Part shown: positions 1-64,000 of the stretch, one piece after another
Position numbering within the stretch: the stretch's first letter is position 1
How the letters are laid out: the number at the start of each line of letters is the position of its first letter
Origin: Tridacna crocea
Lineage: Eukaryota; Mollusca; Bivalvia; Cardiida; Cardiidae
Length of the DNA: 64,000 nt
Direction: 5' to 3'
Assembly (NCBI GenBank): GCA_943736015.1
Contig: OX031063.1
Location: 42,796,672 to 42,860,671, forward strand
Notes under the pieces: model-generated
The model's database searches: none
What the model saw: only the letters and a program-made list of their open reading frames with translations
What the model was told of the DNA's origin: nothing
Made by a program: the position numbers and the translations under genes

Positions 1-320
1 TAATGAGTTAATGATAACCACTACGATAACTTAACGCAAACTTACAAACAAAACTATGTTTTCATTCAATGACGATATCGACATATATCGCTAAATTAGG
101 AAGGTCATTTTATAGCTCAACTTCAAAACAATAATTGGCTTAATGTAGGAAGATGATGTCTAGTTAAAATAAATCCCAATGGATATCAAACCATTCCCGT
201 TACAAACCCATAGAGCGCAAAATAAACAAGAGATAACTTCAGTCTAAAAAAAACTTTCCGAACAATTAAATTTTTTAAAGTTGCATAGAATTGTACAGAA
301 AGTCTGAGGAAAGTGGACGG

Positions 321-372
321 TGTAGATCAAAGATCAGACTGCACGTTCTGTGCAGTCTGATCATGATCTACA
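321..372. repeat. GATCAGACT hairpin
   Basis: TGTAGATCAAAGATCAGACT and AGTCTGATCATGATCTACA pair around GCACGTTCTGTGC. Confidence 0.85.
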
Positions 373-560
373 CAGACTGTAAAGGCAACTTTTACTGTAT
401 ATGGCACTTTGAAGTTTTCGTTTTTACGTGCCTTAAGACATCGAACCTCTGTCGACGACTTGAACAGTGTACCGGAACTATATATCTATCTGATAAAGAT
501 TTTAACTCTATCCAAATAGGCTTAACCCTTTCGGCGCCATAGGCGAAAGCAGACTTTTGC

Positions 561-622
561 GGACGGCATAAATCAAGATCAGACTGCACAGAACGTAAAG
601 TCTGATCTTTGATCTATGTCAT
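561..622. repeat. GATCAGACT hairpin
   Basis: Second copy, arms AATCAAGATCAGACT / AGTCTGATCTTTGAT with GCACAGAACGTAA centre. A third, decayed copy is at 740-810. Confidence 0.8.
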
Positions 623-1139
623 TCGCTGGTGTAGTCAAGCCTATACAAACAAAATCTTTGTGAGTTTCAATAGATTGTATTTATAGCCGTCCGCTGGAAT
701 TTGAATCTATTTATTTTGCACTGAAAGGTTAACGAAACAAGTAAACTGTGTAGACTCGGAATCAGATCGTACATTCTGTGAAAGGTCATTTTATACTATG
801 CCGTCCGCAAACCTCATACCTTTGCAAATGGCGATTTTCAAAGATTAAAACCTTTCTCAGTGATTCCATTCGGATTTCAAGTAGAAAAAGCAGGAAATAA
901 TTTTATTTAAAACTTAGATTCTAATGTTTTGTATTACAATCAATATCAATGACACTCTTTTGTTAAAATTAATTGAAATCTTAATCAAAAACAGATTAAA
1001 AACGTTACATGCACGTCACCTTTTTCCTAGTGTTGTGTTTAGTACTTTGATCCGTCAAGCGTCTAGGAGAAATGATGAAGGGCGGATCATTATAAGGGAG
1101 ACTACTCTTGCTTTATTCTTACTCTTAGACAGTACGAGT

Positions 1140-1500
1140 TTTCTCCCCTAGACCATAATTTTTTTTTTTAAATCCAAGCTGCGATAGTTTTGCAGTACGA
1201 GTCTATGGGCATCATTTATTGGGTTGATTGATTAAATATATAATTCTATATTGTAATTAAACTGTATCTAATTGAGAAAAATGGCTATTTATCTATTTTT
1301 TTCGTCATATATGAATCAAGGAAAATCATATTTGCACGTAATTATGTAGACTACACCGTAGCTTATTTAAATCAATGAAAAGTTTTGTCAAACAGTATGC
1401 TTGTAGCCTATATGACTCTTTCTTATACATTTTAATCAAATAATTATCGTGCAATTTAACCCTTTACGAGACAGTCCCGATACTTAGGGACACTGTTTAG
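1140..1500. other. No recognised feature
   Basis: AT-rich sequence; no repeat or coding signal identified by eye. Confidence 0.4.
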
Positions 1501-1612
1501 GCTTTTGGAAAACATAATGAGAATCTTGAGGAAAACTTCTGGTTGCATGCTATTTTCCTTTTGCCACAATAATTTCATATCCTTCGCAAAGTCCTTCAGA
1601 CATCCCCTTATA

Positions 1613-1678
1613 GGACAGTGTAGATCAAAGATCAGACTATTTGTTCTGTGCAGTCTGATCTTGATCAACACTGTCTGC
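1613..1678. repeat. GATCAGACT hairpin
   Basis: GACAGTGTAGATCAAAGATC and its inverted partner ending ATCAACACTGTC. Further copies near 14846-14919, 36918-36970 and 47153-47215. Confidence 0.85.
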
Positions 1679-1854
1679 AAAAGGTCCTTGAGTTGCACTT
1701 AACAGCCTAAGAGTTGATACTATTCAGAAGCAAGATAGGAATGTATCCTGTTGCAATGACTATCGTAAATTCTCTGAGAGAAATTGGCAAGCTGGAATTT
1801 TGTACCAGCAAGATGCTTGCTCAAATGTTGTTACCTGCTGAGCTACAGAGCACT

Positions 1855-2036
1855 TTCATCTTTTCCCACAATGTTTTCAAAAGCTGTCGATTTCTCAGAA
1901 GAATTCTCCTTTTCTGGTCACAAGCATTTTCTTCTTTTCCAACAATGTTTTCAAAAGCCATCTCTTTATCTGAAAGACTTCTCTTCTGGTCACCAGCATT
2001 TTCTTCTTTTCCCCACAATGTTTTCAAAAACCTCCA
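1855..2036 (-). repeat. Three consecutive half-units of the TTAA-hairpin MITE
   Basis: Three repeats of the right half of a '-' copy (CATTTTCTTCTTTTCC-CACAATGTTTTCAAAAGC) follow one another without the left halves, each starting near the palindrome centre and immediately preceding the intact copy at 2042. Confidence 0.7.
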
Positions 2037-2041
2037 ATATT

Positions 2042-2271
2042 TCAACTCTTTACCAGACGGCAAAGTTTTGACCTTGCCCAACTTGAAAGTATTTGCAGAC
2101 AACAATTTAAATGCGACTCAAATAATGAAATTTGATCCTGATAGGGTAAAAAACACTGTGGGAAAAAGAGAAAATGCTGGTTACCAGCATTTTCTCCTTT
2201 TCCCACAGTGCTTTCAAAAGGCTTCTTCCTCGAGGGGTGTTAAAAGTCGTTATTGAGTGGTAAAGGCTTAA
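2042..2271 (-). mobile_element. TTAA-hairpin MITE, subfamily A
   Basis: Intact '-' copy with palindrome GAAAATGCTGGTTACCAG and terminal TTTACCAGACG / GAGTGGTAAAGGCTTAA. Confidence 0.85.
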
Positions 2272-2541
2272 AAAGCCTTCTTTTTCTTCAAAGGCATCCT
2301 GTCTGGTTACCAACATTTTTTTATTTTCCTACAATGTTTTAGAAAGCCTACAGTGTTTTCAAAAGCCTTCTCTACTTGGGGTTATTAAAACTCAGGATTT
2401 TGTGGAATGGGGTAAAAGGAATGACAAGATAAAAAGATAGAAATTCATAAAACGAACCTTATTTATTTAACAATGCAGTTCTGTGCATATACATGCATAT
2501 ATACATGTATTTTACAAAAATATCCAGTTCTCTGGGTGTAT

Positions 2542-2768
2542 TTACTCTTTCCCAACAACAGAATTTTAGACTGGTCCAAATTGAAAGCACTTGCAGACGA
2601 TAATATTACTGTAACTGGAAATTTGAAATTTGTTTCCAGCAGGGTAGAAAACATTGTGGGAAAAGGAGAAAATGCTGGTTATCAGCATTTTCTCCTTTTC
2701 CCAAAATGTTTTCAAAAGGCTTCTCCCTCAGGGTCATAAAAACCAGGGATTGTACAGTAAAGGGTTAA
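2542..2768 (-). mobile_element. TTAA-hairpin MITE, subfamily A
   Basis: Intact '-' copy; left border mutated to TTAC, right border AAGGGTTAA. Confidence 0.85.
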
Positions 2769-2814
2769 GAATTATCATTAAAACAAAGTGAAGTCAGTTA
2801 ATTCATATTCCTGT

Positions 2815-3042
2815 TTAAACCTTTACCACAAAATCCCAACTTTTTACAACCCTGTGAAAGAAGCAGTTTTAAAACATTATAAGAAAATGAGAAAATGCTG
2901 ATAACCAGTATTTTCTCCTTTTCCCACAATGTTTGCTAACCTGCTGAAAACAAATTTCAATTTTTGAGTTACATTTATTTTCTTGTCTGCAAAAGCTTTC
3001 ATTTTTGACAAGTCTATAATTATGTAGTTTGGTAAAGTTTAA
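2815..3042 (+). mobile_element. TTAA-hairpin MITE, subfamily A
   Basis: '+' copy, 228 bp, palindrome partly decayed (left arm ATAAGAAAATGAG). Confidence 0.8.
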
Positions 3043-3263
3043 AAAATTCGAATCAGTGTTTACATTCTCACTATTTCCTGTACGTGAAGCTAATACTTTA
3101 ACAAACAATACTGAAAGCATTTGCAACTGACAAATATAGGTCAAGGGATGGTTACTGTTTTGAGTTGTTAAAAAAAAAAACTTGGGGAAAAACGACATGT
3201 AGGTCATCTACATTTTCTTCTTTTCCCATAATCTTTTCAAAAGCTTTATACCTAAGAGAAGCC

Positions 3264-3560
3264 AAGCCCGGGTAGCTCTTCGGTAGCACGCAGGACTTGG
3301 GAACAAAAGGTCATGGGCTCGATCCCTGGCTCGACCAATTTCTTTTAGTGGATTGCTGATAGTCATTGCCACAGGAATCATCATTCTCCCAACACTGGCT
3401 ATTGTCCTGGCAATGGTTATGTGGGAAAGCAGCCAGTGGTTTGGAAAAAAAAACTGTTTGGAATACTGATAAAAGAGACTCCAGGAAAGCATGAATAGGT
3501 GAACTGGCCACTGTGACATAACTGAAATAATACTGAAAGTGGCTCTAGTCACCATACAGT
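3264..3560 (+). mobile_element. tRNA-derived SINE
   Basis: tRNA-related head at about 3264-3338 with A box TAGCTCTTCGGTAGCA and B box GGCTCGATCCC, followed by an unrelated body to about 3560. It sits between a MITE right-half fragment (3210-3250) and a decayed MITE (3588). Confidence 0.75.
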
Positions 3561-3587
3561 CAAAACAATCAATTGTACCAGCAGGTA

Positions 3588-3795
3588 TTAAACTTTTACC
3601 ACAAAATCCTGTTTTATTAACCCTGAGGATGAAGGCTTTAGAAAATAATGAGGAAAAGGGAGAGAAACGCTGGTAATTAGCATTTTCTGCTTTTCTCACA
3701 ATCTTTTCTATCCATTCCATGACATATCTCAACATCTGGTTGACATTTAATTTGTTGTCTGCAAATGATTTCAACATGGACTGGTCTAAAAGGCA
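3588..3795 (+). mobile_element. TTAA-hairpin MITE, decayed
   Basis: Left end TTAAACTTTTACCACAAAAT; palindrome decayed; right terminus lost after TGGACTGGTCTAAAAG. Confidence 0.65.
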
Positions 3796-4074
3796 GCATT
3801 CTCTCATTTTCCCACAATGTTTTCTATCCTTTCAAAGAAAACTTTTCTACTCTGTGCACCATGTGATTCCTCTTCTGCAAATGCTTTCAGTTTTGACCAT
3901 CCTTTATCTTTTATCCTTTATCTTTTTTTCATTGTAAAGAGCTAAAAGAGGCTACCGGTATTAACCTCAGTGAATACCTACTCTAATACTTTTCCTGTTT
4001 TCCTTTCAGTCATTATTTGCCTTTTCCCTACTCAAATATTCCTTTAGCCACGAATTGCTAATTTGCAATATATC

Positions 4075-4303
4075 TTAACTTTTTACCAGATGACAAAATT
4101 TTGGACTAGTCCAACTTGAAAGCAGTTGCAGACAACATAATAAGCATGACTCAAAAACTGAAATTTCATTTGGAAAGGGTAGAAAACATGGTGGGAAAAG
4201 GAGAAAATGCTGGTTACCGGCATTTTCTCCTTTTCCCACAAGGTTTTTAAAGGTTTTCTTTCTCTGGGTCGTCAAAAGTCCGGATTGTGTGGTAAAGAAT
4301 TAA
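4075..4303 (-). mobile_element. TTAA-hairpin MITE, subfamily A
   Basis: Full 229-bp '-' copy with TTAA at both ends. Confidence 0.88.
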
Positions 4304-4327
4304 TCCATGTCAGTCATCCATAATTTA

Positions 4328-4540
4328 ATTTTTCACCAAACAACAAAATTCTAGACTTGTCCAAACTGAAAGCATTTGCCGATAACAAAATAAACAAAAC
4401 TCAAAAATTGAAATTTGTTTTCAGCAGGGCAGGAAACACTGTGGTTAAAAGAGAACATGCTGGTTACCAGCATTTTCTTCTTTTCCCACAACGTTTTCAG
4501 AAGCCTTATTTATCAGAATTGTTAAAAGTCCGGATGGCTA
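4328..4540 (-). mobile_element. TTAA-hairpin MITE, 3' truncated
   Basis: '-' copy that runs to AAAAGTCCGGAT and then stops where the inverted repeat at 4540 begins. Confidence 0.7.
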
Positions 4541-4619
4541 AGATACTTATGGACATCACATGATACTAAAGATTTTTCTAGAATCTTTAGTATCATTTGA
4601 TGTCCATAAATATCTTAAA
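4540..4619. repeat. Long near-perfect palindrome
   Basis: Arms AAGATACTTATGGACATCA and TGATGTCCATAAATATCTT surround TGATACTAAAGATT...AATCTTTAGTATCA; centre TTCTAGAA. Replaces the lost terminus of the adjacent MITE. Confidence 0.85.
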
Positions 4620-5036
4620 AACGAAAAAAATAATTGTAATAAGTAATACGAAAATACGCTTCCTTGCCATTCTTGTGACGTCAGCGAATGGCTACCCGGA
4701 TAAATCAAAATGTCCTGCTAGAGCTGTAAAACATGACGGATATCTCTGGTTGAAAGGTGTCTACTGAGGTATCGCCGGATGTCGCAGGTACATTATTGTC
4801 TTGTCTATCGCTAGGCTAAATGAGATTATCATCAATGTTTGTTCGTGGGTGATTTTGGTTGGGAAAGGCTGTCAGGTGCTAACGCCAGCAATCGAGACGT
4901 TGCATTCCTTGTGTTTATATTATATAGGGGAGATTTTTTTTTTTTTCATATTTTATCATTTATTTTGGTTATAGAATGTCAAATTCCTGTGATATAATTA
5001 AGCGAAAAAAAAAAATTTTTTTTTAAATGATAAGAG

Positions 5037-6286
5037 TAACACCCCAGTTACACAGAGCTATCGCTGGTAAATCGGTGGTCTTTTTAACCGAAGAAGGGAG
5101 GAAACCGACGAAAACCTATTTACCTCCGATGTCACATATTGGTCACCTATTCTCAACCTATCAAAAGCTATCGGGAAAAGATGAATTTTATCGATGAAAA
5201 GTTACCGATTTAGATTTTTAAACATGCTTAAAATTCTCGATCGGTGAAAATATTACAAAATAACCGATTGACAACTTATCTACCACCGATATCACCTACA
5301 GGCCATCGACAAGCCACCGAAGAGCCACCGATGAACTGATACTAATCACTGATGTAAAAAGCTGAGAATCGAAATATGGAATCCATGAGACACATTGTTA
5401 CATGCGCGACAGACATTTTAATTCAGTTTCCACAATAATTGACCAGCGCCATATCTCATTGATTCTGTAACAATTCTGTGACAAGTGTCGGATTGTCTTA
5501 GCATGTGGGTCAAAGGCAACTCCCAGAAATCCGTCTGCAAAGGCAAAACCCTCATGTTTGTCTCTAGCGAAGTCCTGGAGGTCAAAGAAGACTCCATTGT
5601 AAAGGAAAGAGGTTGTGGCCGTGGTAGCAGGGGTGCAGGCGGTAGTCCACCACCTCCTTTGTCTCCTGCGACGGCGCGTATGGTCTCCTCTGGGCTCATG
5701 GACTAGCTGAATAGCCTGTCTGACATTGAGAAGGGCCTGTTGCTGCAGCAGAGGGCCAAAATGCTAGATTGTTCTTCCATCCCCAATGACGTCAGCCAGT
5801 GAACTGCATGAAATTAGTCGGTTCTCATCACTTATACACATTTTTGTTGAAAGAACCGACAACAACCTGTGATAAGAGATACGCAAGCTCTTTAACACCG
5901 ATACCACCGATCTGCAACATATTACCACATATGTTCCACCGACCACATACGACAGAAAATGTTTGACCACTGATCAAACACCGATTGATCTCCGACATGC
6001 CCGACTGAACACCGGTTTACAAGCGGTGAGATCCGACGGCATTTTAGCATTTCAATCGATGAAATATTTTAATCACTGGTCAGATTGCGATCGGGCCTCT
6101 ACCAGCGCAAGATGGAATATTTTAAAGACCGATTGAACACCTGTTTATCGCCGATACATACCCGGTTACACAAATGGCTTGAAATAAAGTCACCTGTGAC
6201 AACCGATAAAAAAGCGAAAAAAAATGAAATAATTATACCGATTTGAAATCGATGTAAGCCCGACAGTCTGTGTAACTGGGGTGTTA
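5037..6286. mobile_element. 1.25-kb DNA element with 20-bp terminal inverted repeats
   Basis: Ends are TAACACCCCAGTTACACAGA and its exact inverted copy. The interior is full of short ACCGAT/ATCGGT motifs in both orientations near both ends, resembling sub-terminal binding-site repeats. Flanks allow a TA or TWA target duplication, so superfamily is undecided between Tc1/mariner-like and Harbinger-like. Confidence 0.8.
5403..5758 (-). pseudogene. Open frame of unknown origin inside the 1.25-kb element
   Basis: 118 codons between stops without an upstream ATG; includes a possible acceptor (CTCTGCTGCAG) and a basic run HTRRRRRQRRWW. GC-rich compared with its surroundings. Could be a relic of the N-terminal region of a Harbinger-type nuclease (which often has an Arg-rich RRRRRWW stretch) or captured host sequence. 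No product is claimed. Confidence 0.3.
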
Positions 6287-6466
6287 AGGGAAGGAAAAAC
6301 AGGAAATGGGGGGGGGGGGTAAATCGTGGTTATCAAAGTGGAAAAAGTGACAGTTGTGTTATGTGAGGTGAGGAACCGGAAGTTAATAACAGGCTGATAA
6401 TAGTAAGTGAGTCAAGGATATTCTAAAGAAGATAGAACAGAAAAGAACAGCCGGAAGAAATGGTAA

Positions 6467-6575
6467 CTGGTCAACTCGTACCTAAGTCAACACGTACCTA
6501 AGTCAACTCGTAACTATTTTGGTCAACTCGTACCCGAGTCAACTCGTACCGAAGTCAACTCGTACCTGAGTATTT
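6467..6575 (+). repeat. Left terminal array, GTCAACTCGTACC units
   Basis: Six diverged copies of a unit of about 15-17 bp, separated by CTAA, CGAG or ATTTTG. Confidence 0.85.
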
Positions 6576-7019
6576 CTTATATTTCATTTTCGAATTTTAT
6601 CAGTATGTTTAAGTATGTGTTCTTGTTTATATGTTTATATTTTTGTATTTTTCTTATATATTAACATCATCAAAACCTGAATGACAGTCATTTCGACACC
6701 CGGTCATTTCGACACCCGGTCATTTCGACACTTTTTGGTCGTTTCGACCCCCCGTGAAAATTTTTTTGCAAAATCTGGTCGTTTCGACCCCAATTTTTTT
6801 TTTTTTGAGATCATGAAATGAAAGTTATCTGAACGTTAACTTTGTCATTTTTCAGTATCTATTTTTTAAGTTTGTGATTGAAATAAGTGTTTTTGTATTG
6901 TTTACATGCCGATTTTAATTCTTTTTGCAATACCGAATTTGATATTGGGGGTCGAAATGACCAAATTTTAGAGGTTATTTCCCATTACCAAGACATTATA
7001 ACTTTTTTGTTTTCTTTGT

Positions 7020-7250
7020 TTTTATGCGTGTTTTATGATTGATTGAATGATTGATTGATTGATTGATTTGTTGATGGATTGATTGATCGTATGATTGATT
7101 CATTTGTTGATTTGATATTGGGGGTCGAAATTCGGTATTGCAAATAATAAAAATTATAATAAAAAAGATTATCAACAAATGTATCAATCATCCGATCAAT
7201 CAATCAATTTCAATAGGATTATAGGATTGATTGATTGATTGATACATTTG
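7020..7250. repeat. ATTG/CAAT simple repeats in inverted arrangement
   Basis: GATTGATTGATT runs at 7035-7085 and 7225-7243 and the complementary ATCAATCAATCA at 7185-7207, with CAACAAATG spacers, could fold back. Confidence 0.85.
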
Positions 7251-7454
7251 TTGATTATCTTTTCTAATTTTCATTATTTTCCACCATTTAAACCTTATTT
7301 CAGTGCGACCATGCTTTCGTAAAGATTTTAACTGCCGTTTTTAACTGTGTTTTGAAAGCGCTTTGAAAACATATTGAGAATTGGACAAAATGTTGGTAAC
7401 CAGCATTTCCCCCTTTTTCCTCCTCATAATATACTTAGATGGGTTGTACTTATT

Positions 7455-8085
7455 TCGTTAATATTTCATATAACAGATCAGTTTTGTTTAAGATCAGACC
7501 ACTCCTCAAGAGCCGTCTGATCCCAACAAAACTCCCTGTAAGAATACCAGGATGCTTGATTGGCGCTAGAGGTTTATATTGTTAATGACTGCACAATTTC
7601 TGTAATGAGCAGTCGGATTTAAATCCATAAGTACATATAGATCAATACTATTTTTAGCACCCATAAATGGATAATATACTCAATGAATCATAAAGATTTT
7701 CCATGATACAACTGTTTGTTTTGTTCAAGATCAGACCACTCCCCAAGAGTAGTCTGATCCCAAACAAAACTCCCTATAAGAATGTCAAAATGATTTATTG
7801 GCGTTAAAGGACTGTATTGGTAATGATTGCATAATTTCTGTCATAAGCAGTCCGATCAAAATCCATTAGTACGGATAGATCATTACTATTTTTAGCACAC
7901 ATGAACGGATAATACACTCAATGAGTTGTGAAAATTACCCATAATACATCATTTTGTTTTGTTCATGATCAGAACATTCGTAAAGAGTAGTCTGATCTCG
8001 AACAAAACTCTCTGTAAGAATGCCAAAATGCTTGGTTGCCGCTAACGGTTTGCATTGTTAATGATTACAATATTTCTTATTTGGT
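7455..8085 (+). repeat. Three tandem copies of a 238-bp unit
   Basis: Each copy contains AGATCAGACCACTCC, CAAAACTCCCTGTAAGAAT and GATCAATACTATTTTTAGCA. Offsets are 237 and 238 bp (7491, 7728, 7966). The core is itself a hairpin related to the GATCAGACT elements seen elsewhere in the window. Confidence 0.85.
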
Positions 8086-8184
8086 CACGTGACCATTCAG
8101 TATCGGTTTGCGAAGTTTGGCGCGAATTGTAAGCATAATATAGACTTATCTCGTGCAGTCTTGTGGGGGTTGGGGGGGGGGGGC

Positions 8185-8290
8185 AAATCAGAATTACCAG
8201 CATTTTCTCCTTTTCTCACGATTTTTTCATAAAGCCGGTTTCTAATAATCGTTATAGGTCGGGATTGTGTGGTAAAGAGTTACAAGTATT
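8185..8290 (-). mobile_element. TTAA-hairpin MITE, right half only
   Basis: Starts in the palindrome (ACCAGCATTTTCTCC) and runs to GTGTGGTAAAGAGTTA; the left half is absent. Another decayed '-' copy lies at 8641-8785. Confidence 0.6.
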
Positions 8291-9870
8291 TGTGGACAAC
8301 AAATTAAAAGTAACTCAGATGGAGTTTTTCATTGCTATGGTTTAAAATATTGTGTGAAAAGGATAAAAATATGGTCAATTTAACAATGTCTTGAAAAGGC
8401 TTGTACCTGAAAGTCAGGATTGTGTGGTAAGCGAATACAAGAATGAATCTTTACTAAACAATCCTGGATTCTTTTTAACCTCAGAAACGAATATTTTTAA
8501 TACATTGTAAGAGAAGGGTAATATACTGGCAGCTAGCATTTTCTCCTTTAATAACATTTTCTACCATTCCAAAAATAAAATACATGTTTTATTGGCTATC
8601 TATAACTGTTTTGAAATGAAGGTAAATACTATTTAGACCATTTAACACTATACCACACGACAATTTTTAGCCTTATCCAGACTGAAATCATTTGCCGAAA
8701 ACCATTTCATAGTTGCTCAAATGCCACAAACGATCTTTGATAAGGTAGAAAACGTCGTTTGAAATGGAGAAAATGCTTGTGACCAGACGATTCTTTCGGG
8801 TTCTAAGAAAAGTTAAAAGCATTTGCAGACAACAAATTAAAAGGAACTTGATGTGATGAAGATTGACACGGTTTAAAAGTAGAAGTTTTAATTGTAAAAG
8901 TATAATTTATAATCAAAAGAGAGAGAGAGAGAGGAACATGTACAGGAGATGAAAGATCGGACAGTATGGGTTGTGTGGTCAGACATTGATCTCCGCACTT
9001 TTATTTCATGAAAGGGACAAAAGGTAAAAGTTTTACTAAGTAATTTGACTAACCTGTGTCACATGTTCTGTGTTGCCATCTAGAACATGTATCGCAGGAT
9101 ACCGCCTGTTGCCCCCTGCCTACAACAGTCCAACAACATTTAACACAATTATCTGCCATTGCAGAACATAAAAAACACACACTCACACACAATCAAAATC
9201 TTCCTATAAAAATTCACTTTTAATGATAAAAATCCAACGAAAAACACAACAATTAACAATTCTTAAGACTTTAAATTTAAATATTATATTTTTTTTCCTA
9301 CTGCACATATACTAAAATTAGCTTACTTGCAATTCGATTTCCTTTGAATACCGATAGGGATACCCCTATCTAAACAACTTTCTAATTACTCAATTTAATT
9401 AACGCTTCTTTTTATCTTCTTTAAAGAAATTACATAAAAGACAGTTTCAAAGGTAATATTGACTACAGTATTCAGATTTAAGCAAACTATCAATCAGTGG
9501 TTATAACTTGCGAAAAACAGTTAGCAAATTAAAAGCAACTAAAAGAAACAATTTTTTCACAATTACCATACTTTTTGTTTCATAATTATCATTTCTTCTA
9601 TCAACATGAGAAAAACATCAAAGGACAAAAATAAATGATTATTACTATTATCACTAACAAATAACACATTTCTATATTCTTCGATTGCCACTCTACACAA
9701 ATACATTTCCACCGCTGTATCAACCAAGATGGAAGAAGGGGAAAAAAAAGAAGAAAAGAAAGAAAGATGATGGTCCAGCTGCAATAGTAAAACAATATAA
9801 AGTAAACACAAACACAGTTATAGGTTAAAACAAAATAATAATCAATTATTCTGGGAAGGGCAAAAATAAA

Positions 9871-10005
9871 CGGGTGTCGAAACGACCAGTTTTTGCAAAA
9901 AAATTTTTTGGGGGGTCGAAATGACCAAATTAGGGGTCGAAACGACCAAAAAGTGTCGAAATGAACGGGTGTCGAAAAGACCAGGTGTCGAAACGACTGG
10001 ATACC
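9871..10005 (-). repeat. Right terminal array of inner element
   Basis: Tandem GTCGAAACGACC units, inverted relative to 6679-6800. Confidence 0.85.
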
Positions 10006-10664
10006 TCAAAACCTCAGTGCCGTATCATTGCCACCCATTCTAAAATCTGACCAATTCCATTCATATCACACAAGAGCATGTCAAAAACCAAATAATTTTT
10101 TGTGTGGATTCATATTACACAAAATGGTGTCAAAAACCAAATAAAAATTGGGTTTTGAGGGATTTGGGGTGCTGGACGTCATATGCTCAGACCCGCCATA
10201 TGTCAACACCTAAATGATTGAAAATTACAGTATAGGAAAGAAACGAATGCAAGCCAGATAATTATGAAATACTTTTTTCCAAAAAAATCTTTGTCTTGCA
10301 AAATATAAAACGGCCATTAGATGTAAATTACATATGAGCAGCGTCTATCATGATACAACATGTTATATGCAAAAACATAGGAGCAGACTAGCTGATCTAC
10401 GCCTTTCATTTCGATTCATGCATAGTACGCATATTATTTATACTATTTAGTGGTGCAAATATTTATCTAATCTAATCAATTTTCAAAGCATATATTAGTA
10501 CAAACTTGCTTTGAGATAATCTTATCAACACTTGTAAAGTGTCTATTACCTTTCGCGCATGTTGATTCAATCAACGAAAAACTTAATGCGATTATCTTTT
10601 AATACTGTGACAATGTTGTCTACATGGTTTTGAGAGTATAAAGATGTTGTGTTCTGCACTTCTA

Positions 10665-10881
10665 TTAACCCATCACCACACAATTAGGGCTACTTTTAAC
10701 GCTCCTGGAACAGAAGCCTTTAGAAAACATTTTGGAAAAAGGATAAAAGGATAAAATGCTGGTAAATGGCATTTTCTCTTTTCCCACAATGTTTTCTACC
10801 CTTCACAAAACAAATTTCGTCGTCTGCAAACGCTTTTCGATTTGGACAAACCTAAAATATTGTCGTTTGGTAATGAGTCAA
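10665..10881 (+). mobile_element. TTAA-hairpin MITE, subfamily A
   Basis: '+' copy with diverged borders (TTAACCCATCACCACACAAT / TTTGGTAATGAGTCAA), lying inside the outer Mutator-like element and so younger than it or carried by it. Confidence 0.75.
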
Positions 10882-11941
10882 TGGAAACACATTATATTAA
10901 AAGTTTCTGCTGTATTCATTTTGTTTCTTATATATTTTAATTTCCAAACGAGTTAAAAAGAATCAAACATATTTCAAGCGTTTGCTGAGGATCCACGCAC
11001 CCCACCCCACTTCTGCTATAGATCTATATTTTCATTTTATAAAACAACAGTTTTTTTTGTTTTTTTTTCACTCATGAACAGAATTTCAGTTTCCACTTAT
11101 TGCTTTATTCAGAGATTTGTGTAAATTCATTCTTTAAATTCAATATTAAAGATGGGAAGATAGTTTAAAGACCCTCTGATCGGAAGATGCCACACTGCTC
11201 ATTATAGTGTCATTGGTTTTCACGTTTTTTTGGCGATCTATTATTTCACAACAATTAATTTTTGGAGAAGTATTACTAAACGATTTGACACCAATTAGTC
11301 AGTTTCAACGACAGGTAACTTTAAAAGCTGTCACTTTACATTGGATAAGAGAATTAACATCTTTGATACTTTCACGGCCATAAATAACTTGCCAGCTTCA
11401 ATATCGTCCGCGTGTCCCTCGCAATTTATACTGATAGTGCTCAGCCCATATTCTGCCGGCTGCACGCAGGCTAGGTTAAATGAAGCTCTAGACGATTATT
11501 TCACACGTCAGATTGACATTTAGGCAGATATTTTTCATTGTCAAAGACAGGCATTTCAAATTTCCAGTTGTCAAAACCCGGGCTCAGGGATCAACTTTAA
11601 AGCTTGCCTAGTTGTCATGTTTTGTCAAGACATCCATGGACAAAGTTTTCTTTCTCATTTTTCCGGCCATCAATTTCCGTGTTTGTTATCCACTATGTTT
11701 AGCACTAGTCCACAAAATGGGATTCCCCAATCGACTATCGGAATCGGAAACAGAAACCAACCGACTTTTGACTATAATCAATCATCAACCCACCACTATG
11801 TTTTCATCTACTTTCAGTCTGAAAGTTTGCTCCGAAGCTATTTTTGTTATTTGTCTCCTCAAATAAATATTTAAAAGAAAAATAGCTTCGAAGAAAACTG
11901 TCATACTGAAGCTATAGATATATCTATCTTTTTTACAAAGG

Positions 11942-12090
11942 TTACGAGTTAACCAAAACAGGTACGAGTTGACCAAAATAGGTACGAGTTGACTTGGGTA
12001 GGTACGAGTTGACCAAAAAACAGGTACGAGTTGACCAAAACAGGTACGAGTTGACTAAGGTACGAGTTGACTTAGGTACGAGTTGACTAG
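11942..12090 (-). repeat. Right terminal array, GGTACGAGTTGAC units
   Basis: Eight units of GGTACGAGTTGACC with AAAACA, AAATA, TTGGGTA and TAA spacers, inverted relative to 6467-6575. Confidence 0.85.
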
Positions 12091-12578
12091 AAAGCGAAGA
12101 AATAGGGAAAACATCATTAAAGGGCCGTTTAAAAGTGATCTTTAGAATCACTTATTTGGCCTCGAAGACTATGTGAACTATGTGAACTATGTGAATACTA
12201 CAATAATTATGAGGCATGAATAAAGTATTATGACATATCTAGACAATATCAGGTATACAAAGAATCGGCATATTCTATGTTTTTGTCAAATATCATCCGG
12301 GTAATGAAAATATTTCATAAATAACGCCGCAAAAATCGAAGGGAGATTTCTGTGCGGAGTTAATCCATGGATAGAAAAACCATCAATATATGCACTGCAA
12401 CTGATGTCGCCGTGCAATCAAAGGATATAAAGTGGGTATGGGCATATTACAATCTGCGAAAAAGTATCATCCGCGAACAGACGATAAATTTACCTTTCCA
12501 ACGCACATGACTTGACGTATGGCGGGAAACAGCTGAAAAATTCCTGCTTGTGCTTTGATTTCTCTACGCAATATTTGA

Positions 12579-12642
12579 TGACGTCATGTAGCAACAAGCA
12601 CATGTTTACTAAAGCAACGAACTTTGAGGCAGTAAAGTGAGT
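12579..12642 (+). promoter_or_regulatory. Possible promoter/5' leader of the ARMC3-like gene
   Basis: A perfect CRE-type octamer TGACGTCA (12579-12586) lies next to AGCAAC (12590-12595), an RFX X-box half site of the kind used by ciliary genes. A GTGAGT donor at 12637 could close a short untranslated exon joined to the acceptor at 13576. All of this is motif-level inference. Confidence 0.3.
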
Positions 12643-13329
12643 TGTTTTATTTTCCTTACAGTAACTTTCAGTTGATTAAATTCAGAATCCACTGGATAGA
12701 AAACTTTGTTTGAAACAGTTATACAACTGTCATTTGCAAGATCATTTTATTTGTTTTATTTAAAAGCTTGCTCATCCCCTCATTTTCCGATGTGAAGTGG
12801 GTGGGGTATGGCGGGTCTCGACAATCTACTGTAGAGATCGCAGAGGGATCGGCTGGTGAAAATTTCCTGTCGAGCGAAATTGATAACTTCTTCAAAGAGT
12901 ATGTATAATTTATATGGAAATAACAAAGAGAAATACTCGTAAAAAAAAAAGTATGGATAAATCTGGTAAAAGAAAGATCGATCCCCTGAACAATTCATGG
13001 GAACGAAATCGTGGAATCGTGTGTTTGTCTTTTTTTTACCATTATGAATTACTGATTTCTGCTAGGATATAAGCAAAATTACTCCCAGTAGATCTTTTCA
13101 AGCCCTCAGTGGCTTCTACCCCATGTTAAACTAGATCTATATGTTATATAGGACACTTTCCTCTGTTTCAAGTCAGAAAAAATCAGTGCACATTCACATT
13201 GTTGCTGGTCAATAAACAAAAATTCTACAAGCCTTGTATCAGATGAGTACATGTGTGAAACTTTACCTTTCATTACAGATCAATGAGAGAATTAAAAGTA
13301 CAGTTTATTACATATTGAAGCATGCAACA

Positions 13330-13375
13330 TCTTGGTCACCCATCCAAGTACGAATCTGCAGCACTTAGCTAAAGT
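13330..13375 (-). repeat. 5S-rRNA-like relic
   Basis: GGTCACCCATCCAAGTAC followed by GCAGCACTTAGCT resembles the 3' half of 5S rRNA read on the - strand, strongly degraded. It may be the remnant of a 5S-derived SINE. Confidence 0.3.
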
Positions 13376-13576
13376 ATCCTGAATAAACATGCACCAACAA
13401 GCATTGCTTGAAAAGCAGCTCATTAACCAGGCTGGTTTCAAAAGGTTATACCAATCCCAATCCTTCTCAATAACCTTTTTTTGAGAAGATATGGCTTACT
13501 GAAATATTCAAAATATTGTTTCGAAATATGACAATATGTGATAGAATCCATACTTTACAATTAAATGTTTTTTCAG

Positions 13577-13647
13577 CAGTCAAAAAACAAGCATAAAACA
13601 TGGGAAAGAAGGTGAAGAAAGATGAAAAGCCCCCACCAGATGATGTT
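13577..13647 (+). CDS. ARMC3: ARMC3-like exon 1 (5' UTR plus start; CDS from 13600)
   Basis: The acceptor TTTTTTCAG ends at 13576, so this exon is preceded by at least one untranslated exon. ATG at 13600 begins 16 codons, MGKKVKKDEKPPPDDV, ending phase 0 at donor GTAAGT (13648). No ATG lies between the acceptor and the start codon. Confidence 0.93.
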
Positions 13648-16600
13648 GTAAGTACATCTTACATGGATTTATCTTTCTCAAAATAGTATCCTATTACCTG
13701 GTTGACAGTGGTTTATGAAATGCTAAAACAACTCCTTACGTTTTACTGAGGAAGTCTTGTGAGCTTTTTCTGTTGAAGATAATAAACTGACAGAATTTGG
13801 AAAATAATGATATACATGTATAGTAAAAATACAATACATGGAAATATCAAAGAACAAACATTGAAGAAGAATTCCTTTATATTGTCCTTAACCCTTTACC
13901 TAATATGCCAATTTGAGGCTCTTCAATTTTAGCAGCAAATAAAGATATGATGTCAAAAATACGGACAAATGAGGATACAAATATCTGAGTGTGTAGAAAA
14001 CATTGTAGGAAAAGGAGAAATTGCTCGTCACGAGCAATTTCACCTTTTCCCGCAATGTTTTTAAAAGATGTCTGTTGTTGATAAGTCAAAATGAGTATCT
14101 ATGGAGTAAAGGGTTAACCCTTTATCACACAATGCTTAGTTTTAATGACCCTGAGTGAAATGTCCTTTGAAAACATTACAAACATTTTCTCCTTTTCCAA
14201 CAATGTTTTCTACTTTATCAAAGACAAATTCTGTGATTTGAACTACATTTAAATTGTCATCTGCAAATGCTTTCAATGTTGACTAGTCTTATATCTTGTT
14301 GTGTGGTAAAGGGTTAACTTTGAATTTAAAGGTCCAGTGGTGGCCAAAATATCAAAATGGGTGTCTGCACAATAATTTCTATACCTTTAAATGGTATGAT
14401 ATAAAGTTATATAAACTTATATGCACCTTAACACATGCTTTGTTTCATTTTTAATGATACTACTAGTATTACTTTATGGGAACATTTGCTTCAGTTCAAC
14501 AGTTCCTGTCACCTTGTTTTTAGAAATAATTTTATGTAGTAGACATAATGAATTGTGCACTAGTTAAAGCTTAAATACCTACACCAGATTAGAAATATTG
14601 AAACAAGTTACAAGTTCAAAGTTCTAAAGACACAACTGTCTAAGAAATACATGTAAAACAATGTATTTTTCTAAAATTCGCCTGTTTTACTTTCCTTTCA
14701 TAGGGTCTTTCGGATGTTATTTTTCAGATTTATTAGCATCAACTCTTTCGTTTATGAATAAATCAATTGTATTTTCTTAAAGGCTAAAAATACACTTCCT
14801 CTGCAAGATCAAGAGATGATTTGGTCATAATCAAGAATATAGCAGTGGGCATTGTAGATCAGAGATGAGACAGTATATTTGATGTAGTCTGATCTTGTAT
14901 TCTACTGTCCACAAAAGCTTCTGGTGTTGACTGTGGTAAAGAAAGAGTTAAAGTTAGATGTTCTTGCCCCTTTATAGTTTGATACATTGCTGGTAGAGAG
15001 CAGGCAAGCTGGAACTGTTGTGTTAATGCTTAGCAGTCCAGAAGAAGATGTACAGTCTAAAGCATGTGAAGCAATTTACAAATTTGTGGATAAATGTAAG
15101 TATTGTTGAAAGAAAAGCCTGAGGCAGGAAAGGAATTCACTTTAAGATTTTACAATATGACCTGCAACATGCGAAAAGGGGCATTTGGACATTTGCATAA
15201 TGCGTCATCTCTGATCAGCCTGCGCAGTCCATGCAGGCTTATCCGAAATGACACTGTTTTGCACTAGTCTACTGTATCACAGAATCTAATGTAGTCATAT
15301 AGTACCATCTCAGATTAGTATGCGCAGGCTGATTAGAGACAACGCTTTACACAAACATCCGGATGCCCCTTTTTGTGTGTTGCAAGCCATATAATAAAGT
15401 TATAGATTTTTATAAACTGAAAATATTTGCAGACCACATTATACATGTTACTCAGTACTTTGAACTTGTCTTTCAAAAGGAGAGCAATACATAGGGAAAT
15501 ATTTTACAAACTGAAAGTATTTGCAGACCACATGTTAAATCTTACTCTAAACTTTGAATTTAACTTTAAGAAAGAAAAAAATATTGTAGGAAAGAGTGAA
15601 AATGCTAGCTATAAGCATTTTTTAACTTTATGAAAGCTGTCTTCTAGGGCCACTTAACTTTTGTATCGTTTTATAAAGGGTTTAAAGGTGGGTATTTAGA
15701 ATTATCACATCACACCAAATTAAAAAATATATATGTCATTGAAATTTATATGAAAACAGAAATACAAATCATCAATAATTAAGAATCATAAACTTACAAA
15801 AAAAATTTTTTTTGATGGTATTCCCTTAACCCATTACCACACAATCCCTACTTTTGACGCCCCTGAGAAAGAAGCCTTTTGAAAACACTGTGGGAAAAGG
15901 AGAAAATGCTGGTTACCAGCATTTTCTCCTTTTCCCATAGTGTTTTCTACCCTTCCCAGAACAAATTTCTATTTTTCACATCATCTTTATTTTGTTGTCT
16001 GCAAATGCTTTCAATTTGGACCAGTCTAAAATTTTCTCGTGTGGAAAAGAGCTAAAAGGCTATGTAGCCTCTTAAACTATTTTTAGATTTCCCGCCAAAA
16101 ATCAGTAAAGCATTGTGGGAATGTCAAGTGACTGGCACGTGACTAATAACGCTTAAATTCCATTAAATAACAAACGTGTAATAATTATTTTCCATAATGT
16201 CTTCTTTGGACGGATGTTTGAAACTTCATCCGTGTTTTCCTGTATTTAAATGATAGAATTGATAATCTATTTAAAATAGAACGTGTCTCCCGTTGGTGTC
16301 AACCTGGTCCGTAATAAATCTCTAATTTCTTGTGTTGTCGGATGGTTTCCGACTACTGGGGTTTTATGAACGCAAATTAAAAGGCTTTGGGAGTATAAGG
16401 ATGATTTCTTTGCATTTTTGTCCCCACATCTGAAGGGCCACCTTTAACTCTTTTTATTTATCTGTCTGCAGCAAGAGTAAAATTGTTTTCTGCACACGGT
16501 ACAAATCATTTCCTTCTTCTGTCACAATAATTTTTCATGTGTCAAAGAAATTACTGGTAATCTTTATCCATTTTGATAATAAATACTTTATATGGATGAA

Positions 16601-19600
16601 ATTACCTGTTTCATACATGTTTCTGGAGAGCCGTTTTCAAACTGCTTACCTTTTTTTTGCCATTTTTCATTCACTGAACAAAATTGAATGAATGATTTCA
16701 GACTGTTTTTTACTTAATCCTGGGAAAGAAAGCTTTTGAAACCATCGTGAGAAAAGGAGAAAGTTATAGTATCATTTTCCAAAACAGTTTTCCAACCTAT
16801 CACAGACAAAGTCCGTCATGGGCAATCTTAAGTTTGTTGTCTGCAGATGCTTCTAATTTGGATAAGTTAAAGTTTATTGTGTGGTTAGGACAGGAGTAAA
16901 TAGTTAATAGTTTTTTCACTTTCTTCCACTCTATTTTCTACCATCATTTGGGCCACATCCGATTTTTGTCTGCAAATGTAATCAATTTGAATGAGTGAAT
17001 TTTTTATGTCTGGCTGTTTAGTTGATAAATGTATCAAAGTTGAACCCTTTGCAGATGACAAATTACACGTAACTCAAAAATTAAAATTTGTGTCCAGCAG
17101 GGTAGAAAGCATTGTGGGGAAAGGAGAAAATGCTGGTAACCAGCATTTTCTCCTTTTCCCACAACGTTTTCAAAAGGCTCCTATCTCAGGGTCGTAAAAA
17201 CCAGGGATTGTTTGGTAAAGGGATATGCTACACATACAGACTGATTATTGACTTTACTTATAGGTGATGAGAACAAGAAGCAGCTACTTGATCTTGGTGC
17301 TGTTGAGCATCTTCTTGCACTTATGCAAAGTGAAGACAAAATTGTTAGAAGGAATGCATGTATGGCTGTTGGAGTCATGACTGCTCATCGTAAGCTTTTT
17401 TCTTTTGTGTCAAACTTTTTGCAAATCAAAAAAAAAATCCTATTGAACAATTGTAATGCTAGACTTAAGTTTTTGTTTGGGGTACAACAGTTTTGTATAA
17501 TTTTCACATACATGTAATTGTGTGATATAGTAAATATACTTATGAGTCATGCTTTGTTAAAAGAGGGGTTAAACCTTTACTCCATAGATACTCATTTCTA
17601 CGCATTGCTTGTAGGAGTCTTTGGAAAACATTGTTACAAAAGGTGAAATTGCTCGTTATGAGCAATTTCACCTTTTGCCACAATGTTTTCTACACTATCA
17701 AAAGATGTCATATACACATAAGAAACGGCCTCATCCTTGCTGTTATTTAGGGTCAGTTAGAGACACCATAGAAATGCCTTATGGGGTAAAGGGTTTAATG
17801 CATCTGGAAAAATTATAGATCTATGTCAACCTGAGCAATACACATCTGGAGAAATTATAGATCTATGTCAACCTGAGCAATACACATCTGCAAAAAGTAT
17901 AGACCTATGTCAACCTGAGCAATACACATCTGCAAAAAGTATAGACCTATGTCAACCTGAGCAATACACATCTGCAAAAAGTATAGACCTATGTCAACCT
18001 GAGCAATACACATCTGCAAAAAGTATAGACCTATGTCAACCTGAGCAGTACACACAGGCTGAAATGTGATGATGAAACTCTTTTAGATGTTTGTGTATAT
18101 CATGCAGGTACCATACTACCTCAAAGTCCATTGGCTTTTAGACAAAATGTTTTTTATGGATCCATGATTATATGTTGACTTGCTTGACATAATGCATCAC
18201 AGAGATGTATCAAACACCCTTTTGCCAGAGCATGGCCAATCCCTGTAGCTCAATTGGTAATATGAAGGGATTGCAATCAGAGAGGTTGCTGTTTCACTTT
18301 CTCTGATTGGCCTCATTCTTTCCCAAGATTGATAATCATCATTGCCGTAAGATTTGACTCTTTACCAATTGACAAATTTTTGGACTGGTCCAAATTGAAA
18401 GCATCTGCAGAGGACAAAATAAATGGGACTCTAAAATTGAAAATTGATTCTAGAAAGGTAGAAAACATTGTGGGAAAAGAAGAAAATGCTGGTTACCAGC
18501 ATTTTCTTCTTTTCCCACAGAAGGATTCTTCCTCTGGGTCGTAAAATCCAGGGATTATTTGGTAAAGGATTAAATCTCTCTCACTGCTGAAGATTGTTTC
18601 TTAGCTAGTGTCACTCGGGAAAAAGAGCTGTCAGAAATACTAGTAAAGAAAAACTCCAGCAGAGTATGGATACATGCTCTTTTGACCAATATGTGACCAA
18701 AATTAGGTTGAAAATGGTAGAAGATACCAAACAAACACACATTTGAAAAACAAACTGAAATATCAGATCTATTTAGAAGTATGATACTTAGGTCTTTTAC
18801 CTCTGCAATTACTACATGTCCAACAGTTTGATACTTTTTTGAATCTTTTAATGTAAATGAAATAGAAAAAAGTGTAATGACTATAATCTTGTGTTTTATG
18901 TCGTACTGTCATCATTTTGTTCTATTCTCAAGATATGTATGTTTTATGGTCGTTATAAAGTCTTGCCGACAATTCTGTGTTAACATGAATCTGAGGAAAA
19001 AGACTTTAAAGATTTAATCCTTTACCACAAAACCACAAGTTTTAATGACCCTGGGGTAAAAGCTTTTAGAAAATATTGTAGCCGCTTTCTACATTGCTAA
19101 TGCTGTCAATCTGGACATGTCTAATTTTTTGGTTTCGTTAAGAGAAACCCTTTACCACAGAATCCTGACTTTTAATAACCCTGATGCAAAAGCCTTTTGC
19201 AAACATTATGGGAGAAGGAGAATTGCTGTAACCAGCATTTCATCTATTTCCAACAGTGTTTTCTTCCCTTTCTCATACAAGTTCTACAGTTTTAGCTACA
19301 CTAACTTTGGGATCTTCTGTTGCTATGGGTTTGCACAGGTCTAACATCATGGTTTTTGGTTAAAGGCTTGTGAGTCCGAGTGCTGCTTTCAAACCAGTAA
19401 TTTGGCCAATTGATATGATAAACTGCTCTTTCATCTTTCTGCGCAGCTGAAGTACGAAAATACCTTAGGAAACAAGAAGCAACATATTTAGCCTTGGTGA
19501 ACTTGCTTGCACCTGATGGTAACTATTCCTTCTTGATATTAATTGTACTGTCTTTTGCTGTTTTACACCTTTTTTGTAGCATTCTTTCAATCAGTTCAAA

Positions 19601-22600
19601 GCTGTGGTTCACAGATTTCATTATCCCCCTGTTCTGCTTAACCCATTACCACACAATCCCTACTTTTGACGACCCTGAGAAAGAAGCCTATAGAAAACAT
19701 TGTGGGCAAGGGAGAAAATGTTGTTTCCCACAATGTTTTCTACCCTTCACAAAACCAATTTCAAATTTTCAGCCACTTTTATTTTGTCGTCTGCAAATGC
19801 TTTTGATTTGGACAAGCCTAAAATATTGTCGTTTGGTAATGAGTTAAACACTAGGCTTGGAAAATTTGTCTACACTAGAAAGTTACTGTGCTGGCCACAA
19901 AAGCTGAAAATGTGTAATACCAAAGTGGGATAAAATTGCTTGTAAAGACAATATAAATTAAGATCAGACTGCACTGCCTACACTGTCCAGTAGTTTGCAA
20001 GATATTTTTAACTGCAATAATCATCTCTGGTACAATCCGAGAGTGTTCATTTTTGTTACCTAACATCAAATCAAGTTGATTGGTGATACCTAAGGGAAAC
20101 AGTGTTGATACAATGTCCAGTGTCCAATTTTGAGGTAGATTGGTCATCTAAGAAGAAAGAAATTGACCAAAAGCAAATTGTATTGACCCCAATCAGACTG
20201 CATAGACTGTGCAGGCTGACCTGTGGAAACACTTTGTGCAGATGCATTAAATCTCCTTTTCACAGAGCATGGTTCAAATGATATGGACACACAATAAAAT
20301 GAAATCAGAGACACAGAAGAGAAGTATTTGTTGTTTAATTCTTTGAAGAACTTGCTCAGCCTTGTGGATAATCTTCTGCCTTAAAGGAGCATTGGGAATG
20401 ATCCTTTTCAAATGATATGAAATAGTTGATTTGTGAAGTAAGAAGTGTTGAAATATTTTTATGTGTGAGTTAGTCAGGTAATCTTTGAATATAATATCTG
20501 GAAATACTGAAAATGACATCACTAAAAAGTATCTGGTACTTCTATGGCACTTAAACTTTGTAGATGAATAGATTAAGTGCTACATGTATTTTACATTTCT
20601 TTTCTTAAAACAGAGGACACAGTTTGCCATGAATTTGCTGCACTAGCCTTATCCAATATGGCTACTGAATTCAGTTCCAAGATAGCTATTTATGAAAATG
20701 GTGGCATAGAACCTCTAGTGCGCTGCTTGGCCTCCCATGACCCAGATGTACAGAAAAACAGTATTGAAGCTCTAGCCTTGCTTCTTATGGTAAATATATG
20801 ATCTTAGTAAGTTTGCCTGGATCATCAGAAATCATTAAATTTAATGCTTTACCAAACAATCCTAATTTTTAATGATCCCTTGATTGTAGCTTTTTAAACC
20901 ATTGAGGGAAAAGGAGAAAATGCTGCTAAGCAGCATTTTCTCCTTTTCCCTCAATGGTTTAAACACTTCCCAAAACAATTTGCAAGTTTCCACTTGCATT
21001 TACCATGTTCTTTGTAAATGCTATCAATTTGGGATTGCCTTAGATTTGGTTGTTTGGTAAAGAGCTTAAGTGTAAGATTGCTGAAAAACTTTGAGTAGAC
21101 AGATCTGTTGTGAGCTAACTGAAACAAGAAAGTAGTCACAGAGTGATTTTTTTTTTTGCTAGAGAAGAAATACAATGTTCTGAACTCTTAAGCGGAAGCA
21201 GAAGTACTATTTCGATTTTTTAAGATTTAACTGATGATGTAATCAACAACTTGTTTATCTTCTATATAGATACAATGAATCAAAGTAGTTGTAAACACAG
21301 CTATTAGCTTGATATGACAGAAAAATGATACATGCTGTTCATGCTAACTCTTTACCAGAAGACAAAATTTTAGCCTTGCCCAAAATTGAAAGCGTTTGCA
21401 GACGCCAATTTCATTGTGGCCCAAATGGTGCATGTATTCTTTGACAAGGGTACAAAGCATTGTGGGAAAAGGAGAAAATACTATTTACCAGCATTTTCTC
21501 CTTTTCCCGCAATGTTTTCCAAAGGCTTATTTCTCAGGGGCGTTAAAAGTTGTCATTTTGTTTTAAAAAGTTAAAGAAAGTAAAAACAGAAACAGCATTA
21601 TCATTTTTTGCAACCAGAACAAAGCTACTCCTAGTATTTTAACATAGCAAACAAAATGTTACCCATTTTTGGAGGGAGGGGAAGAACAAGTCCATTCATC
21701 CAGTTTTGTAAGGTTTATATAAAAAACCCTTCAATTTTACTAATTCTCATATGTGATTACTCTGTATGATTTTTACCCATGATCCATCATACTTGATTTA
21801 TTGTGTTTATGGTCAAAGAATGTAATACATTTTATTGACAATATTTAGGATTACCAAACAAGAGCTGCCATAAGAGAGGTAGATGGGCTCGGACCTATGT
21901 TGGAACTGCTCAAGTCAGAGTATGCTGTTGTACAGAAACTAGCATTGTTGGCCCTGGATAGAAGCTCACAAGATGGTAACATATTTCAAAGCTCTACCAA
22001 ATAATCCCATGTTTTTATAACCCTAAAGTAGGCTTTTGAGAACAGTTTGAGAAAAGGAGAAAATGCTGCTAACCTGCATTTTCTCCTTCTTCAACAATGT
22101 TTCCTATTCTTTAAAAGACAGTTCCCATGTTTTGTGTCACATTCAATGTGTTGTCTGCAAATGGTTTGCATTTGAAATTTGGTTGCATGCTGATGGGTTA
22201 ACCTGCATTAAAATTTGTTCAATTTGGTCTTGCATAAAATTTTGTTGTTTGGTGAAGAGTCAATTAAAATCCATAACATGTTTCTTCCTTTATAGCAATC
22301 TAACATATTAACCCTTTCCCAAACAACAAATTTTGGACTCTTCCAAACTGAAAGAGTTTGCAGAAGACAATTTTAGATTTTGAGAAAATGGCAGAAAGTT
22401 CCTAAAAAGGGTAGAAAACACTGTGGGAAAAGGAGAAATTGCTCATTACGAGCAATTTCTCCTTTTCCCACAGTGTTTTCAAAAGACTTTTACTGCAGAC
22501 CCTTAAAAACCAGGGCTTGTTTGGAAAAGGGTTAACTAGACCACAAAAGTTAGACTTGTTAAACATTCTAAGGCATTTGCAGTTGACAAATTAGATGTGA

Positions 22601-25600
22601 GTCAAATGATGTGATTTACCCTTCATAGTTTAACTCTTTACCACACAACAAAATTTTAGACTCTTCTTAATTGAAAAATTAGCAGGGGACGAATTTTGAA
22701 ATGGACCTAGATGAACTGAGGTTCTCTTTTTGTGCAGCATTCTCTCTATTTCCTGCAGTATTTTAAAGTCTGTCTCCCTAAAGTTTAAAAAGTGGTCAAG
22801 GTTAAGGAACATTGTGGGAAATGGAGAAAATGCTATAACAGGCATTATGATTATCAACATCGTAATGGCTTAATACATAATCATGAGCAAGTGCTGCTTT
22901 TATCACAATATTTTCTTAAGTGGTCTGCTGTAAGAAGGGAAAAGTTGTCTGCATGAGGAAATCTATCAGTGTTTAAAATGTTCTAATAAGAAGTTCTATT
23001 ATTGTGCCTCTCCGTTTATGTGTGTTTGAGTTATTGTTGAATATCATCTTTGTAGTAAATGTTGCCGTCTTTGGAACAATTGTTTTGAACATTTTTTTTT
23101 TTACCTGATTATAAGTTAATAAGCGTACTGTTGTATATTTACAGCTGAAAACAGGGGAAATTTGAGAGAATTAGAAGCCATTACTAAATTGATTGACTTT
23201 GTTGCCCATCCAGAATGGAATGACCTTCACACAATGGCTGTCATGGTGCTGTCAAACCTACTTGAGGATGTTGAAAGTTTAGAGGTAGAAACATCAAATT
23301 AATTTTCTCATATGATGTGATTTGAAATAAGACCTTAACCCTTTACAACACAATGATGACTTTTAACCCATTACCACACAATCCCTACTTTTAACGACCC
23401 TGAGAAAGAAGCATTTAGAAAACATTGTGGGAAAAGGAGAAAGTGTTGAAAACCAGCATTTTCTCCTTTTCCCACAATGTTTTCTACCCTTTCCAAAAAA
23501 AAAAAAAAAATCATTTCCTTATTCACATTTATTTTGTCATCTGCAAATGCTTTCTGTTTGGACAAGTCTAAAATTTTGTAGGGTGGTAAAGGTTTAACAC
23601 CCCTGAAAGAGAAAGCTTCCGAAAACAGTATTGGAAAAGGAGAAAATGGTGGTTACCAGCATTTTCTCCTTTATCCACAGTGTTTTCTACCCTTCCTAGC
23701 GCAAATTTCAAAGTTTGAGTAACATATATTTTGTCGTCTGCAAATGCTTTCAGTTTGGACTAGTCTAAGGTTTTGTCATTTGGTAAAGAGTTAACCACAC
23801 AAATTGCAATGACCCTGATGATAAGGGCTTTTGATAACATAGTATTTTTGACAATACCAAAATGTTTTTTTCATCTTTTAAACAACAAGTTTGAAGTTTG
23901 AGTCTTTTCCAAACTCTGTCAGTTTTGACAAATTAAAGAATTAAGGCAATTTAACCTATTATCAAACAATCCCTACTGTTGATGCCCCCTGAAAAAGAAG
24001 CCTTTAGAAAACATTGTAGGAAAAGGAGAAAATGCTGGTGACCAGCATTTTCTCACAATGTTTTCTACTCTCCACAAAACAGATTTCAACTTTTCAATCA
24101 CTTTCATTTTGTCATCTGCAAATGCTTTCTATTTGGGCAAACCTAAAATTTTGTCATTTGGTAATGAGTTAAGGTAATTTAGAATAATAGATGGCCTGCG
24201 AAAAGGGGCATTCTGACACTTGTGTAAAGTATCGTTTCAGATCAGCCTGGGCAGTCTGTGCAGGCTGATCTGAAATTTTACTTTCGGTTTCAATGTAATT
24301 TTCTGTTTTGCCAAAGTCTGTTGTAACACAAATTCTAATTTAGTTGAAAAGTGCCCTCTCAGATTAGCCTGTGCAGGCTGATCCGAGACAAAACTTTACG
24401 TGAGTGTCTGAAAGCCCTTTTTCCCGTGCTGCAATCCATAGGATAATTTGAATCCAATTTTTTTAAGTACTGCTTTGCTATTTTTTCAGATAAGAGCTGC
24501 TGGTTGATTTGAACCTGACTCTTTGTTTCTTCTACTTACAGTTAATCAAGGAAACTGGAGGGCTCAAAAGACTAGTTGCTTTAATCACGGACCAACAACC
24601 TCCAGAGGATGATGGGAAAGGAGCCAAAGGGGCTCCTGACAAAGGTGGAAAGGGATCAAGAGCTGCAAAAAAGAGTGGGAAAGATTGTACGTAAAATGAG
24701 ACATTTAGACATGTACCAACTAGACTCAGCACCACGCAACATGTAGCATAATTCTCGTAATAAACGTGCCCTCCCTTATCCCATTACCACTCAATCCCTA
24801 CTTTTGACGCCCCTGAGAAAGAAGCCTTTTGAAAACACTGTGGGAAAAGGAGAAAATGCTGGTAACCAGCATTTTCTCCTTTTCCCACAGTGTTTTCTAC
24901 CCTTTCCAGAACAAATTTCTATTTTTCAGTCACCTTTATTTTGTCGTCTGCAAATGCTTTCAATTTGGACCAGTCCAAAATTGTCTCGTGTGGTAATGAG
25001 TTAAAGTACCCCCATCCCTTCTCCCCCAAAACCCATAAATGATAACCTAATGTAAATTTGTTGATAATAAGGACAATATTTTAAGAATTTGATGAATATT
25101 TTCCCTAATTTGATTAATATTTCCTCTTAACAATCACTGAAACACAAAGAAGTACATACAAGAATTGGACCAGACTTTTTGCTTTGCAAATTGGGTACAG
25201 AAAACAAGGCTCCCTATCCATATTTTGCATAGCCTAGGAGATATATGGTACATGCAAATGCAACAGCAACTTTACCAACTTTACAAATGATTTGGTTCTG
25301 CACATGAACTGTCTCTATTCCTTGACAGAAACGTTGTTGAATTTTGGGATAAACTGTATTTAAAAGAGCCATATCTTCACTTTTGAACACCATGCTTTCA
25401 CTTACATTTTTGTGTCATGTTTAAAGTGTGAAAAAGTGTATACAAACAAAAGCAAAGTGACAACTTTAGGCATGCCTGACATTTATCTTGTACCATCATG
25501 TACTTTCCATCACACTGTAAGACCTTTATCAAGGTTTCAACAAGAAATACTCTGAATGCAAGAGATGATCAGATTCATATTATATATCAGCATAACAGTG

Positions 25601-28600
25601 CAATGAATGTAGAGAAAATTACTTTGAATAATATTTAACAACTCAAGTAAATCAAATGACTAAAAGTCCTGGAAAGTGCTGGAAAGTCCTGGAAAGTGGA
25701 TTTGATGGGCAGTATTTAGCAACGATACAGAGGCATGATAACTAAACCTTTCTTCACATGTGATACATATTTATAGAATTACTAGATGGGACAAGGATGG
25801 GCAATGCAAATTAGAGTGAGAGTTTATTGTATAATGGATACCCATGTATTAGAAATATGTTAATCTTTTACCTCAAAGTCTTAACAACCCTGAGGAAAAA
25901 GCCTTTTGAAATATTGTTGCAAAAAGGATGAAATGCTGGTTATCAGCATTTTTTCCTTTTCCCAAAATGTTTTCAATCTTTTCAAAGATTGAAATCATTA
26001 TATGGTTACATTTGATTGGTTGTCTGCAAATGCTTTCAATTTGGACAAGTCTAAAATTTTGTCATTTGGTAAAGAATAAATCTTGCAAACTGATAAGCCA
26101 GGGGATCAATCTGAGACTGTTTGTATTTGCTGGTATCTAATGTTGAAATATATACATTTGTCTAGCATACATGGCTTTTATATTGTGAGGTTGAGATATA
26201 TTTGGCTTAACTCTTTACCACACGAGAAAATTTTAGACTGGTCCAAATTGAAAGCATTTGCAGACGACAAAATAAAGGTGACTGAAAAATTGAAATTTGT
26301 TCTTGGAAAGGAAGAAAACACCGTGGGAAAAGGAAAAAATGCTGGTTTCCAGCATTTTCTCCTTTTCCCATAGTGTTTTCAAAAGGCTTCTTTCTCAGGG
26401 GGGTCAAAAGTAGGGATTGTGTGGTAATGGGTTAAGTTGAAACTAGAGTACATTTAGTGCATGCATATATGAAAGTGTTTAGTTACAGTCAGAGTGACCA
26501 CAGTAAGCAGATTTGCTATACAAATTGATTAAAGGTCTAATAATTTCTTTAAACTATTACAGCTGATTACATGGCTGGACAGTCTGGTAATAGAAAGCAT
26601 TGTAAACAACTTGTTAAAAAAATATGTGTTGTATTTTGAGAGAGAAATCACATATTTGATTCTACTAAAGCTGTACTCACTTACTTATTGTGTGTTTTTT
26701 TCAGTAGACTGCTTTATTTTATTGTGCATTTTATTTTGTCATCACCTTGTCAGTCTAGTGTTGAGTCAGACCTCACCAACAGCTCTTTAAACAAAAGACC
26801 AGCTCTCTAATTCAAAGATAAAGAAAACCTTTGAAAACACTATCTCCCTTTCCCATGTTTTCTACTTTTGCAAATTCATGGTCTTGTTATGTAAGTTTTT
26901 TTTTTTTTCTGCAAACACTTTCAACTTGGACAGGTCAAAAATTTTGCTGTCTGGTAAAGGATTAAAGAGAGAAACTGAAGGACTCATAAGCTTACCTCAG
27001 CTATCCAGATGGGTCACTTTTTAAGTTCAAATATAGAATAGTTGGTGCCTTTTGTTATTGAAATGTTGCCATCAATTCAATGCCTCATATGCTATTTTAG
27101 AATTTTTTATAACTGAACTTATTCATAGATAGGAAATTGAAATTTGTAAAATAAACATTTGTCATTTAGAAAAAATGAGCATTTGCCTTATTTGTGGGTG
27201 TTGTCAGTTGGTATACTCTGCAGAGTAAATACATGTACATGCATGCTGTAATGAGTAATTATTTTAATATCAACTACATTTTTTTTCTATAAGCAGCAAA
27301 GAAACAAGAGTCAGCTGACAGTACTGAACCTCCACCAGGTGAAGCAATCATTCCCACATTGCCTGATGTTAAAATGTGTGCAGCCAAAGCTATTGCTAGG
27401 TCAGCAAGAAGTGGTAAGCTCATTTCTTAAAGTTAACAATCTGTTCCTAGTAATGGCTGCTAACCAATAATCATTGTCAGTAGTATTGAATAAAGACACA
27501 ACAATGTCTAGTGACTAAATACATGTATATACATTGCACAGAGTTCCTCTTGAGGTATGTTGCAGCTGAGGGCTTGGAAAAAGCCCTTTAGAATGGGGGG
27601 CCCTCAGGACGAGTTTAAGTTTGGCACATACAACAATACTGTGGCAAAAGGTGAAATTTCTCTATAGGAGCAGATTCTCTACTATATTTTGAAAAGTGAT
27701 CAGCAACCAGACAAAAAAAGATTTCAGTAGCTGGTTATATGTTATTTGTATTTCATGTACATTACCATGTCTTTATATATCATCACACAGTTTTACTTGT
27801 CAGAGGTTTTGATAGTATATGAGCCATGCTCTGACAAAAGTGGGTCTCAAGCATCTAACTAAAGATTTATACTACGCAAGTCATCACATGATTGCGGAGT
27901 TGTAAAATCCATTTTTTGTAACAATGGGCTGAATCCTGAGGTAAAATGATCCTAAGACATGAAGAAAATTTACCAAATGTAAAAAGTTTTGACACATATC
28001 AGCCTGTGCAGACCTGTGTCAATATTTTTTAAGATGATTTAAACCACTGTCCCCACCCCGCCTCCCCCACTCCCCCCACCTCTCCATACAGCATTTATCA
28101 TATATTCTTATATGTCATTGAAAAAGGTATAAATTTGGTTAAATTTCAGTTGAGAATAGGAAAATTCTCCATGAACAGGAGACAGAAAAGATGTTGATAC
28201 ATTTATTGGCTCACGAGTCACCAGAGGTTCAAACAGCAGCAGCACAAGCACTCGCGATTATGGCCGAGAACCTGACCAGTCGGGACAGCATCAGAGAATG
28301 GGGTATATATATGGCGTGCAACATGCGAAAAAGGCCATTTGGACACTTTCCATTTTTATTTAGTTTCCTGTTTTGCTCAAGTCTACTTTAGCACAAAATC
28401 TAATGTACTTGTAAAGTGCGATCTACAGTAAGCCTGGGCAGACTGTGCAGGTTGATCCCAGCTGTCTCTTTTCGCAAATATCTGAATGCCCCTTTTCCCA
28501 TGTTGCAAGCCATTATGTATTATATCTACCGGTATGTCTCAAGAAGATAATCAACATAATACATATTTACCCCATTACCACACAATCCCTCTTTTTGACG

Positions 28601-31600
28601 CCCCTGAGAAAGAAGCCTTTTGAAAACACTGTAGGAAAAGGAGAAAATGCTGGTAACCAGCATTTTCTCCGTTTCCTACAGTGTTTTCTACCCTTCCCAG
28701 AACAAATTTTTAATTTTTCAGTCATCTTTAATTTGTCGTCTGCAAATGCTTTCAATTTGAACCAGTCTAAAATTTGTCATGTGGTAAAGGGTTGCAGAGA
28801 CATGTAGGTATATGCAGCACATATATGCCTTTTGAATGCAAATTTGGTAAACAAGTAAATAATACTTTTTCTGGACAAATGTATTAACTCTTTACCAAAC
28901 GAAAAACTTTTGGACTAGTCCAAATTGAAGGCATTGGCAGACGACAAGATAAATGTGTATCAAGATTTGAAATTTGATTTTGAAAGGGTAGAAAACATTG
29001 CAGGAAAAGGAGGAAATGCTGGTTACCAGCATTTTCTCCTTTTCCTGCAATGTTTTCAAAAGGCTTCTTCCTAAGGGTCGTTAAAAGTCGTCATTGTGTT
29101 GTAAAGGGTTAAAAAGGCTATGAAGTCAGCTTCTTTTCATTGCATGACTGTATTTCAAAAATTCTGGCTCATAATATATAAACACAGAAATGTATGATTT
29201 GAAATTTACTTGAGAACCTATTCACTATTTTTATATGATTCTGATACGTGATTTGACAGGAAGTTGTAAAATAACATTGTTTACAAATAAGATGTTAAAA
29301 GACGGTGCTTTGATCTCCGACATCACACCGCGCTTCTGTGATGTCACATAATGCATATCTCAAACTTTCGCATAGGTAAAAAAAAGAGGCTATATCATGA
29401 TTTGAACTTGTTAGGTTATGTGGCACAAATTATTTTTGTAAGTTATGTAAGTCAATCATTAACCCATTACCAAACGACATTATTATAGACTGGTCCAAAT
29501 TAAAAGCATTGCAGACGACAAAATAAATAGAAAACATTGTGGGAAAAGGAGAAAATGCTGGTTACCTGCATTTTCTCCCTTTCCCACAATGTTTTCTAAA
29601 GGCTTCTTTCTCAGGGACGTCAAAAGTAGGGATTGTGTGGTAATTGGTTAATTTAATAATTGAAAAGTCTATTCTTAAAATGTAAAGGTAGATTTTTAAC
29701 TTTAATTCTTAGGTGGATCAGTCAAGTAATTTCTCCTTTTGCCAGAATGTTTTCTAAAGTGGTCTGCTGAAAAATAGACAAAGTTGTTTGCTGAAGATAA
29801 TGAGTAAGCAGATGACATTAATACATAAAAATCATTCAACATTTTTTAGAGGGAATGCAGCCTTTGATTAAGATGGTCAGCTCAGACAATGGCAATGTAA
29901 AAGAAGCTTCAACTCTAGCATTGGCTAACCTGACAACAGCCAATACAAACAACTGCCAGTATGATACTTTTTTTTTCAGTATTTTCTTTCTAAACACTCA
30001 ATTTTATGCGGTAGGATATATTGGAATCAGGCTGTTTGTCTCATAAAACTTTTTTTTAATCACATGTCCCTTGTTTTCAGTGTAATATACCCATTGTGAA
30101 TTTCTTATCTTATACACGTTTGATATTACATTTGTGTGACGTCATTTTTGATGTCATTTTGTACCCATTTCATACAAGTGAATGGGTCTCCTGGAAAATA
30201 TGCTGGGTGCATTTATGGGTGTTTTTGCATCATCTGATCTATGTTTTGTGAATTATCATTATGTGATAAAAAAGAATCTGACATTCGTGGGCATTTGAGA
30301 TAAAAATTTTATTAAACTCTTCAAGGAAAATGTTATTAAGCCCGCCAAGGCTCGCTTAATAACATTTCCCTAGACTCATTTAATAAAATCTTATCTCAAA
30401 AGGCAACTCATATCAGATCCTATATGTGTCCACTGCATCTTCATCTACAACTGATTTGGCTAAAATCTTAGTGGGAGCATACCTTAAACATTCACTGCAT
30501 AATCCAAAGATAAGGTGATATGGAGAAAGGTGGCTTTTGAAAACAGTGGGAAAAGGAAAAATGCTGGTAACCTGAGCATTATCACCTTTTCCCACCATGT
30601 TTTTTAGCCTTCCGAGGACAATTCCACATTCAACCACATTTGAAATGTCGTCTACAAATCTTTTGAATTTGGAAAAGTCTAAAATTTGTTATTTGGTTAA
30701 GAATTAATGCCATAAAAACTTGTACCCATACAATTTTAATCAAAATTGTTTGACTGTACAGGAGTTATGGTCCTCATATTTTTTTCCTTGTCCAGTAACA
30801 AGGCAACCAAAGGAGGTATTCTTCTAGTTTATTATTATCATAGCGAGTTTGAATAAAAAGTAAATTGTTTTATTAACAGTCCCGTTTAACATGACACAAT
30901 TCACCTTTGTTGAAGCTACATCTCATAGCAGACTTGTATAGATGGCTGTTCTGCTTGAATATCAACCACGTTTATCACAATATTAAATCTTGTTATCAGA
31001 CATTTGATTTGTCCATCATCTTTAGTTTTTAATTTGGGTATCTGGCAAAGTATATGAATGTATTATAAGATTTTGAACTCTGTTAGATATTGTTTGACTT
31101 TGTTTTTGTGAGAAAGCAGCCTTTGACGTAGATAGGATGTTGTCCTGGGGTTTAGGGTTTACAGAAAGTCTAGGATTGAATCGTGCAATACAGTCTTAAC
31201 CCTTTACCAAATAATTCCTGGTTTTTATGACTGTTGAGAAGGAAAGCTTTTGAACACATTGTGTGACAAGAAGAAAATGCTGGTAACCAGCATCTTCTTC
31301 AATTCACACAATGTTTTCTGCCTTATCCAAGAAAATTTTTTTGTTTTAGAGTCACATTAATTTCATCATTTTACCAAATGCTCTCAATTTGGACAAGTAA
31401 AGAAATTTCGCCTTTTGGTAAAAGGTTCAACTAACAAGCTTCAGTCTCTAAGAAAAAGGTGTTTGCTTTGAACCATGATAATATTTTGTCTGTTACAAGT
31501 AGAAGAAAGAACCTGACTGATATTTTCATTGTAACTTACGAAACAAATGAATATTATTGTTTATTTCACACTTTTTGGTAGGATATCAAGAATTATCAGT

Positions 31601-34600
31601 GAAATATCGATTTTCATGTTCTTGTTGCCTAGGTTAATTGCACATGCTTCACAACCAGATGGAAATATGACGTCATTTACCTGCACCACTCGTGAAAATA
31701 TTACCAATGGTGTCCACTCGATGAAATAAATTTCAATATTTCACCAAAAAAACAAATATCTTCAATTTTTTTCTTTCAGAGAAATTCAAACATTAAATGG
31801 AATAGAACCTCTCATTAACTGTCTAGTGGACAGCAGAGAAGAAGCTGTAGCTAATGCAGCCTGTGTTCTAACTAACCTGGCCCAGATAGAGGTGCTCAGG
31901 GTTGATGCACAAAATAAAGGAGTTGTAAGGGCGCTAATAGAACCTCTTAATTCAAAGTAAGTTGAACTAACAGATCTTTTGAAAAAGGATATTGCTTTGA
32001 GCTGTTTTTGTTCCACTGCTTCAATTGACAGCTTTTGAATTGTTTTTCTCTCTGTCTGAAAGAATTCATATAAGATTGCTTTTCAATTTTTTTTTTCAGA
32101 TGATAAAATTTTAAGCTCTTTCAAAACAAAAGTACTTGCAGACAACAAATTAGATAAAGCTGAAATAATGTAATTTGTCTTTTAATTGGTGGGAAATACC
32201 AAAGAACATAACTTTAGATTTTAAAGTTTTGTATGTAAGTCAATCAGTGACTTAATCTTTTACCACACAATCCCTAGTATTAACAACCTATAGAAAGAAG
32301 GCTTTTAAAACCCAATTTTGGATAAGGAGAAAATTCTGGTAAGCAGCATTGTCTTCTTTTCCCAAAATGTTTTTGATACCTCTCTTTGTTTTTTAAGAGT
32401 TTTAAATTTTGGATTGTTCAGCAGTGGAATAAAGATAGTTGATAGAAGTTGTAACCCATTTAAGCTTTTCTTTTTCGATGAATTTTTATGATTTCTTTTT
32501 CCTTTTCATATTTCAGAAACACTGTTGTACAAAGTAAGGTTGCATTAGCAGTAGCAGCATTTGTATGTGATGCTGACTCCAGGGAAAATGTAAATATATA
32601 TTGTGTTGTTTTTTATCAAAACTGTATTAATTGATAAAATTTTGATATTGTTGCTAAAAGCTTATGCAGATGACAAATTTAGTTCAAATGCTTCGGTTAG
32701 AGAACAGCAAACTGGTTTCACCAAAAAAATGTTTCATTTTTTTCATTAGATAAGTCTTGAACTCAGTCAATAATTTCAAGAAAACTGCTTGTGTAGTTGC
32801 AGATTGATATAGTTTACCACTTAACCTTTTGCCACACAACATGGACTTTTAATGACTTTTTGAAAAAAGGCAAATGAAAACACTGTGGGAAAAGGAGAAA
32901 ATGCTGGTAACCAGCATTTTCTCCTTGTCCCACAGTGTTTTCTACTTCATCAAGGACAAATGCCATCATTTGAACAAGATTTGAATAGTCCTCTATCCTC
33001 TGTTAATTCCTTTCATGTGGATGAGCACTAAATGTTGCTGTGTGGCAAAGAGTTAAAGCTCGAAGTTTCTTTAGGTAATACATGTACTATGTTAAAAATC
33101 TCATTTAGATTGTTTATCCAGAATGATTTCTTCACATGTCATGCTGTTTCAAGTTCATTAATTTGGTAATTATTACATGGCTAATTACTGCTCTTTCAGT
33201 TCCGAATGTCAGATGGTTTGTCCCCACTAATTGCCCTGTTGAGGTCATGCAATGATGAGGTGAGAAGGAACACAGCCTGGGCTGTGACTGTGTGTGCTGT
33301 AGATGAACCAACAGCCATAGAAATCTGTAAACTTGGGTGAGTACCGATATTTGTATTTGGCTTATTAAATTTGTTGGTAGTCGGCATGAACAAAGGTTTG
33401 AGACATAGATCACATGTGAAAACATTGTGGTAAAGGAGAAACTGCTCAGTATGAAAGAACAGACCAAAGAACATCCTGAGAAATGGACAAACTGTTAACT
33501 CTTTACCAGACAAAAAAAATCTTGTCATAATTGGAAGCATATGCTGATGAAAAACTGATTACTTAGTTTATCTCTAATGACAAGACCTGTCTTTGAAAGG
33601 TTAGAAAACTTTGGGGAAATATAGAAAATGTTTATTAATTAACGGTATTTCTCCTTTTCCCAAACTGTTTTCAGTAGCTTTCTATCCCAGGGATCTTAAT
33701 ACCTGAGACTGTTTAGTGCAGGATGAAACACATTTCAACATTATTTCAGTTAAATGGCGTCGGCCAGTGCTCCCATCCATACTTTCTTGGAGTTTCTTTT
33801 ACCAGTGCTCAGCACATTATTCTTTCCGGTCGTAATGACTTGTCATTCCTTGGGAGGAATTTGGGTGAGCCAGGAATTGAACCGATAACGCCCTGTTTTC
33901 AAGTCCTGTACGCTACCAAACTGAGCTATGTGGGCTCCATTGAAATACATTGAAAGGGCCCATACTGTTTGAAACAGTTGCTATAACAATTATTTCTGTG
34001 TAGCTCGACCATTTTTTTATTATTTTTTTTATTTAACCCATTACCACACAATCTGTACTTTTGACACCTCTGAAAAAGAAGCCTTTGGAAAACATTGTGG
34101 GAAAAGGAGAAAATGCTGGTGACCAGCATTTTCTTCTTTTCCCACAATGTTTCCTACTCTTCACAAAACAAATTTCAAATTTTCAGTCACTTTTATTTTG
34201 TCGCCTGCAAATGTTTTCAATTTGGACAAACCTAAAACTTTGTCGTTTGGTAATGAGTTAATTGTGAATACTTGTCTATGTTTTTCCAGTGGAATGGAGT
34301 TATTACAAGAAATTCAAACATCGAGCACAAGAAAAAGTCCATTTGCTGAGGCAGCCCTTCAGAAATTACTAGATAGTAATTTATCTGCTAAATATGCATT
34401 GACTGGAGTTCTTAGTAAGTTTACATCTTTTTGTAATTTCATGCAGATGGTTTGTGATGTTAAACCTTTTACCAAAGGACAAAACTTTAGACTGGTCCAA
34501 ATTAAAAGCACTTGCTGACAACAAAATAAACATAACTCAAAAATTGAAATTAGTTTCAAGCAGCATAGAAAATATTGTGAGAAAAGGAGAAAATGATAAC

Positions 34601-37600
34601 AAAGATAGAATGTCAGTCAGACAGCTAGTCTTAGAATTTATAGGTAGATGTAAGTTAAGAATGAATCATCAAATGCAGTGTTTGTATTCAAATTTATCCA
34701 TAGGCTCTACAAACTTCATTGAAAATGGATTTTATGATGTTGGTCAACTACGTCCAGAGACAAAATTCCTCACCATAGAAGAATATGCTAAACAGGAGAT
34801 GAATGATAAGCGACCCATCATTCTTATCAATGCAAAACCAGAGTAAGTATACTTTCAAACCTTTACCAGACAACAAAATTTTAGCCTTGTCCAAATTGAA
34901 AGCATTTGCAGATGAAAATTTCATGGTGGTTCAAATGGTGCAATTTTTCTCTGATAGGGTAGAAAACATTGTTGGTAAAGGAGAAAATGCTGGTGACCAG
35001 CATTTTCTCCTTTTCCCACAATGTTTTCAAAAGGCTTTTCTTCAAGGATCGTTAACAGTCAGAAATGTGCAGTAAAGAGTTAAAGTAACCAACATTTTTT
35101 TTCGTTTTTTCAATATTTTCTACTGCATGACCGAAGTCATCATTTAAGCTACATCTAACCCATAACCACACAATCCTTACTTTTGATGCCCCTGAGAAAG
35201 AAGCCTTTAGAAAACATTGAGGGAAAAGGTGAAAATGCTGGTAACCAGCATTTTCTCCTTATCCCACAATGTTTTCTACCCTTGACAAAAGAAATTTCAA
35301 ATTTTCAGTCACTTTCGTGTTGTCATCTGCAAATACTTTCAATTTGGACCAGTGTAAAATATTGACATTGGGTAATGGGTTAAACAGTTGTTTTTAAATG
35401 GCTTCAAGTTGGCCAATTTAAAAATATTGTAGCTAGATAAAGATTTAATGATGTTAAGCCAAGGCCACTTCAAGTGTTACAAAGTCCCATTTATATTATT
35501 TTCAAAGCCCATGTCAAACAAGCCTTAACCCTTTCCCAAAACGACAAAATTTTCCAAAATGAAAGCACTTGCAGACGACATAATTAACATAACTCAAAAA
35601 TTGAAATTTGTTTCCAGCAGGGTAGGAAACATTGTGGGAAAAGGAGAAAATGCTGGTTACCAGCATTTTTTCCTTTTCCCACAATGTTTTCAAAAGGCTT
35701 TTATCTCAGAGTCTTAAAAACCAGGGATTGTTTAGTAAAGGGTTAAATATATCAACTCTTTGACCAACTTTGTGTAAAAATGGAACTGTAACATAAACAG
35801 AACTGTTTGTTCTTCTTTTTTTTTCTGGCAGCTAAGAGGGAACTTACTCTTTACTTTCTCACAGTCTTTTGAAGAGAAAAGTTCATGTAGGATTAATTTA
35901 GTGTGGCAACACATGTTTATAAATAGTAGATTTACCTGATATCGTACAATCTGGAGTTTTGAGGACCTTGAAAGATAAGGCCAGTGAAAAATAATGCAAA
36001 AGAAGAAGAGGCTTGAATGCAGCATTATCTCCTTTCCCTATATTTTTTGTTTTACTCTTTCAGAGACAAGTTCTATCATTACTTCCACATTTTATTGGTG
36101 GTAGTCGGACTCTGTATTTGAATGTGTCTTAAATTTTGTCATTTGATAATCAGTGAATTGCCCATCTTTTGTCATTTATATGTACTACTCAAACTTTGAT
36201 AAGGATCATACAGATATTTCAATATGGGTATATATGACATAAATGCAGCTTTGCAATATATAAATCCAACTCAACTGGTGGTTAGTTATATCAGTGTTGC
36301 AATATGACATATCATAAAGCCATATTCAATACCTGCTACACATAGATATCTGCTGATTCCAAATTGGTGATCCCTAGCAAGATTTAAGTAGTATAGTTTC
36401 ATAACCTGTACAACCTGAATGTATGATTGTTTCAGCCCTGCCTTATCACAGACTCAATCACAGACAGAGATAGATCTCAAACAGGATACATCAAAAACCA
36501 GTGTTACAGGCAAATCTTCAAGAACTGGACGGGATTCTAAAACGTAAATACCTTATTTAACCTAATTAAAATGTCCATGCGGTTGCAATTAGTGTAGATT
36601 TGAATGGCTTAATTGCTAAATATATTTATTCCAGGCTTCCTGAATTTGTATTCTGTGTTAGACATAGCTTATTACAAAATACAGGTAGATTTTATATAAG
36701 TCATATTTTTTTGTGAACAGTAGTAGCTACCTTTATCAGTTGAATATGTTTGTGCACTGTACGAGTTTTCATGCTTGTAGATTGAGGTAGGTGGTGACTT
36801 TAACCCTTAGAGACACAAAGTAATGCCCTATATCTTTTATTCTATGCTATAAAAAATACAAAAGATTTTTTTTGTGACCTTAAATTAGAAGTTGAAAATA
36901 ATTTTGTTCATAAAAGATAGTATAGTTCTGAGATAAGACTGCAGTCTGATCTTTATCAATGCTGTCTGCAAATTCCATGTAAACTACCGGTACAATTGCC
37001 AAGATTAAGTAAGGATTTCGAGTAATTTTGTTTTATGGGAGGTTTTCTGATGAGGTTAGGTAGGTAGCTTTGACAATAGTTTTGTCCTCGTGTTCCAAAA
37101 TTTATACAAATCCTGTCTTCCAAAGGGTAATATGGTTTCAACAGAGTTTAGGTTAGATTTGTATAATTCTGTCAAACTCTGATATCCGATTTCATGAAAG
37201 GGATTCAACATTGTGAGTATATTTCAATGAAGTGAGTAGAAATAACTGTGTTAATATCAAAACTCATGAAGTTGAGTTGAACAGGTCTGAAATTGTAGTG
37301 TTGTTTGACTTACCAAGTAAGATAACTTCATTTGAAATTAATACATGCACTGTAATTGTTAGAAATGGTGAAAGAATCTTTTTTTCATAAGTTTTGGGAT
37401 ACTGAAAAATGAAACAATGACATTTTATGACACTTCTTTTCTTCTACAATTTGAAGAATTAGTTTCCAAAACCTGTTGTATAAGCTCTGATAAAGAGCAA
37501 TACCATGTACACTCAACTTTCGTTACAATAACTATTTTTGTTTCCTGCAAAAATATTGTTGTAACGAGAATGTCGGTGTATTGAAAATTAAGCTCGGAAT

Positions 37601-40600
37601 ATGATGAGTTTTTTGTCATTTATTTATAATATACGCTTATTTACACATTGGTTAAACAACGGTCTAAATAATTCATGTGTTGTGCATACTTATGATGCTA
37701 AACTACAACGCTGATTGTTTAGGCGCATTGTGTCGACGGAATGATAATCGATATTACCAAAGGGGAAAACCCTAATCATATGTGTGGTGCTAAAAATAGC
37801 CTTGGGAATTTACCTGAAAAGACAATAGATAGAGTGTTGATGTATTGAATAAGAATATATAGGGATTGTTTACTTTCATTCCTGCAAAAATTGCATAAGC
37901 ATCGGAAAATGAAAATTCCATTGTAATAGATGAAAAATACTGTGTAAATCCGTTCCCAATAAATTTGTGTCGGTAAGTGAAAATGTCGATCTATCGGATG
38001 TCGTTCAAATGGAAGTTGACTATATGACAATCTGCACTAGAAGCACTTGTATTGTTATCTATAGATTCTTGTATTCAGTCATCTTGTTATAAAACAAGAC
38101 AATTTTGAAAGCTTTTCATATTGAAAGACATACTAGGGAGAAAACTGACAGAAAAGAAAATTGGATACTGAGCTGTGAAAGTATGAATTAACTGTTTACC
38201 AAATGACAAAATTTTAGACTGGTCCAAAGTGAAAGCATTTGCAGATGACAAAATAAATGTGACTCAAAAATTGAAATTTGTTCTGGGAGGGTAGAACACA
38301 TTCTGGGAAAAGGAGAAAATGCTGGAAACCAGCATTTTCTCCTTTCCTCATGATGTTTTCAAAAGGCTTTTTGTTTCAGGGCCATGAAAAACCACAAATT
38401 ATTTGGGAAAGGGTTAAGGCCAAAAGATTACTTTTGTAATCAGAACAATTTTTCATCTTGTTTCAGTTTCTTCATTAGCTGACTTTTAATATCAGCATAG
38501 AAATATATCTTCCTTAGGCTTCAAAATATATTTAATATATGTGATAGGTAGTTTTAAATAATTAGTTATGATGGCATTTAAAGACATTTGGATACATAAT
38601 TGATGATTTGGGGTAAATGATATTTTAACATGCATGTAAAGCTACATCATGAAACTAACCCTTAACTAGACAAGAACATGTTAGACATGTCCAAAGTGAA
38701 AGTATTTGAATATGACAAATGGAGCACGAATGATTAAGTCAGTCTTAGGAGGGAAATATTCTGGAAAAAGGAGAAAATGTTTATAACTAGATCTTTCTCC
38801 TTTTTCTCATAATATGTTTTCAAAAGGCCCCTCTAAAAGGACACACATTATTCTTGGTATTGTAAGGGGCATCAGGGTTATGAATCAAGTAATATGGTTC
38901 CTCTCATCTTTTGATTTATAAATCAAAACATCTTTGAAGTCTATGAATCTTTCAGTGATAAAAGATTAAACTTTACAACCCAATGCAGATTTACATTTCT
39001 CCGGACTGTTACTGTGCTATTTGGCTATTCTGTCACAATGATAAATTAGAATATGGATTACATGTATTTGCTTTTATAATTTGTTGTTGTTAACAGTTTG
39101 CCATGGCAATTGTTTTTTGTTTAATGTTTTTGATAATCAGGCGTGTTTGAAAAGAGTTTGGTATATTTCATCTAAATAATGATAAAGCTATGTTATTTTG
39201 CAAGTCACCATACCATGGCCTAGCTTGACTCATGGGTGATTCATATCCAACAGGCCCATCCTTCAAACAGCAGTGGATTAACTTTCTACCAGAATATGAA
39301 ATTTGACTTGTCCAAATCGAAATTACTTGCTTTTGAAAAGTTAAAGGTTGCTCCAATGAGACATCTTCTGAAAGAAAGAAAGTATTCTGGAAAAAGGCAA
39401 AAATGCCAGTTATCAGCATTTTTTTGTTCTCTTAGACTGTTGTCAAAAGCTGCCCTCCTCATGATTGTTAAAATTTGAGATATTCTGGAAGTGGATTAGT
39501 ATACTCTATTACTGGAAAAAAACATTGCATTAACCATGATTAGGGCCTGAGAGATTTCTATAGGAAAATTTATTATGAGAACATGTAGTATAAATTTGGA
39601 ATAAAACCACTGTATACTTTCTGTTGCGAACAGTATTGATGCTCTTATTTTATGCAACAAATATTAATGTATTTGCTTGCTTATGAGCAAACAGCATTTA
39701 AAAACTGATTACCATTAATCTGTGTATGCAAATGCCATCAGAACTTTATAAAAAGAAGTTGTTAATTGCTTTCTTTTTCACAGCATCATTAGGAAAGATC
39801 ATTTTGTGCACAAGGAATCTGCCCGTGGGTCAAAGTAGGTTTTGAAGCTTTCCTGTCCTGACACAATTAACACATATCTGTAATGAAAATAAGTTTCCCA
39901 TACAATGTGACATCTTGTACTTATTATCCCAGTTTGACCCTTTACCACACAGCAGAATTTTAGACCTATCCAAATCGAAAGCATGTGTAGGTGATAATTT
40001 CACAGTGGCTCCAATGATACAAATTTTCCATGATAGAGTAAAAACCTTTGTGGGAAAAGGAGAAAATGCTGGTGACCAGCATTTTCTCCTTTTCCCACAA
40101 CGTTTTCAAAAGGCCTCTTCCTCAAGGTCGTTAAAAGTCGTCGTTGTGTGGTAAAAGGTTAAAAAGTAAATTCACATGATGAACTTGTAACTGCAAAAAC
40201 AATTTCACAATCCTGAACTAGATGTTTTAGAACATAACAGGAAGTGGATGAATTGCTAAATAATACTTAAATTTTTAAGATTGTGTGTTTATGGCTTCCA
40301 TTAGTGTCCCTATTCTATCAATTTTGCTTTGTATTTATTTCTTGTTGCCACTTTGGTGACTTTTGTAACAGTTTCTGGTAATCTATGGTATAAAGTTACA
40401 GCATTGGAGTTAAGGCAAAAGTCAACACATACCCTCATTTATTTATGTTTCCTTTTTCAATAGATCTTTCGATGTATTCAACCATGCTCAAAATGCATGC
40501 ATCACAGGGTGAAAACTTTTACAATACAGTGACTGGGAATAATATTGAATTCCCCATAAAATCTAGAAAAAACTAAAACTTACTTGCACATTGTATGGGA

Positions 40601-43600
40601 CAGAACTATGTCTTTCTATTATTCAAAGTATTTAACTTGACTTTAACGTTCACTTACAGATCTCACTAATTTTGCATTACTGAATCTTTTGAACTCTTTA
40701 CCACACAATCCAGAGTTTTAATGGTCCCGAGGAAACAACATTTTAAAAACCTTGTAGGAAAAGGAAAAACACTGGTAATCAGCACTTTCTCTTTTTCCCA
40801 TAAGGTTTCCTACACTTTCACAGACAATTTACCACCATTTCATCTTCTGCAAATGTTTTAGTTTAGACAAGATTAAAATCTTTTTGTTTGGTAAAGAGTT
40901 AATCCTTTAAAAAACAATCCCTGGTTTTTACCACTCCGAGATAGAAGCCTTTTGAAAACATTGTGGGAAAAGGAGAAAATGCTAGTTACCAGCATTTTCT
41001 CCTTTTCCCACAATGTTTTCTTCTCTGCTGGAAACAAATTTCAATTCATGAGTTACATTTATTTTGTCGTCTGCAATTGCTTTGAATTTGGACCAGTCTA
41101 AACTTTTATCATTTGGTAAAGAGTTAAACTTTGATAGTACATTTACTAAACACTCAAAAGTTATGAATTTCACTTCAATTGTGAGAAATTGGATACATTT
41201 TTTTTAAACTTGTTGTCATGAAAATGTCCAATTGTGAAAAAGATGTATAGAAAAGAATGTTATTTTGCAGATAGAAAATTCCGGTAATACAATTAGGGCA
41301 ATGTATTGGCACCTAGATATACTGAGAGCAACCAAAAATTTTTTTTTTCTCTGCTATGCTTTATTCATGATAAAAATTTAGATCAGTCCATTTTGATAGT
41401 CTTTACAAGGGACAAATTAAATTTTGTTTAACTCTTTACCAAACAACAAAATTTCAGACTGATCCAAATTGAAAGCACTAGCAGACGACAACATAAATGT
41501 AACTCAAAAACTGAAATTTGTGTAGAGCAAGTGGGAAAACATTTTGGGAAAAGGAAAAAATGCTGGTCACCAGTATATTCTCCTTTTTTCCACAATATTT
41601 TCAAAAGACCTTTTCCATCATCGTTAAAACTAGCGATTGTGTGGTAAATGATTGAAATGTTTACTATTTTATTAAAGACAGATATCATGGTTTGAGCTTC
41701 ATTGATTTTGTCATCTGTAAAAAAATGCTTGAAATTTGGTTGAGTTCAAAGTTTTGTTATTCGGAAAGAGTTAAGTCAACTTTAACATGTTCACAAAATT
41801 CACATGATGTTGTTTCAAAATTCCATTTGTCATATGTCTTAATCTGTGATTATATTTAACTATATTTCTGCAGTCCACCGCACTCGTAAGTACTGATTTG
41901 ATGTAAAATAGTCTTATATTTGTACCCATGAATTGATTATGTTTGGATATAATGTATAATTTTGGATGAACCTTTGCAGGTAAAATTGTATCGTCTTCTA
42001 TTCAAAATTGGTGTGGTTATATCAAGAATACCCTTCTGTCTTTTCTCTCTCTTCCATTTTCTCGAAACTTCCCAAAACAAATTCAGATTTGTTAACAGTA
42101 ATAGAAACATGTCCATGCCGTTCTACAGTTTCTTTAGTTTTTTTTTTATTATTTACTTGTAAAAGCATTCAAAATTAGTGATTGTTTTTAATTATGTTTG
42201 CCATTCAATGACGCTAGTGTAATCTATGACTGAAACAGCCAATACCTTCAATAGTTGGTTCTTTTATCAAAGGGCAGTACTAATAGTTACCCATGGCAGA
42301 GAGCAAAAGCTATTTGTGAAAGTCACTGACTTGATGTGTTATACTGGTACTAAAGTAGTATTAACCCTTTACCACACAATCCCTACTTTTGACGCCCCTG
42401 AGAAAGAAGCCTTTAGAAAACATTGTGGGAAAAGGAGAAAATGCTGGTAACCAGCATTTTCTCCTTTTCCCACAGTGTTTTCTATCTTTCACAAAACAAA
42501 TTTCATATTTTCCGTCACTTTATTTTGTCGTCTGCAAATGCTTTCAATTTGGGCCAGTCTAAAATATTGTTGTTTGGTAATGGGTTAAATGAGTGCTTTG
42601 AAAAGCAAATGTTTACGACACCAAACAGTGCCATTATTTTGTTGGGTTTCTTTTTGTAAGAAATTATCTTGTCCGTCATTGACAACCAATACTTCAATTT
42701 TTAATGATTCCTGATTCCATCTAGAATGTTAGCCATGGGAATTAGTGACACATCCTGATTTTCCAATTAACAAAACTAAAATTGCTAGCTACCACTCCTC
42801 TTAGCCACCAAGACCTCTAGTTATAGTGGGGTAACAAATAATGAATCCTGCTGCTTGTAAAATGGGCTTCAATGAATAGTCGTTGATGCTTACAGCATTT
42901 GATTCGATATGAAAGTTAGTGGAGTATCAAAATCATCCATGATTAATTTCTTGCCAGAATGTAAATATTCACAGTTTTTACACTTCTTCAACATTAATGT
43001 TCCAATACTTGTCTACAAACAACACTTTTTTATTTTAAGCATAAGTTCCAAGATCTTTTTTTTTTGTCACCCATGTATTTACCATCCTACTGCGATGGCA
43101 GCTACTTTGTTGATAGTCTGCCATTTGAAGTTGGTGAAATTTTACTCTGTTATACTGTATACCTTCAACTTTATAATTAATGAAGTTGGAGTTAACTCCT
43201 TCAGTGCTAAAGCTGACTTTTGTAACTCATGTGGACAACACAGAACAAGATCAGACTGCACAGAATATGCAATCTGGTTTTTGGATTTACAGTCTTCTAC
43301 CTAATACTAAACTTAACTTTACCACACTCATGCTTCAGACAGGGTCTTGAAAGGAAATAATGAATTTAGAATACTATCACTCCCCCTTATTTGGAACTCT
43401 GGAGATCTATGTATAGACCTGTGGGAAAAAAGGAATTGATAGTAAAAGAGGTATAGGTTTAGGATAGTCACTATAAGGGTTTGATACATCACATTTTGAC
43501 CATACATTTTATAATGGCAATGTATCCATATCTTTTGCATGTGTATGATACAGCATGATTTTTGTCTCATTGTTTGTTTTATTTAGATTTAGAAATTGTC

Positions 43601-46600
43601 AAGACTGCATGATGAACTGTTCACAGTTTAAATACTTCATTGAAACTATTGTAGGCATCTACCATTTCATTTGTACATTCTCCTTCAAGTTTACTTCATA
43701 TTATCAGTTCCACAGTAATATTGATGATTTGAACACTTTAAGGAAGATTTTGTAGGATAAACATTTTTTATAGTTTTGATCAACTGGAAATCTCTGCTAT
43801 ACTTTAATTTTTGATGTCTGATGTGCTTGCAGACATTCTCCCACGTAAGTACATATGAATAATGTTACAGCATAATGTTTGGCTTTATTTTATCACAGTT
43901 TGTATGGTTATTAAAATGTTTGAATGCTTCGTTGTGTTAAGTGATTGTATTGTCATTACTAGTTGAACTTTGAGTAAACTTTTTATGGAATAAGTAACAA
44001 GCAGTGCCACAAGTGGTTGTATTCTAGTCAGTGCGATCAGTGCGAAATTATGTTCAAATGCTGTATTCATTGTAATTCCATAGGGAATGAATTGAACACA
44101 ATATTAAACACATAATTATTTACATGTTAACTGGTATTCTAGATTTCTTATTTTAGAGTTAACGTGAGAGTATATGGTCAAATGATTTTGTAGGCGGTAT
44201 TTACCAAATATTCCAAATTGATTTTTTTTTTTCTCTTCCTTTCATTAATAAAATAATTCTGTTATAGACAGATTTTTTGTAAAATCCATACAGCGAACCC
44301 TGCTTTGTACAAGCCAAAGATGTCCATTTGTTGCTTTTGTTTGACATAATGCAATTTTCAGCATCACTCTGGATCATTTTTCCTCAAAGAGACTTTAAGC
44401 AGTTCGATCCTTTCAGAATAATCTGTTGTTCATTAAAGTTATCTTAATTTTGAAATCTTTGATAGGAAATGGTGGAGAAATAATTACGCATACCATATAT
44501 ACATGTAGTATGTTCTTTAAGTATTCTACATGCACTATATTTGACTTTTTCTTCTCAGACAATTGATCAACTCATACTTTGTCAGGTCAACTCTTAGCCA
44601 CACAATCCTAGTTTTATTGATCTTAAGAGAGATTGCTTGTGAAATGTTTGTAGGAATAGGAGAACATATTGGTAACCAGTATTTTCTCCTTTCATTAAAA
44701 TTCTGCTGTCTGAAATTCGAAAATTTAATGGCCGCAGGCTTAATTTTAAGAATTAAAAAAAGTCTTTGGCAGTCACTGAACTTCAAAAATTCTTGACCAT
44801 GCAAATAATGGAAATGGCCTTTTCTTATATCTATGATCATCCTTTCTTTACAACTTTTTGTAAGTCTCAGATGTTTTCAATCTATTTTCTGTTGAATGAT
44901 TGCTAAAATACTGAAAAATAGTAAACCATACTACCTGACTTCATTGTGATAATCTGATGATATAGTTCTTCACGAGTAAGAGGCATTTGAGTAAGGATGT
45001 CTAGGATCACATTATGTTTTGGTTCAATTTATGACTTTTATTTATTGCATTTGCATGTACAGTATATATAACTTCTTCAGTTAACTCATTACCAGATGAC
45101 AAAATTTTAGGCTTGTCCAAATTGAAAGCATTTGCAGACGACAAAATAGAAGTGACTGAAAATTTGAAAATTGTTTTGTGAAGAATAGAAAACATTGTGG
45201 GAAAAGGAGAAAATGCTGGATACCAGCATTTTCTCCTTTTCCCACAATGTTTTCTAAAGGCTTCTCTCTCAGGGGCGTCAAAAGTAGGGATTGTGTGGTA
45301 ATGGGTTAAATATTACATTTTCAATATTATTCTGACACTGATTTATAGGTTACTAGCATTGAATGTTCAGGAATTTCAATTAATTTGCAGGGGAAGAAGA
45401 GCATCTTTAATTGATAATTCTTTAACATCTGTGAGGTGAGATTAAAACTAAAGGTGCTTTGGGACTTTATAACAATTGAAAATGCTGTACCTTTTTTTCA
45501 ACATGTTCTATTTCTAGATTTACTCATTTTTAATTGAAAAAAAAAGAGATACTAATTTCATGCATTGTCTAAAACTTGCAATTTTTTCAAGCTTTTAATT
45601 TTTTCAGAAGTACGGGAACTATTTAGAAAATTAATCTACAAACCTAATAATTATACTTCCTTTATTAACATCAGTAGTTATTTTCATTTTCTTACCAGAA
45701 AATCTATTGCATGGTAAATTGACATCAAATTACAGAAAATATCATTGCATGTTTAACTTTTTACCAAACGACAAAATTTTTACACTGGTCCAAATTGAAA
45801 AACACTTGCAGACGACAAATTTAACATAACTCAAAAATTGAAATTTGTTTCCAGCAGTGTAGAAAACATTGTGAGAAAAGGAGAAAATGCTTGGTACCAG
45901 CATTTTCTCCTTTTCCCACAATGTTTTCAAAAGTCTTCTATCTTAGGGTTGTAAAAACCAGGGATTGTTTGTGAAAGGGTTAAAGCTAAAAATGAAGACG
46001 TAATCATATACATAGCGGCAAGTATTTTAATATTCTGAACTCACTCTGCAACTCATAATGTATTAAAAAAAAAAACTGTTACTAGGACAACTGTTATGGA
46101 TTAATGCTTTTGCAGTTAGGTCTTTTGTCTGATTTGTGGTTAGTTTGCTGTCACACTTGTAAGCAGAATAATGTCATTTAGTCTTAGTAGATTTTACGAC
46201 TATTTATAGCTCACAGTATCCCATATTCTGTTTTTGTATCTGGTCAGATATAAATTTTAGGTTAGTTTAGTTTAGTTCAGTTTTAAACTAAACTAGATCT
46301 AAAGGCTTGGTTGATCTTTTGATCACTCTTTTTCTTTTTATCATGTTGCTTTGTAATGTTGCAAAGAATCAGTGTTAGATCAAGGATCTTATTCTGTATC
46401 AGACCCTTGGGTAAATTATTTTGCAAAGGAGTTATTTTTGATGTTACATTAACAGTGTAGATATAGTAAATGGTATGCTTGGGAGACTGTCTGCAAGGTA
46501 AAAAAGGGCACTGCATGCCTGGGAGATTACAAGGTCTTGGTGATAGAGTATAAAATATTCTTGGAACTTATATTTAACCCATTACCACACAATGACGACT

Positions 46601-49600
46601 TTTGACACCCCTGAGGAAGAAGCCTTTTGAAAACATTGTGGGAAAAGGAGAAAATGCTGGTAACCAGCATTTTCTCCTTTTCCCACAACGTTTTCCCTCC
46701 TGCTAGACACAAATTTCAGTTTTTGAGTCAAGTTTATTTTGTCGTCTGCAAATGCTTTCAATTTGGACAAGTCTAAAATTTTGCTGTGTGGTAATGGGTT
46801 AATTAAAGAGTTCATTGTTCAGAGCTCCAGATAAGACATGATGATATTATAAATCCATTATTTCTCTTTCAAACACTATGTTGTGGGTCCTGATTAGAAT
46901 CATCTCATTGACATCAATGAGTACCCATAGCATAGGATATGGTGCAGAATAATTAATATTTTTAATTCTAAAATCAAAATCATTCCCTCTGTCTAGAGCT
47001 CTGATTGTTGATGTGATCTGTGATGTGGACATTGTGCTTGAAATACTTTCTGTAAGGTTGGCCTACTTGTACAGTTTGGTATTAATACTTTCTCAAACCT
47101 AGTTCTTTTAAACATTCATCTGGTTTTCAAAACTATAATTGCCTCTACAGCCAGTGTAGATCAAGATCAGACTGTCAAAAACTTGCAGCCTGATCATTGA
47201 AATTCACCGTCAGCTATGGCAATACATTCTAAGCCACTTTAAAATTGCAGTTAAATTGGCATTTAGGTTTTATTTCTAGTCTTAAAATATAAGGTAGGTA
47301 AGGAGTTAATCATGTCCATATAGACCTCTTTGCACCCAATGACTCCTTTATTCGAGAGAAATAATGCAAACAGTTCAGACAAGGTAAATGAGAATGTCTT
47401 TTAGCTATGCCTAATTCTACAAAATGTTGAGGAGCATTAGATGTAATTGATGGGTCTTATGTGAGTTAATACTTGTAATGGATTGATCTAAAGGAGACAA
47501 AATTATTACTCTAATAGGATGGTTTGGTAGAAAAATAAGTATATATCTGTATATACTCAACACATATCAGGGTCCATATTCACCAACCATTCGAACTTTC
47601 TTTGTCTGAATCTTCAAGATTTTCTGACTGTGAAAGCAACAGAACCTCTGATTGGCTAAACCAATTGGTTTAGCCAATCAGAAGTTCTGTTACTTTCACA
47701 CTGACAAAATTCTGAAGAATAAGCCTAAGAATGTTCTTAAGAATGGTTGGTGAATACAGACCCAGGTGAAACAATGTATAGGATAAAATAGCAAGTGGAC
47801 AAGGGCTAGTATGCAAATATTTCTATGAAATTGGAAAACATGGTTTTAGTGAACAAAATAGGAAAATTGATTAGAAGAAAGTATACAGACATGACCAACT
47901 ACTGAAGTAGATATAATTCAATGCAGTCGGAGTAATATGGAAATGGTAATTGAGCTTCTTTCGAAATTACACAGTAGACAGAAAGGAAATGGTATGCTTG
48001 GAACCTTTCTGCAAGGTGAGGCCAAAGACACTACATTTAGAAATGTTGTCAGGTGCAGATGAAGGGTACAAAAGAATAGAGATTTTTGGGAGGTATGATG
48101 CATGGCTCTACATGTTTTTGGGATAGTACACTGTATGTTGGAGAGGTAGCAAGATCCTGGTGAAGGTGTCATATAGGAACATTGTACATGTATTTGGGGT
48201 TAGAAGTTTTTTGTGACACAACACTTTCTCTTATCTCTTTTCGGAATATTTTGATAGTAAGCTAAACATTTAGTTCTCTGAAAAGTGTTAATGATATTGG
48301 GTGTGACCATGTTTGATGATGAAGATTCAGATCTTTATCAAAGAATAAAGTATTGCAAAGTACTGAGATACATTCAACTTAATTGGTTTCATTAGGTATA
48401 ACATCTATCCCATATTTTTTGCTTTGTCTACTACTCCTTTTAAGTTTTGCTCAGCAAGGAATTAGAGACTTGGTGCTTTTAATTAAACAAACACAGTGCC
48501 TCATAATCTCTTTTCCATGTTTCTTAAACTGACTTATTCAGATCTTTATCAAAGAATAAAGTATTGCAAAGTACTGTGATACATTCAACTTAATTGGTTT
48601 CATTAGGGATAACATCTATCCCATATTTTTTGCTTTGTCTACTACTCCTTTAAAGTTTTGCTCAGCAAGGAATTAGAGACTTGGTGCTTTTAATTAAACA
48701 AACACAGTGCCTCATAATCTCTTTTCCATGTTTCTTAAACTGACTTATTTACCAGCATCTTTTTAAAATTTTCAGCCTGTTAACTTATTTGTATCAGTGT
48801 GCATTGAAAAAAAAAATGCTAATGCTTTTATTTTTGGTTTGTTAGGGTAAATCACTGCAGTGAAACTATGATTCTAATATGACATGTGAATTCACCTCTA
48901 TAAACACAGTGCAAAGAAAGCATAGTAAAATGTATGTCATTCTGTATAGAGTGACGTCATTCTGTATAAAGTAAGTAAGTAACTTATTCAATGGAACATA
49001 ATCTGCATCTGCATTTTTACTTTTAAGTATGAACTTGTTTTCCTTTCATTAAGAGTTGGTAATGTTAGAATCAAAATAATCTTCTTTCTCTCCCTTTATT
49101 GTTCAATAAACCACATTGTGACTTATGAGGCGCAATGAATAAACCACTCGGGCTCTTGCCCTAATGTGGATTACTTATTGTGCCTCATACTCACAACTGT
49201 GGTTTATTGAATGATAAACCATGATAGAAAGAAGATTATTTCTTAATTAATGAATCCTTTTAGGTAGGCGCGAACAAACTACCGGTATGTTGAAAATTGT
49301 ATTTTTGTTATTTTGAATTTAAATTGTTCCAATTTTTAATTGAACTTTGTGTACAATAATATTGATTCCTTTGTGCAGCAAACATTGCATGACTCTTTCA
49401 AATCAGAGGACTAGTAGGAAATGGGTCAACCAAGTAATGCATTTTATTAAACTTACATGTACATAAATCAGTTATAGCAAACAGGGCTAAAATTTTGTTG
49501 TCTGGTTAAGAGTTAAGCAGAACTGAGTAATACAGATAAATCCTTTATATATCAGAAAAACCCGCAAACAGCAGGAGAGAGAGGAGAAACAGAAGGAGGA

Positions 49601-52600
49601 GGAGTTACAGGCTCAGTTACAGCGTGAAGCAGAAGCCATCTCGGCGGCCGACAATAAACCTTATGACCCACCATGTGATCCCACACTTCTCAAATACATG
49701 GATGAAGTGATGGAAAAAATTCAGCCTTTACCTTCAACTAGAGAGCAAGTACAGGCCTTAGCTATGTAAGATCTCCGTTTTCTTTTCAAAATTCTTAATT
49801 TTTCCATGTTGGAAGGATTTTATAGATGATTATTCAAATTTTTTTTTTCTTTTTTTTTTCAAATGATAGCATTTAGCCTTAAATAAATAGAAAACATTGC
49901 AAGAAAAGAAGAAAGTGCTGGTAACTGGCATTTGCTCTTTTTCCCACAATGTTTTCAAATGCCGGTTTTTTCAGGGACATTAAATCTTGAGATTTTGTGG
50001 TAAAGGGTTATCGCTCATATTTGGAAATATCTATACAGAGTTCAAGAAGATTACATAAATTTTTGTTTTGTCATATTTAATTATCAGTTTTCTATGTACA
50101 TGTATTAATATATCTATTCAAACTTGTTTACCTTTCCTTATGAAGCCCTTCAACTAATGATTAGATGACAGTTTTTGAGAATCAGCCCAACAGAAGGCAT
50201 TCAGGGATGAAAAATTAAATGTGGCAGAAGTAACAAAGAAGATTTGTAATTTTAACCGCTAGAGTACAAGATAAGCCCAACAGATATTTTAAATCTAGTA
50301 ATATGACCAAACCAAATTCAATCCCAAAAATTAACTCTTAACCACACAATGACGACTTTTGACGACCCCAAGCTAGAAGCCTTTTGAAAACAATGTAGGG
50401 AAAGGAAAAAATGCTGGTAACCAGCATTTTCTCCTTTTCCCACAATGTTTTCTATCCTTTCCAAATCAAATTTTGATTTAACAGTCAAATTTATTATGTC
50501 ATCTGCAAATGGTTTCAATTTGGACCAGTCTATAAATTTGTCATTTGATAAAGAGTAAATCTATGCAGCTAAGTGAAAAGTAACCTAGATATCTGGCTCA
50601 ACATGTCTCACGATTGTGTCAAATTTCAGGTTTGTTGCTGAGAAGATGGGAGGATCAATTGAACGTGGACAGTTAAGCAATTTTGGTTGGGAACTTCCAC
50701 TGAGCCAGATTAAGTTTGAACTCAAGAACAATGTGATACCACTGGGAAAAATCAAGTTCGGAATACATGTTCATAGAGCACTATTGTTTAAGGTAGGTTT
50801 TTACTTTGTTGATAGATCAGATCCATTATGAAGGTTGATGCTTTAACAATGAAATTTTATACTAAAATTTTATCTATATGGAAAGCATTTTCAGATGGCA
50901 GACTAAACGTTGCACAGAATAGGTCTTTTTTATTTAAAGGGATTGAAAACACTGGGGGAAAAGGAGAAAATGCTTGTTACCAGCATTTTCTTATTTTCCC
51001 ATAATGTGTTCAAAAGTCTTTTTTCGGGAGGTTGTTAAAATTTAGGATTGTATGGTTGAGGGTCAAACCTTTTACAAAAACCATGCTGTGTTAACCCATT
51101 ACCACTCAATCCCTACTTTTGACGCCCCTGAGAAAGAAGCCTTTTGAAAACACTGTTGGAAAAGGAGAAAATGCTGGTAACCAGCATTTTCTCCTTTTCC
51201 AACAGTGTTTTCTACCCTTCCCAGAAAAAAATTCTATTTTTCAGTCACCTTTATTTTGTCGTCTGCAAATGCTTTCAGTTTGGACCAGTCCAAAATTTTC
51301 TCGTTTGGTAATGAGTTAAACATCCCAAACATTTTGGAGAAAAGGAGAAAATGCTGGTTGTCAGGTTTTTTTTTTTCATTTTTTCACACAATGTTTTTTA
51401 CCCTTTTTAAGGCAAATATCATCTTTTGAATGACAGAAACATTTACACGTAATTTGTTGTGTACAAATTCTTGAACTCTTTACCAAACAACAAGGTTTTG
51501 GTCAAATTTATTTAATTTGAAAGCATTTGCAGAGAACAAGTATTGCACAAATCACAAAATTTATCTTTGATAGGGTGGAAAACATTGTGGTAAAAGGAGA
51601 AAATGTTGGTTACTACCACTTTCTACTTTTCCAACAATTTTTTCTAAACCCCAAGACTCACTAACTCATCAGTAAACATTGTGTAACATTGACGTTTTCA
51701 TAAAGGTTGTTCCCTACTTTGGTGACCCTAAGAAAGACGCCTTTAAAAACATTGTGGGAAAAGGAGAAAATGCTGGTAACCAGCATTTTCTCCTTTTCCC
51801 ACTATGTTTTCTTCTCTTAACAAAACAAATTTCAAACTTTCGGTCACTTTTATTTTGTCGTCTGCAAATGCTTTCGATTTGGACAAGCCTAAAATATTGT
51901 CGTTTGGTAATGAGTTAAGAGGTAAATAAGGATAAATCTTAAAACTTTGTCGTTTATAGTCTGGTAATGAATTTTTGTATTAAACACTGAATACAATTTA
52001 CTGTTTCTGGCTACATTTCTTTTTGGAAAAATATACCAGAAGGAGAAATTCTCAGGAAAATCTAATTCTCCTTTAACGACAATTTCATTTAACATAAATT
52101 GAATAATTGAACTTAATGATTGAATTTATTAACTCTGGTATGAACATTTATGAAATTAGAAATGAAATTTAAAGGAGAAAGCATTAGTATGTGCTACTAC
52201 TGCATACTCATCTGAGAATAACATTACTTGAATTTTCAGACTTTGGCAGATAAAATTGCTGTCAGTTGTTCTTTAGTGAGAGGAGAATATAACCGTGCCT
52301 GGAATGAAGTTCTACTGCCTGAACAGGACTACACTGTAAGTTTCCTTGGTAACATGACATTCATCCCTGCAAAGTACTTAAGATTTTGCATTGAAGGGGC
52401 AATATTTTTGTGTTGCTTGGCCATTGTAAATTGTTAGATTTCACAGTACACTAAAAATGTGTTGAGGGCCCATTTTCATACATCAGATCAGGAATGTTAT
52501 CAACCCTTTACCACACAACAAGATGTTAGACCCATCCAAATTGATATTATTTGCTGATGACAGTTTCAGTATGGCTCATATGAAATGATTTTACGTTGAT

Positions 52601-55600
52601 AGGGTAGAAAGAAAACATTGTGGGAAAAGGAGAAAATGCTGGTAACCAATTTAAGTGTAGACATAGTATACATGTTTTTATTTTGTGGCAGTGAAACTAA
52701 GTCTTCACCATACATAAAATATGTGGACTTGTCCATACAGAAAGCATTTGCATACAATAACCAAAATATGTCTCAAATGATGCAATTCCTATTTGATATG
52801 TTAGAAAACATTTTGGGAATAATAGAAAATGCTGTTTACTGGCATTTTCTACTTTTAAAACAATTATTCCAAAAGTTCTTTTCCTCAGGGTTGTTAAACA
52901 TGTGTGTTAAACAGTTAATACATTCAAAATACTTGTTGCTGTTTTAGATTATCTCTACATATTAAACATAGATTATCTCTACATATCAAGTATTACTATG
53001 ACTTATGTATAGGGGATTGTAACTATGTAGTACAAAAAATGTCTGTCAGCCGTAAGGGAGCAAAGTTTTGGTAAAATGTATGGTACATAGTCATAGTTTA
53101 ATTTTTAAAACTGAAGAATACCAAATAAAAAGCCGTCTTTCAACCTTACATTCATCATTAAGTATCAAGTATTGTTCGTATTGTAACAGCTGTGATAGGC
53201 CAAGACTTATTGGCCAAGAGATTCTATTTCAGCAGCGGTTCAGATTGTTAGTCTTTTGATTTGAAACTAGAATTTAAAAATTAAGAATGGTTGATTAGTA
53301 CATCCACAATACTTGTGCTGTGCTCAAACTGATAAGCCTTTCATGTATAAATAATATCAGAAAGTTGATACGAAAACATTTTCAGCTTGAAGATACTTTG
53401 TTCGCATTCAGTCCAACTGTAAGTCTTTACAGATGTTTAATCTCGTTGTTTGCATGGGATCATTTCCATTTCAGTCATCATTTGGAGACACTATGAATAT
53501 TTTTCTTCAATCAATATCATTTTTTGCCTCTGATTTCTTGATGCAAGATCACATTTGTTATGAAATCTGTACATCATATTCCAAGTTTTTAATTTTTCTC
53601 ACTCCAGATTTTTTTCTCTTTGCACAATCAGTCTGTACTTCAATGTGCTTTTGCAAACAGAGTGGAGCTAGATAAAACATTATTATCTCTACATTTGAAT
53701 CATGCTGTAGTAAAAGGAGGTTTAATGCATCTCCATGTGGTTTGCAGCACGGAAAAAGGGACATTCAAATAATTGCGTAAAATGTCGTCTCGGATCAGCA
53801 TGCGCAGTCCGCACAGGCTAATCCAAGACGGCACTTTACGACTTCATTAGATTTTGTTCTTCAGTCAACTTGCGCTAAACAGAAAATTACATAAAAACGG
53901 AGTGTCATTTCAGATTAGCCTGTGCGAAATGCGCAGGGTCATCCGAGACGACACTTTACGTAAATGGCCAAATGTCCCTTTTTGTGTCTCGCAGGTCATA
54001 TACCAAGCAAGTCATCACATAATAATGGATCCATAACATTCGTTTTGTCTAAAAGATGATTGCATTATGAAGGAGAATGGTCCTTAAGCATGCAGAAAAT
54101 TTTTCGATTGCAAAATGGCTTTTGCACTGATCAGCCTGCCTAATCTGTGCAGGCTTTCATGAATTGATCCTCTCTACAGCTGCACTTAACCTTTTACCCC
54201 ATAAGGCATTTCTATGGTATCTTTAATTGACTGTAAATTACGGCAAGGATGAAGCTGTTTCTTATGTGTATATGGCACCTTTTGATAGCATAGAAAACAT
54301 TGTGGCAAAAGGTGAAATTGCTCATGACGAGCAATTTCACCTTTTGCCACAATGTTTTCCAAAGGCTCTTACATGCAATGCATAGAAATGAGTATGGAGT
54401 AAAGGGTTAATCTCCTTTTTAAAGAGCATGGCTCATTTACCATGTTAAGTTATGAGTCTCTTCATAAACTACAAATATTGAAAGAATGAACTGCCATGGA
54501 ACTGTTATACTTAACTCTTTAGTGAACGACAAAACTGTAGACAACTCCAAATTGAGAGTATTTGCAGACATCAAAATGAAAGTGGCTCAAAAACTGAAAT
54601 TTGTTTTGGGACAGGTAGAAAACATTGTGGGAAAAGGAGAAAATGCTGGTTACCAGCATTTTCTCCTTTTCCCACAATGTTTTCGAAAGGCTTCTTTCTC
54701 AGGGTCTTGAACAGCTGGGATTGTGTGGTAAAGGGTTAAACCATTGCAGTACTTGAAAGTCTCATAAGATCAACTAAAAGTAATACATAAATTGTACGAA
54801 AAGGAAATAACATAATTATTTTTACATTGTAATGAAAAGATTGTGCGAAAAAAACTGCTTTGAACAAGCATTCATTCCTTTTGACTTGTTTCAAATGGCT
54901 TTCTATCACAGAAAGGTTACAACTTGTATGTGTATGGTATTTGGTTGAACTCCTATTTGTTCTCACATCACACTGTATATCTGAGCCATGCTGCATGAAA
55001 AGGGGGCTTAACCCTTTCCCAAAAGACAAATTTTGGACCCTTCCAAACCGAAAGAGTTTGCAGACGACAATTTTAGATTTGGATAAAATTGCAGAAAGTT
55101 CTTAAAAAGGGTAGAAAACACTATGGGAAAAGGAGAAATTGCTCATGAGCAATTTCTCCTTTTCCCACAGTGTTTTCAAAGACTTTTACTGCAGACATGT
55201 AAAAACCAGGGCTTGTTTGGGAAAGGGTTAATGTGTCTGCAACAAGTAATAATTCATGCAGTCTGCACAGGCTGACATGAATCAAAACTTTTCGCTGTGT
55301 AAATTTTCTGCATGGCAAGGAACCGTTCTGCCTCCCCATCCAGTCGATGGGATGTTACTGTTCCATAATTACGTGATGACTTTCTTGGTAGATTGCATCA
55401 CGGAGATGCATTAAACCCCCTTTTGGCAGAGCACAGCTCATATTTTATGTATAAAAGTGCAGTGAGATTCATAAACACTTAACTGGTATGTCAGGACTGT
55501 ATCTACAGACTGTTGGTCTTTGTTTAACTCTTTGCCACACAATCCCGACTTTTAACGACCCTGAGAAAGGAAGCCTTTGAAAACATTGTGGGAAAAGAAG

Positions 55601-57249
55601 AAAATGCTGTTAAACAGCATTTTCTCCTTTTTTCCAACATGTTTTCTACCCTTTCCAAATCAGTTTTCAATATTTGATACACATTTATTTTGTCGTCTAC
55701 AAATGCTTTCAATTAGGACAAGTCCAAAATTTTGTCATGTGGTAAAGAGTTAATTCATTTGGAACCATATTCACTTTCTAGACTGTCTTCTCAAAACTTT
55801 TCTAAATTTCAAAGGAAAATGTTTCTGTATAGCCAGAAAAATATGAGGAATTCTCTGTGAAAAGGGGGAGTAATACACGTACATCTGCAAAAAGTATTGC
55901 AGACTGTGCTTGCTGGATGGATCAGAACTTTTTGCATGCCAAAGGATCGTTCTGCCTATGTAAGACAAAACGGATTTTACTGACCCATTATCATGTGGTC
56001 ACTTGCTTGGTATAGTGCATATCACAGACGCCTTCTTTAGTCTGTGTGCTGATCAAATATTTTTACACAAATTTCCTATTCTCTCAAGATATATAAATAT
56101 GGAGTCCAGCAATCCAGGGCTGTCATGGTGCTCTTGTTGAGAACATAACTGATTTGATTGTTTCAAATTAATTGAGTAAATTACTGCTTAAGTCAATCAT
56201 ATCCCTGGTCAAAAAAATAGTATTAATATCTTGAATAAACTTCATTCAAGTTAGAGTGCTTTTATGCTTTTGGGACAGTGCTTCTTTTGGTCTAGCTTAA
56301 CTTGTTACCTTGTTACCTCACCAGAAAATTTTAGACCAGTCCAAATTCAAAACAAATGCAGACAACATATTAAACATGCCTTAAATGGCTTGTTTCTGAA
56401 AGGATACAAAACATTGTGGGAAAAGGAGAAAATGCTGGTAACCAGCATTTTCTCCATTTCCCACCATGTTTTCAAAAGATTCCTTCTTAGGGATTGTTAA
56501 AACTCAGGATTGTGTGGTAAACTGTTAATGCAGCATGTTTTTGTGTACAAGAGCTTTTTATAAAGTAAATTTTCATTCACCTAACAGGTCATAGGTCTGC
56601 AAGTGATGCTTATTTTCCCACTATTATAAGGTTGTTTTAAAGTGTTCTGATAGTTTCACTTGGTACTTAGGACAATAAAGGCTATAGTAAAGAATTAAGG
56701 CTTCTTTGCCTTTTGCCATACAATCTTGGATTTAATAACCCCAAGAAAAAAAGCTTTTTAAGCATTATGGGAAAAGGAGAAAATACTGGTATGCCCAAAA
56801 CAAGTTTTTGAGTCGTGTTTGTTTTGTTGCTGTCTTCAAACAAATTTTGTTGTTTGAATAACCGATTACCATACAATCCCTACTTTTGATGCCCCTAAGA
56901 AAGAAGCCATCAGAAAACATTGTGGGAAAAGGAGAAAATGCTGGTAACCAGCATTTTCTCCTTTTCCCACAATGTTTTCTACCTTTTACAAAACAAATTT
57001 CAAATTTTCGGTCACTTTTATTTTGTGGTCTGCAAATGCTTTCACTTTGGACAAACCTAAAATTTTGTCGATTGGTAATGAGTTAAGAGTTCACCATGTA
57101 CATTCATAATTATCTTATATCTGTTTCTTTCATTTCAGCCTGGTGCCCCTAAATTTCCACCAAAGACATTTATTGTAGATTTGATACATGAACCTGGTAA
57201 CCTGCTCAGATTTGATACTCCGGAGGCGCAGACCTACAAGAAAATATGA
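13600..57249 (+). CDS. ARMC3: ARMC3-like armadillo-repeat protein, complete coding region in 27 exons (spliced)
   Basis: Spliced coding region assembled by eye from GT/AG borders and phase continuity; about 955 codons (963 with an optional 24-nt exon). The start is the ATG opening MGKKVKKDEKPPPDDV, nearly identical to the human ARMC3 N-terminus as I remember it. Residues about 17-600 are successive armadillo repeats (blocks such as EDKIVRRNACMAVGVM, DPDVQKNSIEAL, VKEASTLALANLTTAN). Residues about 660-820 are a low-complexity, charged linker. Residues about 820-955 form the C-terminal EDR1-like (transglutaminase-fold-related) domain, including CSLVRGEYNRAWNEV. Family knowledge: ARMC3 is a ciliary/testis-enriched animal protein without established catalytic activity; human ARMC3 is 872 aa. 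The extra length here is in an insertion near residues 285-345 and in the linker. Introns are 0.3-4 kb and mostly mobile-element sequence. Assignment is confident; individual linker microexons are less so. Confidence 0.93.
13888..14117 (+). mobile_element. TTAA-hairpin MITE, subfamily B
   Basis: Palindrome core GAAATTGCTCGTCACGAGC rather than GAAAATGCTGGTAACCAG; borders TTAACCCTTTACCTAA and TATGGAGTAAAGGGTTAA. Its right TTAA is also the left TTAA of the next copy. Confidence 0.85.
14114..14317 (+). mobile_element. TTAA-hairpin MITE, subfamily A, left palindrome arm deleted
   Basis: TTAACCCTTTATCACACAAT to GTGTGGTAAAGGGTTAA; about 25 bp of the left palindrome arm is missing. Shares its left TTAA with the preceding copy. 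Confidence 0.8.
14978..15095 (+). CDS. ARMC3: ARMC3-like exon 2
   Basis: Acceptor CCCTTTATAG, donor GTAAGT. 118 nt, phase 0 in and 1 out. Encodes FDTLLVESRQAGTVVLML and then a first armadillo helix ending KACEAIYKFVDK, matching the corresponding human segment closely. Confidence 0.93.
15157..15392. mobile_element. Palindromic GCATGCGAAAAGG element
   Basis: Ends TGCAACATGCGAAAAGGGGC and GCCCCTTTTTGTGTGTTGCA are inverted repeats; inside are AGCCTGCGCAGTCCATGCAG and its mirrored partner near 15325. About 235 bp. Same family at 24190, 28311 and 53734. Confidence 0.85.
15490..15650 (-). mobile_element. TTAA-hairpin MITE, decayed
   Basis: Recognisable AAACTGAAAGTATTTGCAGAC and GAAAATGCTAGCTATAAGC; termini lost. 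A second fragment at 15415-15445 repeats the same first motif. Confidence 0.55.
15826..16055 (+). mobile_element. TTAA-hairpin MITE, subfamily A
   Basis: Near-intact '+' copy: TTAACCCATTACCACACAAT to GTGTGGAAAAGAGCTAA, palindrome arms CACTGTGGG / CCCATAGTG. Confidence 0.88.
16700..16905 (+). mobile_element. TTAA-hairpin MITE, decayed
   Basis: Retains CTGGGAAAGAAAGCTTTTGAAA and TTGTCTGCAGATGCTTCTAA; the palindrome is largely destroyed. Confidence 0.55.
17030..17223 (-). mobile_element. TTAA-hairpin MITE, subfamily A, left end lost
   Basis: '-' copy ending TTTGGTAAAGGGAT, about 40 bp upstream of exon 3. Confidence 0.8.
17264..17389 (+). CDS. ARMC3: ARMC3-like exon 3
   Basis: 126 nt between acceptor TTACTTATAG and donor GTAAGC. 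Encodes KQLLDLGAVEHLLALM and EDKIVRRNACMAVGVM, an armadillo repeat. A TTAA-hairpin element ends about 40 bp upstream of the acceptor. Confidence 0.93.
17569..17797 (+). mobile_element. TTAA-hairpin MITE, subfamily B
   Basis: 229 bp. Core GGTGAAATTGCTCGTTATGAGC; both arms carry the subfamily change (AAAAGGTGAAATT / AATTTCACCTTTT). Confidence 0.87.
17802..18054. repeat. 42-bp minisatellite, about six copies
   Basis: Unit contains TATAGACCTATGTCAACC and TGAGCAATACACATCTGC; the last four copies are almost identical, the first two carry TTATAGATC. Each unit is 14 codons long, so one - strand frame stays open through it. Confidence 0.95.
18150..18236 (+). repeat. Repeat family 3 fragment (CATCACAGAGATG type)
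   Basis: Contains TGACTTGCTTGACATAATGC and CCCTTTTGCCAGAGCATGGC, shared with 55370-55445 and 61513-61604. Confidence 0.7.
18354..18573 (-). mobile_element. TTAA-hairpin MITE, subfamily A
   Basis: '-' copy; arms carry matched GGGAAAAGAAGAAAATGC / GCATTTTCTTCTTTTCCC, a mirrored change from the family's GGAG. Confidence 0.85.
19013..19368 (+). mobile_element. Two adjacent decayed TTAA-hairpin MITEs
   Basis: First (19013-19143) has lost its palindrome; second (19145-19368) retains a shortened palindrome GAGAATTGCTGTAACCAGC. Both '+'. Confidence 0.65.
19447..19518 (+). CDS. ARMC3: ARMC3-like exon 4
   Basis: 72 nt, phase 1 in and 1 out, acceptor CTTTCTGCGCAG, donor GTAACT. Encodes EVRKYLRKQEATYLALVN, aligned with the human segment containing NDVKKLLRELDVM. 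Confidence 0.9.
19638..19847 (+). mobile_element. TTAA-hairpin MITE, subfamily A, palindrome tip deleted
   Basis: Borders intact, palindrome centre reduced to GAAAATGTTGTTTCCCACAA; starts 120 bp after exon 4. Confidence 0.85.
20614..20789 (+). CDS. ARMC3: ARMC3-like exon 5
   Basis: 176 nt, acceptor CTTAAAACAG, donor GTAAAT, phase 1 in and 0 out. Encodes CHEFAALALSNMATEFSSK and GGIEPLVRCLASHDPDVQK, strongly conserved with human ARMC3. Confidence 0.94.
20841..21068 (+). mobile_element. TTAA-hairpin MITE with privately mirrored palindrome
   Basis: Arms read AAACCATTGAGGGAAAAGG and CCTTTTCCCTCAATGGTTT with core ATGCTGCTAAGCAGCAT. Several of these differences from consensus occur at matching positions in both arms. 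Confidence 0.88.
21344..21574 (-). mobile_element. TTAA-hairpin MITE, subfamily A
   Basis: '-' copy with borders CTAACTCTTTACCAG and TAAAAAGTTAA. Confidence 0.8.
21849..21975 (+). CDS. ARMC3: ARMC3-like exon 6
   Basis: 127 nt, acceptor AATATTTAG, donor GTAACA, phase 0 in and 1 out. Encodes DYQTRAAIREVDGLGPML then LLKSEYAVVQKLALLAL (human LLKSEYPVIQLLAL). Confidence 0.94.
21986..22264 (+). mobile_element. TTAA-hairpin MITE abutting exon 6
   Basis: Begins about 10 bp after the exon 6 donor and carries a 50-bp internal insertion or rearrangement in its right flank. Confidence 0.75.
22308..22535 (-). mobile_element. TTAA-hairpin MITE, subfamily C
   Basis: Ends TTAACCCTTTCCCAAACAAC and TGTTTGGAAAAGGGTTAA; core GAGAAATTGCTCATTACGAGC; flank GAAAGAGTTTGCAGAAGAC. 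Confidence 0.88.
23145..23284 (+). CDS. ARMC3: ARMC3-like exon 7
   Basis: 140 nt, acceptor TATATTTACAG, donor GTAGAA, phase 1 in and 0 out. Encodes NRGNLRELEAITKLIDFV and EWNDLHTMAVMVLSNLLEDV, matching the human block with NDLHIEALAVIANCLEDM. Confidence 0.93.
23363..23596 (+). mobile_element. TTAA-hairpin MITE in a four-copy run (1)
   Basis: Interrupts the left end of another copy (TTAACCCTTTACAACACAATG at 23337). Ends GGTGGTAAAGGTTTAA, which also starts the next copy. Confidence 0.87.
23593..23794 (+). mobile_element. TTAA-hairpin MITE in a four-copy run (2)
   Basis: Lacks about 25 bp of its left end but keeps a full palindrome; ends TTTGGTAAAGAGTTAA. Confidence 0.82.
23791..23942 (+). mobile_element. 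TTAA-hairpin MITE in a four-copy run (3), decayed
   Basis: TTAACCACACAAATTGCAATGA to AAAGAATTAA, palindrome lost. Confidence 0.6.
23951..24172 (+). mobile_element. TTAA-hairpin MITE in a four-copy run (4)
   Basis: TTAACCTATTATCAAACAAT to TTTGGTAATGAGTTAA; palindrome right arm shortened. Confidence 0.85.
24190..24440. mobile_element. Palindromic GCATGCGAAAAGG element
   Basis: ATGGCCTGCGAAAAGGGGCAT to TTCCCGTGCTGCAATCCAT with CAGCCTGGGCAGTCTGTGCA inside; second copy of the family at 15157. Confidence 0.82.
24542..24686 (+). CDS. ARMC3: ARMC3-like exon 8
   Basis: 145 nt, acceptor TCTACTTACAG, donor GTACGT, phase 0 in and 1 out. Encodes LIKETGGLKRLVALI then a Gly/Lys/Pro-rich insertion (KGAKGAPDKGGKGSR) that has no counterpart in the human protein as I recall it, where the armadillo repeat continues directly. 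Confidence 0.9.
24776..25004 (+). mobile_element. TTAA-hairpin MITE, subfamily A
   Basis: Exactly 229 bp; left border TTAT, right GAGTTAA; perfect palindrome arms CACTGTGGG / CCCACAGTG. Confidence 0.9.
25860..26080 (+). mobile_element. TTAA-hairpin MITE, diverged
   Basis: TTAATCTTTTACCTCAAAGT to TTTGGTAAAGAATAA. Confidence 0.75.
26207..26435 (-). mobile_element. TTAA-hairpin MITE, subfamily A
   Basis: Exactly 229 bp '-' copy, TTAA at both ends. Confidence 0.9.
26563..26586 (+). CDS. ARMC3: Candidate 24-nt cassette microexon of the ARMC3-like gene
   Basis: Between AACTATTACAG and donor GTAATA lie 24 nt, phase 1 in and 1 out, adding DYMAGQS within the Lys-rich insertion. Skipping it also keeps frame, so it is either a cassette exon or a chance match. 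Not included in the 955-codon count. Confidence 0.45.
27297..27413 (+). CDS. ARMC3: ARMC3-like exon 9
   Basis: 117 nt, phase 1 in and 1 out, donor GTAAGC. Encodes SKKQESADSTEPPPGEAI, the end of the insertion, then LPDVKMCAAKAIARSARS, which rejoins the armadillo fold (human IPDIQKNAAKAITKAA). The acceptor AAGCAG is a NAGNAG tandem site; using the first AG would add one Ala codon. Confidence 0.92.
28150..28302 (+). CDS. ARMC3: ARMC3-like exon 10
   Basis: 153 nt, acceptor TTAAATTTCAG, donor GTATAT, phase 1 in and 1 out. Encodes VENRKILHEQETEKMLIHLL (human ENRKLFHEQEVEKCLVALL). A palindromic element begins only about 8 bp after the donor. Confidence 0.93.
28311..28513. mobile_element. Palindromic GCATGCGAAAAGG element abutting exon 10
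   Basis: Starts about 8 bp after the exon 10 donor: GCGTGCAACATGCGAAAAAGG to CCCCTTTTCCCATGTTGCA. Intron splicing begins essentially inside it. Confidence 0.82.
28567..28795 (+). mobile_element. TTAA-hairpin MITE with mirrored arms
   Basis: 229 bp; arms CACTGTAGGAAAAGG and TTTCCTACAGTG share the same G-to-A / C-to-T mirrored change. Confidence 0.88.
28884..29112 (-). mobile_element. TTAA-hairpin MITE with mirrored arms
   Basis: Exactly 229 bp; arms CATTGCAGGAAAAGG / CCTTTTCCTGCAATG carry mirrored changes. Confidence 0.9.
29459..29651 (-). mobile_element. TTAA-hairpin MITE with deletion
   Basis: TTAACCCATTACCAAACGAC to GTGTGGTAATTGGTTAA; about 36 bp of left flank deleted. Confidence 0.85.
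29850..29958 (+). CDS. ARMC3: ARMC3-like exon 11
   Basis: 109 nt, acceptor ATTTTTTAG, donor GTATGA, phase 1 in and 2 out. Encodes GMQPLIKMVSSDNGNVKEAS and TLALANLTTANTNN; human has AALALANLTTCNPANAN. Confidence 0.93.
30294..30400. mobile_element. Foldback element, 107 bp
   Basis: TTTGAGATAA and TTATCTCAAA ends; long imperfect arms containing TTTTATTAAACTC and GAAAATGTTATTAAGC, centre CCGCCAAGG. Confidence 0.8.
30484..30707 (+). mobile_element. TTAA-hairpin MITE, diverged
   Basis: TTAAACATTCACTGCATAAT to TTTGGTTAAGAATTAA. Confidence 0.75.
31196..31430 (+). mobile_element. TTAA-hairpin MITE, diverged
   Basis: TTAACCCTTTACCAAATAAT to TTTTGGTAAAAGGTTCAA; arms GTGTGACAAGAAGAAAATGC / GCATCTTCTTCAATTCACAC. 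Confidence 0.8.
31780..31956 (+). CDS. ARMC3: ARMC3-like exon 12
   Basis: 177 nt, acceptor TTCTTTCAG, donor GTAAGT, phase 2 in and 2 out. Encodes GIEPLINCLVDSREEAVANA and ACVLTNLAQIEVLR, followed by GVVRALIEPLNSK; a clear armadillo repeat matching human GIDPLINLLSSKRDGAIANA. Confidence 0.94.
32251..32425 (+). mobile_element. TTAA-hairpin MITE, truncated
   Basis: TTAATCTTTTACCACACAAT with decayed palindrome and no right terminus. Confidence 0.65.
32517..32589 (+). CDS. ARMC3: ARMC3-like exon 13
   Basis: 73 nt, acceptor CATATTTCAG, donor GTAAAT, phase 2 in and 0 out. Encodes NTVVQSKVALAVAAFVCDAD (human NTVVQSKAALAVTATACDVE). Confidence 0.94.
32821..33056 (+). mobile_element. TTAA-hairpin MITE, diverged
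   Basis: TTAACCTTTTGCCACACAAC to GTGTGGCAAAGAGTTAA: even the terminal change (TTGCCACAC / GTGTGGCAA) is mirrored. Confidence 0.85.
33200..33336 (+). CDS. ARMC3: ARMC3-like exon 14
   Basis: 137 nt, acceptor GCTCTTTCAG, donor GTGAGT, phase 0 in and 2 out. Encodes DGLSPLIALLRSCNDEVRRN and TAWAVTVCAVDEPTAIE, the last canonical armadillo repeat. Confidence 0.94.
33496..33722 (-). mobile_element. TTAA-hairpin MITE, decayed
   Basis: TTAACTCTTTACCAGACAAA to TTTAGTGCAGG; palindrome decayed. Confidence 0.65.
33755..33938 (-). mobile_element. tRNA-derived SINE
   Basis: Read on the - strand: A box TAGCTCAGTTTGGTAGCG and B box GGTTCAATTCC, followed by a body of about 110 bp. Unrelated in body to the SINE at 3264. 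Confidence 0.8.
34033..34261 (+). mobile_element. TTAA-hairpin MITE next to exon 15 acceptor
   Basis: Exactly 229 bp with TTAA at both ends; its right end is 28 bp before exon 15, so it supplies sequence near the branch point. Confidence 0.9.
34290..34414 (+). CDS. ARMC3: ARMC3-like exon 15
   Basis: 125 nt, acceptor TTTTTCCAG, donor GTAAGT, phase 2 in and 1 out. Encodes FAEAALQKLLDSNLSAKYA (human FSEAAYNKLLNNNLSLKYS). A TTAA-hairpin element ends 28 bp upstream of the exon, inside the likely polypyrimidine/branch region. Confidence 0.94.
34460..34594 (-). mobile_element. TTAA-hairpin MITE half copy cut at the palindrome centre
   Basis: Left terminus and left arm present up to GGAGAAAATG, then unrelated sequence starting at the centre of the hairpin. 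Confidence 0.82.
34704..34842 (+). CDS. ARMC3: ARMC3-like exon 16
   Basis: 139 nt, acceptor TATCCATAG, donor GTAAGT, phase 1 in and 2 out. Encodes NFIENGFYDVGQLRPETKFL (human NIINDGFYDYGRINPGTKLL) and ends IILINAKPE. Confidence 0.93.
34855..35083 (-). mobile_element. TTAA-hairpin MITE
   Basis: 229-bp '-' copy beginning 12 bp after the exon 16 donor. Confidence 0.87.
35155..35383 (+). mobile_element. TTAA-hairpin MITE
   Basis: 229-bp '+' copy with borders TCTAACCCATAACCAC and GGGTAATGGGTTAA. Confidence 0.87.
35525..35746 (-). mobile_element. TTAA-hairpin MITE
   Basis: TTAACCCTTTCCCAAAACG to TTTAGTAAAGGGTTAA, '-' copy with GTTTCCAGCAGGGTAGG flank. Confidence 0.87.
36436..36543 (+). CDS. ARMC3: ARMC3-like exon 17 (start of linker)
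   Basis: 108 nt, acceptor GATTGTTTCAG, donor GTAAAT, phase 2 in and 2 out. Encodes a Ser/Thr/Gln/Lys-rich stretch (ALSQTQSQTEIDLKQDTSK). Its counterpart in human is also a Ser/Lys-rich linker, so identity is weak but position and phase fit. Confidence 0.82.
36544..38187. other. Intron sequence without recognised intact element
   Basis: Only a decayed GATCAGACT hairpin at about 36920-36970. No exon with good borders and phase was found here. Confidence 0.5.
38188..38417 (-). mobile_element. TTAA-hairpin MITE
   Basis: TTAACTGTTTACCAAATGAC to TTTGGGAAAGGGTTAA. Confidence 0.86.
38655..38870 (-). mobile_element. TTAA-hairpin MITE, decayed
   Basis: ACTAACCCTTAACTAGACAA with AAGTGAAAGTATTTG and weak palindrome remnants. 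Confidence 0.55.
39784..39834 (+). CDS. ARMC3: ARMC3-like exon 18, 51-nt linker exon
   Basis: Acceptor TTTCTTTTTCACAG is strong; donor GTAGGT. 51 nt, phase 2 in and 2 out, encoding IIRKDHFVHKESARGS. Phase-neutral, so it may be alternatively included. Confidence 0.7.
39934..40162 (-). mobile_element. TTAA-hairpin MITE
   Basis: 229-bp '-' copy; starts about 100 bp after exon 18. Confidence 0.86.
40464..40508 (+). CDS. ARMC3: ARMC3-like exon 19, 45-nt linker exon (candidate)
   Basis: Acceptor CCTTTTTCAATAG, donor GTGAAA. 45 nt, phase 2 in and 2 out, encoding SFDVFNHAQNACIT. The donor is weaker than its neighbours. Confidence 0.5.
40689..40902 (+). mobile_element. TTAA-hairpin MITE, left of a pair
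   Basis: TTGAACTCTTTACCACACAAT to TTTGGTAAAGAGTTAA. The final TTAA is shared with the next copy. Confidence 0.83.
40899..41127 (+). mobile_element. TTAA-hairpin MITE, right of a pair
   Basis: Exactly 229 bp, sharing its left TTAA with the preceding copy. Confidence 0.88.
41428..41655 (-). mobile_element. TTAA-hairpin MITE
   Basis: TTAACTCTTTACCAAACAAC to GTGTGGTAAATGATTGA. Confidence 0.83.
41874..41885 (+). CDS. ARMC3: ARMC3-like exon 20, 12-nt microexon (candidate)
   Basis: Between TATTTCTGCAG and GTAAGT lie exactly 12 nt, phase 2 in and 2 out, adding a four-residue step (reads P-P-H-S when joined). Both splice signals are near consensus. Confidence 0.55.
42361..42588 (+). mobile_element. 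TTAA-hairpin MITE, subfamily A, reference copy
   Basis: Reference for the family. Begins TTAACCCTTTACCACACAAT and ends TTTGGTAATGGGTTAA, so TTAA flanks the element and the ends are inverted repeats. Left flank carries GACGCCCCTGAGAAAGAAGCC; a central palindrome of about 67 bp reads GGAAAAGGAGAAAATGC then CTGGTAACCAG then its complement; the right flank carries TTTTGTCGTCTGCAAATGC. No coding capacity. Intact length is 229 bp in many copies. Known family logic: TTAA target duplication and C-rich termini are typical of piggyBac-type transposons; this copy is therefore a non-autonomous derivative (inference). '+' orientation in this annotation means this order of flanks. Confidence 0.9.
43833..43844 (+). 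CDS. ARMC3: ARMC3-like exon 21, 12-nt microexon (candidate)
   Basis: Between GTGCTTGCAG and GTAAGT lie exactly 12 nt, phase 2 in and 2 out, adding H-S-P plus a junction codon. The second 12-nt exon in the same linker. Confidence 0.55.
45081..45309 (-). mobile_element. TTAA-hairpin MITE
   Basis: Exactly 229 bp '-' copy; core ATGCTGGATACCAGCAT; ends 82 bp before exon 22. Confidence 0.9.
45391..45435 (+). CDS. ARMC3: ARMC3-like exon 22, 45-nt linker exon
   Basis: Acceptor TTAATTTGCAG, donor GTGAGA. 45 nt, phase 2 in and 2 out, encoding GRRASLIDNSLTSV. Contains an RRAS motif of the kind recognised by basophilic kinases (inference). Confidence 0.65.
45753..45983 (-). mobile_element. TTAA-hairpin MITE
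   Basis: TTAACTTTTTACCAAACGAC to TTTGTGAAAGGGTTAA. Confidence 0.87.
46574..46802 (+). mobile_element. TTAA-hairpin MITE
   Basis: Exactly 229 bp '+' copy, TTAA at both ends. Confidence 0.9.
47570..47763. mobile_element. Foldback MITE, 194 bp, with perfect central palindrome
   Basis: Ends GGGTCCATATTCACCAACC and GGTTGGTGAATACAGACCC are inverted; the centre AACCAATTGGTT lies in a long perfect palindrome containing TGATTGGCTAAACC and its complement. A partial second copy lies at the window end. Confidence 0.88.
48325..48749 (+). repeat. Recent tandem duplication, two copies of 211 bp
   Basis: Copy 1 48325-48535, copy 2 48536-48749; only about four substitutions or one-base shifts separate them (for example GTACTGAGAT versus GTACTGTGAT). 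Confidence 0.95.
49075..49240. mobile_element. Foldback element, 166 bp
   Basis: Perfect 15-bp ends AATAATCTTCTTTCT / AGAAAGAAGATTATT; internal inverted pair TCAATAAACCACA / TGTGGTTTATTGA. Confidence 0.87.
49556..49765 (+). CDS. ARMC3: ARMC3-like exon 23
   Basis: 210 nt, acceptor TATATATCAG, donor GTAAGA, phase 2 in and 2 out. Encodes a Glu/Lys/Gln-rich helix (KQQEREEKQKEEELQAQLQ), then YDPPCDPTLLKYMDEVMEKI leading into the EDR1-like domain. Human has a KKEEEKVKEEEE stretch and PPSDPDFSMYVYEVTKSI at the same place. Confidence 0.93.
49850..50010 (-). mobile_element. TTAA-hairpin MITE, decayed
   Basis: GAAAGTGCTGGTAACTGGC core and right end TTGTGGTAAAGGGTTA; left end lost. Confidence 0.6.
50331..50559 (+). 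mobile_element. TTAA-hairpin MITE
   Basis: 229 bp, TTAACTCTTAACCACACAAT to TTTGATAAAGAGTAA; ends 71 bp before exon 24. Confidence 0.86.
50630..50792 (+). CDS. ARMC3: ARMC3-like exon 24 (EDR1-like domain)
   Basis: 163 nt, acceptor CAAATTTCAG, donor GTAGGT, phase 2 in and 0 out. Encodes FVAEKMGGSIERGQLSNFGW and FELKNNVIPLGKIKFGIHVH, nearly identical in pattern to human YVAEKMGGKIPKEKLPDFSW and FQLKSNVIPIGHVKKGIFYH. Confidence 0.96.
51091..51319 (+). mobile_element. TTAA-hairpin MITE with mirrored arms
   Basis: Exactly 229 bp; arms CACTGTTGGAAAAGG / CCTTTTCCAACAGTG carry a mirrored G-to-T / C-to-A change. Confidence 0.92.
51325..51650. mobile_element. Two decayed TTAA-hairpin MITEs
   Basis: A '+' relic around 51325-51475 and a '-' relic from TGAACTCTTTACCAAACAAC at about 51473. 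Confidence 0.55.
51701..51918 (+). mobile_element. TTAA-hairpin MITE, left end altered
   Basis: Full palindrome and right end TTTGGTAATGAGTTAA; left terminus replaced by AAAGGTTGTTCC. Confidence 0.8.
52240..52335 (+). CDS. ARMC3: ARMC3-like exon 25 (EDR1-like domain core)
   Basis: 96 nt, acceptor GAATTTTCAG, donor GTAAGT, phase 0 in and 0 out. Encodes LADKIAVSCSLVRGEYNRAW then NEVLLPEQDYT; human ADRIGIGCSLVRGEYGRAW. The conserved Cys before SLVRGEY corresponds to the position of the nucleophile in transglutaminase-like folds; catalysis is not established for this family. Confidence 0.96.
52499..52649 (-). mobile_element. TTAA-hairpin MITE half copy cut at the palindrome centre
   Basis: Left half runs to ATGCTGGTAACCA and stops at the hairpin tip; a second decayed '-' copy follows at about 52720-52920. 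Confidence 0.8.
53386..53418 (+). CDS. ARMC3: ARMC3-like exon 26, 33-nt exon (candidate)
   Basis: Between CATTTTCAG and GTAAGT lie 33 nt, phase 0 in and 0 out, encoding LEDTLFAFSPT. Fits the variable loop between NEVLLPEQDYT and PGAPKFPP, where human has NDSRKGVIGG. Confidence 0.65.
53734..54000. mobile_element. Palindromic GCATGCGAAAAGG element
   Basis: TTTGCAGCACGGAAAAAGGG to CCCTTTTTGTGTCTCGCAGG with AGCATGCGCAGTCCGCACAG inside. Confidence 0.82.
54186..54410 (-). mobile_element. TTAA-hairpin MITE, subfamily B
   Basis: TTAACCTTTTACCCCATAAG to ATGGAGTAAAGGGTTAA; arms GTGGCAAAAGGTGAAATT / AATTTCACCTTTTGCCAC, perfectly mirrored. Confidence 0.9.
54511..54739 (-). mobile_element. TTAA-hairpin MITE
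   Basis: Exactly 229 bp '-' copy. Confidence 0.88.
55008..55231 (-). mobile_element. TTAA-hairpin MITE, subfamily C
   Basis: TTAACCCTTTCCCAAAAGAC to TGTTTGGGAAAGGGTTAA; core GAAATTGCTCATGAGCAATTTC is a spacer-free palindrome. Confidence 0.9.
55245..55445 (+). repeat. Repeat family 3, most complete copy
   Basis: CAGTCTGCACAGGCTGACAT, GCATGGCAAGGAACCGTTCT, and TGCATCACGGAGATGCATTA in this order. Serves as an approximate empty-site reference for the MITE insertion at 61257. A third copy lies at about 55890-56040. Confidence 0.7.
55524..55753 (+). mobile_element. TTAA-hairpin MITE
   Basis: TTAACTCTTTGCCACACAAT to GTGGTAAAGAGTTAA; core ATGCTGTTAAACAGCAT, a mirrored variant. Confidence 0.87.
56297..56528 (-). 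mobile_element. TTAA-hairpin MITE
   Basis: Left end TTAACTTGTTACC partly duplicated; right end GTGTGGTAAACTGTTAA. Confidence 0.78.
56858..57086 (+). mobile_element. TTAA-hairpin MITE before the last exon
   Basis: Exactly 229 bp; ends 52 bp upstream of exon 27. Confidence 0.88.
57139..57249 (+). CDS. ARMC3: ARMC3-like exon 27 (terminal exon)
   Basis: Acceptor TTTCATTTCAG, phase 0 in. 36 codons and TGA, encoding KTFIVDLIHEPGNLLRFDT and ending AQTYKKI; human ends MYVIDLMFHPGGLMKL...ADLYRFI. A hairpin element ends 52 bp upstream. Confidence 0.95.
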   Translation, partial: PGAPKFPPKTFIVDLIHEPGNLLRFDTPEAQTYKKI

Positions 57250-57463
57250 TGTTATTCAGGAACCTGTGTTTATCATATTCAACATTAATTTTGTTGTCAG
57301 ATCTGTTCTTTTTGTAAAGTTTTATACAAAAATTGTATATATGCTATATATTTATGTTTTGTTAAAGAATAATGAAAATTTACCCATAGACTGATAGACA
57401 AGTCAGCTTCTGTTTCTGTCAAGTCAGGGATCACACAGGATCCCTGGTCAGGTGGATTTGTCA

Positions 57464-57469
57464 AATAAA
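57464..57469 (+). terminator. Candidate polyadenylation signal AATAAA of the ARMC3-like gene
   Basis: First AATAAA downstream of the TGA at 57249 (about 215 nt of 3' UTR). A hairpin-element half copy starts shortly after. Position is typical; no transcript evidence. Confidence 0.5.
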
Positions 57470-57529
57470 ACATTTGGAACAAACTCTGTATAACCTTTTG
57501 CTTGTTACAACTGCTTCCTGCGTGACAAA

Positions 57530-57660
57530 ATCTTAGACTTGTCCAAATTGAAAGCATTTGCGGAAGACAAAAATGTAGCAAAATGATAGAATTTGTTTCT
57601 GATAGGGTAGAAAACATTGTTGAAAAAGGAGAAAATGCTGTTTTCCCAAAATGCACCCTT
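57530..57660 (-). mobile_element. TTAA-hairpin MITE half copy
   Basis: GACAAAATCTTAGACTTGTCC to GGAGAAAATGCTG; a matching right half (CTCCTTTTCCCAAAATGTTTTC) reappears at about 57783-57850 after 120 bp of inserted sequence. Confidence 0.7.
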
Positions 57661-57973
57661 TGAACTAGGACAATGCTGGTCCCTTGACATGCAGAAAATG
57701 GACCTGTAGTAAAAGGTTTTTATCCATCTAGCCTGCACCAGACTGCAATATTTTTGCAGATGTGCATGTATTACACTCCCTTTTCTCCTTTTCCCAAAAT
57801 GTTTTCAAAAGACTTTAAATGCAGGGTTTTCAAATCTCAGAATTGTGTGGCAAAGGCTTTTATGATTCTAAGTTTTAATGACTCTTGATTGAGTCATTCA
57901 ATGAATCCTGGTAATTAGAACTTTTTCCTTTTCCCACAAGGTGTTCTAACCTCACAACAACAAATTGCAGCTT

Positions 57974-58200
57974 TTAACCCTTTCCCAAAAGACAAATTTT
58001 GGACTCTTCAAACCAAAAAAGTTTGCAGACGACAATTTTAGATTTGGAGAAAATGGCAGAAAGTTCTCAAAAAGAGTAGAAAACACTGTGGGAAAAGGAG
58101 AAATTGCTCGTTACGAGCAATTTCTCCTTTTCCCATAGTGTTTTCAAAAGACTTTTACTGCAGACACATAAAAACCAGGGCTTGTTTGGGAACGGGTTAA
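57974..58200 (-). mobile_element. TTAA-hairpin MITE, subfamily C
   Basis: TTAACCCTTTCCCAAAAGAC to TGTTTGGGAACGGGTTAA, core GAAATTGCTCGTTACGAGC. Confidence 0.9.
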
Positions 58201-58329
58201 GCCCAATCAAATTGTTGTATGCAAATTATTTCAGTATTGACAAGTCTAGGTTCCAGATATAAATATTTGTAATCTTTTGCTTTTGAGACATTCATGCAAG
58301 TATATTGTACAGTTAGAGTGACTACCGGT

Positions 58330-58555
58330 ACCTACCAAATGAAAGAAAATTAAACATGTCCAATTTGAAAGCTTTTCCCAATGACAAATTACATGTAACT
58401 CAAATTGTTGGGATCATTTCTTTTAACTAGTAGAAAATATTGGGGAAAAGAAGGAAAGACAGGTTTCTAGTATCTCAATTTTTTTCCACAAAGTTTTCAA
58501 AAGCTTTCTTCTTTAGAGTCCTTAATACTCAGGATTGTTTAGTGAAGGGTTTAGA
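58330..58555 (-). mobile_element. TTAA-hairpin MITE, decayed
   Basis: CCAATTTGAAAGCTTTTCCC and GATTGTTTAGTGAAGGGTTTA remain. Confidence 0.55.
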
Positions 58556-58789
58556 GTGGAAGTTTACAGGTAAGCAGGAATTACATTAACAAAGTGAAAT
58601 TGTATTAGACTTTATAAAAATATGCCTGCAGCAGGAACACCTATATGAACATGTGAATGAATCAAATGACTGTGCTGAAAATGTATATTGGTTCACACCA
58701 TGTTATATTTATTTTAACGAATGAAAATTTATAAAACTATTTACTTTTGTTGCATTGCATTATGGTCATGGCATTACTAAGTCCGCATG

Positions 58790-59062
58790 AGTTGGTTGGT
58801 TGGTTGTATTGGGGTTTAACGCCACTTTAACAGCTAAGGTCATATCATGCAGGTCGGCGATGCACATGTGTTTCCTGGCTTTCTCACACCTGTACCGACA
58901 GAACTTTCTTTCCAAAGCCACCTACTACTTTTTTCACATGCTTCAGCAGAGGTGAGAGGCAAAAATACGCCGGAAAGGAAGTTCGCCTGAACTGGATATC
59001 GAACTCGCAACCACCAGGTCATGAATCCGACACACTCACCACAGAGCCACCCGGGTGGGCGA
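58790..59062 (-). mobile_element. tRNA-derived SINE
   Basis: Read on the - strand: tRNA-like head with A box TGGCTCTGTGGTGAGTG and B box region GCGAGTTCGATATCC, then a body, ending in GGTTTAACGCC...CAACCAACC on the + strand side. Similar to SINEs widespread in molluscs (from memory). Confidence 0.75.
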
Positions 59063-59545
59063 AGTCAGCATAAAATCTTTATAATCTGTACATAACAAAA
59101 GGCATGGATGATTAGCTCATAAATCTTCACTAAACGACAAAATTTAAGACTGGCCCAAATTGAAAGCATTTGCAGACTACCAATTGAATGTTGTTCCAGG
59201 AGAACACCCCATGCATGGCTTCGTCCCGATTGAAATACAATACCCAACAACTGCATTAGTGAATTCTCTCTTTAGCTCTGCGGTTATGTTGTTAGTCTTT
59301 TAAATCTCGATAAATAAGGATATTTGCCCGCATGGGTTTGAATGCCACTAGATGAGGTTTGAATATCAGCTATGCATTTGTTGTGAACTTTCGTGTTCGT
59401 AAGAATGTTACTCAAAATACAAAACTTGCTGGTCACGGAGTAGCAAATATTGTGGGAAAAGGAGAAAATGCTAGTTTCTCCTTTTTCTCACATTTTCAAA
59501 AACTTTTGTACCAACATTAAACCTTGGAATTTATTTACATAGGGT

Positions 59546-59750
59546 TAATTATCAGGTGACAAAATTTTAGATTTGTCCACAGTGAAAGCCTTTGCAGACA
59601 ACAAATTTAATGGTGGACTGATGATCAGATTTGTCATTAATAGGATAGAAAAAGAGAAAGTGCTGTAAACAGCATTTTCTATTTTCCAAAACAATGTTTT
59701 CTAAAAGGTTTCCTTCGTGGTTGTAAATGCAGGGGTTTAACAATGGGTTA
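59546..59750 (-). mobile_element. TTAA-hairpin MITE, decayed
   Basis: TTAATTATCAGGTGACAAA to ACAATGGGTTAA; short palindrome GTGCTGTAAACAGCA. Confidence 0.65.
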
Positions 59751-59895
59751 ATGCCATGTCCCTTGACAAAGCAACCCTGTGTTTTAACTGCCCTAGGGAA
59801 GAAGCTTTTTGAAAATATTGTGGGAAAAGGAGAAAATGTTGGAAACCAACAACCTGTGTCCTCAGTCTTTAAAACATTGGCTGTCTCCTAAAGCT

Positions 59896-60114
59896 TTAAC
59901 CCTTTACCAAACAATCCCTGCTTTTTACAACCCCGAGATAGAAGCCTTTTGAAAACACTGTGGGAAAAGGAGAACATGCCGGTAACCAGCATTTCCTCCT
60001 TTTCCCACAATGTTTTCTACCCTGCTGGCAACAAATTTCACTTTTAGAATTACGTTTATTTTGTTATCTGCAATTTGGACAAGTCTAAAATTTTGTCGTT
60101 TGGTAAAGAGTTAA
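59896..60114 (+). mobile_element. TTAA-hairpin MITE
   Basis: TTAACCCTTTACCAAACAAT to TTTGGTAAAGAGTTAA. Confidence 0.88.
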
Positions 60115-60119
60115 ATATT

Positions 60120-60660
60120 GTTACATAACTTTCATGAAAACCTTCCTGATATGAGCACTTTGTCGTTTAGTCTCTGTGATTTGAAAAGTGCTGTGATAGA
60201 AGAAGAAAGAAGTCATTATGTAGGATTTACGGTGTAGAGACTAGAGAGATATATAGCAACAATTCTGGCAGTACATATACGAAAAACACCTTTAATATAT
60301 TGTAACATTCTTTATTTATAATCACTCATTATATCACCGAAAATATGTATATGTATCCAAGCAATAGCTGTCACACTTTGACAGCAATAAGTATCACATG
60401 CTGCCTGTATTTCATAATTAATATCACAGTTTGTTGAGATACCATAATCCTACAGTCCTTTTTCCCCGATTATGGTACATATACCATCAACAGAGACTGT
60501 ACCTGTTCAGTATCAGCTAATTATCAATGGAAAATGGTATTAAAATTAGAACAATACTTAAAAGGGCTGAAAAACACCACAGCATATCTGCACATAAAGT
60601 TTGTATGAAGTGAAAGTACTACTAAGAAAATACAATGGCAATACGAAAAAAGAAGTTACT
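60120..60660. other. Intergenic stretch without recognised element
   Basis: AT-rich, no convincing frame on either strand; the two genes converge around here. Confidence 0.5.
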
Positions 60661-60911
60661 TTATCCTTTATTATGAATCTTGTTTTTACAAACCTAAGGT
60701 AGACAGCTTTTGAAAATATTGTGTGAAAAGCAGAAAACTCTGTAAATGGAAGTTACCCCTTTTCCCACATTTTCTACCCATTCAAAAGATATCCAATTCT
60801 TTGAGCAACATCTGTCATCTGCAAATGCATTCAATGTAGACCTGTAAAAGTCTTCGTTATCCGTTATAAATAACAATGTGCTTTTCACCATTTATCTGTT
60901 TTCAAAAGCTT

Positions 60912-61140
60912 TTAACCCTTTCCCAAACAATCCCTGGTTTTTACGACCCTGAGTAAGAAGCCTTTTGAAAACATTGTGGAAAAAGGAGAAAATGCTGGTA
61001 ACCAGCATTTTCTCATTTTCCCACAATGTTATCTACCCTGCTGGATACAATTCTCAATTTTTGAGTTGCATTTATTTTGTCGTCTGCCAATGCTTTCAAT
61101 TTGAACAAGTCTAACATTTTGTCGTTTGGTAAAGAGTTAA
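60912..61140 (+). mobile_element. TTAA-hairpin MITE
   Basis: Exactly 229 bp '+' copy, TTAA at both ends. Confidence 0.9.
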
Positions 61141-61256
61141 CTACAAAGGTGACAGAAGGCGCTCACATGAAGCACTGACCTCAGCCTGAGCAGTCCATGC
61201 AGGCTGACCTGGGTTGATACTTTTTGCAAGAGGTTCATTTTCTGCCTGTCAAAACT

Positions 61257-61468
61257 TTAACCCTTTACCAAACTATAAAATTTTAGATTGGTCCAATTTC
61301 AAAGCACAAAATAAACATAACTCAAAAATTGAAATTGTATCCAGCAGGGTGGAAAACATTGTGGGAAAAGGAGAAAATGCTGGTTACCAGCATTTTCTCC
61401 TTTTCCCACAATGTTTTCAACAATGTTTTAAGGTCGTAAAAACCTAGGATTGTTTAGTAAAGGGTTAA
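61257..61468 (-). mobile_element. TTAA-hairpin MITE inserted in a family 3 repeat
   Basis: TTAACCCTTTACCAAACTAT to TTTAGTAAAGGGTTAA. Flanks TTCTGCCTGTCAAAAC and GAACCATTCTGTC are contiguous in the family 3 copies at 55245 and 55890. Confidence 0.9.
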
Positions 61469-61604
61469 GAACCATTCTGTCTAAGGATTCACCATTGATA
61501 GACAATAGTGATTTTATGGATCCATAATTATGTGATGACTGGCTTAGAACAATGCATCATAGAGATACATAAAACCCCCTTTTGCCAGAGCATGGCCCAT
61601 TTGC

Positions 61605-62185
61605 TGTCCACACATGTTATCAAAATTGACAAGACTAAATTTTCGTGAAGGATCAATGATCATATTTAGGGAATATTCCTTACTCCTGTTCTGGCACAAT
61701 GTTCTTTTTTCTGGAATGCTGTTCTGGAATGTGCGAAAGGAGTATTTCAGAACACACTACACTGTTCCGGAAATATGTTCTGAATGGAGCATGTTCGAAA
61801 CATTGTTCTAAACCCTATCAAAATGAAAGTACAGGAGCATAATGGCTGTTGCAAGAGCTACTGTCTTAGCTGCGTTAGTTGAGGATATGATTAGCTGCAG
61901 AGAGTAGAGACGAGTCTACTATGTCCCTATTTATGGCATTCATATCGTAAAAAAGGACAATTGCAAATTTTGCCATGAAGAATTGTCCGTCTTTCAGCCA
62001 TCTTGTATCACCTAGCAACCATTCAGCAGGAGCGCTACACCTCAATTGAATTAGAACAACCGGAACATGTTCTGAAGAACACAACACATTGTTCCAAATT
62101 ACTCCATTGACCTAGAACATGTTTGGAGTGTTCCGAGTAGCAAAAGGAGTACGCCCTTATTATCTAAATCAAAGCACAAACACTA
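61605..62185. other. Region rich in GTTCTGGAA/GAACATGTTC motifs
   Basis: GTTCTGG, GGAACA and GAACATGTTC motifs occur in both orientations near 61685-61810 and 62050-62140, suggesting a decayed element of about 450 bp with inverted ends. Probably also includes the 3' UTR of the - strand gene. Confidence 0.35.
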
Positions 62186-62302
62186 TCATCTCATGACATT
62201 TTTCCCTAACAAAGGCTCCAACAACTGATCCATAATCTTCTCCGGCTTTTCTGAACATCTTGGCAGACCCCTGGCTAATTCTGCAATCATTGAAATGGAA
62301 TT
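62186..62302 (-). CDS. Unrecognised gene on - strand, terminal exon
   Basis: Read on the - strand: acceptor TTTCTTTCAG, then 38 codons and TGA, phase 0 in. Encodes NSISMIAELARGLPRCSEKP and ends LEPLLGKNVMR. Joins in frame to the exon at 63094-63211. Convergent (tail to tail) with the ARMC3-like gene. I do not recognise the protein. Confidence 0.6.
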   Translation of the reverse strand, partial: NSISMIAELARGLPRCSEKPEKIMDQLLEPLLGKNVMR

Positions 62303-62529
62303 CTGAAAGAAACAAAAACAAATATTGTTCGATTGTAAGGTGTAACATGGCACAGTATCTCCGCATTATTTGACTGACAGCTCAAAAATATTTTATGACT
62401 CTTATTCTGGGTTTTACCAGCACTTGGCAGGGACCTCCGAAATGCCTTGCCAAATGACTGGCACACACTCCCAGACTTTGATATCAAAGGATTGCTGTTG
62501 ATAATCTTCTAGACTTTTAACAGACGACT

Positions 62530-62770
62530 TTTACCCATTACCAGACAAATTTAAACAACTCTGATAGGAAAAATCTTTTGAAAACATTGTGGGAAAAGAA
62601 GAAAATGCTGGTCACCAGCAATTTCTTCTTTCCCCACAATATTTAATACCCTCATAATACCCTCACATAGACTAATCCTAAATTTATATCCATATTAAGT
62701 TTGGCATCTGCAAAATAGTTTATACTGGTATTTAGAAAAGTCTAAAATTTCATTGCATAAAGAGTTAGAG
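62530..62770 (+). mobile_element. TTAA-hairpin MITE, decayed
   Basis: TTTACCCATTACCAGACAAA to ATAAAGAGTTA with GAAAATGCTGGTCACCAGC; lies in an intron of the - strand gene. Confidence 0.7.
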
Positions 62771-63093
62771 GCGTCCTTGTAAAACACTGAAAATCAACAA
62801 GAAGTCTGATTTCTTATGTGAACATACTTGAAAATACTGTGGTTGTATTTTAATTATTGGCAATTTGTACATTTACCCCACAATTTTCCTTTTTTTCAAG
62901 TCACCAGTTGCAGAAAAACACTGGTCATCTGGTTGAAGCACTGAATATCAATCTAATAAAAGCCATCTTGTCTCAACTATCAACTAATGCCGATATCATG
63001 AAGAATTTGTTCTTATCAATAATCATTGTTATGAAACTTATCAAATTAAACTAATGATAGATACAGATACATTTAAATCATAATCAACTGTAC

Positions 63094-63211
63094 CATTCTT
63101 AAAATATGGTTTTCTATGTGTTCATCCATCATCTTGTTTTTCAATATTTTTGAATGTGACTCTGTGAACATCCTCTCTGCCTCCTCTGTCTCCAACCTTG
63201 TTTTCAACTCG
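63094..63211 (-). CDS. Unrecognised gene on - strand, penultimate exon
   Basis: 118 nt, acceptor TTTGTTTCACAG, donor GTACAG, phase 2 in and 0 out. Encodes ELKTRLETEEAERMFTESHS and KILKNKMMDEHIENHILRM, a charged, heptad-like sequence that suggests a coiled coil. Phase matches both neighbouring exons. Confidence 0.65.
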
Positions 63212-63722
63212 CTGTGAAACAAAAACAAGACTTTCACGCAAAGCGGTGCATATAGGCCCAAAATCTTGATCGCCTGCAGGTTACCAATTTTAAAAGTCAC
63301 ATGCACAACTATACATCACAGAGATTCATTGTGGTACGTTTAAACTTAATCCAATGAAAACTGTAAGAAGAGTTGCGCACGCAAGAAATTGCTAATGGAC
63401 AGACGGACAAATGACCAGGGCCATAACATAATATGATCCTCTGGACATATAAAATGGAAAAAGAGAACTAGATATTTCTTTCTAAAGCCCCTCCCTTAAC
63501 AATTTCCCCTTTTTTTCAAACCATAAAGGAGGCGACTTGGACAACAATGGGAAAAGAAAAAAAATGAAGGTTACTTGAACATTTGATTTTGTCCAAACAG
63601 CTTCAAAACTCAAATTTCTCCTACCAGCCTTTCAGATGGTAAATACTAAGGAAAATTAGACTCACTCCTGAGAAAGTACAGCAGAAAAGAAATACACCAA
63701 TAATGTAAGCAAGAAAATTTAC

Positions 63723-63769
63723 CTGCACTGGGGACAATTTTTCACTTCATGGAATTTACTTCTTGCTGC
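63723..63769 (-). CDS. Unrecognised gene on - strand, internal exon
   Basis: 47 nt, acceptor CAATTTTAG, donor GTAAAT, ends phase 2, joining to the next exon to read SKFHEVKNCPQCSELKTR. The C-P-Q-C could be half of a zinc-binding motif. Upstream exons lie beyond the window edge. Confidence 0.6.
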
Positions 63770-63794
63770 CTAAAATTGACATGAATGAGATGAG

Positions 63795-63963
63795 TTAACC
63801 CTTTACCAAATAATCCATGGTTTTTACAACCCTGAGATAGAAAACACTGTGGGAAAAGGAGGAAATGCTGGTAGCCAGCATTTTCTCCTTTTTCCAAAAA
63901 TGTTTTCTACCCTGCTGTAAACGACTTTAATTTTTGAGTTATGTTTATTTTGTTATCTGCAAC
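63795..63963 (+). mobile_element. TTAA-hairpin MITE interrupted by a foldback element
   Basis: TTAACCCTTTACCAAATAAT and full palindrome; the right flank stops at TTGTTATCTGC, where the foldback sequence begins. Confidence 0.82.
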
Positions 63964-64000
63964 CAAATGGATTTGCCAATCAGAAACTGCATTACTTTCA
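63962..64000. mobile_element. Partial foldback MITE at window edge
   Basis: GCCAATCAGAAACTGCATTA matches the right arm of the element at 47570 with few changes; continues beyond the window. Confidence 0.65.

Follow-up and report, generated by a model that had tools for sequence, protein, structure and literature searches.

When one long palindrome recurs many times in a stretch of DNA and its copies differ from one another, does each arm of a copy change on its own, or does one arm follow the other? The question is raised by the 64-kb stretch of DNA analysed here (the window), in which a sequence-only reading had noticed that copy-specific changes are mirrored in both arms of a repeated palindrome, while flanking positions drift without such pairing. 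It had offered three causes: correction of one arm from the other through a hairpin or cruciform, selection on a folded RNA, and the origin of each copy by snap-back copying of one arm. Our conclusion is that the observation is partly confirmed and its interpretation partly supported, and that the best fit, compared with those causes, is a palindrome under constraint for as long as its element moves.

A profile search found 113 non-overlapping matches of one element in the window, in both orientations. The element spans 227 profile columns (about 227 bp), and its centre is a near-perfect 33-1-33 palindrome, nearly complete in 70 of the 113 matches, whose pairs we number 54 to 86, position p pairing with position 174 minus p. 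Across the whole genome (a 1.05-Gb, 31-contig assembly, with the window at 42796672–42860671 of one contig) the inner 49 nt of this core, with A or T at the centre, has 34,110 + 34,303 = 68,413 exact occurrences, and 200 kb taken from 20 other genomic places holds 276 matches longer than 150 bp, a density slightly inflated by the centring of these places on the best matches of one window copy (copy 20847, below). TTAA flanks both sides of 144 of the 210 end-to-end copies (left 175, right 170), 14 of 18 columns of the outer inverted repeats are complementary between the element ends, and the terminal inverted repeats are short, beginning CCC or CTC after the TTAA. The ends of piggyBac also begin CCC or CTC after TTAA. 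Judged by ends and size, the repeats are classed as copies of a putative piggyBac-type, TTAA-inserting, non-autonomous MITE, presumably non-coding; the six-frame list of open reading frames gives overlapping frames of 70–100 aa. A scan of the window against Rfam returned no family at its gathering score, a tRNA scan and a comparison with viral contigs returned nothing, and we found no paper that by its listing describes this MITE family, which is not proof of absence.

Several features of the element and of the window are recorded here in their own right. The centre letter of the core is A in 49, T in 12, G in 4 and C in 3 of 68 window cores, and in a loop-inversion test other A columns of the element reached T counts similar to those of the core centre. 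Beside the left arm, at column 53, many copies carry a T>A change (59 of 298 copies A/T) that adds one or two pairs to the palindrome. A swap from T/A to A/T at columns 6 and 220, in the outer repeats, is mirrored at both ends in about 40 of 230 copies and is perhaps a subfamily marker at the element ends. Three close half-core units (one arm plus the adjacent flank, with no second arm) stand in a row at 1848–2035, which suggests tandem duplication of a partial element, and other long palindromes with arms up to 54 bp and no match to the MITE core (47611–47718, 4539–4617, 7163–7263 and 30306–30389) are possibly other fold-back elements. Between about 17245 and 32000 lie exon-like pieces of an armadillo-repeat protein gene, with MITE copies sitting between them; four of six translated pieces reach the Pfam Arm cut-off, from which we conclude that the window is animal genomic DNA, and the sixth piece, near 52222, matched nothing. 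A short tandem repeat at 17855–18082, which the list of open reading frames reads in frame as repeated IDLCQPEQYTS-like units, is probably non-genic.

The arm pairs quoted in the sequence-only reading are present, its positions being mostly those of element starts and not of arms. The copies that carry them are:

51091..51319 (profile match 51093–51319), + strand: element copy 51093, TTAA at both ends, core 51146–51212, GTTGGAAAAGG/CCTTTTCCAAC at 51155/51193; mirrored changes at pairs 65 (G>T) and 61 (T>C), unpaired changes 0.
20840..21072, + strand: element copy 20847, TTAA at both ends, 35-bp arms, core 20893–20963, CATTGAGGG/CCCTCAATG at 20900/20948 with the tip GCTGCT/AGCAGC; four mirrored changes (pairs 54, 58, 64 and 85), unpaired changes 0.
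28571..28793, + strand: element copy 28571, core 28622–28688, CTGTAGG/CCTACAG at 28629/28675; mirrored changes at pairs 65 (G>A) and 61, one unpaired change at pair 71.
28884..29110, − strand: element copy 29110, core 28991–29057, GCAGGAAAAGG/CCTTTTCCTGC at 29000/29038; mirrored changes at pairs 64 and 65, one unpaired change at pair 76.
18355..18571, − strand: element copy with GAAGAAAATGC/GCATTTTCTTC at 18479/18499; mirrored change at pair 73 (G>A), one arm truncated.
55526..55753, + strand: element copy with a mirrored change at tip pair 85 (CTGTT/AACAG, within 55593–55631) and four unpaired changes.

Even these copies are not purely mirrored, three of them (28571, 29110 and 55526) holding unpaired changes and the copy at 18355 having a truncated arm. 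Across the 70 window cores, 1891 pair cells are unchanged, 323 are changed in one arm, 55 are mirrored and 14 are changed in both arms without complementarity, so that the claim that both arms usually agree does not hold. That the arms covary beyond independent mutation does hold: when right arms were shuffled among copies 2000 times, the mirrored count averaged 14.0 and never exceeded 32. The 200 kb from the 20 outside places gave 48 mirrored cells against 18.9 expected (maximum 31 in 1000 shuffles), and the window alone, counted among the 289 copies with usable flanks, gave 26 against 8.7. The pooled sample comprises 327 cores, 304 of a main type and 23 of a B type; with pair 61 set aside, as it defines a subfamily, the 304 main-type cores hold 81 mirrored changes against 32.0 (sd 5.5, maximum 49 of 1000 shuffles), beside 1,148 changes in a single arm and 76 further doubles. 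The covariation is real, but most arm changes are not mirrored, one-arm changes outnumbering mirrored ones 6 to 14 times.

Both arms are changed 135 times at the true partner position, against 56–82 at other offsets (289 copies). The few sister pairs in the window (16, with flank distances within 20%) show 8 mirrored changes where 1.76 are expected. The covariation ends at the core edge, pairs 49–53 being paired as expected, and to that extent the earlier statement that flanks drift without pairing stands; it fails for the outer terminal repeats. These lie about 190 bp apart and show 38 mirrored changes against 19.8 without their pair 6, a comparison in which subfamily structure is retained, and 41 at pair 6 alone. 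Such an excess is as expected if the symmetry of a functional sequence is kept, with no need for a short hairpin. By eye, we saw no mirrored insertions or deletions.

How much of this signal is descent from a few founders? Among 12 recurrent mirrored variants (at least three carriers each), only pair 61 T>C, carried by 26 copies, clusters clearly by flank; 84 G>A is borderline, and the other non-61 variants do not cluster, a scatter that leaves their founders putative. The mirrored change at pair 65 in copy 51093 looks private within the window. Thirty-nine other genome matches of this copy, the best 40 scored of 1577 candidates including itself, are 98–99% identical to it, and all 12 relatives read from those 39 have T/A at pair 65 in both arms; the mirrored core is the same in 13 of 13 dispersed copies of the group, and the mirrored change of copy 51093 is founder-inherited. 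It is important to note that, for both 51093 and 28571, relatives were ranked by how closely they match the query, a choice biased towards the state that the query itself has at pair 65. One copy with the one-arm state T/C (L128) lies 4.6% from the 51093 group, and the first 100 of 2679 places included 72 lone arms, of which the 20 checked gave, at pair 65, T/C 9, A/A 3, T/A 3, G/A 3, C/A 1 and T/gap 1. The proposition that mirrored variants trace to founders is thus borne out for pair 61, for the B-type core and for copy 51093, while part of the mirrored variation recurs in unrelated copies. Relatives of 51093 and of the B type within the window are:

24780..25004, + strand: near-consensus relative of 51093, flanks 4.3% different, perfect core at 24831–24897, the pair-65 change absent.
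54186..54408, − strand: B-type relative, the same core with mirrored differences at pairs 67, 74, 79 and 84.
17572..17795, + strand: second B-type copy, with the same four mirrored differences (pairs 67, 74, 79 and 84).
22308..22533, − strand: B-like copy, mirrored at pairs 61, 79 and 84, its flanks distant from the B consensus; its type recurs at 55008–55229 and 57974–58198.

The group of copy 28571 behaves differently at the same pair. We read 39 of 39 relatives (the best 40 of 3174 candidates, query included), and pair 65 is A/C (changed in the left arm alone) in 21 copies, G/C in 9 and A/T in 8 (the query among them), with one G/A and one A/gap. Since 21 copies carry the one-arm state A/C, the one-arm change was itself multiplied, the intermediates moved, and the change in the second arm followed; with 21 of the 39 relatives sharing a one-arm change, this group is at odds with an origin of every copy by snap-back copying of a single arm. 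Of the 40 copies, 17 have complementary letters at pair 65, which makes this pair exceptional, since the remaining core sites of these copies total 14 changes in 2560. The A/T copies are placed either among those with A/C or in a sub-group together with G/C copies, and the flank markers look reshuffled. Either several source lineages were amplified together, or the mismatch was settled more than once, to one letter and to the other, the tree of the group being too weak to choose.

The core has changed less than its surroundings along the lineages that gave rise to other copies. When half of the flank columns set the tree topology and the rest were held out, the ratio of internal to terminal branch change is 0.043–0.069 for the core and 0.195–0.252 for the held-out flank columns, in six of six random splits; a bootstrap of the full-flank tree gives 0.064 (0.023–0.119) for the core and 0.269 (0.222–0.319) for the flank. 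Five copies with fully paired consensus cores have flanks 15.6–20.9% from any sampled relative. A copy of this kind within the window is:

54511..54737, − strand: diverged-flank copy, its core consensus and fully paired, its flanks at least 18% from any sampled main-type copy.

In this copy the core was conserved while the flanks diverged. At the consensus level the flanks of the B type and the main type are only about 43% identical, and between their cores, at pairs 54–86, there are mirrored differences only. Taken together, the branch ratios, the diverged-flank copies and the B-type cores argue that the core is kept while lineages move. The core rate is still only 0.61 times that of the flanks on terminal branches, either because these include time spent moving or because the core is afterwards also shielded to some degree or less mutable.

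Correction in place, if it continued after insertion, would make the mirrored excess grow with the decay of a copy, whereas changes made before insertion would not. Under a null in which expectation scales with each copy's own change rate, the 240 copies with at most 6 unpaired changes hold 52 mirrored changes against 14.5 expected, and those with 0–1 hold 16 against 0.95, while the 64 copies with at least 7 hold 29 against 29.0. A Poisson fit gives a constant 0.15–0.16 extra mirrored changes per copy and none proportional to decay, with or without copy 20847; we rely on the fitted rates, the P value against a purely proportional model being inflated in that copies with no unpaired change have an expectation of zero. 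The excess does not grow with decay and so looks like a legacy of the mobile phase, not the product of continuing correction in place, for which the fitted rate is 0. Plain shuffling within flank-age bins (fifths of the 289 copies) had suggested growth with age, with 37 mirrored against 20.4 in the oldest bin and 6 against 1.0 in the youngest; this growth vanished under the per-copy null, and correction in place was dropped as the main cause for that reason. The per-copy null is itself imperfect, given that non-complementary doubles also exceed expectation (76 against 47.7–53.7), and in the oldest copies there is little statistical power.

Whether the second arm is copied from the first or compensates for it is a separate matter. 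Independent second hits predict 72% transitions among mirrored changes. The observed counts are 28 of 49 in copies with at most 6 unpaired changes (P 0.017), 10 of 18 in copies with at most 2 (P 0.10), and 12 of 27 distinct mirrored types (P 0.002), the last a count that favours transversions, of which more types exist. Among single changes the figure is 323 of 581. The mirrored spectrum therefore matches that of the singles, which favours copying of a single mutation, with the caveat that a founder may be common to some of the events. A variant free of founders, 85 G>A, allows the rate to be gauged genome-wide: 1,613 cores have it in one arm and 77 in both, against about 38 expected if the count for the other single arm is taken as equal to the first. 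The second arm is changed in 4.6% against a base rate of 2.3%, an excess of about 1% of one-arm cores, and an enrichment of only about 2-fold speaks against correction in place as the main cause. We read the first listed copies, 20 of the 77 mirrored (contigs 1–5) and 20 of the 1613 one-arm (contig 1): the mirrored ones form no clade and are scattered, and their median flank divergence is 0.148 (0.115–0.452) against 0.140 (0.092–0.295) in the one-arm copies. Selection on RNA wobble pairing was also considered and set aside, one-arm transitions leaving G.T (83) and A.C (92) about equally, with no sign of G-U tolerance.

From these results we infer an account to which we give rather better than even credence: an inverted repeat constrained during the mobile phase, with restoration of the second arm, multiplication by transposition, and then decay. 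The central inverted repeat would be held to a narrow sequence and to pairing for as long as its lineage moves, a constraint that may bear on the folded form or on the inverted sequence itself and may serve transposition, for example through paired transposase binding sites or a hairpin. In a moving lineage one arm would change, the mismatched element remaining able to move; a second change restoring pairing would follow, presumably selected and not copied from the first arm; and transposition would then multiply one-arm and mirrored versions alike, the commonest state of a group presumably being that of its founder. After insertion a copy would decay, mostly one arm at a time. Mirrored changes would thus be mainly those of founders and of the mobile phase, with arm-to-arm repair in resting copies operating to a small extent, if at all. 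Several results sit awkwardly with this account. Pair 65 in the 28571 group changes much faster than ordinary mutation would, unless separate source lineages are involved; the mirrored spectrum resembles that of singles, not of independent doubles; and most recurrent mirrored variants do not cluster by flank. Copy 20847 has four mirrored changes and no relative above 79% identity among those scored (its best other genome match, 40 scored of 3342 candidates). The core rate of 0.61 means that free decay after insertion is not cleanly seen on terminal branches, and the shuffling within flank-age bins has the mirrored excess rising with age. Copy 20847 is also curious in itself, standing at least 21% from every scored relative and yet forming a perfect palindrome with 35-bp arms.

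Hairpin- or cruciform-templated correction (quasipalindrome template switching) would use one arm to rewrite its partner, whether in all copies or chiefly at the time of mobilisation; we regard it as unlikely and still a serious contender. The single-like spectrum (28 of 49 beside 323 of 581, not 72%), the near-equal appearance of the A/C mismatch of the 28571 group as G/C (9) and A/T (8), and the roughly twofold genome-wide excess of 85 G>A doubles, scattered as far as the 20 of 77 read show, all agree with it, and the mechanism is known (PMC8794818). Against it are the failure of the excess to grow with decay under the per-copy null, the mirrored correction of only about 1% of one-arm cases for 85 G>A (one count assumed equal), the end of covariation at the core edge, and the inheritance of the mirrored state in copy 51093. 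A mirrored change made in one event would also leave no stable one-arm intermediate, whereas in 28571, the one variant tested, the one-arm state A/C is the commonest (21 of 40). A proofreading of the arms tied to mobilisation, for example in a single-stranded or cruciform intermediate, by which a mismatch would be resolved to either letter about equally and resting copies would decay, strikes us as rather doubtful; if it is true, the 28571 group (A/C 21, G/C 9 and A/T 8 of 40) is a snapshot of it.

The remaining explanations fare less well. Gene conversion between copies, homogenising cores by carrying both arms together and so decoupling the histories of core and flank, would explain why single and mirrored core variants (pair 61 apart) mostly ignore flank relationships, why cores are conserved while flanks diverge, and why the flank markers of the 28571 group look reshuffled; it requires mirrored donors that already exist, it would not confine co-occurrence to true partners (135, against 56–82 at non-partner positions), and we consider it very unlikely. 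That a few old subfamilies fixed mirrored variants and chance double changes supply the rest agrees with the flank clustering of pair 61, with the group-wide sharing of the B-type differences and of the 51093 variant, and with mirrored counts that equal expectation in decayed copies. Persistence of the excess without pair 61 and the B-type copies (81 against 32), the 16 mirrored changes against 0.95 in copies with 0–1 unpaired changes, the failure of most non-61 recurrent variants to cluster by flank and the depletion of core changes on internal branches leave founders and chance alone, in our estimation, a very slim prospect. Least credible of all, to our minds, is an artefact of assembly or polishing in which palindromic reads are corrected until their arms read alike. 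Palindromes are in general hard to sequence and assemble; the 6- to 14-fold preponderance of one-arm changes, the identity of the mirrored core in 13 of 13 dispersed copies of the 51093 group and the confinement of the excess to little-decayed copies all count against such an origin.

A genome that holds the same long palindrome tens of thousands of times is a natural system for studying the mutation and upkeep of palindromes in animals, and the data help to separate founder inheritance, constraint while mobile and templated repair, which are often confounded. They also counsel caution: covarying paired changes in repeats are not, on their own, evidence of a folded RNA or of arm-to-arm correction. 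Of interest is the route by which the second arm acquires the complement of the first; here the mirrored spectrum and the state of the 28571 group still allow copying, perhaps tied to mobilisation.

Homogenisation of palindrome arms has reportedly been described in yeast. Here, as in quasipalindrome or template-switch correction, there are mirrored changes, a single-like spectrum and matched pairs carrying either letter of a mismatch; unlike in such correction, there is no accumulation in place under the per-copy null, the one-arm intermediate was multiplied, and covariation stops at the core edge. Template switching is described as maintaining stems by Monttinen and Loytynoja 2022 (PMC8794818). 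With its TTAA target duplication, short terminal inverted repeats, length of 227 bp and high copy number, the element resembles MITEs of the piggyBac superfamily. PMC11707139 describes piggyBac as having identical 19-bp palindromic sequences on both ends, bound by the cysteine-rich domains of the transposase. In contrast to these separate end motifs, the element has one long central palindrome with 33-bp arms. The inverted-repeat structure of Angel fold-back MITEs (Izsvak et al. 1999) is said to have been kept despite wide sequence divergence, pointing to functional importance. In the element described here, by contrast with fold-back MITEs such as Angel, great length and near-perfect pairing are confined to the central palindrome, and the copy number permits the upkeep of such a structure to be set against shuffles, decay and founders.
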